Shown: one piece after another, positions 1-64,000 of the stretch
Layout: each line of letters starts with the position of its first letter
Numbering within the stretch: position 1 is the stretch's first letter
The notes under the pieces: model-generated
Databases searched by the model: none
Told to the model about the DNA's origin: nothing
What the model saw: the letters and a program-made list of their open reading frames with translations, nothing else
Assembly: GCA_030272155.1 (NCBI GenBank)
Contig: CP126197.1
Location: 1,116,001 to 1,180,000, forward strand
Direction: 5' to 3'
Length of the DNA: 64,000 nt
Origin: Tetradesmus obliquus
Lineage: Eukaryota > Chlorophyta > Chlorophyceae > Sphaeropleales > Scenedesmaceae
Position numbers and translations under genes: made by a program

Positions 1-1196
1 AGCACTGCTTGAGAAGATTGACTCGGGGCTGCGCGCGCTGCCAGCAACAGCACAGGTGGGTGGCGGCGTGCCGGCAGACCAGTTTGGCAGCGCGGCTGCT
101 AGCACATCATTGGACGCACACTGTTAGGCACTGCCGGGCAGGCAAAAGCTGCAGGCGATGATTGCGGTGGCGCAAGATGCGTGCAGTGCTGTGAGCTGGA
201 CTAAGTAGCCTGCTGCTGTGCTTCTGCTGACTGTTGAGCAGAACTCGCGCTGAGGCACATGTGTCCTGCCCTGACCAACTGCTGCTGTTGTCGCTGCTGC
301 AGGTTGCCAAGCAGCAGGGCGAGTACCTAGCAGAGGTGCTGAAGCGTGGCAGCTTTGACCAGCAGGCGAAGGTGCTGCAGCCAAACGAGAAGCAGGCGCC
401 ATTCAAGTGAGTGAATGGGGATAAATGTTGCTGGGGCAACATGAGGCACATCTGCGCCTTTGCCTTTGCAGCAGACACAGCAACTACGCCTCAGCAAAGT
501 TCAGACAGGGGCGATGCGTCGTCTGGCACATAGTAGATATGTGTTCCCTGTGTGCTGCAGCCTTGCGCATCAAACAAGACATGTACAGTACATGCATGTG
601 CTGCATGTGCCCTGCCTGCGCGCTCAACCCCGGCTCTGAACCCTGTACCCTTTGCACCCTGCTTGAACCTTAAACACATACTCCACCCGCAGGTACAACC
701 ACAAGGGCTCGCTGGCGTATGTGGCAATGCATTGGCGCTCAACCATGTGACTGAACCTTTCACACTTGCGCTTTGCCTGAACCATAAGGTCATACCATCC
801 AGGACCCACATGCAACTCTCCTCTCAGTAATAATCCTTTAACCTCAAAAGCTCATACCCACCGCCACCACCAAGCCCTGCAGGTACAACCACAAGACCTC
901 GCTGCCATACGCGGGCCCTGCTTGAACCCAAAACCCTGAACCCTGCACCGCCTGCACCCTGCTTGAACCCTTATAAAACTCCCCGCAGGTACAACCACAA
1001 AGGCTCTCTGGCGTATGTTGGTGGTGACCAGGCCGTGATGGACATCCCAAAAGTGGGCCCTATCTTTGGCACAGGGGCTGGCATCATGTGGAAGGGCTAT
1101 GAGACCTTTGCGCAGATCAGCCTGCGCAACCAGCTGCTGGTCATCAGTGACTGGGTGCGCACCAAGCTCTTCGGGCGCGACATCTCGCGCGTGTAA
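1..1196 (+). CDS. Type II NAD(P)H:quinone oxidoreductase, 3' end (partial)
   Basis: Seen: three exons, 2-55, 303-406 and 989-1196, joined by GT-AG introns with phases 0 and 2 that close in frame and end at TAA 1194-1196. The gene enters from the left edge, so only about 120 C-terminal residues are present. The last exon carries the pattern HKGSLAYVGGDQAV, then GIMWKGYETFAQISLRNQ, and ends in WVRTKLFGRDIS-RV. Known: the KGSLAYVG segment, an aromatic-rich membrane-contact stretch and a terminal LFGRDISR are typical of plant and algal alternative NADH dehydrogenases (NDA/NDB/NDC), flavoproteins that pass electrons from NAD(P)H to quinone without pumping protons, in mitochondria or plastids. Inference: which subtype and organelle cannot be told without the N terminus. 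Odd: two extra partial copies of the exon-3 start lie in the preceding intron (693-722, 883-912), and a copy of the coding end follows the stop (1243-1290). Confidence 0.85.
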
Positions 1197-1242
1197 GAGG
1201 CTTGTGTGTGAGTGGCTTGCAGCAGGCTGCAGCAGCGGTGAA

Positions 1243-1290
1243 GGCTGGGTGTGCACCAAACTCTTTGGGCGCGACATCTCGCGCGTGTGA
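1243..1290 (+). repeat. Copy of the NDH2 coding end after the stop
   Basis: This stretch repeats the last codons of the dehydrogenase, again encoding a CTKLFGRDISRV end followed by TGA, about 95 bases after the true stop. The intervening text is also partly duplicated. It lies in the presumed 3' UTR, so it is not coding in the simple model. Confidence 0.8.
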
Positions 1291-3724
1291 GCGGCGTGTC
1301 TGTAACGGGCTGGGCTGTGAGGGGTTTGCCACAGGCTGACTGCAGCAGCAGTCTGGCGACGCGTCGGGGCCTGGCAGCAGCTGAGAGGGAGGTTGTGGAA
1401 GCTGAGAGGGGTTGACCAGCGTGCCTGCACAGCTGGGGTGCGCTCCTGTGCATCATGAGGGGCCGGCTGCATGTTTGGTGTGATGTGGCGATAAGGAGAA
1501 GCAGAGCGGAGTGCTGCAACACAGTGCAATTGCATTGTTGCAGCAAGCAACCTCTGCCTGCTGGCTGCTTAGCGTGGCCGGCACGGGTTACAGCGATTGA
1601 TCGTGCTGAGTGGTTCATCTCTGCGGCAAAGGTTTTGCAGGACGGGGCGGACCAGGTTTGCACCCTGCAAAGTTGGCTCGCCAGCATGTTACTTCCCTTC
1701 TCATGATGATGTGTTTACTGTGCTTGATCACTGCACACCGTGCATGGTGCTTGGTGGGTTTGGAGCTGACCTGATTTGGTTTGGGGGCATGCCTTACCAC
1801 AACAGATCTAACAAACAATGTGCCGGCAGCTGGCGGTGCCAACTGGCACAGCTCTGCTTCATGAGAGCCGGCAACAACATATCCTTTGGCTTGCTGTCCC
1901 TGCCTAGTAGCTGCAGGGTTAGCGTGATGTGGAGTGGCTGTACACACATATCGTGCAACAAAGGAGTGCGCAGATGCATGCTTGGGCATGCCACATGTGT
2001 GTCTGCATGCTGGGACATGTTCTGTGCTGCGTTGTGTGGCTGTGCCGGCACTCACAAGGTCACTGCATGGAGAGCTGCTCTGAGTGAAGCCTGAGCATGG
2101 CTGTTACCTGTTGTGTAGGGGGCGACACAAATTTGAATGTCAAACATGTCAAACATTAGACCTGGGTTCGAGTGGCACGGCTGCAGAACTACGCTGCTGG
2201 CCTCCATGTGGTTCTAATAGGCGTTCGACACCCTGCACCTGCTGTCGGCAGCACAGCTGCTGCAATGCAGCTGCTGGCTTCTGTGGCGGCTGTTTGATGC
2301 GGGTGACAGCTGGCACGCCTTGCAGCAGCAGCAAAGTGTGGAAGCTGGGCAGCAGCTCCCGCATGTGCTGTTGTTATGGTGGGTTCTAAAACCCACGTGT
2401 ATGTGGGGATTGGGCATGGGATCAGGCAGCTGTAGCGACAGGAGCCAAACAGATAATACACAAGCAGTGATATCACATTGGGATTCAGCCTGATGGGAGA
2501 GTTCAGCTGTTAGTGATAGTAACATTTTCCTCAACGAGCATTTGCTTGGCACTTTCGTATGCACTCAGTACATTACAGGCTGTGATGCACGCGCTGCAGA
2601 TGTTTCACATATTGTGTGGTTAGCAGCCTGTTGTGGGTGCACATCCTGTGACACACAACTTGCACATCCTGCTTTGTAATAATAATAGTCTTCTTGTAAG
2701 CCATACCTTGTCATCGGCAACCGCGCCCCGTACGGAGCGGAAACTACGACTATTGCATTATGCCTCTCTATCCTGCTTTGTAACACGGTTTGATAACTGC
2801 TTGTGGGCTGGCAGCAGGGAGTTGGGTGCTACGGTGCTACGCTGTGCACAGGAAGGTCTAGAGAGATCTGCACCTCAGCATCGTACCATGACAGTGCACT
2901 GCACGTGCTGCTGCAAGTTGCTGCTTACATGCACTTGAATTCATTTCTCGGCCACAAGATGCAAGCCTGCTGGTGAGTCTGGCCGCACGTCAGCGGCAGG
3001 CTGCTGCCGCCGTATTGCAGTACATTTGAGCGCCTTTCTATGGTGCAGGACATCAAAGTATGTTACAACATCAATACCGGCAGTCAAGGGGGCGACCCTG
3101 CCAGGCAGTGCCTGTGCAAGCGGGAGACGCATACAGACAAGGGTCAGCACTGACTCTGGCTGGCTGTGATCATGATATCATATCATATGCAGTGCATGGC
3201 GTGCAGCTGCCGCTGCCTTGCAAAGCATTAATGAAATGCTGCAGCAACGCTGCATGCCAAGGCTTGCAGTCAACAGCCGCAAGCACAACATGCAACAGCT
3301 GCTGCTGTGACTGATCAGGCGGTCCCTGCGCTGCGCACGCTGGCTTGCTGCCCAACGTTTCCCACCGGCCATGTGCAACAGCTGCTTGTACTGCACAGCC
3401 CGAAACCAAAGTGCCATGCACACGCAGCCCTGCTGCTGCAATCAGCAGCTGCAGGTGCCCAACATACATAGCCAGTGGCAACTGCTGCACAATCTTTGCT
3501 GCTATATGTCTGCAGTCACATGCGTGACGCAGCTGACAGCCGTTACTTGCCCAGCACTGCTGCACAGCAGCTGCCACTGTATACATCAAGTGCCGCAGGG
3601 GCACAACAACAAACAACCCTGCTCAACAATGCAAAATGACAAATTCTAGACAAAGCCAGTGACAAAGCCAAGCCAATGCGCTGCTGCCGCTTCCACTCCT
3701 ACACTACATGCAAATTACCACAGA
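1291..3724. other. No gene recognised
   Basis: Open frames of up to about 165 codons occur on both strands but show no recognisable domain, no consistent splice structure and Cys/His-rich composition typical of random translation of this TGC/GCA-rich DNA. I take this as the 3' flank of the dehydrogenase and the region downstream of HISN5, which points towards it. Confidence 0.5.
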
Positions 3725-3900
3725 CTACTGCTGCGTCAGCACGCCCTTGCTGGCCATCGCGCCCCGCCACTACTCTTTTACGGAAATTGCCACTCTGCTG
3801 CTGGTGCTGGTGCTGCTGCTGCTGTTGCTGCTGCCTACTGCTGCGTCAGCACGCCCTTGCTGCTGGCGACCTGGTCCCGCCGCCGCTCATCATACTCAGT
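3725..3900 (-). repeat. Two extra copies of the HISN5 coding end
   Basis: The last ~65 bases of HISN5 (3943-4008 on the forward text) are repeated at 3836-3900 almost exactly, and less well at 3725-3770. Each copy contains the shared forward text ACTGCTGCGTCAGCACGCCC. CTG tracts separate the copies. They lie downstream of the stop codon on the minus strand, so they fall in the 3' UTR or flank. Confidence 0.85.
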
Positions 3901-3944
3901 GGCGCGCCGCAATCCGCTGCTGCTGCTGCCGCCGTCGTTGCCGT

Positions 3945-4781
3945 CTACTGCTGCGTCAGCACGCCCTTGCTGCTGGCCACTTGCCCGCGCCGCCGCTCAT
4001 CATACTCAGTCGCCCTCCGCAGCGCGCGCGCAAAGGCCTTGAAGGTCGCCTCCACGATGTGGTGGCTGTTCTTTCCTGCAAGCTGGCGTATGTGCAGCGT
4101 GGTGCCGCTTGTGTTGGCAAAAGACATGAAGAAGTGCTCCACCAGCTCTGTGTCAAAACTGCCAATCTTCTGGCTAGGGATGGTGAGGTCACAGCTGAGA
4201 TGTGCACGGCCAGACAGGTCCAGCACAACATGGGTGAGGGCCTCATCTAAAGGAGCGCTGAACTCGCCAAAGCGGTGAATGCCTTTGCGGTCCCCTAGGG
4301 CTTGGGAGAAGGCGCTGCCGAAAGCTAGGGCGATGTCCTCTACTGTGTGGTGGTCATCGATCCAGGTGTCTCCCTGGGCGTTGACGTAGACGTCGAACAG
4401 CCCGTGAGAGGCGATTTGGTCCAGCATGTGGTTCAGAAAGCCTACTGGGCTGTTGGCGATGCACTGACCAGTGCCATCCAGGTTGACCCGCACTTCTACA
4501 CTGGTCTCCTTCGTTGAGCGCTTCACGACTGCAACGCGGGGTCCGGATACTTCTGGGAGCTCCACGAGCGGGTTCTGCGCGTGCTGCATGCTGCTGGCAC
4601 CGTTGTTGCTGACTGATGGAGCTGCTGCTGCTGGGGCAGCAGCACCTGCTGCTGCAGCTGCCACTGAGGTCCGGCTAGAGATAGCGCGCGCGGGTACAAA
4701 GTGCTTAGAGATACAAAGGGGCCTGTGGCAGCCAGTAGTGCTGCAGCTGCCTGCTGAACGCTGCAACAGCGAGGTGTGCAT
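3945..4781 (-). CDS. HISN5: Imidazoleglycerol-phosphate dehydratase, plastid precursor
   Basis: Intronless 278-codon gene. The enzyme dehydrates imidazole-glycerol phosphate to imidazole-acetol phosphate, step six/seven of histidine synthesis, with Mn2+ as cofactor, in the plastid in plants and green algae. Seen: an N-terminal ~75 residues rich in Ser, Arg and Ala (transit-peptide-like, with an Ala/Pro linker), then a complete catalytic core. This has [18 protein letters not shown] near 88-105, [16 protein letters not shown] at 115-130, the metal-binding [14 protein letters not shown] at 142-155, [20 protein letters not shown] at 173-192, and the second metal motif [17 protein letters not shown] at 239-255. 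Both His clusters are intact. Length fits a ~200-residue enzyme plus leader. The first ATG is used because it gives the transit-like leader. The gene is divergent with 5264-7446. Its last codons are duplicated downstream. Confidence 0.97.
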
Positions 4782-5263
4782 GGTGGGGTTCTTGCGGCAG
4801 GGTGAGCAGGCACGACAATAAAAGAAATATATTTCTCACTGAATGCGGTACTGCGATGTTCAGAGCTCCAGCCACCGCAAACGAACGACAGCTCGTCAAG
4901 TGCTCTGTGGGAGACATGCGGGCAGGCGCTTTATGACAGTGACACATTCAGCCCAGTTGTAATTCACTTCAATCACCGCGTTCAGTTTCATTTGAGCCCA
5001 CTTGAAGCGTTGTGCACACTCGGCTGTCGGAACAGCAGTGCTCAGGCTAGGCACAGCATTACTGAAGCAATTTACCGAAGCTTGCACACCTCTTGCCCTA
5101 AAGGAACTTGCCGTACCATTCCAAAACGTAATAGCAACTCTAGCTGTTGTCAAAGCGTTGTCCAGGGAAGGCACTACATTGAGCTGTACACAGGCCTGTA
5201 GTACAGTACCGCAATAGAGCTCCCTCAGGCCTGCCGCAGTGCCAGACAACAGCAGCAGCAGCC
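4782..5263. promoter_or_regulatory. Shared upstream region of divergent HISN5 and the 5264 gene
   Basis: The 482-base gap between two divergent start codons must hold the 5' UTRs and promoters of both genes. It has fewer CAG/CTG tracts than its surroundings. I see no element I can name with confidence; the assignment rests on gene orientation. Confidence 0.45.
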
Positions 5264-7446
5264 ATGGCAGCAGACCCGCTAGCGAACTCTGGGCACTTCT
5301 TTGGCATGACGTGAGTGGCGCAACACGCAAGCAGCTGAATTCTGCAGGCTTGGAGTCGTGCAGTAGTAGTGGCGATGCTGTGCTGACCAGATGATGTCCG
5401 CAGGCAGCTCTGCAGAGATGCCAATTCTTGACACACAACACATTGGCTGAAAAATAGGAGCAAACTGCATGTAGAGGCAGCTGTCAGGTGCAGCCATGGA
5501 CTGCAGAAAGTTCAGTACCAGGCAGTAATTGCCACAGTCAGTGACTGCTCACTGTACTTCGCATGTCATCATGATTGAGCAGCACTGCAAAAAAAGCTTT
5601 CGAGCAGCGCGCTGGCGGCCGCGGAAAAGCAACACTCGTCCTGGACAACGACTGAATGTGCCCCGTGCTGTGCTGATGTCTTTGTTGCCTACTTGCAGCA
5701 CGCTTGGCGCCACAGACCCGTTCTTTGATGCGGCGTCCACCACCCCCCAGTACCCTTTCCATTACATTCCAGAAGAGGCTTACATGGAGGCAAGCTACTT
5801 GCACTGTCAGCCTGAACATCGTATTTTCAGCTGCCAGCAGCTTGGCAGGCCATCTGGCGTTGCGTGCAAGCTGCGCGAACACTGGACGGCGCTGCAATGG
5901 CACAACACCTTCAGCTGCTTCCTGCAATGCTGCCATGGCAGCTGCTCAATTGTTGTCAGCAGCGACATGTTACACGAGCATCTGCCAGCAGCTCACCCAA
6001 CAGCAGTTGCCCACCAGGATGTCTGCAGAGCAAGCACAACAAACCAACCGCCTCCTGCTGCTACTGCTGCTGCTGCTGCTGCTGGTGCTGTGCTATGCAG
6101 GTGTTTGAGTGCCACAAGCTGGGCGCCAGCAGCAGCATCGCAGCCACGCTGGAGGTGGATGGCGACAGCAGCGTGCTGCGCGGCAAGCTGGGGGAGATGC
6201 TCAACGACCTGCTGGGCCGGCAGGCAGTCAAGGTGGAGCTGCAGGTGCGGCACGTGCAGCTGCCTGTGTGTGCTTGCACAGCAGTGTGTCCTGCAGGAGT
6301 GGAACCACTGCACCTGAGAAGGCTGGGTGACTGAGCAGCAGCACCAGGGCACAAGGTGTGTGGGCGCTTGTTCTGACAGAGGCTGCAAGTTGAGCACCTC
6401 TGCAAATGCTGGCTGGTGCAAACAGCTCCAATCTCCTTACCACATGGTGCCGTGCGGTGTTTGCGCTGCGTGGTTTTATGCCCTGCAGGCCTGGTTCGCC
6501 TTCCTGTCGTACGACCGCGGCTGCATCATGTGCCGCGAGGAGTACTGCCAGGCGGTCAACTAGCATCCCAGGCATGGGCCACACCCTTAACTCACCTGCT
6601 GCCGGCTGCTGTCAAGCGTGATCCGCAGGCCTGGTTTACGTTCCCGACAAGATGCTCTTATGATGGGCATTATTCCCCACCTCACCCTCCTGTTGTGCTG
6701 TTTGTTGTGATTGCTGGGTGGCCTGTGCCCTGCAGGCCTGGTTCACCTTCCTGTCGTATGACCGCGGCTGCATCATGTGCCGCGAGGAGTACTGCCAGGC
6801 GGTGCAGCTGCTGCGGCAGTTCTCGGCGCACCCCCAAAAGGCGCGGCAGTACAGCAGCTACGACCACTGGCGGGCGGACCACCTGCAGCATAGGCGTGTG
6901 GAGTGGAACCCGCAGACGTCGCTGCAGGAGCCCATCACAGCATCACAGCAGGTGCGGGGCATGCACAGAGTAGTAGTGCCCTGTATGTTGCCTGTAACAG
7001 GCTGTAGCCAAGTGAAAACAGAACCCGCAGACGTCGCTGCAGGCGCCCATCACAGCATCACAGCAGGTGCGCTGTTGCCACTGTTTTGTGACATGTTGCG
7101 TGAAGGGTGGAGTTTGCGCAAGGCGGTTGTCACAGGACAGGCAGCACTGCTGCACAGTGCGCCCCTACTTGGCATGAAAGCCTTGTCTGTAAGGAAGGTA
7201 TTTGTAAGCAGGCGGCACACATGATATGTGATCGGCAACCCTGCATGTGCCTCCAGTATCTCCTGCGACGTCGTATTTGTGTCCCTGCTGTTGCTGCCGC
7301 TGCTGCTGCTGCTGCAGGTGGGCTGGCATGCGGCCAAGCCGCACATGGAGCCTGTGGAGAAGCGCTTCCCGCTGTCACACACCGACGTCACCAAGAAGGA
7401 GGGCCGCAACGCAGCCACGTACTACGGCTACATGACGCTGCTGTGA
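5264..7446 (+). CDS. Uncharacterised 208-residue protein, five exons
   Basis: Exons 5264-5310, 5699-5789, 6101-6244, 6736-6951 and 7318-7446; phases 2, 0, 0, 0; total 627 bases ending TGA. I do not recognise the family. The protein starts MAADPLANSGHFFGMT; the middle holds CIMCREEYCQAV and an HW-rich stretch (SYDHWRADHLQHRRVEW), and the end is Lys/Tyr-rich (KKEGRNAATYYGYMTLL). Short W-G-W/T-S-type motifs and the absence of signal peptide or membrane segments would fit a small soluble structural protein; some axonemal microtubule inner proteins look like this, but that is only a guess. Intron 2 uses a GC donor (GAG|GCAAGC at 5790). The exon-4 start is duplicated upstream with an in-frame stop (6481-6563), and its end is duplicated in the next intron (7021-7074). 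Exon 2 is the least certain. Confidence 0.7.
6481..6563 (+). repeat. Pseudo-exon copy of exon 4 of the 5264 gene
   Basis: This repeats the acceptor and the first ~75 bases of exon 4 (6736 onward) nearly base for base, encoding AWFAFLSYDRGCIMCREEYC, but then reads Asn and TAG. If spliced in, it would truncate the protein. It lies in intron 3. Confidence 0.85.
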
Positions 7447-9760
7447 TGCCATGCCATGTACTACACTACACTACATAGTATGTGTGCTGTCACCACACGC
7501 AGCTGCTGTGATGCCATGCCGTGTATGTGTGCTGTCACCACACGCAGCTGCTGTGCGTGCCACGCCTGGCAAGGTCACCGCTGTTGCACAGTTTGAGGGA
7601 TACAGGCGTTGCAATACAAGTTATCTGAGTTTACCGGGCGCTATTGCTGGGCATAGCATGTTCAACGTGGGATGAATGGGGCAAATGGGGTATCATTGTG
7701 GCGGCACACTGTGCTGAGCCCACGTGGCAGCTGTCGATACTGTGAGGCTGGGCAGGTCCTGCCATTTTGCTGCAAATCGCAACAGGCTGCCTTTGCAGTG
7801 TTGAATCATACAAGTCACCACCCAACATTGAGACATCATGTTGGGTGTCGCATGTGATTGGAAGGCAGGCCATGCTGCCTTGCAAGACAGGCTGCTTGTA
7901 CAGTACTTCAAGTATAACATTTGCAGGTATTACGTCAGCTGGAGACCGTCAGCCGTGGCACTTCTGTTGGCCATGTTGGCATTTCATGATGTATCACACA
8001 GGTACAAACGTTTACATGAAGTGTCCTTTGTTACATCAGCAAGCATACAATCATGCACGTACAATGTCCCTGTTCACTGCTGAATGCAGTGTGCCTGCGC
8101 GTTTATTCATACAGCGCAGTCTGCCACAGGTTGAACTGGTTGAACCTGAACAGCGGCTTCTGTACAGCTCCCAGCTGACACTTGTAACACGCATGCTGCA
8201 CGGCACCAACATCCACACCTGCATACTGAAGGGTTAGGGTTAGGCGCGGAAAGCCTGCCGCAGTATTGCACCCATCCACAACCACAAAACTTGAACTGGT
8301 CAGCAATGCAACACAGCAACCATCAGCAAGCCCCAGCACTGCCAACAGTTGTCAGCTGCTGTGGCTGATTGACAGCTCGTCTGTTTGCATCTTAAAATGA
8401 CAGAGCACACGGCACAGTACGCGATGATAATTTGGCGGAGCTGCAGCGCAAAGCGGTACTGTACAGCGCCTGAAACGTCTGCTCATCAGATTCGCTGCCA
8501 TGACTGCTGGCAACAATGCTGCGTTGCCCACACCCATCACACCTGCACTGCACAAGATTGTGATCAACACGTACGCCGTTAGGCCGCAGTGTACTGTACT
8601 CCGCAGCTATGCACATGCCTACGCCTGCTACACCTGCTCTAACTAAGCTGCATAGAAGGATACACTGCACTGCATTGCTGCCAGTTGTGCAACCCTGTCA
8701 TCAACCAACATGCACACATGACATTCCTTCTCTCCTCCCAAACCGCCATGCCCATTCCTGTACAAACACCGTTTCCAGGTAAGAACTGCTGCTGCTGCAA
8801 GCTGTGTGCAGCCTGCCACTGACTGCTCCTTGTGCTTTGCCCTCAGCCCTGCCATCCCCTGGTCTGCCACAGAACTTCACCTGCGCTTAACCCAGGCGTA
8901 TACACAGAGCATGCACAAATGGTGCTGAACAGTGCTGAAATGTGCGGCGTTGCTGCACCCAGTGGCCTGTGCGGAACATATGCTTCTCACATAGACAACT
9001 GTTGCCACCACAGGCAACCCTAGCTACTACCTGCATGCAGGTACATTGCTACATGCTATCCTTGACCATGCCTGTTAAACCAAGCAGAGAGCAATCATGC
9101 AAAAGGTCGCTTGCTTGTGCAAGCGCCGGGATCACGAGCTGTATGGCTGAGATGCGCAGCCAGCAGCAACAGACGTTGAACATGCAGCAACACTGGCATA
9201 TCAAGCACAGCACATACCCTTGACGCTGTGCAGCGTGTCAGAACAGCAAGCAGCACAACAGGAAGAGCTAAATGGGCAAAAGGCAGCAGCGTTGGCATGC
9301 ATGCATGAGGCTTAGACAACGCCACATCTAAGATGAAGCAAAGGCAATCGCCTGGAGGCTGTCTATATAGATAGATAAAACTGCAGCGCCCGACTAAAGC
9401 GCAGAGCAACCCACACCTCGGCTGCGCCTCTTTCCATGCAACATGCAGGACACTTGCTGACAGTAACAGCTCATGCGGGTCGGCAGCTGGTGCAGCCTCG
9501 GCACTTCTCACCCAGCGCAAGCTACAAACATCACAGAACTCCACCAGCACGCCCACCCAGCCGGCCCAAAAGCCCCGCACAGCACGAGCAGACCACCCTT
9601 CATGCGCAAAACAAGATGCACCCATCTTCTCTATCTACCTAACCACATCTAAATGCATCTACATCCATATCTATCTAATTTTACTGTTGCGACCCGTCTA
9701 CACGTGATGTTAACTTCGCGCAGTAATTCCCACCGCAGGTGACACAGCTGCAACTGCCCT
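7447..9760. other. No gene recognised; minor repeats
   Basis: Downstream of the 5264 gene the coding end is again echoed (GCTGCTGTGATGCCATGCC near 7499 and a shorter echo near 7545). A short GGGTTAGGGTTAGG telomere-like motif lies at 8231-8244, and TCTA/TAGA-type microsatellite text at 9361-9378 and 9628-9680. Open frames on both strands show no domain and no convincing splice structure. Confidence 0.5.
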
Positions 9761-10080
9761 GCATTGCACAGCCCAGCACTAGCTGAACGCCCAGCACCAG
9801 CCGGCCGCCCTGCATGGCACAGCACTGCTGGCAATGTTTGTGAGCTAACCTTTCATGCAGTGGCCTCTACGTGCATGTAACACAGCGGTAGGCTGTCCAG
9901 CACTAGCTGAGCGTCCCGCATGGCACAGCGCTCCTGGCGGTAAATGCTCATCATGATCACATGCAGTAGCCTCCACGTGCACGTCACACAGCGGCAGGCT
10001 GTCAAGCACGAGCCACGCACCCAACACTAGCCAACCGCTGCAAGGCCCAGCACTGTTGGCTGCGTAATCAAATGCACCTC
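9760..10080 (-). repeat. Tandem copies of the F-box/LRR coding end (~100-bp unit)
   Basis: The last codons of the F-box/LRR gene (encoding LDSLPLCDVHVEATA and stop, 10081-10133) are repeated at about 9957-10014 and 9853-9905, with a further degenerate unit near 9760. Units also share CAGCACTAGC-type spacers. They lie beyond the stop in the 3' flank. Confidence 0.8.
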
Positions 10081-13000
10081 TCATGCAGTGGCCTCCACGT
10101 GCACATCGCACAGCGGCAGGCTGTCCAGCACCGCGTACGCGCCCCAGCGCTCCATCTGCGCATGCAGCCACGTGGGGATCGCCAGCGCCACCAGCCCTTT
10201 GAGCTTTGCAAGCGCCCCCATGTCTGGCATAAGCTCCAGCACATCCCCGACATGCCAGCGCAGCAGCCGCAGCTGCTTCAGGGTGGTCAGCCCTAATAGT
10301 CCTCCATGGCTCAGGCCTAGATTGCCAATGCCCAGCACGCTCAGGCTGGTGAGGCACCTCAGGCTTGAGCCTGAGGCTGAGGCTGTCAGGCCTGGTCCTG
10401 AAGCCAGTGCTGCAGCAGAGCTGCTGGTGGCACCTGCTGCAGCTGCAGCAGGAGCAGTGCTGTGGAGGCCCGGTGCTGCAGCAGCAGCAGCCAGCAGGGC
10501 GTCGTTGAGCTGGCTGTGGTGCATGTTGGCAAGCTCCAGCTGCTGCAGGTGCTGCAGCTGGCGCAGCAGCACCACCAGCGGCTGCTGCTGCAGCATGCTG
10601 CTGCTGTAGCTAGGTGCGCTGCTGCCGGCGGACGAGGGGCCTGGTGTGCGTGCTGCTGCTGCTGTTGGGGAGGGCAGCGCGGCCTGTGAGAGGCTGGGGT
10701 CCCAGCAGCGCTGCAGCCAGCAGTGCGAGAGGCTGAGGCTGGTCAACGCATCACTGCAGCAGCAAGCAACATGGCAAAGGACAGGGTTGAGCAAGTTGTG
10801 AAGTAAGGAGTACGATATGTGTGCGACCATGATTGCTGCTGTGACAACCACAGCTGTTTCCAGGAGTAGGTGTTCAAACCAGCTGCATCGCAAGTGAACG
10901 GCTGCGCAAGGAAGCGCTCTCCATGGCAGCTGCAGCTGCTGCACTGAAGCCACGCTCACTCACCGGAATGGCACATAGTAAGGCACCTGCAGGGTGCATC
11001 CTGTGAGCTGCAGCTGCTGCAGCCCTTCTGGCATCTGCTCCAGCTTCAAAGTAACTGTTACATCTTGCAGGAAAGTAGGGCTGGCGCTGCCGCCGCTGGC
11101 TGCTACGGCTGCCACTGCAGCTGTAGAGGGGGCGACCTGCAGGCACAGGCTGGTGAGTGCTGTCAGCTGGCGCATGTCCCAGCAGGTGTCTGCGACTGCT
11201 GCAGGGGTGAGCTGGCTCAGCTGCAGGCTCTGCAGAGCTGGCCAGGCCTGCAGCAGACCTGACACGTCCCTAGTGCTTGAAGGCACCTGTGTGATGCAGC
11301 AATTGCAGGAAATGTGGCAGGCAATTAGCACCACAGGGTGTAGGCTGCGGAAGAATACGTGTCTCATGACAAGATAGGGTGAGTTGGCAGGCCTGAGACG
11401 TCCCTGGTGCATGAAGGCGCCTGTGCAAGGCAGCAATTGCAGGAGATGTGGCAGGCAGTCAGCACCACAGGGTGTAGGCTGTGGAAAAATACGTGTCTCA
11501 TGACAAGATAGGGTGGGTTGGCAGGCCTGAGATGTCCCTGGTGCTTGAAGGCACCTGTGCGGTGCAGCAGACGCAGAACATGTTGCGAATAGTTAGCGTC
11601 CACAGAGTCAGGGTGCAAAGAACTGTATGTGTCGTTTCAGCATGAGCACCAGCAAGCCGGCAGCAGTGCGGATGCAACTTCGCTGCACCCAGTTTGCGGC
11701 AGCGCAGCAATGCCTGTCAGGCGGCAGGAGCTGCTGCCACATGCCAGCAGATGCAACTCAATATCACTGTTGTTGCATAGCTAATGCTGTCCTGCAACCC
11801 AGCGACAAGCATCGCTCACCTTCTGCTGCTTCTTGCCGCGCTTGCCGCCGCAGCTGTGCCGCCTGCTGCTGCCCCTGTTGCTGCCGCCGCCCTCCTGCTG
11901 CTCCACCGTGAACTTCACCTGCAGCTGGGGGTCATGCGGGAACTGCATCGTGAACTTCACCATGTGCTTCAGCTGCGCCAGCACACTTAAATCAATCTGC
12001 ACGCCGCTCCATTGGTCTGCTTTGGTCTGCAGCAGCTGCAGCGATGTGAGCCCAGTCAGGGAGGCAATGCTGGCTAGTGCTGCCTTGCACCAGGTGAAGC
12101 CGCCGCCAAGTGTGAGGCCCCTCAGGCTGTGCTTCAGCTTTGGGCTGAGGCCTGAGAGGTGGCTGTTGATGCTGGACATCCTGTGCACCACGATTGCGGT
12201 GCTGGAGTTGTGCAGGCTGCAGGAGCAGCACACAGAATGGCAGCAGCGGTGTACACAGCAGCGGGTGAGCTATGCCTGGAAGAGCACATGCGTAGACACT
12301 GAGCTAGCAGAATCACTTGCACACGCTGTGAGGCCACCACAACAGGGAGAGCGGCATGGGTGTTGGCACTTGCTACCGCATCATCTTGACTTGAGTCGCA
12401 TTGCTCGCACTTGCACCCAACTACAACCACCCACCCGAGGTCCATCTGCTCTACAGCCTCCAGCTCCTGCAGCTCCTCAGGCCAGCCAGTGGCTGCGCTG
12501 ACCGCCACAGTCACAGCCAGCCGCCGCAGCCGCCGCAGCTGCCCCAGCTTGCCCAGCAGCGGCGGGCTGGCCACTCCATGCAGCACCAGGCTGCTCAGGC
12601 CCTTGAGCTTTGTGATGTGCTTGAAAGCAGCTGCTGAGATGGCTGAGTCCAGCTCCAGGGTGAGGCTTTCGAGGCCTGTGAGCTTGCAGAGCTGCTCCAG
12701 CTGCTCCTGGGTGAGGCAGGAGGGGCCGCTGGTGTGGTAAGGCAGCTGCAGCAGGCGGGAAGCAGCCAGGGAAATCAGAAACAAATGCTTAGCGTCATGA
12801 AGTTGCCTTTGGAGGTGTGTGTGGGTTGAATGAGCTGGTGTGGTAGGGCAGCTACAGGGCAGCAGGCAGGGCACATGAAATCGGAATATCTGGTTGCGTG
12901 TGGTTACCTTGGAGATCTGTGGTTTTTGTAGGGTTCTCACAAAGCAGAAGGTGGCCTGAGCAGCTGTGCTTAAGCGATCACTGTAGGTGGTGTGATGGGC

Positions 13001-14479
13001 CTACCCACTCTGCACAAGAGCAAAACCTTGCAATTGCTTGTACTTGCTTGTACTTGCAGGAGGCCGCAAGTTTGCACCAGCCGTCACAAGGCTATGCAGC
13101 CAGCACTGTGCAGGAGCAGTGCAGTCATAAGGCCGCACCTGCATCCACACTGGTGGGTTGTAGCGAGGCAGCTGGCTGCCTGCCTGCGGGCGCCCCATCA
13201 GCAGCTGCAGCTGCTTCAGGTGCTTGCAGGGTACAAGGGTGGTCAGCAGGTTCTGCAGCCAGAACAGTGGCAGCGGGAGAACGCAATTGTGTTAGCAAAG
13301 CTGGGTGCTACGCGTGGCCAACCCACTGCCTGCAACCCTTGCTGCAATCTTTCCTGCATGCCATCCTGCAAGCAGTTAACAGTGCTTGCTGCACGGTTGC
13401 AATGACCGAGCGCCATGCAGTTGCAGCAGCACTGCTGGGGGCGACGAGGAGAAATTCCTGCAAGCAAGACACAACGAATTGCACGTCGCAGTGCTGCTGC
13501 CGCTCACCGACACAGCCAGGGGTGGCATGCTGGAGCCCTCCACTGCCAGCCGCCGCAAGCTGCCCAGCTGCATATTGTCTGCAAAGAACATCGGCCACAT
13601 GCCCTTCTTGGGCGTCTGCGACACCACAAACTGCAGGCTGAGCTCCTGCAAGCCGGCCAGCTGCTGCAGGCCTCCCATGGCCTCAGTGACGGCCTCATAT
13701 GCGCTGCGGCCGCTGAGCAGCAGCTGCAGCTTGCGCAGCGCGGGGCTGTGCTTTGAGAGGCCGGTGAGGGCTGGCAGGCGCGCGTGGGGGTTGTCTGGCT
13801 TGCCGCCTGGGGCGTTCACGCAGAGCGTGGCGTGGGTGATGCCTGCAGGAGGGAGGCGGTGGGGTGCAGGCAAGGTGTAAGACGGTGTGCGCCGTCACAG
13901 CTGCGCATCATGTGTACAACGCGCTGGTTCGCAGGGAGGAGGGGGCGGTGATTGACAGCAGGCTGCACGAGACCCCTAGGAGGTGAGCAGGGCGTTGAAA
14001 AGGCAGAACCTGGCCAGTGCATTGCATTGCTGATGGAATGAGATACATGGTTGAGTGTTAAAACATAATATGTCACCTGCTGTTATGTGTTATATGTGCC
14101 TGCCATCGCTGTGCAGGTGTCTCATTGTTGTCACAGCAGGCCAGCCATGCACAGCTGCCTGCAGCTGGTGTCCCATGCTGCTCAACAACACGGCCTCGAG
14201 AACGCTTCAGGCGCGTTCCTAGTCTATATTTCAAGCATATCGAGCTTACAAACCGTGTAACTCACCCTCTCGAATATGTTTGGCCCATGTCTTGCACACT
14301 GCACTTGCTGAGGCTAAGTCCTCCTGGCAGGGCTGCAGCTGCTGGGCAATGAGGAACAGAATTTGAGGAGGCAGTTCTGCAGTGGAAGCATCGTGTTGCT
14401 GCCGGCTGGATCGCCTGCGCTTGTTGCGGGTGGGCTCATGCCCAGGGGAGGTGCTCTTCCTGTTGTTGCGTAGCTGCAT
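10081..14479 (-). CDS. F-box / leucine-rich-repeat protein
   Basis: Seven exons on the minus strand: 14479-14266, 13842-13508, 13252-13139, 12745-12435, 12216-11820, 11286-10964, 10753-10081. All intron phases agree and the total of 2367 bases gives 788 residues. Residues ~36-72 (ELPPQILFLIAQQL, then SASAVCKTWAKHI) fit an F-box, the motif that binds SKP1 in SCF ubiquitin ligases; a basic RNKRRR patch precedes it. The rest is irregular LRRs, for example LTGLESLTLELDS, LTGLTSLQLLQTK, LTALTSLCLQVA and LKQLRLLRWHVGD, which would select the substrate. Low-complexity Ala/Ser and QQ runs interrupt the LRRs in the last exon. No signal peptide, so nuclear or cytosolic. Known: such proteins are numerous in green algae. 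Divergent from the TPR gene. Extra copies of exon starts (12835-12860, 11393-11640) and of the coding end are present. Substrate unknown. Confidence 0.85.
11266..11640 (-). repeat. ~126-bp tandem triplication of the exon-6 acceptor region
   Basis: Three consecutive units, each with the exon-6 acceptor, the start of exon 6 (PSSTRDVSGL or close) and about 80 bases of intron, lie at roughly 11266-11392, 11393-11518 and 11519-11640. Only the unit nearest the exon body (acceptor at 11287/11288) continues into long coding sequence; the others run into intron text. Confidence 0.85.
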
Positions 14480-14950
14480 GTCGGAGCTGACTCAATGTTG
14501 AATATGATTACAGCTACAATATGCAGTCTACTTTGGCGTTGTTGTGGTGAGGTGCACAACAGGGAGCACGAAGGTGCTTTCAAATGCGTACAAAGAGAGC
14601 GAGACGCGATCGACAGCCAAGGGTGAGACACATTGCGGCCAAAAAAACCGGTCAACAAGCATGACTTCAGTTGAATTCGTAAAAGCAACACAAAATTTCA
14701 AGAAATGTTACACGTTATGTTACATGTCACATACGTACGCGTCACAAACGCCTGCAAATTCAATGTGTATTGGAAAAAAATACCAATTTTGTACGATGAG
14801 CTTGACGAACGGCGCCCCACGCTGAGCTTGCACTAAGCGCGCGTCTGCAGACAGTGCACCCTCCAACTTGCTCTGGCACTGTAGCTCCTTGCTTGCAACG
14901 CCCCTTTAGTTACTTTCGAACTTCGTTGTTGAGTGGTTAGCTGCAGGATC
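14480..14950. promoter_or_regulatory. Shared upstream region of F-box/LRR and TPR genes
   Basis: A 471-base gap between divergent starts. It is visibly richer in A and T than the flanks (for example ACACAAAATTTCAAG around 14690) and nearly free of CAG tracts, as expected of a bidirectional promoter. No specific element is claimed. Confidence 0.45.
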
Positions 14951-17900
14951 ATGACGGGATCACTCAAGGACCAGGGGAACGAATTGTTCAAGCAGGGTGA
15001 TTACTTGAAGGCAGCTGCTGTGTATACGAAAGCCATAAAAGAGGCCCCTAGTGCAGTGCTTTACAGGTGCGTGGCATAGGCTAGAAGCAAGCACGGCTGA
15101 AGCAGTTCATTCAAATCTTGACCAGCCCGCTCATCACTCAACTGCTTGATCCCAGCACGTGTTGCAGCAAGCATGGCTTACTCAGCGTCAACTTGCTCAA
15201 AGTTTCAAGCCTACTGATTTGCTGGCTCTGTCCCCTCAGCCTTGCTTGCTTCTCTCATGCCTGAGGTGTTGAAGCAGCAGTGCACGCATTCAGGCTGGCT
15301 GTTGCGCACATGCTTGGGGTGATCATGTTCCCTCGCATGCGCTTGTCGTCTGGCGTCAACCGTAATCATCTTCTCAATCGCCTCCTTCTGCAACTTTGTC
15401 CGGCTAGTACCCCTGCCCACGGCCCAACTCTGTTACCTGACTTGTTGCTGCAGCAACCGCTCAGCGGCGCTGCTGAAGCTCAACAAGGTTGCCAAGGCGC
15501 TTGCAGATGCGGAGGAGTGCGTGAAGCTGGACCCTGCCTTTCACAAGGGCTACATGCGCATGGCGCTGGCACTGGAGAGCCAGCAGAGGCTGGAGGAGGT
15601 GGGGACTCCTGTGGCTTTGTAACCCTGAGATGGGCGTGAGGATGCAACTGCCCCTGGCTATCTGCCTCGATTTGTGCATGTTTGCTGCACTGGCGCTGGT
15701 GCTGGAGAGCCAGCAGCGGCTGGAGGAGGTGAGGACTCCTGTGGCTTTTTAACCCTCAAATGGGCGCAAACATGCAATTGCTTGTTGATGTATGCGTTGA
15801 ACGTGCATGCAAGGGCAAAGCTGTGTATGATATGTGCTGTGCTGACGTGCGGGAATGCAAAAGTGTATCGAGCCAGGATGCAGGGCCGGCATGTAGGCAG
15901 CAGCTGCTGAGTGCTTCCTTCATTACTGTGCTGTAGTGCGCACTAAGGCACCGTCAGCTGCCACTGTCGTTGTGGTATTGCTTGGTCACCTCCTCTTCCT
16001 GGTTGGTTGACCATCGTGCTGCTGTTGGTTGCTGTTGTTGTCCAATTGGCCTTGCAGGCGGTGGACTGTTACCGCAAGGCAATGCAGGCAGATAACAACA
16101 ACTCGGAGTATGCAGCAAGGGCCAAAGCGCTCAGCAAGGCCTTGGGCAAGAAAGTGCAGATTGAAAAAGCCCAGGTAGGCAATAAAGCATCTGCACAGCC
16201 GCTGATGCAGCATTGGTGCGAGCAGTTGTCAAGCTCTAAGCAGCGGCGACGTTTCAATGTGTTTCCTCAGCATGCAACAGCATCATGCCAGCAGCGAGGC
16301 TAAGTGCTGCCCCGATCACATGCACGGCTGCTGCTGGTGGCTGCAGTCGCAGCGCTCACCTGCTGAGACTGCAGCGCTACATTCTTACAGCATGCAACAA
16401 CATCATGCCGGCAGCAAAATGCAACTCCGATCACATGCACGGCTGCTGCTGCTGCTGCTGCTGGTGCTGGCTGCAGTCGCGGCGCTCACCTGCTGAGACT
16501 GCAGCGCTAGCTTTTCATAGCATGCAACAACATCATGCCGGCAGCGAAATATAACTCCGATCACATGCACTGCTGCTGCACCTGCTGCTGCTGCTGCTGC
16601 TGCTGCCTGCAGTCGCGGCGCTCACCCGCTGAGACTGCAGCGCTAGCTTTTGCGGAGTCCAAGCTGGCCTATGCAGCAGAACTGGCCAAAGAACAGGGGC
16701 GCAGCTTTGCACCTGAGCTGTTCTTCCTGCAAGGTACGGCAAGGCTGCAGCTGCAGCATGGCACAACTGTAAGCAGCAGCCTTGCATGTTGGTGCTACAG
16801 CCTGTTCTGTTTTTCCTGCAAGTTACGGCTGCAGCGGCGGCATGGCACGGCTGCCAGCAGCAGCCTTGCATGTTGGTGCTGCAGCCTGTTCTGTTCTTCC
16901 TGTAAGTTACGGCTGCAGCGGCGGCATGGCACGGCTGTCAGCAGCAGCCTTGCATGCTGGTGCTGCAGGCCATGCCGCCTGAGGGGCCCCTGCACACATC
17001 TGCGCTCACGTGATGTGCATGTGCTTCACCTCGCAGTTCGTCTTGCCAGCTGCTCATGCTGTTGCCCACTGCCACCTGCTGAGCCTGTCGTCATGCGTGC
17101 GTTCCTGCTTGTGCATGTCTGCAGGTCGCAGCAGCAGCGGCGGCGGCGGCAGCAGTAGCAGCAGCAGCAGCAGCCAAGACGACAGCGACGAAGTAGCAGT
17201 GCGGGCAGAGCATGCCTTTGCAGCGCCAGAAGTGCTGGCGCAGTTTGTGCAGCAGATGCGTAGTAAAGCAGAGGAGTTGCACGCGACAGCAGTGCTGCTG
17301 ATAGCGCCCAAGGCAGAAGTGCAGTTCCCGCAGGTGCGTGTGTGATGTGCAGCGCCAGTGGGTCTCTAGCTTACTTGCTTGAGGGTGCTTTGATTGCAGA
17401 TCACCCAGGCAAGCATAGAGTGCAGTGCCTTGGTTCCGTCAAGGCAGCAGCGCTGGACACATCGCAGCAGAAGGAGCCGCAGCAGCAATTGCTGAGCCAC
17501 AAGTGTGTCGTACAGCGTCCTGTTTCTGTGTCATGTGTAAGGCAATATGCTCTTGCCGTCAAAGCTCGCCCTTATGTCGCCTGCGCTCACTGCTGCTGTA
17601 TGTGTTTTGTGTTCTGCTGCCATATGCAGACCTGGCGCAGTGCGGGGTGGCCTTTTGGACAGCACGATGGCGTGTTTGTGCAGCTACACGCATCACTGAA
17701 GCAGGCAATAGACAGCAGCAGCAGCAGCGGCCCAGACCAGCAGGCGCAGGATGCGGCAGCTGGTGGGCGCAGCAGCGAAGGCGTGCTGCGCAAGCTGTGG
17801 TTCATCAAGTTCCGGGAAAACAAGCCTCCTGTGTGAGTGCAGCTGTTGGTGTTCCTGCTAAACCCTAAACACCCAAAACCCTAAACCCCTATACCCTAAA

Positions 17901-18622
17901 GCCTCCTGTGTGAGTGCAGCTGCCAAACACAAACATAATCGCTTTGTGGGGTTAGCTGTCCTGCACTGTGCTATATCATCACTGCTGTAGCGCATTGCAG
18001 CTGCTGCTGGCCACGTGTTTGCGACTGGTGTGCTGCTGGTGGGACGCAGGGCAGCAGCTGCGCAATGTCAGCCAGCAGGGCAGAGCAGCTACTCTAGTGT
18101 GACATATGTGACAGCAGCAGCAGCAGCCGCAGCAGCAGCAGCAGAGCCTGCATGTGGTGCTGAGAGCCTCGCAGTGTGCAGCTGGGCACCTCGCACGTTG
18201 GCCTTGCGCAGCGCTGCAGCTGCCACCTTGCCCAAAGCTGCCAGCTTGCCAGGTAGCCCGCAGCCAGTGCAGTTGTGGCAGTGCTGAGCCAACACCCATC
18301 GCCCGATGGCTGATGCGACAGCACATGCTGCTCCTCGGTTTGATCATGTCCAGGTGCTGTTGCATTGCATCTGGCTGGCGGTATGCTGTGCATGTTGCTT
18401 TATATGCTGCTGTGCTGTGTTGTCGTGTGCCTGCCTGGAGCTGCAGGTGATATGATGATGATGGTGATGAAGGTGCTGTTGCATGGTGTCTGGCTGACGG
18501 TGTGCCTATTTCTTCTGCACATACTGCACATACTGATGCTGTGTATGCTGCTGTGTTCTGCCTGCAGGGAGCCGCAGGAGGTCAGCCAGGAGTTTGAGCT
18601 GCTGCCCCCGCTGCTGCGGTGA
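14951..18622 (+). CDS. TPR protein, co-chaperone-like
   Basis: Exons 14951-15066, 15454-15598, 16058-16174, 16613-16733, 17125-17333, 17630-17832 and 18568-18622; frames agree throughout (966 bases, 321 residues). An alternative model simply reads through the exon-6 donor to TGA at 17834-17836 (304 residues). Residues ~4-105 are three tetratricopeptide repeats: SLKDQGNELFKQGDYLKAAAVYTKAI, then SNRSAALLKLNKVAKALADAEECVKLDP, then a third with AVDCYRKAMQADNNN. Known: this arrangement resembles STI1/HOP/SGT-type TPR domains that bind chaperone C termini. The second half, with a Gly/Ser run, KAEELHATAVLLIAPKAEVQF and a WPFGQHDGVFVQLHASLKQAI segment, is not one I can name. Cytosolic by absence of targeting signals. 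Exon-2, exon-4 and exon-6 edges are all duplicated in neighbouring introns. Confidence 0.8.
16265..16980 (+). repeat. Tandem copies of both edges of TPR exon 4
   Basis: Upstream, a ~130-bp unit (CATGCAACAACATCATGCC ... CTGCAG plus exon-4 start CGCTCACCTGCTGAGACTG) occurs three times at about 16265-16395, 16396-16525 and 16526-16650; the last joins the real exon. Downstream, a ~90-bp unit built on the exon-4 end plus donor (TTCTTCCTGCAAG followed by GT-bearing text) is repeated about three times between 16721 and 16980. Confidence 0.85.
17858..17900 (+). repeat. Interstitial telomere-like repeats
   Basis: Three exact CCCTAAA heptamers (17863-17869, 17879-17885, 17894-17900) in a degenerate array. 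They sit between the end of TPR exon 6 with its donor (17819-17843) and a duplicate of that junction (17898-17924). Confidence 0.75.
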
Positions 18623-18816
18623 TTGCGCTGCCATCACAGCAGCCGTTGCAGGCCTGCCATATAACAGGGTGGCGGTGGCCTTGCAGTGGTTCCTGTTGGC
18701 ACCTCCGCTTGGGGCACGCGGCAATCAGTCACAAGCTGCTACTGCAGCAGCAGCAGCAGCAGCAGCGCGAGGGGGCGGCGGTTTCTTGCCAGCTGCTTAG
18801 GGCGCGCGGCACTCAG

Positions 18817-18850
<34 letters not shown>

Positions 18851-20829
18851 GCGCAGTTACAGCAGCTGCATCAATCAAAGGGGTCTGCAGGTGCCTCAAG
18901 GTGCAGCTGCCGTTCGTGCAGATTAGCAGGTGCAGCGCTTTCAGCTGCTCCATGCAGTGTGCGACTCATCACTGTCAAATATTAGTAACCAGAAGTGACA
19001 AATGATTATACGCCACTGCAGTGGCGGTGGGTGTCCAATGCAGCAGCTGGTGGTGAGGTGCAGGCCCAGTGGCTGACACCATGTACAGTTGTGCTGTTCT
19101 CTTGCAGGCTTTATGTCGTGTATCCACGGTTAGTTCGTGGCCTTCAGCTTTCAGACGTTGTGTTTGGCTCGACCTTCTATGGCGGCTCAGAGCTGGCCAT
19201 TTGCGCTGCCACACACCCATTGCATACACACTTCATGGTACGCCGAGATGTTTGCGCCACAGGGGAATCATCTTCTGCTTGCCAAATTCCTAGCACGCCG
19301 CTGCGCTGTTCTCTCGACTGCATCCTGCACAGCAACTGTGCAACATGCTTGCTGCCCAGGAACTGCGGCAGCAAGGAGTGTTCTTTGCACCTGGGTCACA
19401 CCGTTGGCTAAGTGTTGAGCAGCGTTGTCAACTGTAACATCATGTTATCGGATGATCCGCTGAAAGTTCTGCGGTACTCGGCTGAGGGTTTGACATTTAA
19501 AAACCCCAGATGTGACGTGCCATGCCAGCAGTGGCTCCTGGGCTAGCCAGTAGCCCTATTTGCAGCACGCATCTGGTATCCGGGTGAGTATGTGACTGTG
19601 ATACGTCTTTGGCCTGTCTTTGGCCTGTGAACCAAGAGCCTCAGGCCTCGAGTTGGTTGGTGATGTTCAAAACATGCGAGGTTACCCAGGTACCTCCGAG
19701 TGTGACCAGAAGCCATGCCAGGTAGCTGCACACCAAACTGCTGCACTTTGCAGTGCAGCTTTGAAACATCTTCGAGCCATGCAGTGTGCCAACAGAGTTG
19801 CAGTCGAGCCAGTAATACCCTGGCTGGGTTCATTCAGGTGCTGCAACTCAGTGGTCAACTGGCAGTGCTTATGCAGCACCGCAAAAATAGAGGCATCCTG
19901 CCTAGGCAGCCCGCTGGGCGGCATACTGGCAGCAGCAGCAGCAGCAGCATGACACGATGACACTGTCAGTGCGACTGCTAGTGCAGTAGTGTACAGCAAT
20001 TCAAAGTTGCATGCTCCACACCCAACATCAGCTGGAAAGCGGAAGGCACTAAGCTGCCTAGTTTGAACAGCAATTGCAGTTGCGCACCGTGCGTTGACGG
20101 TCAACGGCATTGGCTGCTCTTTCAGCAGCCCCACCTAACAGACCAGTTGTCAGTTTCAAACACGAGACATGGCTTGCGTGACACAAGCACAATCAAAGGA
20201 ACAAATCATCATGGAATGCCTGGCATCAATGGGTTGGTTCTTCATATGCTACACGCTATCAAAGCTACGCAAATCTTGGATCAGTTCAGCCATACAGGAA
20301 CGTAGAGGAAGCCTCGCCTGGATGCTTTGCTGCTCTGCATGATGCATAATGGCTGCTGCTGCCCCGCATTATCAAACCTGCAGCATAAATTATACTGCCA
20401 GAAAGGCAGAACCATCAGCATCCCAGCTTGACACATTGTATGCCCAAAATGCAGACATGTATGTTATGTAACACATCCCAGGCTGGCACTATGGCAGCTT
20501 TGCATGCGATGGCATGCACATCTGGCATGCACCTTGGGTGCCTGGCCTAGCAGAACTGTGACACATATTTGACGCATACCAGCAACATCGGGACGAAGCA
20601 AGCACCCGCAGCTGCAGGCACTGCCACATCAGCAAAAAATAACATCAAAATAACACCAGCAACAATGGTTGACGGCGCTCCCGCAAGCTGCTGCTGCTGC
20701 TGTCAGCTGCTCTGGCAGCATCTTGCAAGCCCGAATCAGCTCTCAGCTTAGGACGCGCTTCAGCCCCAGGTGCTGTTTGTCTGGCAACAACACGAACTAC
20801 AACTGAAATGACGGCAGCTGCGGGCTGCA
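18623..20829. other. No gene recognised
   Basis: Convergent space between the TPR gene and the SGNH hydrolase. It holds CAG tracts at 18750-18770 and 18818-18847, and open frames up to ~150 codons with no domain. A plus-strand exon around 19108-19230 is conceivable (acceptor TTGCAG followed by VYPRLVRGLQLSDVVFGSTF) but has no partner exons I can join. Confidence 0.45.
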
Positions 20830-21230
20830 CTACTCTGCCAGGTTGCGGTCGATGGCCCTGGCAACCGCCCTGCCCAGCACGTCATATCCAAACTCAGTAA
20901 GGTGCAGGCCATCATCCAGCCACCTGCTGCGCTCCGCATCGTCCATGTTGTAAAAGTCCATAGTGGTGGCCTGCAGGACGCGGCAGAAAGGTACACGATG
21001 ATGAAGACATGGAATTGTTGTGATGTGTATCAACAGCCGAAAGAGCAGCTTGGTAGGGCAGAGGGCTGACAGGTCACAGCTGAGGCAGGTTGCGGGGCAG
21101 CATCTGTGGCCGGTGCCATGCACAGGCCGGGGAGCCTTGTTCACTGCATACGGTATGCTGCTGCTGCTGCCGTCGCCGCGAGTATAAGTTGCAAACCTGC
21201 GCACCTGCAGGTTTAGCACGGCCACCTTGG

Positions 21231-21290
<60 letters not shown>

Positions 21291-22494
21291 AGACAGTAAT
21301 GGTTGTTATGTGTGCGCACCTGCAGGTTTAGCACGGCCACCTTGGGGCTGCTGCTGCTGCTGCTGCTGCTGCTGCAGACAGTAATGGTTGTTATGTGTGC
21401 GCACCTGCAGGTTGAGCACTGCCACCTTGGGGCTGCTGGCGCGCCTGCTGTTCTCGCCTGCTGCCATGCCGCGCACCATGTCGGCCAGCTTCTTGCGCTC
21501 ACCCTCCTTGTAGTCATCCCTGCGGCAGCAGCAGCAGCAGCAGCAAATGTGAGGTGACTGGCAGGGTGGCTCTAGCGAGCGGGATGAGGATGATTGTGTG
21601 CATGGCTGCAGTGGCCAGCTGCACCAGTTACGCCTTTTCGTTGCTTGCACGCACCCGCCGGATCCACTGTCAGTGACACAACCCCACAGCATGCAGTGCA
21701 CCTGCTCAGCATCTGTACGGCCGCTGCGGCCAACATCACCCCACTCACTTTGACACGAAGCCAGGCGCGCCAAAAGGAGGAATTGCAATTACATTTGAGC
21801 CTGCATCCAGCGCCCAGCCGTAGATCTGCTGCAGGCCTCCCTTCACTTCCTCTGCTGATTTGCCCATGCGCAGCAGGTCATTGATGCCCAGCATGACGAT
21901 GACATAATCATAAGGTGTACCGTGGCGCTTGGCACGCTGAATGGCTCGCTCCGCTACTGGGGGGATGGTGGTCTGCTTGTGGAAACCCACTGCAAAGATG
22001 CCGGCACCGCCCACGCCTGCAGATGTTACGTGGCAAGTTTTGAGGTATGAGGGGCCGCTAGTGGAACGGCCGGCAGGCAGTGTGTCGGCACAGATTGGTG
22101 TATGGGGGCTATTCAAGTGCTGATTGCTGGAGATACTGCGTGCAGGTGCCTGAGAGCTGAGCATCATCATAACGTCTCATGCGCAATGCAAGCGTGCTAT
22201 GACGTACTTTAGACCAATTCGGGCAGCTGCCAGGGGTGCAGCTTCCTCACCTTCGTTGTCTATGGTGATGCGAGCGTTCGGCCGCAGCTTGCGCAGCTGC
22301 TGCTCCAGCTGGATTGTGTACGGGTGGTTTGTGTTTTTGCTTGGGACTGAACCCTCAGTGATCGAGTCGCCAATCGCCAGGATGCGAATGTCGGTGTCCT
22401 GCCGCAGGAGCCTGGCAGCATCTACTGCCCAGCTGCTGCAGAGGAGCGCGAACAGCACGGCTGCCGTGTACGCTGCTGCTGTTTTGTTCGCCAT
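20830..22494 (-). CDS. Secreted SGNH/GDSL-family hydrolase (paralogue A)
   Basis: Four exons, 22494-22251, 22016-21749, 21519-21405 and 20970-20830; phases 1, 2, 0; 255 residues. The start at 22494 places a signal peptide (MANKTAAAYTAAVLFALL, then a cleavage-like AVDA) at the front; an upstream in-frame ATG at 22566 would bury it. Catalytic blocks are complete: ILAIGDSITEG with the nucleophile Ser44, the oxyanion Gly in the GVGGAG stretch (82-87), VMLGINDLL with Asn127, and WLDDGLHLT with Asp229 and His232. Known: SGNH hydrolases remove acyl or acetyl groups from lipids or cell-wall polysaccharides; these blocks resemble the short microbial/algal type rather than the long plant GDSL lipases. 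Inference: an extracellular or vacuolar esterase; substrate unknown. The exon-3 end is triplicated in intron 3 together with long CTG runs. Confidence 0.9.
21195..21405 (-). repeat. CAG-linked copies of the SGNH-A exon-3 end
   Basis: The exon-3 end with its donor (CCCCAAGGTGGCAGTGCTC...CTGCAG|GTGCGC in sense) recurs twice in intron 3, around 21308-21347 and 21195-21232. Each copy is preceded in sense by a CAG run: two units in the exon itself, about nine at 21348-21375 and about nineteen at 21233-21290. CAG expansion thus sits at each copy boundary. Confidence 0.9.
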
Positions 22495-22882
22495 GCTGCG
22501 GGTGTTTTGGCACGCAGGTGGGATGCTGGTCCCTGCACACAGCACCACAGCCATTTGAATGTGCAACTTGGAAGCACCACCTTGATGTGGTTAGCGTCAA
22601 CATGATTACTTGGGTGTGCTGCTGTGGTGCCTGCTTTCGAACTGCTGACATCAGTTCCAGTGAGTGGTGACATGCACCTGCGTTGCAATGTGCTGTGATG
22701 AGGCTGCCAAGCAGCTGCATGGCGACCCCTTCTGGCCGTATAACGTCCTGTTTTGTAACCAAAACTTGCTGATTCTGCTGTGCTCAGCACTGCTGCCAGT
22801 TCTGCATGCGTGCAACTCGCATTTGCTGCTGCTCAGCATGCCGCGCGATTTCACCTGTGACCTGTATGCCGAGGTGCAAGCT

Positions 22883-23703
22883 TCACTCACCTCTTACACA
22901 AATGCAGCAGAGGTAGAAATATACCAGTTGATTTTTATTGGCGTAATGACAGGTTAAAGCTCCTTTGCTTCTTTTCACTGCTTTGATACTGTGCACGTCG
23001 GACGCGTTGGCGGTTCGTAAGCAATTGCAGGCTGGCAAATACTTGAGATGTGCTTCAAATGCTACAAGGAACGCTTTGTATACATAACCGATGGGCTGCA
23101 GTCCTGCCACCTCTACCGCGTACGCGTCCCACTCGGCGCCTGTCCGTAATGGCTGGTGTTTGGCAATCACGACTTCTGGCCCACCAAGTCTTCGAAATAG
23201 ATAATTTGTAGCACCAAACTTTCTTATAAATTAGTGTTGGCCAGCTTGACCTCCATGACCGGTAGGCTGCAGGTAACATTAGGACATCATTACTGCGGGG
23301 GGATGTTCCTACGCCACGTGAGACGGTGCCTGCCATGCGTCCAAGCTCACCATCTCCCAAATATTTGCATATTATTCAAGCTACTTAATATACCTGCGTT
23401 CAGACCTTCTGGAAACGGCATCAGCCTGCCAGGCTGGCTGACTCTGCCAGTTCTGGGCGCATCATGCTGCCGCACTGCGTCCTTGTGAGCCTGCATCACT
23501 GCTTTGTTATGCACGTGTGCCGTGCTCACCGTGAGCCGGGCACCAGGGCGTCTGAAATTGAGCGTTTGTTGTGTCTCAGTCTCCACATTCAGTATGACGC
23601 TTGCATTGTGGTTCTGCTTGTCGAGCAGCTGCAGCGGCTGCAGCCCAGTGGGCACACTAGCAGCAGGCATGGTGCCCGGCACCTTCATAGCAGATGCTTC
23701 CAT
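22883..23703 (-). CDS. Candidate gene, unresolved exon structure
   Basis: Two stretches look coding but I cannot join them. The first is exons 23703-23530 (MEASAMKVPGTMPAASV start, VILNVETETQQTLNFRRPG) and 23490-23394 (ending GRLMPFPEGLNA), joined in phase 0 with good GTGAGC/GCAG signals. The second, further along, is an open frame at about 23225-23040 reading RRLGGPEVVIAKHQPLRTG, then AEWDAYAVEVAGLQPIGYVY. The composition (acidic, few Cys, no low complexity) differs from the shadow frames around it. I do not recognise the family. The region could be one gene, two, or a decayed one. Confidence 0.35.
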
Positions 23704-24085
23704 TGATTTCCCAAGATGAGATTCAGTTTCGGCACAAATTCAGCGCTTCACATACAGCAGACCTCTTATTCACCTCACCACAACGCGCCACATCAGCACT
23801 GCATGTCCTTGAGCAGGCCACTGCCAAATTGTGACAGCAGCAGGGCCGCTGTTGAGCTCTGCAGGTGGCTGGTCCAGCGTTGCACTGCTGCCTGCCATTT
23901 TTCCCGGCGGCATCTGACGTGAAATGTGCCGGAGCGTCACCCGTGATCACTCAAACGACATGACACGTTCCACAGTCCAGAGCCCGCCTGACACGCACTG
24001 CAGAGTCAGTGTGTCCGCCGATCGCTTGCACTAACAGGTTGAATCAGTTAATATGCATTCACGGACTCGTTGCGCTGTAGCCAAG
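23704..24085. promoter_or_regulatory. Upstream region of the first GILT-like gene
   Basis: This 382-base stretch separates the minus-strand candidate at 23703 from the plus-strand start at 24086. It has no low-complexity tract and no named element. The start is chosen on GCCAAGATGA, a context repeated exactly before the second GILT gene (TTGCCAAGATGA). Confidence 0.35.
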
Positions 24086-26777
24086 ATGAAGCAACCAGCA
24101 GGTGCTGTACTTCTGCTGCTGTGCCTCAGCTTCGCCTGCTGCAGCTCAGCAGCTTTCAAAGATGACAACATCGTGCGCGTGGAGGTGGACATCTTTGTCA
24201 TGAGCAAGTGCCCGTGAGTGGCAGCAGCATCACCTTGGCTGATGCTCAACTGAGCACTTGCAAGGATACCAGGGCATCAGGATTTTCTGCAACAGCCATA
24301 CCGCACTGCTCCCTTACACACCCCGTTATGTATGCAACTTTGTCAGCGGTTGATCACACCTGCATCCTGGGTCGCAGATGGCTGTTGCAGCGTCCAGCAG
24401 CGGCGCAGCGGTCCTAGGCAGACCTGGCCTGTTGCGCTCGCACCATTGCTGCATGTATTGCTGCTCCGCAGCGTGGCATTGCAGCCAGCCTATTACAAAG
24501 ATCCATCAATATCTATATCTAATCACAGCAGCCGTGAGTGAGCAGGGTGTTGCGGCATGTGTGCGGCTGTGCTGTCTGCAGGGATGCGCTGTTCGCTGAG
24601 TCAGCGCTGGCGCCTGTCCTGCAAGAACTCAAGGACTCTCTGTCCATCAACATGCACTTCATCGGCCAGAAACAGGTGGGGTTGCTCCCAGTTTCCGGTG
24701 TTCCTGCAAGATGCGGTTGTTCATTGAGCTGATGGCGGAGTTCCCTGTGGAGGCGCCATCTGAAGAGATGGTGGTTGCCCACCACGCTCATTGCCGCAAC
24801 GTTTGTTTATGTGTGTTGTCCTAGGTTATGCTCTATGTGGGTGTGCATAGTGTCAGCACGTCCTGCATGCCGCAAGCCGAGCAGATTACTGGCAGCGCCA
24901 ACAGCATTCTGCAAAAAGTGCTTGGAGGGTTGGGTTTGTGGGTGTCCATTCACTTTGTTGTGATGTCCCATGTGCATGCTGCAGGACGATGGCACCTATT
25001 CCTGCAAGCATGGGCCCACAGAGTGTGCAGGCAACCTCCAGCAGCTGTGCGTGCAGCTGCACAGCAAATCGTACCAGCGCTACGACTGGCTCTACAAGTT
25101 TGTGCTGTGCGGAAACAAGCAAGGCTTGGATGCCATTGGCACTTTCACCACAGCAGCATCATGCCTCAAGGTGGGTGCACAGCTGCGTGCGGGCGCTGCT
25201 GCAAGCATCCATAAACTTTACAGACGCACGGAGTGTGCGTTTGCAAGCAGTTGTGCGAGTGACTGTCAGTTTTGGTTGCGCAGCGCAGGCAGATGCTTGT
25301 TGCTGTAAAAGCAGAGGCTTGACGCGGTACTCTTGAAAATATGACAGCATGCGCGTGTACTCGTGAGCTAGCAGAAATCCTCATACCTACAGCTGCACAA
25401 GTATGCTTGAGTTGCCTGCAACAAGGCAGCCACCTCTTGCCACTCACATGATCTAGCAGAAGTGTAAACACATCAGCCAAACATGCATGCTGAAGACGCC
25501 TGCAACAAGGCAGCCACCTCTTGCCACTCACATGAATTAGCAGAAGTGTAAACACATGCAGCTAAACATGCATGCTGAAGATGCCTGCAACAAGGCAGCC
25601 ACCTCTTGCTACTCACATATTCTGCTTTGCAGGAAATTGGAGTGCCACTTGCTGCTGGCACAAAGATGATGGGCTGCATGTATGGCCCCGGCCATGACGA
25701 GTTGCTGCAGCAGGACATGCACAACACAGCAGCACTGGGAGTGGCAACCAGTGCCACCATTCAGGTGAGCGGCAGTATTGCAACAACGCAGAGCTGCACG
25801 CTTGTTGAGTTGTTGTGTGTTGCAGCAGCACCATGGCGCAGAGCTGCATATTGTGTTATGTTGAGTCGGCGCCAGAGTGGTTGCAAGGCGCAGCACACAC
25901 ATCAAGTGTGCTGGTTCGGCGCGTTTCAACTGGCTGGGTTGCACAAATAAACACAGACTACAGTGCATGCTTGCCTGCGCAGCAGTTGTGCAATTAGTAC
26001 TGGAGCCTCGCACCTCAACAATTCTGCAAGCCATCACAGCTTCCTGGTTGCCGCTCAAAGCATCTGCATGCGATGCGTGAGAGGGTTGACCATTCGAATT
26101 GTGGGTGAACAGGGAACCACAAACATCAAGCCTGTGCAACGGCAGCTGTGCACCAAATGCACAACTCACCACAAAAATCACAACACAAGCATGTACTATG
26201 TGTCCTGCAGGTGGATGGCAACACAATCTGCGTGCGGGATGGTGGCGAGTGGAAGGAGTGAGTGCGCTGCTCCAGCTGGGAACAGCTGGTCCTGGTGTAA
26301 CATCGTCACATAACAGCCTTTCAGCGCCAGAGCCAGCTTCAGCCCTGCTTACATGTTGTAAATTGAAAACTCTCCCTTTACAACAGCATGTATGCTGCAG
26401 TGCCAGCAGCCATCCTGCATAGCAGCTCAACTCCGTGTGCATGCATACACCGGCAGATCTAGTACAGCCTGCAGTTGCCGCTGCTTGCCAGAGCATAACC
26501 GTCAGCTGGTCAAAATGACTGCATGTGTGCTGTGCTGTCCAAACACTCATCATGCTATCATTCATCAAACTGTCCAAACCTCTCAAACTAAAAGCAGCCA
26601 GCCAGCCCGGGTAACAACCTGTCTGTTTGTGTCTGTTATGTGCCCTGCAGCTGCCCCGCTGGCTACGAGCCTGAGAACTTCAAGGAGATCTTCTGTGCCA
26701 CCATTGCATCCAAGAACAGGGGCCGCCTGCCAAAAGCCTGCAGGCCAGCTGTCCCAACGCCGCTGGCTGAAGTTTGA
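24086..26777 (+). CDS. GILT-like thiol reductase family protein, copy 1
   Basis: Six exons: 24086-24213, 24582-24675, 24985-25170, 25633-25764, 26211-26257, 26651-26777; phases 2, 0, 0, 0, 2; 237 residues. An in-frame ATG at 24053 would add 11 residues. Signal peptide at 1-22 (MKQPAGAVLLLLCLSFACC). The body matches gamma-interferon-inducible lysosomal thiol reductases: a beta strand leading to the active site (VEVDIFVMSKCPDA), the family signature CKHGPTECAGN at 81-91, YDWLYKFVLC, a CxxGxGHDELL segment and NTAALGV, then a CPAGYEPENFKEIFC tail. Known: GILT proteins reduce disulfides in lysosomes or vacuoles through CXXC. Odd: the site here is Cys42-Pro-Asp-Ala45, with no second Cys, so classical dithiol chemistry is unlikely. 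Substrate unknown. Paralogue follows immediately with identical intron phases. Confidence 0.88.
25395..25625 (+). repeat. ~82-bp intronic tandem repeat in GILT copy 1
   Basis: Three units of GCCTGCAACAAGGCAGCCAC... followed by TCTTGCCACTCACAT and an AGAAGTGTAAACACAT segment run up to the exon-4 acceptor. The second GILT gene has only one diverged version of the same intron tail (AACAAGGCAACCACC near 28710), so the expansion came after the gene duplication. Confidence 0.85.
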
Positions 26778-27478
26778 AATGTAACAATGTGACAACGTGG
26801 CCGTGGCAAGCCAGCAGCACTCGGATGTCTGCTTTGCTGCCACAAGCCGTTGGTTGCAGAGTTGGGAACAGGCCACCACAGTAGTGACGCTAGGCAGACC
26901 ACCAGAGAGGGAGCAGCTACCCCAGCTGTCATGCCCAACAACGGTTCACTAGCGAGGAAGGGACCGTCCCTGCTGAGTGATATAGCAGGTGATCCACTGC
27001 ACTCTCAAGTGCATCACCTGCTGTGGCCCAGATGGCGTTGTTGTTACGGCTTGATTGGTAACACGAGACGGATAACTTGCTGTGTTTATTTCTCAGCGGC
27101 GACCCTTATTGCGCAGGACACATGCTCCTGTCACAGCTGCACAGTACTGCTGTAGTGCGGGTGGGCTGCAACTTGCAGTACAGGTGGGCTGCACCTTCAG
27201 CCAGACATGCCAGACAGCAGCAGAGGCACTGCTGGCTGTGCAAGTGGCTGGGAATTGTCGCTCATCGTTGAGTGCTGCATTTCAGTTTGTTTAACAAACT
27301 TTGCTGCAGAGCAGAGCGCCGCCCTTCACCACTCACCCAAACATGTCGAGTAGGTGACATGTGACAAGTGCCACAGTCGGCAAGTACTGAAGATCAAACT
27401 CCGACACGCACTGAACGCATCAACAACATGTCGGTCGATGTTTCTGGACTGACACGAGACGCTTCCGCTGTTGCCAAG
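26778..27478. other. Spacer between the two GILT-like genes
   Basis: This ~700-base stretch holds the 3' flank of copy 1 and the promoter and 5' UTR of copy 2. No other gene seen. Two in-frame ATGs upstream of 27479 (27368 and 27428) are ignored because the paralogue's conserved start context points to 27479. Confidence 0.5.
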
Positions 27479-29810
27479 ATGAGCAAACCCGCAGCTGTGG
27501 TTATCCTGCTCTGTCTTGGCTTCGGCTGCTGCAGCGTAGCAGGCAACAACTTTACGAGAGTCAATGTGGACTTCTTTGTCATGAGCAAGTGTCCGTGAGT
27601 CGCAACAGCACTTTTCCCCGATGCCCAACCTGGTGCTTGCGAGAGTACGATTTTTGCATTTCTGCTACGCCGTTGGCTGCTCGCACAACTGGTCCACAAC
27701 TAACTTTCGTATACATTTAGACGATTATGGATGCTGTATGTTCTGGTAGCTGATGGTGACCAACAGCAACAACATGGCAGCAGTTGTCCAAGGGTCACTT
27801 GGCCTTTTGGGCTGGCAGCATACGCTGCATGCATGGCCGGCACACCCGGCTACTCCGATAATAGAGATCAATAAACATCAGCTTCAGTAAAGCTGACGAG
27901 CAGGATGTGCCTCTGTGCTGCGTGCAGGGATGCTGTGTATGTGGAGAACTTGCTGGACCCTGTCCTGCAAGAGCTGAAAGGCATCTTGGCTTTGAACATG
28001 CGCATGGTCCCTGGAGAGAAGAAGGTAGGACTGAGTTGTTGAAGCTTCTGCCTGAGTTGTTCTATGTGGGAAGCTTGTCCTGTGCATATCGCATAAGTAA
28101 CTTTTGGTGATGTCATGACTGTCACTGCTGTTAGCGCGAGGATGCTGCAAGCAGCAAGCAGTATGCCAGCAAACAGCAGCAGCATACTGGAATACACTAA
28201 GAATAGGATATACACGTTTGACAAGTACCCGAGCTTGTCATACCATATTGAACACAAACTCCCCAAGCTTGCAAAACCCGTGAACCCCTTGACTCAAAGG
28301 TCTCATGTATGCTGCAGACTGACGGCAGTTATGCCTGCAAGCATGGAACCACAGAGTGTGCCGGCAACATCCAGGATCTGTGTGTGCAGCAGTACACCAG
28401 GGTGCCGCAGCGCTACAACTGGCTGTACAAGTTTGTGATGTGCTGCAACAGCAAGGACATGTATTGCATTGGAGACCTTGAGACAGCCACAACATGCCTC
28501 AAGGTGAGGCCTCAGTGGTGTGCAGTGCCGCTGATAGCAGACTGACCTACCAAGAATAAACGTATTTTCTTTGCATTCATCGGCGGATGCATGCAGGAAC
28601 AACCGTTACTTGTTGATGTGCAGCAACAGCAGAAGCTCAGTGTACATGTCAAAGGGACAACAACCGCAGGCGGCGGAGTGACCGCAGCTGCACACGCACA
28701 CCCAAAGGTGTCCGCAACAAGGCAACCACCTTATTTCACTCACTTTTCTGCTGCGCAGGAAGCAAAGATACCAGACGTTGCTGCTACCAAGATCATGTCC
28801 TGCATCGCTGACCCTGGGAAGGACGAGATGCTGCAGAGAGACTTGCGCAACACAGCAGCACTTGGAGTGCAGAAGAGCTGCACCATCAAGGTGGGCCGAA
28901 GCATTGCAGCAGCGCCAGCAGAGGTTGGCTGAGGGAGGTGTACTTCTGCCAGAACAAACTCCTTTAAAAGTTTTAGGCTGCAGCGGCGCCTGTGCTTTTG
29001 TCCGCCATCTGCTGTGGTTTGGTACGCAGCTGACCGTGAAGCACATCTGATTTTTAACGCGATCACGGGGTGACATACGTCTCAACTGCACAGCGCAGCA
29101 GCTGTGCGACAGATGCGTGACAACGTTTGGCATGATAAGATATGTGTGTATGTCGTGTGCTGCTGCAGGTTGAGGGCAAATACATCTGCCTGAGGGACGG
29201 CGGCCAGTGGAAAGAGTGAGCATGCTGCTGCTGCCAGCTGGGCACATCCTGTACTGCTGCTATGCAACACGTGGTGCCGATGCAGCAGCACGTTAAATAT
29301 GTGCTAGCAGTGCTGGCAGCTGCACCAGCTCTGCGCAGCAATCATGTATTTGAGCAGTTTGACAGTGCAGTGCCATTGGAGCCTTCAGGAGCTGCTGCTG
29401 TGCTTTTTGTTGGCGTCAGGGGGTTGCAATGCAGGCATGCATGCGTGCTGCGTGGCAGACATGGCGAGTTGAAAGTGATGATATGCTAACAGCTGTTGTG
29501 ATGTCAGCAAGCCATGCGGAGACGCTGCAAGCGTTAACGCATAAAGACGCTGCCACAAGAGCCAGTGACCATACCCAGCCTGCTCAAGTAGCATTACACA
29601 TAACAAACTTGGTATCACACACAAGCAACTCTTGAATGGAGGGACTAACACTGTGTCACTTGTTGTTTTTGTGTGTGGTGCAGCTGCCCCGGCGGCACCA
29701 ACCCTGAGGACTTCAAAGCGATCTTCTGCGCAGCATTCGCAGCGAAGAACAACGGGCGCATGCCCAGAGTCTGCCAGGTGCCACGCAAGACACCGCTGAC
29801 TGCGCCCTGA
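27479..29810 (+). CDS. GILT-like thiol reductase family protein, copy 2
   Basis: Six exons: 27479-27594, 27928-28024, 28318-28503, 28759-28890, 29169-29215, 29684-29810; same phases as copy 1, and exons 3-6 are the same length as in copy 1; 234 residues. Signal peptide at 1-21 (MSKPAAVVILLCLGFGCC). Same landmarks: VDFFVMSKCPDA with Cys38, CKHGTTECAGN at 78-88, YNWLYKFVMC, CIADPGKDEMLQRDLRNTAAL, and CPGGTNPEDFKAIFC. The active site again lacks the second Cys, so this is an old, shared property and not a sequencing error. A tandem duplicate of copy 1; both are predicted to enter the secretory pathway. Differences are concentrated in exon 2 and in the C-terminal tail. A large repeat array starts at its last codons and continues downstream. 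Confidence 0.88.
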
Positions 29811-30420
29811 ACGCAGCACTCTGCTGCTGCTACACGTGCAAGCCCCTTGGATGTCATGTGCTGGTGGTTGTCACTGCCAGATGTGGCTTGAGCGCAGCAC
29901 TGTGCTGCTACACGTGCAAGCCCCTTGGCTGTCATGCGTAGGTGGTCAGCATAACGGTTATCACCGCTAGCTGTGGCTTGAGCGCAGCACCACTCTGCTG
30001 CTTCACGTGCAAGCCCCTTGGCTGTTATGTGCTGGTGGTTGTGCCTGCCAGCTGCGGCGTGAGCGCAGCACTGTGCTGCTACACCTGCGAGCCCCTTGGA
30101 TGTCATGTGCTGGTGGTTGTGCCTGCTAGCTGTGGCGTGAGCGCAGCACTCTGCTGCTACATGTGCAAGCAGCTTGGCTGTCATGTGCTGGTGGTTATCA
30201 CTGCTAGCTGTGGCGTGAGTGCAGCACTCTGCTGCAACACCTGCAGGCCCCTTGGCTGTCATGCGTAGGTGGTCAGCATAACCGTTACCACCGCTGGCTG
30301 TGGCGTGAGTGCAGCACGCCGCTGTTACACGTGCAAGCAGCTTGGCTGTCATGTGCTGGTGGTCGCCCCTGCTAGCTGTGGCGTGAGCGCATGAGCTCCA
30401 CTGTTACACGTGCAAGCCAC
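29803..30420 (+). repeat. 3'-flank tandem array after GILT copy 2
   Basis: About seven units of roughly 80-105 bases, each built on GCAGCACTCTGCTGCTACAC, then GTGCAAGCCCCTTGGCTGTC and a ATGTGCTGGTGGTTG segment. The first unit overlaps the stop codon of the gene. Some units carry an extra block (GGTGGTCAGCATAACGGTTA) near 29941 and 30268. Confidence 0.9.
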
Positions 30421-33400
30421 TTGGCCGTCACAAGCAGCTATCATGTGCGGATGGTTCTGGCCAGATATCAAGTGTGCCAGTTCCAGTAAGAAGTCACCTG
30501 CTGTCATGGGCTTGGAACAGGACGCAACGGCAGCTGAGGCCGCAAGATGCCAGCTGCAGCTAGGGCCGCATGGATGCCAGCTGCAGCACTTGGTTGCGGC
30601 TGTGCAGCGTGCATTTGGAGGCCGTGGTGGCTGGCGTGTGCTGTGCATGATGCGCTGTGTGATGCGCGACATGTAGATGATGTATGTATTGCTTGTGATC
30701 ATTGGTCTGCGAATTGCTGGTCTTGTTATCAGGTGTTTGAGTTTTGGGCTGTGAATAGGTTGTAGACATCGCTGGAATCAGGATACAGGCTGTAGCCAAT
30801 GTTGAACGACAGATGTTGCGCACATGTGGTCAATTAGGGTTCTCAGGCCCTGTTCAGGGACTGTGTCTGTGCTGCAGTTGATTACAGCATACCATGCTCT
30901 GATTACGGCATGCATGGCAATGCTGACGCCACCTGTGACCATGCAGTGCATGCTGTACATGAATTTTTGTACATGTTGGGGTAACGGGGCTATGCAGAAA
31001 TGCTGCAAAAGCAGTCTTCACTACCACGGTTCTTGGAGGACCATACAAGCGCCAGCTGCAGTTGGGGGAACCATACTACTAGAGCATGATGGAACAGATG
31101 CAGCAATGCTGAAGGTAGAGCCGTTGGCATATTAATCAGATAAGCAATGCATGCATGCGGAAGTTGCTGCATTGACAAGTGGCAGTTCTCCGCCATCTTA
31201 GCAGCTGTGCTGTGTTGTACAGCCGCCTGTCGGCCACAGGCTGTCAGGTGGTTGTGTTGTGTGTTTTTGGTCCACATATACTTATGGTGTTCCTCAGAAG
31301 GCTCTTGGCGCAGCCGTACAGCTCTGCAATTTGACCAAAAGGTAATGCTGCAGCTGTGGCGTTGATGCTATGGCTTGATGGGTAACATGATGATGATGAT
31401 GCTGCAGCTGTGTCTTCAACACTTTGTGCCTGAGCATGATGTTACATAAGAAGAACGCGTGCGCAACGCATCAAAACGCATGCATTTGAGCATGCACAAC
31501 CGTACATGGAGATGCAGATGAAATGCGGTTATGCAGATGATCGACTGCAGCTCCTACAGCACTGCGCCACTGCCGGCAATGGCAGGACCACCTCAGCAGA
31601 CACGGATGTACCGTACGCGCTGTGACAGCGCAAATGTGTCACCACACACATTTGTTAGCCCACACATGGATCAGCACACATGATGACGGCCGATGTTGTG
31701 AAGCGTGCCATCAGTTCAGCAGGCTGACGCAAACAGCATGAGCATTAACCGCAGCAGCCACATCGATGTAGGTGGCCCCTGGCTGTTGTTTGCAGCTACC
31801 GCAGTAGCAATGCGGCACAGTTGCAGTGCCTAGGAGACCTGCACGGGACTCCATGCAACGAGCAACAGTGCATGAGTTGCAGCACACACAAACGTGACGC
31901 AGCACCTACGCAGGCGACGCTTTTTCCAACATCCATTTGAAATGCATATGCGCAGCTGCAGCAGGCAGTGCACCCTTCTAAAAGGACACGCACATTGCGT
32001 GAAGACAGCAACATCCAGAGGTACATCATAAGGCAGACATAACATATCTAAGATGGTCCCAGGACCTACATGTAACTGTCCTCTCTCATATCGCAGACAT
32101 GCCAGAATGGCGTTTCATCAGCTCGAGGGCAATCATCCCCAACCAACCCACCACAGAACAACCAGGAAGGAACAAGTAAATCCGTTTGTATGTAGATGCA
32201 TATGCATGGTGTGTTGTGGCGCACCCAGTAGTGCATGCTGCTGTCACCGTACAGCAGCAGATGTCTGGCTTGTGATAGCAGCCTTGGCAAGTGCTCTTCA
32301 ATCACAACCCAAAGCAGCAGCGCATCCTTCAACAGTCCAACGGCACAGCGCTCACTGCGCCTGTGCAGTGCCTATAGCAAGCAGAGACTACCAGAACACG
32401 TGCCAGCAGAATAACACCACACAAGCAAATGCAACATAAACACGCTGCCACCATGCCCACAGAACCACAAACCTCACATATCAGCCTGGCCAGTCAAACA
32501 CCCGGCAACGTGTGCTCTGCTGTGCCCATATGAGCTAAGCTGCAGTGCCTACAGCAGCACAGCTGAGGTGCCTTTTCTTTCTGCACAGCTCGATTCTCGT
32601 TCAACATCCAGAAGTTGAAACCACCTTCCTGCTGTTGCTGCCTCAAGTGTGCATGCACACAATGGGGAGTGCAATCATGCAGATGCAGTCATGGCCAATG
32701 TGTGCCGCAGTGTGTGCTGCTTTGATGCAGTCAGAATAAAGTAAATGAAGGACTGCATGCCGTTGCAGCAAAGCAATAGCAAAGCACACAGGTGCCCAGG
32801 CATCTCCGCAGAGCACAGCAAACAGAAAGTGCAGATCTCAACTAGTAGGGTGCGCGACAGGCGCATTGTGCAAATCTCTGCTGCTGCCACTGCTGCTGCT
32901 GGCGGCATGGTTGAGTAAACGGCTGGCAGTCTCATAAAGAGAACGTGAGACAGCATGTATGTACATGAATACAGGCAATGTAAGTATGCTGCTCAGCGCG
33001 CTCCTGCTGCACAGTCATGAGCACAGCAGCAGCGCGCACCGTACCCAAAGCAACACATATCTCTGCACAGTACTAGTCCACTGCTGCCAATGCACAACAT
33101 CTGCACTCCATGCCGACACTGGGGCGACAAGATCTGGCACAAGATATGAGACAGAATGTCTACCAGTGCTGCTGCCACCTGCTGCTGCTGCTGCTGCAGT
33201 GAGTTTGTGCCTGTGCCTGCAATTCAATGCTGCTGAGGATCAGGATATGTAGCCACTCTAGCAAGCCTTTGCAGGCCTGACATGAAATTGGTATGCTGTT
33301 CATAAGTATCAATCATTGACACCTTCATGGAGTGTGTTCTGAAGTACGTGATACAAAGTAGGTATGCAGGTATCAACAACACACTGAATGCGCTACGGGT

Positions 33401-33640
33401 ACACACAGTTCCATTGCAAACATCAGTATATACACCTGCCACTGTAAAGCGGAGTAATGAGTTCAACACACAATCCGGCCATGTGGAAGCACTGCTCCAC
33501 AACTCCGACAGGCAAACATTTGGAGCTCCCATAGAGGAAGCGCGCTGCACCAGTCACCCTTGTGCAGATGCACGCCGCGTATCGGTATGCCGCGTACCGG
33601 TATGCCAGTATGTCATGTTCATCCACGCTGCTACCTCACT
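30421..33640. other. No gene recognised
   Basis: About 3.2 kb between the array and the second SGNH hydrolase. Frames are short and without domains. A/T content is somewhat higher than in genic parts in places (for example 30670-30790). Short CTG tracts at 32878-32900 and 33176-33200. I see nothing to annotate with confidence. Confidence 0.45.
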
Positions 33641-33755
33641 CACGGCCGTGCGCGAGCTGCATTGCGCCAAATGCTGTAGCTGGCCTCTTGTGCTGACACC
33701 TGTGCGTAATCCAGCAGCCCCAGCTGCGGCAGATTACACAGCTGACTCATCACCC
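33641..33755 (-). repeat. Copy of the SGNH-B coding end
   Basis: A ~115-base tandem duplicate of 33756-33870. In sense it again encodes a VMSQLCNLPQLGLLDYAQV-like end, then SAQEASYSIWRNAARARP and a stop, just beyond the true stop. Confidence 0.9.
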
Positions 33756-34078
33756 TCACGGCCGTGCGCGAGCTGCATTGCGCCAAATGCTGTAGCTGGC
33801 CTCTTGTGCTGATACCTGTGCGTAATCCAGAAGCCCCAGCTGCGGCAGATTACACAGGTGACTCATCACCTCATCGTACACGTACTGCCCCAGCTGCTCG
33901 TATGCAAACTGCGTCATGTGTAGGCCGTCATCCAGCCACCTGGAGCGCTCCTCCGGTGACATTTTGTAGAAGTCTAGGGGACCGGCCTGCAGCAGCAGCA
34001 GCAGCAGCAACATTCTCATCAGCAAGTCAAGGGCAGAGGGGTCGGGAGACATCTTGTAGAAGTGTAGGGCGCCGGTCT

Positions 34079-34128
<50 letters not shown>

Positions 34129-36109
34129 TGACGGGCAAAAGGTTCAGCGCGCCTGGCTGCAGGTTACCTATGTGTCTGCAGATAGGATCCTACGCTGGCT
34201 GTCTGCAACGACGCCAGGAACAGTTTATCTGAACGACTGCGGTGTTGGCTGCTGCAGCATGGCGGGCCAATGCACCCTGCCACACCTGCAGGTCTAACAC
34301 CAGATCTGCTGCCCCCTGCTGCTGCTGCTGCTGCTGCTGTCAGTGCAGCGAGGCACGCCACGAGCGCATGACCAGGTCTGCCACACGACTGACACGACGC
34401 AATAGCTTGAATCCTCACCTCCTCTCCCACCTGCAGGCCCAGCACCCAGGTCTGCGTCCCCTGCTGCTGGGTGCAACTGCTCCAGAGCACCACTTGCCTG
34501 TGACAACAACTGAAGCTGCACACTATTTTTCAAACCTCTCACCTGCAGGTCCAGCACCCAGATCTGCGGGCCCTGGCCGCCTGTCGCTGCTGCGCGCGCT
34601 GCTGCTGCCGCCTTGAGCAGCTCGGCCATCTTCTTGCGCTCCGCTTCCTTGCTGTCAGTCCTGCAAGCATGCACACAGAGCAGCAGCAGCAGCAGCAGGA
34701 TGCTTCATCATCGCTTCGACACAGGCAGGCACAGTTGCATAGCAGCTCGGCCATCTTCGTGCGCTCCGCCTCCTTGCTATCAGTCTGCGAGCACACACAG
34801 GCAGAGAGGCAGCAGCAGCAGCAGTAGGGCAGTTCATCATTGGTCGACGCAACTCAGCTCAGCCATCTTCTTGCGCTCCACTTCCTTGCTGTCAGTCCTT
34901 CGAGCAGGCGCAAAGAGCGGCAGCAGCAGCAGCAGGACACTCCATCACCCCATCAAGCAGCGGCTGCAGACCAGCCATGATCTCAGCAGCAGGCGGCGGC
35001 TGAGCCCCCCTCCCCCCCCTCCCCCCCCCCCCCCCCCGCACACACACTCACAAGCACGGGCGTTGGCTGCAGCCACGACTTTGCACAACACACGTCCGCC
35101 CTCCCCACGACCCACACACGAAACTGGAGTGAAGAAACATACAACAGACAGAATCCCACTCACTCTGCCACGAAGCCGGGTGCAGCGAACGGAGGGATGG
35201 AAACAACAGGGATCCCTTTCGCCAGCGTCTCATCAAGCAGCGGCTGCAGGCCAGCCATGATCTCAGCAGCAGGCGTGCCGCCCCGCAGCAGGTCGTTGAT
35301 GCCGATCATGATGACTGCAACGTCCCACTGCCGGAAGGCCAGCTGTTCAAGGTAGAACTCCGGGAACTTCTTTGGAATGTTGAAGCCTGTCTGGTAGATG
35401 CCGCCGCCACCCAGGCCTGCGTAAACGAGTTGATGATTGAAAGAAAATCAGTGTGTTCATGTGTGAATGGACATATGTTTTGGCCTTGCCAGGCAACACA
35501 AGATGGTCCACCAGAAGTAGGAAACTCTGGAGCCGTCGAGAGCAAGCAAGCATGTGCAGGCTGTTCCATCAGAAAAAACAGCAAACCTTGCTCATGTGCA
35601 TGCTTGACGCTGCTTCTGCCACTCCTCCTGCTGCTGCTGCTGTTGCCATTGCCGCTGCTGCTGCTGCCAGCCCACCTGCATCAATCGCGCGCGTGCGCGG
35701 GCCCAGCTTTTTGCGCAACAGCTCTTCCAGCTTGATCGTATAGGGGTAGTTAAAACCCCGGCTGGGCACTGAACCCTGTGTGATGCTGTCTCCAGCCGCC
35801 AGCACATGAAAAGAGGCCCGCCGCTGCACAGGGATGCAGTAGCCGCCACTGCCCGGCTGCTGCTGCTGCTGCAGATCGGTGATCTGGCTCATGCGGTGGC
35901 CTGGCGGCGGGCCTGCTGTGGCTGCTGCTGCTGCTGTAGGGTTGAAGAGGTAAGCAAGAGCAAGGCCGAGGTTTAGGTTTGGGGCAGGGATAGGGGTTGG
36001 GGCGGCAGGTGCAGGTGCTGCAGGCGCGGAGGTGCCGCTAGGAGCACTGTCTGTGGCCAGTGGTGCGACTGGTGCTGCTGCTGCTGCGTCGCTGGCAGGC
36101 ACTTCAGTC

Positions 36110-36150
<41 letters not shown>

Positions 36151-39100
36151 GTCAATGGCAGGCACATCTGCTGCCGTGCTACTGGCAGGCACATCAAGTG
36201 TTGTTGCTGCTGCTGCTGCTGCCGCACTGGCAGGTACTTCAGAAATCTGTGTTGCTGCTGCTACTGCTGCTACTGCTGCTGTGTCACTAGCAGGCCCATT
36301 GGCTGCTGCTGCTGCTGCTGCTGGTGGTGGTGCGAAGCCGCTGACATAGTCTACTGATCCAGATGCATCCCATGCATGATTGATGAATGGTAGATTTGGA
36401 CGGTTGATGGGTGCATGCGCCAATGTGTGGTTGGATCCGCCATGATGCATATGTCAGGACGCCCAAGCAATGCCAGATGTGTTTTGCGTTGCATGTAGGG
36501 CGAGCGATGGCACGTGTGCGCATGCCGTGGCGTGTGCAGTGCAGTGCAGTGCAGGCAGCATGAGGCAGCATTGTGTGGATGATACAGGAGTGGTGCATTT
36601 TGCAAGCATGCAACATTGCAATGGTGATCTCACTGCTGTTGTGCTTGCACATGTGGCAGGCAGCATGAGGCAGCATGGTGTGGATGATACAAGAGTGACT
36701 CTTTGCAGATACAGCAATGTACAACTACTTGATGTTGTGCACGCATGCCGTAGCGTGTGCAGTGCAGTGCAGTGCAGGCAGCATGAGGCAGCATTGTGTG
36801 GATGATACAGCAGTGGCACACTGCAAACACAGCAATGTTCAACAACTACTTGATATTGTGCACGCATGCTGTGGCAGGTGCAGTGCGGCGCAGGCAGCAT
36901 GAGGCAGCCTGGTGTGGATGATACAGGAGAGGTGCATTCTGCATGCAGCATTGCAATGGTGATCTCACTGATGATGTGCAGTGCGGTGCAGGCAGCATGA
37001 GGCAGCATGGTGTGGATGATACAGGAGTGACACATTGCAAAAACAGCAGTGTTCAACTACTTGATGCTGTGCATGCATGCCGTAGCGGGTGCAGCGCAGC
37101 GTGCAGGCAGCATGAGGCAGCATGGTGTGCATGATACAGAGTGACACATTGCGCGAGTGCAGCAGTGCAATGGTTGACCAATCAAACATTTATGCAGTGC
37201 ACAGGTGGTTGCAATGCTCCCCTGCCTGCAGCTGCTGTAGCAAGTATGGGAATGCACACACTGCAGTGCACTCTGCAACAATTTTCTCTGTGACAGCGTT
37301 CTTACCCTCTGTGCGTTTTTCAATGCCCCTCCAAAAACTACCACAATCCCCCAAACCACCACCAGCCCTACCTCCCCATGCCCAGCTGCAGCCACCCTGC
37401 GCCAACCAAACATCACCAAACATTACCAAACTACCAAACATTACCTGCTGAAGTGGCTCCATGTGTCAGTGCACATTTGCAACGCATCTGCCCCTCCAAA
37501 TCCTCCATGATCCACCACCTGCCCTACACCTATGTATGCTAATCCTGTGCCAACCAAACATTACCTGCTGAAGTGGCTCCATTCTCCGAGTTGCCAGCTG
37601 GCAGCGTCTGACTTTTAAAGGCACAGCTCTGCTTAGCCACGCCATCATATCCCCACAGCCGGCCGTGACTGTCTGGCAATGCATTGCTGTCTGTCAGCTG
37701 GTAGGGGCAGTCTTTAGCAGCATCCCAAGATATGGTGCCAGCTGCAGCTGCTGAGGCGTCCTTGAAAGTGCAGCTCTGTTTTGTTGCGCCGTCAAAACCC
37801 CAAGGGCGGCCGAGTTTGTCGAGGTTTACGTTGGCTGCGGTTTTGGGGTAGCTGCAGGTTGGGCTGGTGTTCCAAGAGTCAAAGTCCTTTGACTTGGCCG
37901 TTGCCTCCGCCTCGGCATCTGCAGAGACAGCACATAGGCGAGGTACATGATTGCACACTTATGGACACAGACGTACTCAGCTCGCATCAAAAGCACAGGC
38001 GAATGAGCGGAGGCTGTGACACCGCCAAACCATCAGCAGGTGCCTGCAACAACATTGACAGTTAACATCGCCTGCAAGGAAAACAGCTCTGCTAAAACTG
38101 GCTGCGTCTCGAGCACTTTTCTGAAACAGCAAGCATCAGCAAGCAGCAGGAACCTGAGCTCACCGTTTGCTGCAGAAGACTTTGTTAGCGCTGCAGGTCC
38201 AGCAGCTGTATGCGCTGCCGGTGCTGGTGGTGCACCATGATCTGCATTTGTCACCTGCTGCTCAGCTTCTGGCTGCTGCTCAAGAGGCTGCTCTGCGATT
38301 GGCTGTTCAGACACTTGCGGTTGCTGCTGCTGTTCAGTGTCAGCTGGTGCAGTGCCCTGCTCTGGGGTGGCTGGCTGCAGGAAAGCAGTGAAATCCTGTT
38401 GCCGCTGCGAAGGCTGTGCAGTAGTCTGAAAGGCAACAGCATTGGCAGCAGAGGCAGGGTACGAAAGAGAATGAAGGGTTGGTCAGACACGCACGTCAGC
38501 ATGTCAGCACGTCAGAAGAGGCTCGTCCTTGTGCAGCCCGGTGAGCAGATGGAGTGCTACGGTACGCACCGCCAGCAAAGTAGCCAGGGTTTCATTTAGG
38601 TAGTTATGCCGACCGAAACACTGTCTGCACACGTGTTTGCTGGCAGGTGCTGCTGCTGCTGCTGCTGCTGCTGGCGGAGGTTTGTCGGCTAGCTGGCCTG
38701 CAGAGACCTGGCAGTCAGCACGCAAGCAATGTATAGCCGCACACCAGTTTCTCATTCCAAATCAAACATCACACCATAAGGAACTTCTACCTTTGATGGA
38801 CCCTGCTGTGTGAACGCTGATGCTGGCACAGCAGGTGGTGTCACCAGGTGCTGTCAGGATGACACACCAGCAGCAGGTAGCACCATTACCCACCTGCCAC
38901 CAAGTGCCACTGCCGGCGTTGTACAGGGTGTATCCACCAGTAGTAGGGCCTCCGATGAACAGTTGTCGCAGATTGCGCCGCTGCGTGCGAACTGCGGTGG
39001 TCAAGAGCTTTCTGGTTCGCCGGAAGCTCCTGGCAGCGAGCTGCGTGCGAGATGATCCTATCGCTGCATGAAGCGGCACGATCGCCTGCACCGATTCTCT

Positions 39101-39220
39101 GCTGGATGATTCAAGCTGCTGTTTGAGCTGCACGCCAGGCTGCACTTCCAACGCTGCTGCCCTCAGGTGGTTGACGCAGCAACAGACCAGCAAGGTCGCT
39201 AGTAAAACGCCGTATCGCAT
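33756..39220 (-). CDS. Modular secreted protein with C-terminal SGNH hydrolase (paralogue B)
   Basis: Eight exons: 39220-38791, 38697-38633, 38425-38164, 37918-37565, 36353-35676, 35416-35164, 34660-34543, 33986-33756; all phases agree; 796 residues. Order: signal peptide (MRYGVLLATLLVCCCVNHL), a Cys-rich region ending near 143 (ATCCWCVILTAPGDTTCC), Pro/Ala/Gln linkers, two ~38-residue repeats at 268-305 and 317-354, a long Ala/Thr linker, and an SGNH domain. The repeats share W-x(4-5)-C ... GR-x-WG[FY]DG-x2-KQSC-x-FK. Catalytic blocks are complete: LAAGDSITQG with Ser560, GLGGGG at 597, IMIGINDLL with Asn637, and WLDDGLHM with Asp740/His743. The last three introns match paralogue A in position and phase. 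Inference: a cell-wall or mucilage esterase whose repeats bind carbohydrate. Exons 1-2 are least certain; an alternative donor at 38893 also keeps frame. Confidence 0.8.
34282..34910 (-). repeat. Copies of both edges of SGNH-B exon 7
   Basis: The exon-7 start (TDSKEAERKKMAEL) occurs three times: in the true exon (to 34660) and at about 34737-34796 and 34855-34905. The exon end plus donor (VLDLQ|GT) occurs at 34543 and in copies near 34430-34475 and 34283-34320. CAG runs separate the units. Confidence 0.85.
35005..35037 (+). repeat. C-rich homopolymer tract
   Basis: Runs of 6, 8 and 17 C separated by single T, inside intron 6 of SGNH-B. The sense strand of the gene is therefore G-rich here and could form a G-quadruplex. 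Length may be unreliable in an assembly. Confidence 0.8.
36480..37165 (-). repeat. Intronic tandem array in SGNH-B intron 4
   Basis: Six or more units of roughly 100-120 bases, each with GGCAGCATGAGGCAGCA (near 36552, 36658, 36777, 36893, 36990, 37106), GTGTGGATGATACAGGAGTG and a CACGCATGCCGTAGCGTGTG block. The array fills most of the 1.2-kb intron between the repeat-domain exon and the hydrolase exon. Confidence 0.88.
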
Positions 39221-41408
39221 TTTGCTGTGTTTAAAACCTTGATCTGGCCCCAATTGCCGCGATCAGCCTCTATGAGCTAGGCCAGCCGTGGTCCTGTAGC
39301 TCTGAATAACACGTCTAATCTACTCGTAGATCATACCGTTTGGAAGTAAACAATATGTACATGATGCCTGCAGCTGTGTTGCTGGTCTTACGGACCCTGC
39401 TGCGCTGTGCACAAGACACCAGGTTGTCAGCTGCAAGGTGTCAGCAACAATGACGGCCCTGAAGCGCAGCTAAAAGCCATCAATATTGATCGCTTCTGCA
39501 AGCGAATGCTAGCGACAGAAAACAGCTTGGTGTTACTTATCGCGAGCCGAGCTTGCCGCCAAACTGTCAACGAGCATCAACAGAGGCAGGACAACATGCT
39601 ATTCATACAGCAATAATTGGTGAAAAAATATAGCTGTGCCTTTTCACAACCTCGGCGAGTGTGACTGGGACCATTTATGGCAGAGCTGCGTCAGCAGGAC
39701 ACAAAAAGTGACGTTGACGCCCTGATTACTCGGGCAAGCGAACATCACGAACATGCAAGCGAGATAAGTTCGACTCAGTAGATTACATGTACCCGTCAAC
39801 GTTACCTTCGACCGACAGAAGTAGTACAGCCACCCCTGCCAATGTCGTATGCCTGACCTGCAGCTGAGACTCCCAAGCAAGCAGCCCATGTTCAATGCCT
39901 GAAGCTAGAGGCTCAGCTGTGCTGGACATAGGGCTGAGTCAGACCTTTTTACAAGCTTACCATCGCATGCGGAAGCTGTGCGTTTGGCGTTGCTGGAAGA
40001 CATCCTGAACTAAAGTACACGTCAAACTGCGCTGCGCTCACTGCACGGCACAGCCAGCAGCACATTATCAGGCGCTTCGCTAAAGCTCGAAGCGCATTCA
40101 ATAGCGCGACTAAAATGCTTTTCAACATTGCTTCGATGCGGTCAAAGACAGCAACAACAATGAAGCAGTGCAGGCATACAACACAGCCGCCATACCCAAA
40201 CATCGCACATCCATCTTCCAAACGTTGTTCTACATTTGCGGCAGCACATTGAAGCGCCAGACCAGCCAGACACGCTGGCAGCACACATTGTAAAGATAAA
40301 CAGTGTAGCATGAAAAATGCAAAGCTGCACACATTCTGGATGGCTGTGCACATGTCGCATCCATAGCTGCCACATAATGAAAGCCTACAACCTCGCAGCA
40401 AGCAGCAGAATAGAAAGCGCAATCTGCAAGCAACCCCCACCACAGCTCCGCATCGCACAGCGTCACCCCGCAGCATCACCAGTGCAGCGTGTTGCTGTGG
40501 TATGCCAGGTCAGTGGTTGACGAAACTGACATCCAGTTGCAGCAAGCCTAGATGTACACGACATGCATGGCACCTGTTTGCGTGGCAAACACGCATGGGC
40601 AAGAGGCATGCATACTAAGAGCCCCCAAGTAACACAAGAGTACAGACGGCACGTGCCGCTCTTATACATGAAAAGGCGCCCACACCAGCCAACTGCCTGT
40701 TACAAAGGCAGCCAGCAATGTCTGTCAGGTCGGCACATAGCACACGGCAGCATGCACTGCCAGTAATGACATACAAAACAGCACATAACATACATGTAAA
40801 CACACACAGGCACCCCCAACATCCTGCAAACCAACCAGGATACGCATCAAGGCGCGCAAAGCACCACACACGAAAGCCTTACAATGCTGCTGCCTGAGGC
40901 CTGGCATGCTCAAAGCCCCAACAAACAACATGTGTAAAAGAAAACTCTCCCTTTGCAACACCCCATCTCTCTTGTTCCAGCTTACAAGCACATGCCGACC
41001 AGCCACCTTGTGCCGTGTGCCTGCTGCTGCGTAACGAGCATAGCCACAGCTTACTAGCACCAGTTCCTAAGCGCTGATATGGTACGTCAGCTATGGTACA
41101 TACAACATGAAGAGAAACATACAGCCATACATGATGGCGCAGTACAGGTACACAATCACACTTTGGTACAGTGGCAGTGCCCTCACTGCAAGGCACCACA
41201 CCACAGCTAACAACCGGCCACTGCATGTACATCATTGCATCACACTCGCCCCAACAGGTCGCCTCTGCCTGATACAACCCATCATTACCACGGCAGTACT
41301 AAAGTACCATTGCTAGTGGCTGAACAGCAGGCTCTTGTCACCCTCAACACCGCTGTAGCGTCTGATAACGTTATGTAAATAACAGTCATACACATTGCTC
41401 ACCACTGC
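39221..41408. other. No gene recognised
   Basis: This 2.2-kb region holds the promoter side of SGNH-B on the left and the 3' flank of the RING-FYVE-SYLF gene on the right. The longest open frame (39949-40479, minus) is Cys/Leu-rich with no domain and looks non-coding. Few CAG tracts. Confidence 0.5.
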
Positions 41409-43207
41409 TCACCACTCTAGTTCATACTGTGGCTCCTCCTCTTCCTCAAACTCTGCAGCAACAGCAACAGCAGCAGCAGTACGAGGAGCAGACGGCAGCT
41501 GCTGCTCCTGCTGCTGCTGCTGGCGGCTGCCAGACCAGCTGAACCCAGCAGCGGCAGCAGCAGCAGGCCGCGCAGCCTGAGCAGCACTGCTGCTGCTGCT
41601 TCCCCTGTCATAGGCACTAAGAGGTGCTGGTGGTGCTGATGCAGCATGCATGCTGTCATCATCTTCATCATCTTCAAAGTCAAACACAGCTGCGGCAAAC
41701 TGATCCATATCTGCTTCTCCACTCACACCCCGCCGCCTCTGCTGCTGCTGCTGCTTGCTGGGCACCGCGACGGCTTCACTGCTGCTGTTGCGGCTGCTGC
41801 ACCCTGCAGCAGCAGCAGCTCTGCTGCAGCTCGCTGCAGATACTGCTGCTGTTGATGCCGCTGCCTTGCCCTTTCCATGCACTAGCAAGCCCCTGCCCTC
41901 CCATTTACTCATCAGCCCCTCAACAGCATCATACAGCATTGCAGCAGCAGGCGGCTGCGGAACACTGCAGTCCACCAGCAGCTGCCTCGCACTCACCGCA
42001 TACCCATAGAACCTCTTATTCACCGCATCCCGAGCACACGTCACACTCCCCTCCAGACTCGCACCCACAAACGCGCCCTGGCTGCAGCTATACCCCACCA
42101 CAGAACCCCGCGCAGCAATGCTTCCAACCCTGAAAGAGGCCTCCGCAGACCTCCCTACAGGCCCCAGCGCAAGCCCCACGCTGCCTCCCAGGCCGATTGT
42201 ACTGCCTGATGCGAAGGCGCGTACCGCCTCATCCGTTTTGAGCACCAGCAGTACATCGGTGAGCTCCCCACCCAGCTGTAGGCCCCATCCTAGGCCATAG
42301 CAGGCTGCAGCACAGGGCGCTGACCAAGCACCGCTGCGCTGGCGAGATACCACAATGCCTGCGATTCAGGTATGCAGCGACAGCACCAGCAGAAGATTGA
42401 TAGATATTCAGTAGGATTCTGTGTTGATTTGAATGGCTGAAGGCCCCAGCCAAGGTCGTAGCAGGCTGCAGCACAGGGCGCGGACCAGGCGCCGCTGCGC
42501 TGCTTCGAGACCACGATGCCTGCGATCATGCAGCAGCACAGTTGGTATTGGAATAGGAGTCAGTTGATCTGAAGGGCTGCAGGGCGTGGACCAGGCGCCG
42601 GTGCGCTGGCGGGACACCACAATGCCTGGAAGAACACCGCGCAGTCATTGGGCCCAGCGTCAGAGCAGGCGGGTGACAAGCGATCGCAGTTTAGCTGCAA
42701 CACGAGTACACGGTCGAGCAAGCGCACCACGTCACCGTACGCACAGCTCTGGCAGCTGTATCAGCAGCATCACGTAGGCAACAAAAGCAACACACTCTGT
42801 CTCACAGTCTCAGCTGTCACAAGACACAACATGAGCAGCATAAAGCTCTCAATCAGCCCGCCCGCCTGTGCCTGCGGCGCATGACCAGCCAGCACCCAGC
42901 CGCACCACGCTGAGCAGCGCCAGAAAACACCCAACAAGCCACTCAGATTCAGCCCGCTCTGTGTCGGTCTCCTACCTGTGCCTGCGGTGCAAGACCACCC
43001 TGCACCCAGCCGCACCACGCTGAGCAGCGCCAGGCCGCGCGCCCCGGCCAGCAGCTGAGCAGGCAGGCCGCGCTCAGGCTCCAGCCGGATGGCCTGCAGG
43101 GCAGCAACAGCAGCATCAGCAGCAGCAAAGTCAAGGGGCAGGGAGGGTAAGACAGGCAGCCAGCAGCTGGGCGTGCCGGCCCCGCTCTGGCTCCAGCCGG
43201 ATTGCCT

Positions 43208-43259
<52 letters not shown>

Positions 43260-45742
43260 CATGTGAGGGAGGGTGAAGGGCAGAACACATCATCAAAAAG
43301 CCGTCGCTATGCCAACAGCAGGCTTCTGCTGTTAATACCAGCACAGCAGGGGTAACCCAACCTCCAGCAAAACCCACGCGCACCTCGTTGAACTTGCGCA
43401 GGATGTTTGCGGCCTTGTACAGCTCGCCAGCCATGCTGCCCGCCCAGGGGCTGTTCAGCCAGCTGCGCAGGCTGACCGCGTCCAGCGCGTCATGCACTGG
43501 CGGCTGCACAGAAGCAGCAGTGGCTCCAACTAAAAAGGGCTGCAGTGGTTCCAGCAGGCTGGCACACATGCCGCACACACGCTGTGGGTCCCTGCACAAT
43601 GTTTCAAACACCAGAGACGGCATAGAGAAATGCTTTGAGTGCCCCTCTCTTTGGCACACAAGCCGCACACGCGCTGCGGGTTAGCCGGACACGTGCTACA
43701 ATGCAAGACTCCTTATGTTGCTGTAGACAGGTTGCAGGTGATGTTCAGGAAAGGCACCAGGCATGTGCAGCACGACAAGAAGCTTGCCGCGGCAGTGGCC
43801 AGCGCACCTCTCCTTGAAGCGTGGCGGCAGCAGCAGCTGCTTGCTGCAGCAGCCGTGGCAGAAGAGCTTGCCGCACAGCCTGCAGTGGTGGCGCAGCCGC
43901 AGCAGCGGCTTGAAGGGCAGCTGCAGGGGCGGCAGGGGCAGGTGCAGGACAGACACCAGTTGTGAAAGACACTAGTTACACCAACCTAAAACTCGGGTGA
44001 CAAGCAAACGCTTTACAAATTGTGACATAAACAAGCCCTCAGTGCAAGAGAAAAGGAAGGGTCAAACAAAGGCAAGAGGCGGACTACTGTCAAGTTCCCC
44101 GCACCTGGCATGCCCCGCAGTGGCTGGCGTAGCTGTCTAGCAGCCACTGAGGAGGCTCCATCAGCAGCACATCACGCTGCGTGCCAGACGGCGCAGACTG
44201 CGGCAGCCGCGGGTTGTCCTGCAAGCGCCTGCTGCTGCTGCCGCTGCTGTACTGCTGTGCCCCTGCCACAGACTGTGCATGCAGCACCATCTGACTGCTG
44301 CCATCGCTGCTGCTGTTGCTCCTGCGGGCCGCATGAAAGTCCTGCTGCTGCTGCTGATAGGCACCTGGGAGTGCTGGTGCGCTGGGGCTGTCGTTTCCTG
44401 CAAGCTGCTGCTGCGCGTCGTTTCCTGCAAGGTGTCCTGCAAGCAGGCGGCTGAGCGGCTGGCTGCGCTGGTGTGCCTGCACCTCTGAGGCGTAGTGGGC
44501 TGCCATCAGCTTAGCAGTTGGGAAAGCCTCCCACCCCTCTTCCTTTGTCTGCAGGCACAGCAACATAGGCGGTACACAGCACGACTATTGCTTTGAACAT
44601 GGGATTGTGTATGCAACCATAAGCCTGAGCAAGCAGCATAAGCTGCTGCACTCGAGCGACTACGCGCTGCACAGGCTTCACTGCCTGGCTTGCAGCAGCC
44701 TACCAGCCATCCTACTGCTGTCTGCACGTCCCTTGCCCACACGCCATGGTGTGACGATCCAAGCTATTGACAGCTGCTGTTGTGTGTATGACGTCAACAG
44801 ACGGCTTGCATATGCATTTGGGTGCTTGTGCATAAGCACACACCAAGCTGCGGTGCTCACGTTGTCGTCCATGAACATGCTGTTGGCCATGTTGATCAGA
44901 TCTTTCAGCTCATGGTTGCACGCCAGCTGCTGCTGAGGGTCAAACGGCGCGCGGCACAGCGGGCAGAACGCGTTGCGGCTCTGCACATGCGCAAAGCAGT
45001 CCAGGCAGCCATTGTGACCTGCACAATACAGGCAAACGGCAGCAGCAAAGCAAAGGGGAGTCAGCTGCACGGCAAAAACAAAAGCATGACGCAGCTGGCG
45101 CAAGCAGAATCGGACGGCAGGCGCAGATGTTGCTGGTGCGGGACGCTGGTGATTGCCGTCTGTGCATGACTCGGATGCTCAGCAGTAGCTGCTGTAACGG
45201 TTTGAGCTCTCGTTGCTGGTGGGAGAGGTGACACCAGAGGCCTGTGAGCTGATGCAACAGCAGAGTTGGAAGCTAGTGCAGCCCTGTACTGTACAGGCCC
45301 CGAGAGGCAGCCCAAATCACCCACCACAGGGGAGTGTGGAGGGCCCTCCATAGCGCCCCAGCAGGTCACAGCATACGGGGCAAATCGGCAGGGAATCTGC
45401 GCTTGCCCCCAGATCCATTGGGTTGCTAAATTGGCGCTGCTCCTGCTGCTGCTTGTGCTGCTGACGCTCTGCTGCTGATGCTAGTTGTCCTGCGACTTGG
45501 CCTCTGCGATGCAGGAGACGAACACGAGGATGATGCTTTAAACTGTTCTGACCCCCAGTTGCTGCAACAAGGTTGCCTGGTGTCCTGCAAGCAAGGCAGT
45601 GCTGCTTTCCAAGCGGAGGTGCTCCCTGCCACACCCGACTGCATTTGATGCATACTCCACGAGGAATAAGTATCAACCGTGTTGGAATGATACCGAAAGC
45701 ACTTACGAGCCCTTTGGCCGCTTGTATCATCCGAAATTGCAC
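41409..45742 (-). CDS. RING + FYVE + SYLF domain protein
   Basis: Seven exons: 45742-45325, 45018-44861, 44548-44105, 43920-43808, 43591-43384, 43093-42976, 42358-41409; phases 1, 0, 0, 2, 0, 1; 802 residues. An N-terminal CIKC...CLAC pair may be a further zinc site. RING: C121-x2-C124, C139-G-H141, C144-x2-C147, C158-P-L-C161, complete C3HC4. FYVE: WLLDSYASHCGAC, RLRHHCRLCGKLFCHGCC and PQRVCGMC (residues ~330-387), with the RHHCR basic patch that binds phosphatidylinositol-3-phosphate. SYLF: roughly 420-650, with LPAQLLAGARGLALLSVVRL and AGTGIVVSRQRSGAWSAPCA. The C-terminal ~150 residues are Ala/Gln-rich and acidic. Known: plant FYVE-SYLF proteins and Ysc84/SH3YL1 link PI3P or PIP membranes to actin and endosomal sorting. 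Inference: an endosomal adaptor with ubiquitin-ligase activity. Five exon edges are duplicated. Confidence 0.88.
42425..42630 (-). repeat. Extra copies of the SYLF exon-7 start
   Basis: The acceptor plus first codons of exon 7 (GIVVSRQRSGAWSAPCAA) recur at about 42466-42525 and 42575-42630 with ~110-130-bp spacing. In sense they encode VSKQRSGAWSAPCAAAC and VSRQRTGAWSTPC. Only 42358 continues into the long exon. Confidence 0.88.
43209..43256 (-). repeat. (CAG)16 tract in the RING-FYVE-SYLF intron 5
   Basis: Sixteen CAG units on the forward strand (CTG in sense), directly beside a duplicate of the exon-6 start (IRLEPER near 43185-43205). Confidence 0.85.
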
Positions 45743-46354
45743 TCAACACGCAGGCAACAGCACATGTGAAGAAGGTGCTTAGACAGTCCAGAATACTATG
45801 GGTAATTCAATTCACCTGAGTTAATGCATCGATCGCTGGTTAATCCAGACTCCTGCTCTCTCAAGCCCATGCCAGGTCACATCTGCATGCACTGCTCTGT
45901 CGAATGTGCATGGACGGCGAGCAAGCACAAAAAGCAGGTTTGAAGCGATTGGGTGCTGCAAGGTGGCCTATTCAACAACAAGGGCTTGTTGTGTCGGTCA
46001 CAACGATGGTCACAAAGACTAGACGGTGTCGATCCTACTGTAAACAGTGTTTTCAAAGCCATTCTCTTCATTTACGACATAAGAACAGCTGACTTTGGCA
46101 GCGCTTGACAACCACCCAGGTCCAGAGTGTCTGTCGCGTAGTGCGTGGGGAACACGTTTTCCGTCTGTTCCGTCGTCTTTTGCTGCTACGCATAGCTGAA
46201 GTTTCTTTTAGGTGGCCTCACGAGTCTCAGCCTCGAGTACTGGTAGTGCTGTACTAGCCGGCAAGCTGAGTGTGCATTTGCTGATCGGGTTGCAGCCAGC
46301 CTGCAGTTGATCCAACAAGCAGAACATATTGCAAGACTAGTATTATCACCAGCC
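45743..46354. promoter_or_regulatory. Shared upstream region of RING-FYVE-SYLF and Tim17-like genes
   Basis: This 612-base stretch lies between divergent starts and is almost free of trinucleotide tracts. No specific element is claimed. Confidence 0.4.
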
Positions 46355-49300
46355 ATGCAGGGAGATCCGGGCGGTGATGGACAGCAGCAGCAGTTCAGTG
46401 ATGAGTTCAAGCTGCTGGATGTCACGTCCACAGATGGCTCAGCAGCAGCAATTCAGCAGTCATTCCAGCACGACCCCTCTGCGCAGGTGATTGCTGCAGA
46501 TGCCAACGGTAGCTGCTGTAGTTTGTGGTGTCGTTGAGAGGCTACTATGGAGCAACACCAGCTCACATACATAGCTCACACACAGCTCATTGTGACAGGA
46601 AATGCAACTGCGTCCAAGCAACTGAACAGCAAGTGCATTGAAGAGTGCTACAGCTGCAACAGTGTACTTTATGCTGCCGCCTGCAGCCTGCAGCCTGAAC
46701 CACCTCATACCCTGTGCTGGCGCAGATGCCTGACAGTGTTGCAGCAGCAGTTGCTTCGGTTGCAGCTAGGGTTGTTGTGCGAGTCTGACATAATCTATGC
46801 TTTGCTTCACTGCTGGTGCCTTGCAGCAGGTGCAGGATGACAGTCAAGTGATCTCGCCCCTAACTAGGTGCGCCCTGCTGCAAAAGAAAGAAAAACAGCA
46901 GCAGAAGCTGTGTCCCAGAAACAGCAGGACTCCCACTGAGTTTCAACTGCTTGCAGCGCTGACATGTGGGCAGCCCTGGGGCGGTCTGGGTTGCTGCATG
47001 CATACCATTGTTGCTGTATTGCAAATCCATGCATGTCAAATGTATCAAGCTGTTCTAAAGCAGGCGCCAGCCACAGTACCTCACCAACTTGATAATTGCG
47101 TGTGTGGTATGCAGTACCGCAACTCTGCTGCTGTCGATGCCAGCACTTGCAGCTCAACTCAGCGCAACACTCAATGCCTAAACATGCATGCAGGTTTGCC
47201 TACACGAGCGCAAACGTCTTTGTCAGCTGCAGCGCCCTGGCGATTGCAAAGCAGATCATCAACCCCGCAAATTACCTGAGGGACGAGGCAGCAGTGCAGG
47301 AAGCCACCAAGCAGCTGCCTGCCTGGTTTGCGCAGCAGTACCAGAGCAGACGCGTGGCATCAGTGAGTGTGCAGCACACATGCCCAAAGTAGCTGTTGCT
47401 GGTCTGTATACAGGGCAGATGCTTGATCATATGTGTTTAACGCAGGACATAATGCGCATTCTGCAGTAGTAGCAGGAGCGCTGCGCAAGGCCGTGCCTGT
47501 ACACCAGCACTGCTAGCAAGGGGGAGTTGCAATGCACCCGCGAGCAATGCCACACAGTAGCTGCTGCTTGTGGCCGTGCACTGTGCTTTGGTGCTGACCA
47601 TGCATTGCGCCTAGTGCAGCAGCAGAAGCCGCATGCATTGTGCGTAGTGCAGCAGGAGAAGCCGCATGCATGGCACCAACTGCAGCCTTGCCCTCTGTGC
47701 TGCTGCTGTGACTGTTGCACAGGACATGATGCGCAACATCATAAAGGATACCAGTGTGCTCATGGCTGCATCAGCCACATGGTATGGTGTGCAGGTGGGT
47801 TAAAAATGACAGTTTTAGGCATGTTGCATGCACATCTGCGCACCTGCAAGCAATGCTGGACCAGAAGCCCCCCAGGGTGTGGATGGACAACAGTTGCGTC
47901 ATACGACTACGCCATAGTGGTGCCACCAATGCTGCCATATGCGCCCAGCTGCATACCAAGACAGTCTAGCAGGTGTTGTTCAGCCTCAACCTGCAGCAAG
48001 CAAGTGCTGAAATGGCCAGATGTTCAGCATGAGCGTTGTGTTCACGGCGCTGCTGCTGTGCACAAGCAAGGCAACAAATGGAACTCTGTGCTGCTGATGC
48101 TGGTGCTGCTGCAGGTTGGCCTGCAGGCTGTGAGGGGCAAGAAAGATGCCTTTAATGCATGTGCAGCTGGCACGCTGTCTGCAGCCCTGCTAGGAGCAGC
48201 ATGTGAGTAAGATCTGCCGCTGGGTGCATTGTGTAAATCCGGCCTCTTCATTGTTACAGAAAGGCAGCGGCTAGGGCCTGCCGACAGTGCGGGTTTCTGT
48301 TAGGCCATCATATCATGGAGCAGTGCACAGCAAGCTACCTCGTCACTAATCAATTAGGCAGCAAGCGGCACCAGTGCTATGTGTTTTCACTGCAGCCTGC
48401 CTTTAGGACAGCCTTCAATGCATGTGCATCTGGCACGCTGTCTACAGCCCTGCCAGGAGCAGCCTGTGAGTCGGCTGCTGCTGAGCGCATTGTGTAAATC
48501 CAGCATCTGCATTTTTACAGAAGGGCCCTGCTAGGAGCAGCATGTGAGTGGATCTGCTGCTTGGTGCATTCGCACAGCACGGCAGCAGGTGGGCCTGCCG
48601 TGAACGAGATGCATTGCAGTGTGTTTTGCAGAGTTTGTCATATGACAGGACATTGCCCTGCACAGCAAGGTTCCTGGAGTTGATTTGCGTCACTGGAGTT
48701 GATTTGCAGCTGATAGATTTGTTGCCGTGATTGCTTGCAGTTGCAGCATGCTTTGTGGGACGGCCTCACACTGCTGTGTAGCTGCATCAACATAAATAGT
48801 ATTCAACTCGCTCAGCTGTCATTGTCCTTGCCCTGCATGCGCTGCAGTCATCGAGCCGTTCAAGGCCTCGCGTGCCGGCATGTGGGCAGCAGTAGGCGGC
48901 CTAGCAGGCTACTACGGCTTCCAGGAGCAGCAGGCGCTGCGGGCTGCCCTGCTGCAGCGCCAGCAGGAGCTGGAGCAGAGTGAGTGGCTGCACGATTGCC
49001 CATTGGTCAGCCGGTGTGGTGTTGTTTCACCCTACTATCAGCATAGCGTGGTGTGCTGATGCAGCTGCAGCTGCAGCAGGAGCTGGAGCAAAGTGAGTGG
49101 CTGCACAGTGGTGCACAGCTGGCCTAGAGCTTGCCAGATGATGCAGCACACGTGGTAGTCAACAGAGCAAGTGCTGGGTTCTGCATTACTGCGCTGACCG
49201 CTAGCTGCTCTTTTCTTCCTGCCGGCTCTGTTGTCTTGCCTGTCGCCTGCTTGCACACGGTACCTGAGCAGCTGCACACCAAGCCAGACACCTCAACCCA

Positions 49301-50008
49301 TCTTCCCGCTGCACTGACTTAGCTGTCCCTGGCTCGCTGCCTGTGCTGCTGTGCCTGCCGCCTACGTGTTTGCAGAGCACATGCACAAGTCACCTGAGCA
49401 GCTGCACACCAAGCTGGACACCTCAGCTCACGTCCCATCGCACTAAAGCAGCTGTCGCTGACTTTCTGCCTGTGCTGCTGTGCTTGTCTGCCCCTGCCTG
49501 CAGAGCACATGCACAAGCCACCAGAGCAGCTGCACACCAAGCTAGACATCCCAACGCTGCTCACTTCTAAACTGATGCAGCTGCCTCTGGCCTTCTGCCT
49601 GTGCTGTTGTTCAGAGAAGCTGCATTCGCACAGTGAATGCAAGGCTGTACACCATCTTCCAACGCTGGACCTGTTGTGCGTGCCGCCTTGGTATTTGCAG
49701 AGCACATGCCTAAGCCACCTGAGCAGCTGCAGTCCAAGCTCGACACCAAGCTATTGAGGCAGCTGCTCGAGATGGATCAGCAGCAGAAGGTCAGCGAGTT
49801 CAAGTCACGCATGCAGAAAGAGGCGGCAGCTAGCAAAGCAGATGCTGAGGCAGGCAGCAGCGACAACTGGCAGAAGCTGATGGGCTCGGCTCCTTGGCTG
49901 GAGCAGCAGCAGGGACTGGAGCAGCAGCAGCAGGGACTGGAGCAGCAGCAGCAGGGGTTGGAGCAGCAGCAGCAGCAGCAGGAGCAGCAGGAGTCTAGTA
50001 GATATTGA
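46355..50008 (+). CDS. Tim17/PRAT-like membrane protein with Gln-rich tail
   Basis: Seven exons: 46355-46486, 46827-46867, 47194-47362, 47723-47794, 48115-48202, 48848-48979, 49701-50008; phases 0, 2, 0, 0, 1, 1; 313 residues. Four short hydrophobic stretches: FAYTSANVFVSCSALAIA (~59-76), TSVLMAASATWYGVQ (~124-138), AGTLSAALLGAA (~156-167) and GMWAAVGGLAGYYGF (~177-191). RGKKDAFNACAAG at 145-157 fits the PRAT core R-x3-D-x6-[AGS]-G. Known: this family includes Tim17/22/23, the complex I subunit B14.7 and plastid OEP16/HP20 proteins. Inference: an organelle membrane protein for translocation or complex I; I cannot choose. The C-terminal ~100 residues (KHMPKPPEQLQSKLD, NWQKLMGSAPWLEQQQ, ending SSRY) are coiled-coil-like and Gln-rich, unusual for the family. 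Exon 2 has a tandem CAGCAG acceptor. Confidence 0.78.
49265..49700 (+). repeat. Extra copies of the Tim17-like exon-7 start
   Basis: GCAGAGCACATGCACAAGCC and the following CTGAGCAGCTGCACACCAAG text recur at about 49373-49440 and 49500-49560, with a shorter piece at 49265-49300, before the true exon at 49701. Each copy keeps the acceptor AG. Confidence 0.88.
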
Positions 50009-50129
50009 TGTGGTTGTAGCAGGCATGGTGGTTTGTGCGGGCCGTGTTGCAGCATCTGCACGATCCAGGCAACAAATTTATTTCATGGCACTAGCCGGCG
50101 GCAGGAGAGCAGCCTACAGTCACTCAGGC

Positions 50130-50479
50130 TGTGCCTTGTGACTGCACAACTGGCAGAAGCTGATGGGCTCGGCTCCATGGCTGGAGCAGCAGCAGGGGCT
50201 GGAGCAGCAGCAGGGGATGGAGCAGCAGCAGGAGCAAGAGGAGTCGAGCATATATTAATGTTGGTGCAGCAGACGTGCTTGTCTGCATGGGTAATATTTG
50301 GCATGTGCAGCACCCGCATGTTTTATGCGCCGAGTCTGTTGCGTAACACCAAGCCAGTGGCAGGAGAGCAGCCTACAGTAACTCAGGCTGTGTCTGCACA
50401 ACTGGCAGAAGCTGACGGGCTCGGCGCCGTGGCTGGAGCAGCAGCAGGGGCTGGAGCAGCAGCACCAGCAGCAGGGGTT

Positions 50480-50522
<43 letters not shown>

Positions 50523-50550
50523 GATGAGTCGAGTAGATATTGATGTTAGC
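50130..50550 (+). repeat. Two downstream copies of the Tim17-like coding end
   Basis: Copies at about 50140-50257 and 50397-50543 repeat the end of exon 7. Both stay open: NWQKLMGSAPWLEQQQ... ending ESSIY-stop, and NWQKLTGSAPWLEQQQ... ending ESSRY-stop. They differ in number of CAG units (the second has a run of about 14 at 50481-50521). Confidence 0.88.
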
Positions 50551-51379
50551 GCAGCGGCTGTGCTTATCTGGATGGGTCATCTTTGCTGCTGGAGGAGTCG
50601 TATTGAATGTGTCTGGATTAGATGTGTCTGGAGTAGATATTGAAGGTGTCTGGATTCATGCTTGGCTTGAGCAGATATGCACAGCTAATGCAACAAGTCG
50701 GTTGCATGCTGCTTGCTGGCACCAACGCCTGTCTTTGTGTTGAATGTGCAAGCCTGCAGCTGCTGGTGCTTTGCCGTGGTGCTGCAGCCCAGCCATTACT
50801 AGCATCGAGCCCGTGTTGTTGTGGTTTGGTTTGTGCTGCTACCAGGTGTCAACAGAATCATCACAGGTTACCATACAAACCGAGCAGGGCACACGTTCCT
50901 GATGCAGCAACTTGGGAACGGGGTGACATCTACAACCTGCAGTGCCGTGCCTTGCGGAATCAAGCGTTGCATAAGATTGCATACGACAAAAGCAAAACTT
51001 GACGACATGCTGCAGATCGGTTGGTCGATCTGCCTAGACGCAATCCCTGCACACGGCCGGCAAGGAAACCCTGGTCGACAGTAACGCTCTTTGTGGCTGT
51101 GTGATGTAGAAAACGGTCCATTGTAGGCAGTTTCTATGCGATGAGATGTTTTGCGCGTGTCACTGTGAACCACTGCCTCGTTTGATGCACCTTGCTGCTG
51201 CCAGCCAACACCGCTGCAGCTGTGATGTGCTTCCTTGCAGCAGACAGTGAGACATCAGCAAAGCAATATACACTGACCATTATAACATCTTCCAGCAACA
51301 TATCTGCACATACAGCTACTCTCAGTAGCCTGTAACAACTGCTGGTGGCCGGCCTGCTGCTCCCACTGTTCTTGCTGCC

Positions 51380-52481
51380 ATGAAAATCATCTATGAAGGC
51401 TGGGATCCAGGTGTGTAAGGAGTGTACAACAAGGAGCCATACTTGCTTGAAAACGAGAAGGTAGTTACATAGTTGTTATGCAGCAAGCACTTGTGCATCC
51501 AGGCACAGCACAGCACCTGCTCCAGCACTTCCAGCAGACCTTCAAGGTTCGTGTGTTCTGGCTGTCACTTGTCCCTTGCTTCTTGCTTACCCAACTCTTT
51601 GCTTGCATGCACCACAGTCCTGCGCCGTCAAAGCCGCCTTGCCTGCCTGTTTGACGATCTTCTAAACACATTCGCCTTTTCTGTCGCTGGACCCTGCATC
51701 ACAACACCAGAGGACAAGCAGCCAGTGAGAGGTACACTAGAAGGCCTCGACAGAGCACAGACACAAGCAGCAGACCTACTCACAGTGCAGCTGCAGCACG
51801 GCCAGGCAGTGACACTGAAGCAGAACCCCACAGCCCTCAAAGGGAGCAATGTGCGGGTGGGGGCTTGCGCTTGGGATGGAGCGTACGTACTATCTGCATA
51901 CCTGGACGCCCAACCGCCTGGGGCATTTGCAGGTGCGCTGCCTGCTGCGCTATGGAAACACGCGTTGTACTGGATAGGGCTAGCGTTGGCATGCTGATGC
52001 AGCCACTGAACTTGCAAGTGTGATGACATCAACAGGCAGCAGATTATACACCGCATGTGGTGCTTGCAAGGGCGAGACGGCAGCAGCAGCAGCAGCAGCA
52101 GCAGTTGTGTTTCAAGCTGTGGCGGCAGCAGCGTTAGCAACAGCTGCAGCAAGCGGCAGCCGTAACAACAGTAGATGTGGTGTACACACAGTCACACTTC
52201 AAACCCCTGGCAGCAAAACCTCTGCCCTCAGTGCCGCTTTCTGCTCTGTGCGTGAGTTCCATCGCTCGTGTTTTTGCAGGCCTGCGGGTCGTTGAGCTGG
52301 GTGCGGGCATGGGCCTAGTTGGCCTTGTGCTAGCACGCCTGGGTGCTGCTGTGTACCTGACAGACAAACCAGCAATGACAGTACATGCACGCGTCAACGC
52401 AGCCAAAAACAAACTTCTGGCAGCCGTTATGCCAGCAGCAGCAGCAGCAGCAGCAGGCAGTACAGAATCAGTGGGAGGGGC

Positions 52482-52531
<50 letters not shown>

Positions 52532-52929
52532 CTCTTGTGTGCCCTGCACCAGGCAGTGTGACAGTAGCAGGCCTTGACTGGGAGGATGCAGCAGCTGCAG
52601 CAGCTACAGCAGCCAGCATAACAGCGCATGGGCCGATTGATCTGATCGTAGGCACTGATTGCATCTACCCAGATCCAAGTGGAACTGTGCCTAGCAGCAG
52701 CGGCTTTATGGCAGCTGTAAAGGCACTCTGCAGCAGCAGCAGCAGCAACAAGCGGACGCGCGTGCTTGTCAGTTTTGAAGCGCGCTCTGATGAGCTGCGT
52801 CAGGCGCTGCTGGGAGCTGCTGCTGCAGTGCCTGGCGGCTGCAATGTGCAGCAGCTGGAGCAGCAGCAGCTGCCGGAAGGGTACAGGAGCAGCCACATCG
52901 AGCTGTATGAGCTTCAGCTTGGGGAGTGA
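51380..52929 (+). CDS. METTL21-like protein methyltransferase
   Basis: Three exons, 51380-51410, 51618-51932 and 52280-52929; phases 1 and 1; 331 residues. Class I SAM-dependent fold: a pre-motif GACAWDGAYVLSAYLD (~90-105), motif I VVELGAGMGLVGLVLARLG (119-137) binding S-adenosylmethionine, an acidic LTDKP after the second strand, LDWED, and DLIVGTDCIYPD in the position of the family's D-x-I-x-x-x-D-x-[IV]-Y. It ends SSHIELYELQLGE. Known: METTL21/EEF1A-KMT-type enzymes use the W-D-x-A and D-x-I-Y features to methylate lysines in chaperones or elongation factors. Inference: a protein-lysine methyltransferase; target unknown. A CAG run (52482-52530) inserts ~17 Gln between motif I and the DW motif. 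The short first exon is inferred from phase match and is less certain. Confidence 0.8.
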
Positions 52930-53899
52930 TCACTCAAAAGTGTGCCATGCGTAAACTCAAAGTAGGGCTTTTGCCACTGGCAGAGCCTACTTAGGTGGTG
53001 CTACCAAGCAACTGTCTTGATGGTTGGCATATGTTGGAGTGTGTGGTGTGAGGAGTTTCTGATCCTAAATTTGCCTGTGAGCTTCAAGCCACTGTATATT
53101 GGTAGCCAATACCCAGATATATTGTATTATATATCTGAAGTCAGCCTTGACAGTTTGGCAGGAAACATTCATGGTGGCACAACTGCAGCGCATACCTGCC
53201 TGGCTGTTCTGTTGTTGCTGCCAGTGGAGGCTGTTTTCAACGGAGGCTCAGGTGTTTGCGCAGCTCAGGGGTTTGCAGGTCGTGGTGGAAGCATGAGGTT
53301 TCCAGGCGCAAGTGTTGCCTGGCTGCAGGAATGTGCTCACAGGAATGCATGTTGCTGCTCTGCAACTTTGTTGCTGGCCTGCATGCAGTGCTACAGGCGG
53401 AAGGTGCAGATGTTGGCAGCGGCCATGCGATCAGGTGGTGCATTGTCTCTGCTTGTATGCCATTTTTTCGTGTGACGAAACAAGGCGATCAGCTGATGGT
53501 ACCACCGCAGTGAGTCTGGACTACAGAGAAAACAGTGCTTGGCTTGCGTCGCAGAAACTTTCATTGGCTCTTAAGGCATGGTTGGTTGAATCGTAAGTAC
53601 GTAGCATTCAAAACACTTGTACATCGTGGAGCTCTGCAGAAGATTCATCGTTGTGCAGCTGGACAACGTCCCGCGTGTCCTGTTTGTACTGCCTGCCAGG
53701 TCGCGCGTATCTCTCGCGTGTAGCTGTGCCTTTCGACTTTTTTTGTTTAGGCAGCACTTGACCAATCGTTTTAGTTTACGTAAACACATAGCAATAAGTT
53801 TTTTCATTAGCCTTGGTCACCTAGACTTCGTGCAGCGTCCTCTCTCGTTGGGTCGTCGCATTAGCGCCTTCCTGTTTTTCACCGCAGACTATTGTTTCG
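52930..53899. other. Intergenic; 3' flank and 5' region of the next gene
   Basis: No gene recognised. The part at 53720-53890 is T-rich and free of CAG tracts, as expected of a promoter or 5' UTR just before the start at 53900. Confidence 0.45.
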
Positions 53900-55100
53900 A
53901 TGTTTTGCTCTTCAGCTCGTAACAAACGTAAGCTGCGCGAGAGCCCGCAGCTCATGCCAGCTGATCAGCGGCAGGACAAGGGCCATGCAGCGGGACAAGC
54001 GGCTCGAACAATCAGGGCTCCCGCACTGCAGCTGCAGCTAGCACCTGCACCTCAGCTCGACCAGTACTACCCTGGGACCTCTATCCCAGTTGGAGGCTGG
54101 TTCCATGCCTGCAAGTAAGGCGCTTCTGTAAATGGCGTCAGTGTACAGTCAGTACTCGTGTGCATGCACACGCTGTTGCTGCTCATGATGATGCTGGCAT
54201 GCTGTTTGTGCGTACCTGCTGTTCTGACGCCAGCAGCAGATGAATTGCTGGTGCTTTAGATGCTCATCATCATCTGCTCTGCTGCTCTGCTGCAGGGTCT
54301 GTCGCTCCTGGACAGCCTACACAGCATCTGCCAGTAGCGGCGATGCAGTGCCACTCTGCCGCAGGTGCGGATGAGGCACATGCATAACCAACCAGATGCC
54401 CAACCAAAAGCACATCTGCTGCCTTCTAGAATTGTCATCATGCACAGTGTTGGTATGCAAATGCAGGTGCTGCAGCAGCAGGTCATGCGCCTCATGCACA
54501 TGTGTAAGCGGGATGTCAAACCGATGCATGTCATACTGCAGGTGCCTCCCAATGCACGGCAAGCAGGCTGTTCTGGACGCCAAAGTCCAGCAGAAGCAAC
54601 AGCAGCAGCGCATCGAAGCAGCAGCGGCAGCAGCAGCAGCAGGGTCAGGCGGAGGCTGGCAGCAGCACCTGAAAGATGGCCTATCGCCAGCCCCTAGCAC
54701 AGCTGTCTTGCAAAGCTGCTGCGCCTCACCAGCATTCTTTGATGGCGGCTTTCTGAGCCCTGCCGCAGCTGTTGCTACTGCTGCAGCTGATCACTCCACA
54801 CACAGCAGCAGCCACAGCAGCAGCGATGACAGCAGCAACAGCAACAGCAGGAGGACGTCACAGCGGCAACTGTTCAGCGACACCAGCAACTCCAGATGCC
54901 ATGCAGTGAACAGCAAACAGCAGCAGCAGACGATGCTGGTGGCCAACGACAGCGTGCATATTTCAGCTGCTGCTGCTGATGCAGCAGCAGCACCAGCACC
55001 AGCAGCAGCTGCTGCAAATGTCGATTGTCAGCAGTGGTGGCAGCCAGATTGGTGGAGCTGGCACCAGCAGCACCAGCAGAAGCAGCAGCAGCACCAGCAG

Positions 55101-55138
<38 letters not shown>

Positions 55139-55508
55139 CCAGCAGAACATGCCCCGCATCAGCGATGACATTGCATGCACATCTGCCAGCCACCCTGTGT
55201 ATGGCAGCCAGCAGCAACACCTCATTGAAGATGCACGGATCTTCCAGCTGCTGGCACAGGCCAGCAGCGGTCTTTTGCAGCAGGGCGCATTCAACTCAAA
55301 CCCTGGCATAGGTCTAGGCAGCAACGGCTTGTCAAATGTTGTGCATGGCAGGCAGCAGCCAGGCTCAGACATGCTAGGTGCTGCTGTGCGGCTGCTGAAC
55401 CAATATGACACTGCAGGTGGCAACAGCAGTGCATTGCTGCATGGACTGCACAATCAGCAGCAGCAGCAGCAGATGCAGCAGCAGACGCATGGCAACATGC
55501 ACCTCTAA
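53900..55508 (+). CDS. Gln-rich protein with CX2CX18CX2C zinc finger
   Basis: Exons 53900-54114, 54296-54364 and 54542-55508; phases 2 and 2; 416 residues. The zinc finger is split over all three exons: Cys71-K-V-Cys74, then 18 residues (RSWTAYTASASSGDAVPL), then Cys93-R-R-Cys96. Spacing equals that of plant GATA factors, but the usual central W-R-x-G-P block is missing, so it is at best a divergent GATA-type finger. It is followed by QAVLDAKVQQKQQQQ, a long Ser/Ala/Gln region with WWQPDWWSWHQQ, runs of His-Gln and Gln (55080-55145), and a Gln/His/Asn tail. A basic RNKRKLRE at 8-15 could be a nuclear signal. Inference: a nuclear DNA- or RNA-binding regulator with Gln-rich activation regions. 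Frame closure through the tiny middle exon supports the model. Confidence 0.68.
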
Positions 55509-55624
55509 CAGCATTACTAGCATTCATCGTTATGTGAGCTGCATTGACACCATAGGCACACAGGGATGGCTCATCTATAAGCATTCTTGATCACATTTCA
55601 TTGACAGCCATAACTGCTGTAGGT

Positions 55625-55790
55625 TATAGGACAGGCAAAGTAAGGGAAGGTTATGTGGGCTTTGTGGCAATCAATTGCACTTCATGTGGCAGTGCGCCGC
55701 CGTGATTATGGGACAGGCGAAGTAGGGGAAGGTTATGGGGGCTGCGTTGCGTTTGATTGCACTCAACATGGCACTGCGCCGCCACCTGCA
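55625..55790 (+). repeat. Two-copy tandem repeat
   Basis: TATAGGACAGGCAAAGTAAG with GGGAAGGTTATG, then CAATTGCACTTCATGTGGCA and a GCGCCGCCG end, is followed at once by a diverged second copy from about 55708. It lies in the 3' flank of the zinc-finger gene. Confidence 0.75.
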
Positions 55791-56649
55791 CCCAGCTGGC
55801 GTCAGGCACTTTCTATATTGTGGTGATATCGGTGTTAATTATCGACACGCAGCACAGCGCGTTACGTTGGTCAACCATTTCAGTGTTCAGCAGCACCCAC
55901 AGTGCTGCGTTGACTGCGCTGCCGTTGCACCTTTTGCACCCTGCACGCAGCTAATCTACGGCATGCAGGCCTTTGTTAGCAGCAGCAATCTTTTTTGGTC
56001 CCTTGATGACTGTCGTGGCGATTTATTGGTGGAGCTTGGGGCGTTTGGCATGCCCTGATATGTAGCTGACATATACACGTGAGGTGCAGTCAGTAGCAAG
56101 TGAGGTGCATGTGCTCGACTGCGCAGCCCGCAGTGCATTCTGTAGTGCAGCGGGAGTCATTGGAAAGGCGTGCATGGCCTGCAATCAACCCAAAGGTGAT
56201 TGTGTTGAGCTTCATGCCACAATACATAAGGCATTATCGCCACTGAATCATACAACATGATCAAGCAGCGCGCCTGCATAAAATCAACTGTGTGCTTAAC
56301 CCTCCAGTCTTCACCTCATGGCACCATTTGTATCACCATTATGGCCACATCAACTGTACTCCAGTGCATTGTGGGTCTCAAAAGGCAGCAGCATTGGTTC
56401 AGCAGCCCTGGCTGCTGCTGCTGTTGTGCTGGCAGACACGGCCCTGCAAGCTCTGCTGTTGAGGCCCCAGGTTGCAGTGCAGACTGTTCATGCACCTTGC
56501 TGGCGGGCATGCGACATGTGTTGCGCATGTGGTAGTGGTTACGCATCTCGCCTGTGACATTGAGCTTGAAGTGCAGGAAACACGGCAGTCGCATGCCAGC
56601 TCCTGCAGCTGTGCGTGGCATACATCTGCATCCAGGCATGCCTTTCCAC
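55791..56649. other. No gene recognised
   Basis: Short frames on both strands without domains, between the two-copy repeat and the satellite. Confidence 0.45.
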
Positions 56650-58090
56650 AGTTTGCAGACCATAACATTATCGGCTGCATAATCGCAGAGAGTGCTTGGT
56701 GTTGCATGTTATATCCAGCCGCATGTTAAGCTTGCGTGGCAGGTGAATCAGCATGCCTCAATGCATTAGTGATGCAGCCACAGTTGGCCTGCCAGGTTAC
56801 AACACGACTGCATAATCGCAGAGAGTGCTTGATTTTGCATGCTAGACCGGCTGCATGAGGGGCTTACGCGGCAGGTGAATCAGCGTGCCTCAATGCATTA
56901 GTGACGCAGCCACAGTTGGCCTGCGAGGCTATACATGACTGCACGACTGCAATCGCAGAGAGCGTTTGGTTTTGCATGCCACACCGGCTGCATGTGGGGC
57001 TTACGCGGTAGGTGAATCAGCGTGCCTCAATGCATCAGTGATGCAGCCACAGTTGGCCTGCCAGGTTATACACGGCTGCATAATTGCAGAGAGTGCTTGG
57101 TTTTGCATGCCATACAGGCTGCATGTGGGGCTTACGCGGCAGGTGAATCAGCGTGCCTCAATGCATCAGTAATGCAGCCACAGTTGGCCTGCCAGGGTAT
57201 ACACGACTGCATCATTGCAGAGAGTGTTTGGTTTTGCATGCCATACCGGCTGCGTGTGGGGCTTGCGCGGCAGGTGAATCAGCGTGCCTCAATGCATTAG
57301 TGATGCAGCCACAGTTGGCCTGCGAGGCTATACATGACTGCACGACTGCAATCGCAGAGAGCGTTTGGTTTTGCATGCCACACCGGCTGCATGTGGGGCT
57401 TACGCGGTAGGTGAATCAGCGTGCCTCAATGCATCAGTGATGCAGCCAAAGTTGGCCTGCCAGGTTATACACGGCTGCATAATTGCAGAGAGTGCTTGGT
57501 TTTGCATGCCATACCTGCTGCATGTGGGGCTTACGCGGCAGGTGAATCAGCGTGCCTCAATGCATCAGTGATGCAGCCACAGTTGGCCGGCCAGGTTATA
57601 CATGACTGCATAATCGCAGGGAGTGCTTGGTTTTGCATGCCATACCGGCCGCACGTGGAGCTTGCGCGGCAGGTGAATTAGCATGCCTCAATGCATCAGT
57701 GATGCAGCCACAGTTGGCCTGCCAGGTTATACATGACTGCATTATCGCGGAGAGTGTATGGTTTTGCATGCCATACCTGCTGCATGTGGAGCTTACGCGG
57801 CAGGTGAATCAGCGTGCCTCAATGCATAAGTAATGCAGCCACAGTTGGCCTGCCAGGGTATACACGACTGCATCATTGCAGAGAGTGTTTGGTTGTGCAT
57901 GCCGTACCTGCTGCATGTGGGGCTTACGCGGTAGGTGAATCTGCGTGCCTCAATGCATCAGTGATGCAGCCACAGTTGGCCTGCCAGGTTATCCACGACT
58001 GCATAATTGCAGAGAGTGCTTGGTTTTGCATGCCATACAGGCTGCATGTGGGGCTTACGCGGCAGGTGAATCAGCGTACCTGTTTGCATG
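56650..58090 (+). repeat. ~131-bp satellite, 11 copies
   Basis: The landmark GAGAGTGCTTGG (or GAGAGCGTTTGG / GAGAGTGTTTGG) recurs near 56687, 56821, 56958, 57089, 57220, 57357, 57488, 57619, 57750, 57881 and 58012, a spacing of 131 with three intervals of 134-137. Each unit has TGCATGCCATACCGGCTGC, GGGGCTTACGCGGCAGGTGA, TCAGCGTGCCTCAATGCATC and CAGCCACAGTTGGCCTGCC. Long open frames through it arise from the repeat and are not genes. Confidence 0.95.
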
Positions 58091-59956
58091 ATGCAGCCGC
58101 AGCCTGCCGTGCCGTGCCGAGCAAATTTGCACACAAGGCTTGTGCGCAGCTGCGCTGTGGGCATGCCGCTCAACAGTCATATCAGCGTGGTTGCGCCCAG
58201 CGTGATAATCGCATGCTGCTGCTGCGTAAGGGCTGATCATGTGCCTCTCTGCATGTCTGCATACGTGCTGTGAGTTTGGCTGTGAGTATCCACATCATGC
58301 AGCTGTCATGAGCACAGCATTGGCGGCATGCGTGCTGTGAGTTTAGATTTTAGTATGCACATCATGCACTGGCATGAGCGGGGCACTGGCGACATACACT
58401 AAGAGCGCGTTTGCCAGGTTGCTGGGTGAGGATGGTGCTGGCGGCATCCCATTGCAGGCACCTTGGCTCTGCAGTGCATGGTTGTGAGCCTAGTCAAGCG
58501 CATCGCAGCCGCGACCAGCTGCACATTGCACTTTGATTGGTGATGATCATCAACTGGATTTGTCAACTGGATTTGTCAAATGCCTGAAGCACACACAGCT
58601 CTGGTCCAATAGCATCCCTGGAATGAGCATAAAAGTGCCCGCTGCACCCGACGCAAGATGTGTTGACTTGTGTGACTTACAAGCACAATGCTGCAGCATG
58701 CCAGCTGGCCATCTGGCCTGGCAGCTGTTGTTTGTGTGTAACTCTGGCGACCGGCACCGTTGCTTTGATGAAGGACTGTGTTGACAGCATTCCTGCAAAC
58801 ACCTGGCAGGTGTTTGTTTGAATTGCCTGCAATGGCAGTGATGGTCAAGTGTGGCATCCGCAGTCTGTCACCTCGACTTGTATGTGTGCTGCATATTTCA
58901 TTCAGTGTGTGCATGCTGTTTTTAACACACTCTTCCTTTGTGCCGGGTTGCAGCTACACGTTGTAGCATACAGTGCGCGGCTGGCAGTCTCCAGCCAGTT
59001 GGCATGCATGCTCTCTGCGTCAACCTGCAGCTGAAGCCTTGGGGACTTGCTTGAACTGAGCCGCAGAGCTGTGCTCTGCTGCTCTGCGTTGGCAGTGCCA
59101 GGCAGCTGTCAGTCTACCAGTATTGTGGCGAGTACTGCAACTGTACGACGCTATTGGCACACAGTCCGACACAGACGGTCTGTGCGTGCAACTTGAAGTG
59201 CAGCTTGCCTAGTTGCTGTGGTGGTCATGATGGTGCATCAGGCTCAACGTGACCCAGCACCTAAGAAGGTGTTGCTTGTTTGCTGAGCTACAATAAGTTC
59301 AGCATGTGCTGCAAGCCTTGCTGAGATGGGCAAGTTATGGCAACGCTGATCATCGACCAAGTTGGGGTTCTGGCTGCTCTGGCAGAGAATAGTTGCCACC
59401 CGCAGTGCGGCACACAATAAATTGGCATCCATGTACTTTCCAGTTGTTCAAAGAGCTTGATTGCATGAAGTAACTTGTGTGGTTGCTAAGCTTCAAATCC
59501 ACCCTGGCGTTTGACAGCAAGTCTGGTGCCGCCTGGTGCAGCGCATCAGGTTGCAGCTGCTCACCACCACTGCTCTCAAGGCTGTGAACATCACAGCAAT
59601 ATACGTTCTTTTCAAAGTTTGCAGGTGCGGTCTAAAAGGTAAGCGGCTGCATATGCTGAACTTGGTTCAGAGGCTACCTGACCAAACTGGCTGACCTGGT
59701 GACTTCAGTGGGCCACTTTGACTCCTTGACTCCGAGCAGCCAGTTCGCGCAATGGTGCAAACAGTTCAGCAACTGTATAGCTGTGTATGATTTGGCTGCC
59801 CTACTGTGTACAACCAGGCGAAATGCAACAGCCGGGCAACTGTACAGCCCATGACGAAACGAACGCGTGAAACAAAGGCTGCCGAGGGTGGGCAATGCCG
59901 CGTAGGCTTCCATCGTACTTAAAAGCGTGGTTTGCGCGCTGTTCTTCCTGCTCTAG
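58091..59956. other. No gene resolved; may hold 5' exons of the 59957 gene
   Basis: A related ~90-bp pair (GTGCTGTGAGTTT...ATCATGCA) lies at 58265-58375. Downstream there is no clear domain. Because the exon at 59957 opens in phase 0 without an ATG, upstream exons of that gene should lie here, but I could not identify them. Confidence 0.35.
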
Positions 59957-60807
59957 GTGTTGCTGCATGTTGCCAGCCTCAGGCACTGCAGACCAGCACG
60001 ACAGCAAGCAGCAGCATGGTGTCCACGAGAGCTGGCATATCAACAGGTGAGAGGCACCACACTGCACTGTTGCATCTCAGTGGGACCTGTGTTTAGGTGC
60101 TGTCAGGCCAGATTGGCGCGCCAGTCATTCTGCAGCTAGCGCAGCTAGCTGAGCTGCGTTTCCTGGCTCCTGCAAGCCTGCCTGCTCCCATCATGCCTTC
60201 TTTGCACGCAGCTGAAGGTGCCAGAAGCCCTCCAAGGCCACGAAACAGGCCAGCATGCGATTCTGCCGCCCCAGGTGCCAGCTGCAGCTCTGACTCCCAG
60301 CAGACGTCGCAGACCTGCTTGCAGGAACAGCAGCAGCAGCTCACGGCAGCTGACCAGCCGCCAGCAGCAGAACCTCCCAACAGCAGGTGCACCCCAGAAA
60401 GCACAATCCCTCAGCATCCGCTGCAGCGCAAGAGGCAGAAGCAGGAGCACCAGCCAGCACAGCAGCCCATGGAGCAGCCAGCAGCCATAGATGCAGCACC
60501 GCAGCCGCACTTGCATGGCAGCTTTCAGAGTGTGCCTCAAGGGAGCATGCTGCAGCACATCCTAGAGTATGCAGAGCATTGCTCTGCAGATGAGCTGCAG
60601 CAGGCAGTCAGCAAGCTGCTGCCATCTGACCTCAGGAAGCTGCAACAGCAGCTGCAGGAGCAGCAGCAGCTGCCTGCAGCGCAGCAACAGCAGTCCCAGC
60701 AGCAGCAGGAAAAGCAGCAGTGGCGGCAGCAGCCTTGCCGCTCTGGCAGGCTCAGGAGCAGCAGCTCAGGTGTGCCAGCAGCAGAGCCAGCTGCCGTGCC
60801 AGCACCC

Positions 60808-60841
<34 letters not shown>

Positions 60842-62633
60842 GCTCTCTGCAAGCGCAAGCAGCCCAACCTGCAAGCAACACAGTTGCTGCCGCGGTACCA
60901 CCAGCATCACCAGTACCAGCAGCAGCAGCGGCACGTGTGACAAGCACCCCAGCAGTAGCAACACCCTCGCCAGAAAAGCGCATGACCCGTGCGCAGAGCA
61001 GGTGCAGCAGCCTGGTGGCAGCTGAGCAGGCAGATGTGATAGCACCAGCCCTGGACGCTGTGGCGGCTGCAGATGCAGCAGAGACGCTTGACAGCCTAGG
61101 ATGTGGGTGCAGTGCGCAGCAGCCACTACAGCAGCAGCAGCAGCAGCAGCGGCAGCAGCAGAGTGCTTCTGCTGTGCAGCCCCTGCCACCTGACGGCACC
61201 TGCCCCAGTGATGCTGGCACCACACACCCGCTGCTTCCTAGCCACCCAGCAGCAGACAGCACCCCAGCACAAGCTGCAGATGCAGCGGACAGCAGGGCAG
61301 AGCACAGTACTGCCGCCCTTCCTGTAGCCGCAGCAGGTGAAGCAAGGGACACAGCAGCAGCAGTAGCAGCAGCAGAAATAGGCAAACAAGCAACTAGTGA
61401 AGCAGCAGCAGAGGCAGCAACAGCAACAGAAGAAGTCAAACAGCCATTCATTGAAGCAGCAGCAACAGCAGCAGCAGTAGGGGCAGCAGCAGACGAGGGA
61501 GCAGGCGACGATGCTCCCCGCAGCAGCCTCAGGGCACGCTTTGCCAGGCTCACAGAAGAGCAGCGGATAGACGTGCTGCTGCAGCTGCAGGAGCTGCACG
61601 AGGCAGAGGAGGCCCGCAGGGAGCGGCGGGCCAAGCGTGTGGCTGCTGCAGCTGCCAAGGAGCAGCGGCAGCTGCAGCGCGCCCAGCGAGCGCAGCAGCA
61701 GCAGGGGCAGGGGCAGGGGCAGCCGCATTCTGCACCTGCACAGGAGCGGGTGAGTGGGGCTCACCAAGGAAGTTTATAAATTGTTTTCAATGTTTGTAAC
61801 AGAAAAGTGTGGAATGCATGCGCGCTTGGCTCTGGATTGAAGTTTATGCACTGAAGATGTGCTGCTGGCTGCCAGGACAATGTAGCAGGGACGAGTAGTC
61901 GGGTGGAGATGCAGAACAGGGTGGACATGCTGCAGCACACGTGCTTCTGTACAACAATTAAAATAGCCATGCATGGCTGGCGCCGGCAACTTTGTGCTGT
62001 GGGGTTTGTTGTAGACGTGCCTACGCTACGCAATTCAAGTGCTGATGCGTGCGCCGGCTGTGCCCTGTGCTGTGTTGTCTGCAGAGGATCACCCGGCAGC
62101 AGGCAGCAGCAGAGCAAGGCGGCGCCACGCCAGCAGAACCTTCACGTGCTGATAGCGAGTTGCGGCAGCAGCGTGCGGCAGCTGCAGCAGCGGCTGTGGC
62201 GGCAGCAGTGGCGGCGGCTGTAGCAGCGCTTGGCCACCATATGGGCGGTATCAAGAGACCGGCAGCAGGCACATGTGAAGACGCTGAACAGCAGCTGGCA
62301 GCCTCTGCTGATGTTGATGCCAGCACCGGTGCTGCTGCGGCGAACTGCGATGAGCCTGCTGCTGCTGCTGTTGCTGCTGCTGCCGGCCAGCCGGTGGCTG
62401 CTAGCAGAGGCTGCAGCAAGACGCCTGGCAGCACGCCTGGCCTTGAGAGTGAAGGCATGCAGACAGACAGCGAGACGGAAGCTGAGCAAGATGCTGAAGC
62501 AGAGGACCAGGCAGTTGAGGGTGCAGCAGCAGCAGCAGCAGGGGTGCTGAGGCGTGCAGGTGCTAGGGCTCAGGCGCGCAAGCGTGTGCGCACGGGCGCG
62601 GCAGGCTTGCCTCAGCGTGCGCCGGCGTATTGA
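59957..62633 (+). CDS. Gln/Ala-rich protein of unknown function, 5' end unresolved
   Basis: Exons 59957-60046 (phase 0 both ends), 60097-61749 and 62085-62633; all frames agree and TGA is at 62631-62633. No ATG opens the first exon, so either upstream exons are missing or translation begins at the Met at 60193. Over 700 residues, mostly low complexity: Gln runs, Ala runs, Ser-Pro and Glu-Ala stretches. Ordered islands are SMLQHILEYAEHCSADELQQ with AVSKLLPSDLRKLQQQL (helical), EKRMTRAQSRC, and RARFARLTEEQRIDVLLQLQ with a following Glu/Arg-rich ELHEAEEARRERRAKRV (charged helix). Basic patches (LQRKRQKQE, ARKRVRTG) suggest a nuclear protein. I recognise no domain. Inference: a chromatin or transcription-associated scaffold, weakly held. 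Confidence 0.6.
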
Positions 62634-63679
62634 GGAGTTGTGTAAGCTAGTATGTCAGGCCTGGGTGGATATGGGCTTTGAGCATGCTAGCGCCTGACTG
62701 TGCGGAGAACTTTCAGCAGCTTTCCAGGGCTGTTCTGCAAGCTGGTAGTGGGCCAAAGCCGGGCTTCTGGGCTAGTGCCTTTTTTTTGTTACCAGAGGGG
62801 ACGAAATCCTACTGGCTAGTCACACGCAACAGTCAGGCGAACCTGGGGTTGGGTGTAGTCCTGAAGCGTAGTGAGCGTTGGTATGCACCCACTTGTCTTG
62901 TAGTTGTCAAACATCGAGCACTGCGTGCTACTAGCACTAGTTAGTAACTGACTTTGTAGTGTCCGGTCAGGCCACAGTAATGGCTGTTGTTTGACACCAC
63001 AAACTTTTGCGCTTGCATCCAGTTGACAGTTCCAATGTTTATTCGGAGGCACACAGGCAGAGGCCTCAACATAAGCCAGCACACACGGTTGATTTCATCC
63101 GGCCTGGTTTTAAGAGAGATGTGTGAACTTGATTGCTAGGCATCGCCAGGCATGACGCTGACTGTGCAGAGTGTCAAGAGCATGGCCAAGGGGTTGTTGC
63201 CTCCCCTGAACCCCTGTCACATTCTTGGGGCAGAAGGGTAAATGATGGGTTTAAGGATAAAGAAGGCAGATATATTGCGTCACAGGGCTGCCTATATGCT
63301 AGCACCCACTAAACTTGCATGGCCTCAGGCCGGCAATGCCGGCGGGCCTGGAAGGAGCAGCATCAAGCTGCTGCGCACAGCCTTGCAGCTTATGTGTCAA
63401 GCCATCGTTGCAAAGAAATCCCACACTGAGATGCCACGTTTTTTGGGGGATGCGGGAATAGAATGTGCCAGGCAGGGCTCCAAGACTGGTAAGGGTTCTT
63501 GGTGTTGAGTGAACCATGCCATAGCGATTGGCTAACAGTCAAACGTAGCGATCTCAGCATCGAAAGGCGGTTGAAATAAGACAAGCTTGCATGTCAGTGG
63601 TCCGTGCTGTTGATGTCGCTTCCAACCTGTGCCTTCGCAGCTCAGGCTGTTCCCAAGTAGACCCATCTTTTTGTAAATC
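62634..63679. other. No gene resolved
   Basis: A frame at 63242-63508 (KLLRTALQLMCQAIVAKKSH) has a somewhat protein-like composition and ends at a GGTAAGG donor-like site near 63489, so it might be an exon, but nothing confirms it. Confidence 0.35.
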
Positions 63680-63795
63680 GACAGTTGCTCGCCTCGCCTG
63701 GCGGAAGAGGTTGCGTCCGGTCCGCAGCGCATTGCCAAGCACCTAGAACCAGCAAACCGTGGGAGGATACAGGTGGGTGCTGCTACTGGCAGCTG

Positions 63796-63838
<43 letters not shown>

Positions 63839-64000
63839 GCTGCTGCTTGCCCACCACTTCTGACCCCCCTAATGATAGGTAATCATTGTTGTGGTGTGAC
63901 GTACTTGCACGTGGGTGGCTTGCAGGCTCCTAGCCTGGCACACAGAACAACAGTGCAGCAGCTGCTGCTGCAGAAGCAGCTGTGACAGCAGCAGTGGCAG
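63680..64000 (+). CDS. Possible exon(s) of a gene at the right edge
   Basis: After an acceptor-like TCGACAG at about 63683, one frame reads CSPRLAEEVASGPQRIAKHL, then EPANRGRIQ and a CAG|GTGGGT donor at 63771/63772. The following intron would hold a CTG run (63798-63837), and an acceptor at about 63926 precedes APSLAHRTTVQQLLLQKQL and a stop. Codon use fits the other genes, but two short exons at the window edge are thin evidence; product unknown. Confidence 0.3.

Follow-up and report, generated by a model that had tools for sequence, protein, structure and literature searches.

Local direct repeats in the window and across the genome

In a 64,000-nucleotide stretch of the Tetradesmus obliquus genome (the window), pieces of exon edges recur beside the edges themselves, and the question is what duplicates them, whether exon edges are favored over other DNA, and what becomes of the copies. 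The original prediction held that nearly every multi-exon gene here carries tandem copies of its own splice junctions. Among the 33 positions it listed, 31 lay in or at most 15 bp from a local direct repeat at E ≤ 8e-5; at 47444 the repeat reached only E = 0.1, and 11640, which closes a range, had none. Judged by the predicted exons, these sites were not all copies of junctions (Table 1), the exceptions including 11253-11586 (intron only), 34951-34995 (exon interior), and 43652-43681 (no AG). That copies always keep the AG or GT was contradicted by the last of these, in the RING-FYVE-SYLF gene, and by a copy at 591-645 of locus L013. The site at 37440 adjoins a predicted exon that is not an SGNH-B exon. 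"Nearly every" gene proved roughly right for the window, where a copied exon edge was found in 10 of 13 predicted multi-exon genes (9 of 12 minus one partly false model), yet only 22 of 146 edges were copied. Neither of the two GILT-like genes nor the methyltransferase-like gene, among these 13, had an edge copy.

Table 1. Repeated segments in the window
Gene	Positions	Strand	Copied segment
NDH2-like	636-1018	+	Acceptor and first ~30-36 bp of exon, three times (636-722, 876-904, 936-1018); true exon begins at 989; copies 84% and 90% identical
HisB (imidazoleglycerol-phosphate dehydratase)	3725-4021	-	Tandem copies of ~110 bp running from C-terminal codons through the stop codon (by-eye position, about 3945) to the 3' flank; no splice junction
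5264 gene	6479-6803	+	Acceptor and first 68 bp of exon (6479-6556, 6726-6803), 97%
5264 gene	6906-7071	+	46 bp of exon end plus 5 bp of donor; copy 115 bp downstream, 98%, unrelated spacer
F-box/LRR	11253-11586	-	Tandem array confined to intron (134 bp, 2.4 copies), starting 6 bp outside predicted exon edge at 11247
F-box/LRR	12728-12870	-	Acceptor edge (12728-12759, 12834-12870), 81%
TPR	15561-15781	+	Exon end, period 130, 87%; predicted edge uncertain
TPR	16268-16968	+	Arrays at both edges of exon 16613-16733: acceptor side 16268-16651, donor side 16708-16968
TPR	17822-17922	+	End of exon with donor (24 bp identical); telomere-like repeats abundant in spacer
SGNH-A	21156-21450	-	Exon end plus donor, with (GCT)n
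GILT-like gene 1	25364-25618	+	85-bp unit, about 3 copies, entirely intronic
SGNH-B	34283-34947	-	Exon 34543-34660: two end copies (34283-34334, 34424-34463), start copies (34616-34947)
SGNH-B	34951-35275	-	Exon interior 35231-35275 (45 bp) copied to intron (34951-34995), 98%, 67 bp from edge
	37433-37582	-	End of exon with 12 bp of donor (30 bp identical), beside predicted exon 37565-37918
RING-FYVE-SYLF	42275-43681	-	Three exons with edge copies (42275-42628, 42865-43240, 43560-43681)
Tim17-like	48148-49747	+	Exon ends (48148-48570, 48951-49106); array 49252-49747

The window was analyzed together with 25 loci drawn from all 17 contigs (26 sequences, 314 kb of 104.66 Mb), and a second data set comprised nine loci with Pfam PF00118 genes, from which 34 exons were hand-picked from predictions. 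Gene models came from a home-made, self-trained, and unbenchmarked gene finder, and weak exons were excluded from most counts at cut-offs of 10 to 25; an earlier self-trained finder was discarded because it ran away into CAG/CTG repeats. At E ≤ 1e-4, the 26 sequences held 291 direct and 10 inverted local pairs, compared to none in one first-order shuffle of each sequence, and a looser search (E ≤ 1e-3) gave 502 direct and 100 inverted pairs, compared to 3 and 2 in the shuffles. This bears out the proposal that repeated tandem duplication is the source of the copies. Local direct repeats were present in 24 of the 26 sequences, and since identities grade from 64% to 100% and so many sequences are affected, an assembly artefact is unlikely. 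The duplication habit is real and widespread across the sampled genome; the kind of mutation is a known one, but here it is intense.

Spacings were commonest at 70 to 150 bp and became more frequent again near 250 bp; of 247 pairs spaced 50 to 510 bp apart, 111 fell at 70 to 149 bp and 36 at 230 to 269 bp. Copies occurred at acceptors, donors, and stop codons, inside introns, and in noncoding DNA far from predicted exons. Some were plain tandem units (four in L031; also L035), and some formed head-to-tail minisatellite-like arrays (for example, 56672-58081 and L031); 14 of 165 clusters contained at least 6 pairs, the others few copies. These 14 are omitted from the cluster counts below, several pair counts leave out any pair whose overlaps with other pairs exceeded a limit of 4 to 8, and L019, a single long array, was dropped from several pair, codon, and unit-size counts. 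As predicted, both exon edges were affected, with outward copies at 34 of 275 acceptors and 55 of 272 donors, as well as at coding starts (2 of 16) and stops (6 of 19). The stop codon copies, including those of HisB, do not fit the idea that splice junctions as such are the target. The PF00118 genes were denser, with edge copies at 20 of 34 exons and 50 copies in all.

Excess of copies at exon edges

Compared to random placement (exon score ≥ 20), clusters crossing an exon edge were too many (62 of 151; expected, 34.8 ± 4.9) and noncoding clusters too few (55 of 151; expected, 91.6 ± 6.1); among clusters of at least 94% identity, 3 of 18 were noncoding versus 9.0 expected. The ratio of exon-anchored to noncoding pairs was 151:49, or 3.1, a value that omits 48 pairs with both copies inside predicted exons and that a lenient exon cut-off (score ≥ 10) inflates relative to the perfect annotation of the simulations, in which uniform duplication over genes and spacers gave 0.33 to 0.60. 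At the PF00118 loci, the ratio was 40:8, or 5.0, compared to 0.8 to 1.2 in simulations of genes only. With home-made gene models, exon-edge copies surpassed a uniform model by a factor of 2.4 to 2.9 when placement was randomized and by a factor of 4 to 9 when duplication was simulated. The prediction that edge copies are enriched withstood this reduced test, which covered 314 kb plus the nine PF00118 loci. Edges exceeded exon middles (14 of 210) and noncoding DNA farther from exons (0.066; 104 of 1,577), but the acceptor rate (0.124) was no higher than that of near-exon noncoding DNA (0.126; 212 of 1,688, the copies themselves included).

The reading that we favor, with a probability of roughly two in three for the explanation as a whole, combines frequent local tandem duplication, decay of the spare exon edges, and an excess at edges. 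The genome would often duplicate DNA locally and in direct orientation, favoring units of roughly 120 bp. Duplication across one exon boundary would be tolerated because one intact boundary remains, and the spare edge would then sit in the intron, add to its length, and decay. Duplication within an exon would alter the protein and should seldom persist, in keeping with the low rate at exon middles. The edge excess itself may stem partly from a bias of new duplications toward exon edges or transcribed DNA and partly from later exchange between exon and copies, which would keep some copies alike while their spacers diverge. Pairs within predicted exons numbered 7 versus 7.2 expected at E ≤ 1e-3 and 1 versus 5.9 at E ≤ 1e-5, a depletion that is not clear-cut and that counts against this reading.

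It is possible, with the odds against it, that duplication is outright targeted to exon edges by transcription- or splicing-linked breaks or by exon-phased nucleosomes, with a unit of ~120 bp centered near the boundary. The excess was nearly constant over identity classes and still there at ≥ 94% identity, and the rate near reliable exons was about twice that farther off. Moreover, the exon part of single units was narrower (26 to 80 bp, 10th to 90th percentile; median, 47; n = 45) than in the uniform simulation (19 to 110 bp; median, 58; n = 431), with weak P values (Kolmogorov-Smirnov, 0.04; Mann-Whitney, 0.07) that depend on home-made gene models. However, stop codons are copied too, so that splicing itself is not required, and units confined to introns occur. 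A tentative extension is that an exon-phased break or replication process copies ~120 bp centered near boundaries, such that introns might grow inward from their edges and hold fossil edges, some still exchanging with the exon.

Rather unlikely is an account by uniform duplication alone, in which duplication falls anywhere, selection purges exon interiors, and short introns and a conserved partner inflate the count at edges. The equality of acceptors and near-exon noncoding DNA speaks for it, as do the still-adjacent pairs of at least 93% identity; in these, decay should not matter, and they were few and balanced (3 exon-anchored versus 3 noncoding in the random sample; 1 versus 0 at the PF00118 loci). 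Nevertheless, the uniform simulations fell well short of both observed ratios and put edge rates below noncoding rates, and the observed ratio remained flat, with no rise, as divergence grew (18:5, 49:14, and 84:30).

Probable decay of the copies and possible exchange with the exon

Most copies look dead, judging from how they have changed, with exceptions such as L029. Among 132 copies sampled at random, the exon parts carried 93 indels, 77 of which shifted the frame, and the 605 changed codons comprised 272 synonymous, 322 nonsynonymous, and 11 stop changes; the synonymous share (45%) matched the 44% expected from the mutation spectrum when the copy is dead and the exon changes silently. As a whole, this sample did not keep frame and coding sequence as alternative exons would; L029 is an exception. 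In 54 events with an alignable intron part, codon positions 1 and 2 differed by 0.063 and 0.049 and the intron by 0.117, about double. Against the favored reading, exon divergence stayed nearly flat as intron divergence rose.

Selection for function in the copies, as alternative exons or exon ends, is quite improbable, given that codon changes in the random sample fit dead copies and that most indels are frameshifting. Several observations point the other way, and the silent excess among them also counts against the favored reading. Five copies of one exon end in L029 differed from the exon by 0, 1, and 39 changes at codon positions 1, 2, and 3, in a comparison whose "intron" column is partly coding, the gene finder having truncated the 3' end of exon 1586-1797. 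The gene finder also calls several copies as in-frame mini-exons. Silent changes were in excess in pairs of at least 93% identity (2, 5, and 23 differences at positions 1, 2, and 3) and in codons with a single difference (268 of 502, 53% versus 44% expected), and the PF00118 loci gave 37, 40, and 164 differences at the three positions. However, two start copies in L031 lack a usable donor (by-eye reading), yet their differences (0, 0, 6 and 0, 2, 5) are mainly at third positions. In an essential chaperonin, extra copies of a conserved segment are implausible, which likewise argues against functional copies. For copies differing only at silent sites, an origin from divergent haplotypes is possible.

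Also at odds with the favored reading, likeness ended at most 15 bp from the junction in 13 of 20 pairs at ≥ 93% identity and in 17 of 37 pairs at 85 to 93%. In near-identical spaced pairs, it often ended 5 to 8 bp into the intron or at the stop codon, the spacer was unrelated, and residual likeness of the intron-side flank was found in 4 of 20. Because these spacers are unrelated, simple constraint plus decay was rejected for such pairs. Copy-and-paste into introns was set aside; the spacings of many such pairs lie within the common 110- to 125-bp mode. Simulated gene conversion (five settings) yielded more junction-limited pairs, yet the exon-anchored ratio was no higher (0.36 to 0.39), so that conversion produced such pairs without the exon excess.

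Intron length and comparison with known duplications

The claim that the process lengthens introns was upheld. Introns with an edge copy had a median length of 375 bp (8 introns) versus 192 bp for those without (170 introns; P = 3e-4). The count of 8 in 178 introns between two reliable exons is probably too low, because the gene finder at times called a decoy as an exon and so hid introns with copies. The GILT-like paralogs agree: they share an intron position, and the 85-bp unit multiplied in gene 1 is single in the other (28504-28758). In this pair, the sole one that could be checked, the intron predates the duplication.

Intron creation when a piece of exon containing AGGT is duplicated in tandem (the Rogers model) is a recognized route (PMC3443670, PMC4974935, and PMC2891723), and the donor and acceptor flanks of an intron resemble each other very slightly more than flanks taken from different introns (means of 12.48 versus 11.92 matches of 46). 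The route is very improbable here, since donor and acceptor flanks in AG|GT register reached 24 of 46 matches in only 1 of 178 introns, the GILT-like intron is older than its duplication, and the copies sit within introns already complete at both ends. Cross-locus comparison of the 26 sequences, which make up 314 kb of 104.66 Mb, gave 79 matches covering 0 to 14.5% of a sequence and showed no introner-like intron family, although a rare one may exist.

Internal gene duplication, for which PMC3443670 and PMC4974935 cite Gao and Lynch (2009), reportedly consists of partial within-gene duplications that copy pieces of exon and intron. Here, too, part of a gene is repeated directly and locally in that gene, but the density looks far higher, as at the PF00118 exons; units keep to a narrow size (about 120 bp), and many of the copies occur several times over. 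The segment duplicated is also of the type known from tandem duplication across an intron-exon boundary, but in the one checkable case no new intron arose; rather, the existing intron lengthens and the copy mostly decays. Small direct duplications made by fill-in at staggered, engineered breaks in mammalian cells (PMC8355091) resemble those described here, although the sections of that paper available to us link them to no exon edge. Tandem duplication of exon sequence has been proposed as the origin of new intron positions in Drosophila (PMC2891723), but those cases are a handful, old, and without surviving sequence likeness. Among the matches listed from open-licence papers, none described the present pattern in Tetradesmus or another green alga.

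If the pattern holds genome-wide, the alga would be a natural laboratory for gain of intron length, with many introns carrying datable copies of their own edges. It would allow tests of whether duplication is biased toward exon edges and of how the spliceosome chooses a true edge over near-identical decoys about a hundred bases away. It also serves as a warning that decoys are called as exons when genes are predicted in genomes of this kind, which happened with our gene finder.

Local direct repeats and their spacing

The survey set consisted of the window (G000:C7:1116001-1180000) and 25 loci of 10 kb drawn from all 17 contigs of the 104.66-Mb assembly (314 kb). Exons were predictions of a small, unbenchmarked gene finder trained on this DNA, the output of which included recognizable proteins. 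The names NDH2, SGNH, GILT, Tim17, CCT subunits and methyltransferase, taken from the original prediction or assigned from protein sequence, are presumptive. An exon of a D1-protease-like gene (locus L039) matched PDB 1fc6, "Photosystem II D1 protease," at 61/61 aligned residues; the source of 1fc6 is Scenedesmus obliquus, a species now named Tetradesmus obliquus. Values given for T. obliquus UTEX393 include a genome of 108 Mbp, a mean intron of 462 bp and a mean spacer of 3,647 bp (PMC5966456). We assign the DNA to T. obliquus or to an alga very closely related to it.

Upon self-comparison, 31 of the 33 positions at which copied splice junctions had been predicted lay at or within 15 bp of a significant direct repeat. 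Pairs no more than 1.5 kb apart (E <= 1e-4) numbered 291 direct and 10 inverted in the 314 kb, with none in the shuffled sequences (one shuffle per sequence), and at least one direct pair was present in 24 of the 26 sequences. A looser threshold gave 502 direct and 100 inverted pairs (3 and 2 in shuffles), the inverted share going up. Of 247 pairs spaced 50 to 510 bp apart, 111 lay at 70 to 149 bp, and a second rise occurred at 230 to 269 bp (36 pairs). Since direct pairs greatly outnumbered inverted pairs and the spacing was not arbitrary, the duplication process is local and mostly head-to-tail and favors a unit of close to 120 bp.

Features with coordinates in the window (no prefix) and at other loci of the assembly
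Coordinates	Feature	Remarks
17858-17900	Telomere-like (CTAAACC-type) repeats in an intron	Separate an exon end from its copy
24153-26777; 27535-29777	GILT-like (thiol reductase) tandem gene pair	Intron positions in common
29791-30430	78/171-bp repeat array	Directly downstream of the second GILT-like gene
56672-58081	Minisatellite, 131-bp unit, 10.6 copies	Units mistaken for repeated exons by the gene finder
L010:1096-1817; L020:1627-2349, 5909-6631	723-bp element, 98% identical across two contigs, two copies on one	Perhaps a mobile element
L019:1-3959	Long array, units of ~275 bp, 95% identity	Predicted 96-bp minus-strand exon in each unit; may be a real repeat-protein gene
L026:5193-5246 / 5340-5393	Copy pair	Likeness ends at the stop codon
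L029:719-1797	One exon end present six times	
C16:4172823-4173294	PF00118 profile positions ~42-69	Three times
C2:7430665-7431399	Kinesin profile positions ~263-289	Four times

Enrichment of copies at exon edges

Among predicted exons of the 26 sequences, outward copies at reliable exons were found at 34/275 acceptor edges and 55/272 donor edges, and at the other edges in 2/16 starts and 6/19 stop-codon edges. Comparison classes with a copy were exon middles (14/210), noncoding 30-mers more than 400 bp from a reliable exon (104/1,577) and those within 400 bp (212/1,688, a figure that counts the edge copies themselves). The base-by-base profile of direct-repeat cover agreed with these counts, with values of 0.24 to 0.29 for the outermost 30 bp of exons, 0.20 to 0.28 for the 300-bp flanks, 0.12 to 0.18 at 45 to 120 bp into exons and 0.163 for all noncoding DNA. 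The claim that nearly every multi-exon gene carries such copies roughly held for genes, with 10 of 13 predicted multi-exon window genes affected (one of the 13, at 56839-63985, being a partly false model over the minisatellite), but copies were present at only 22 of 146 edges.

When 151 clusters were placed at random (exon score >= 20), 62 observed clusters crossed an exon edge versus 34.8 ± 4.9 expected, and 55 were noncoding versus 91.6 ± 6.1 expected. The odds ratio of exon-anchored to noncoding, observed versus random placement, was 2.4 to 2.9 across exon-score cutoffs, and at >= 94% identity 3 of 18 clusters were noncoding versus 9.0 expected. Forward simulation of uniform 120-bp duplication with substitution, indels, deletion and selection gave exon-anchored-to-noncoding ratios of 0.60 and 0.56 (53:89 and 100:179) versus 151:49 in the data, a count resting on a lenient exon cutoff (score >= 10) that raises the ratio; longer introns and spacers gave 0.33 to 0.39 with or without gene conversion. 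At the PF00118 loci, the ratio was 40:8 versus 208:171, 427:490 and 344:425 in genes-only simulations. Counted against an edge excess are the lenient cutoff, the nonindependence of pairs inside one array, the few and balanced adjacent pairs at >= 93% identity (exon-anchored versus noncoding, 3 each for the random sample, 1 and 0 at the PF00118 loci) and the lack of a clear depletion of within-exon pairs, which selection should purge (7 versus 7.2 expected at E <= 1e-3, 11 versus 7.3 at 0.01 and 1 versus 5.9 at 1e-5). Nevertheless, random placement, the clusters at >= 94% identity and forward simulation all concurred on the basis of our home-trained gene models, and we read the predicted enrichment at exon edges as real, at 2.4- to 9-fold according to the null chosen. 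The 151:49 ratio was flat over identity classes (18:5, 49:14 and 84:30), and this constancy would point to birth rather than survival as the source of the excess.

Support independent of the edge counts came from Pfam profile searches, in which overlapping profile ranges occurred in single genes for PF00118 (CCT/Cpn60) and profile positions recurred in the kinesin search. At nine distinct PF00118 loci, edge copies were present at 20 of 34 exons hand-picked from the gene finder output (50 copies, 21 on the 5' side and 29 on the 3' side). The same exon start was carried by four tandem units at locus L031, and locus L035 showed a ladder with a period of ~117 bp.

State of the copies and possible exchange with exons

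Judged by their codons, the copies appear to be mostly dead. The random sample supplied 132 exon-edge copies, in which the codon change was synonymous in 272 cases, nonsynonymous in 322 and to a stop in 11, a synonymous share of 45% versus the 44% computed from a random-change spectrum for a drifting copy and a constrained exon, and 77 of 93 exon-part indels were frameshifting. A clear silent excess was seen in single-difference codons (128 events; 268 synonymous [53%], 227 nonsynonymous and 7 stop), and pairs at >= 93% identity had 2, 5 and 23 differences at codon positions 1, 2 and 3. In 54 events with an alignable intron part, divergence was 0.063, 0.049 and 0.161 at positions 1, 2 and 3 and 0.117 in the intron; positions 1 and 2 thus changed at about half the intron rate, as expected if one partner alone drifts. 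Exon divergence was nearly the same in events of low and high intron divergence, which is at odds with a simple clock. The PF00118 copies tilted further to silent changes than those of the random sample (37, 40 and 164 differences; 12 of 13 indels frameshifting). The extreme case was an exon at L029, which we take to be CCT-delta: the five extra exon ends had 0, 1 and 39 differences from the exon, and sequence past the donor matched in part only, although two of these post-donor stretches were identical; the extra ends look as if they were still coding, though the gene should need one.

Short, near-identical copy pairs also occurred with unrelated DNA between them. Likeness stopped within 15 bp of a junction in 13/20 spaced pairs at >= 93% identity and 17/37 at 85 to 93%, often 5 to 8 bp into the intron, 3 to 5 bp before the acceptor or at the stop codon. 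Spaced pairs at >= 85% identity comprised 55 exon-anchored pairs, 24 in which each copy lay within a predicted exon, and 13 noncoding pairs, some of the latter being CAG tracts. Because many have the common spacing, we think that such pairs are tandem units whose exon part stays alike through exchange with the exon; gene conversion between exon and copy would keep this part alike while the spacer diverges. Simulated pairs at >= 93% identity with an edge near the junction numbered 0 without conversion and 1, 2 and 8 as conversion rose.

Introns and known duplication systems

As proposed originally, introns with an edge copy were longer (median, 375 bp; n = 8) than those without (192 bp; n = 170). 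In the tandem gene pair, presumptively GILT-like by protein sequence, the intron position is common to both genes and an 85-bp unit is multiplied in one only (462 versus 255 bp, measured between predicted flanking exons), so the intron would predate the duplication. Intron creation by tandem duplication of an AGGT-containing exon segment, also raised originally, would make the two ends of one intron copies in register; 1 of 178 introns appeared to be of this kind, and the route was not borne out. Donor and acceptor flanks showed a slight mean excess of matches within their own intron (12.48 of 46 versus 11.92 for other introns). No introner-like family was seen in the 314-kb sample.

For green algae, no account of exon-edge copying was found among the literature matches listed. 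In mammalian cells, repair of staggered breaks by fill-in is described as yielding small tandem duplications (PMC8355091); such repair is a candidate source of the duplications in the alga. Exon-edge copying is internal gene duplication, at a seemingly unusual density, in a genome prone to tandem duplication.
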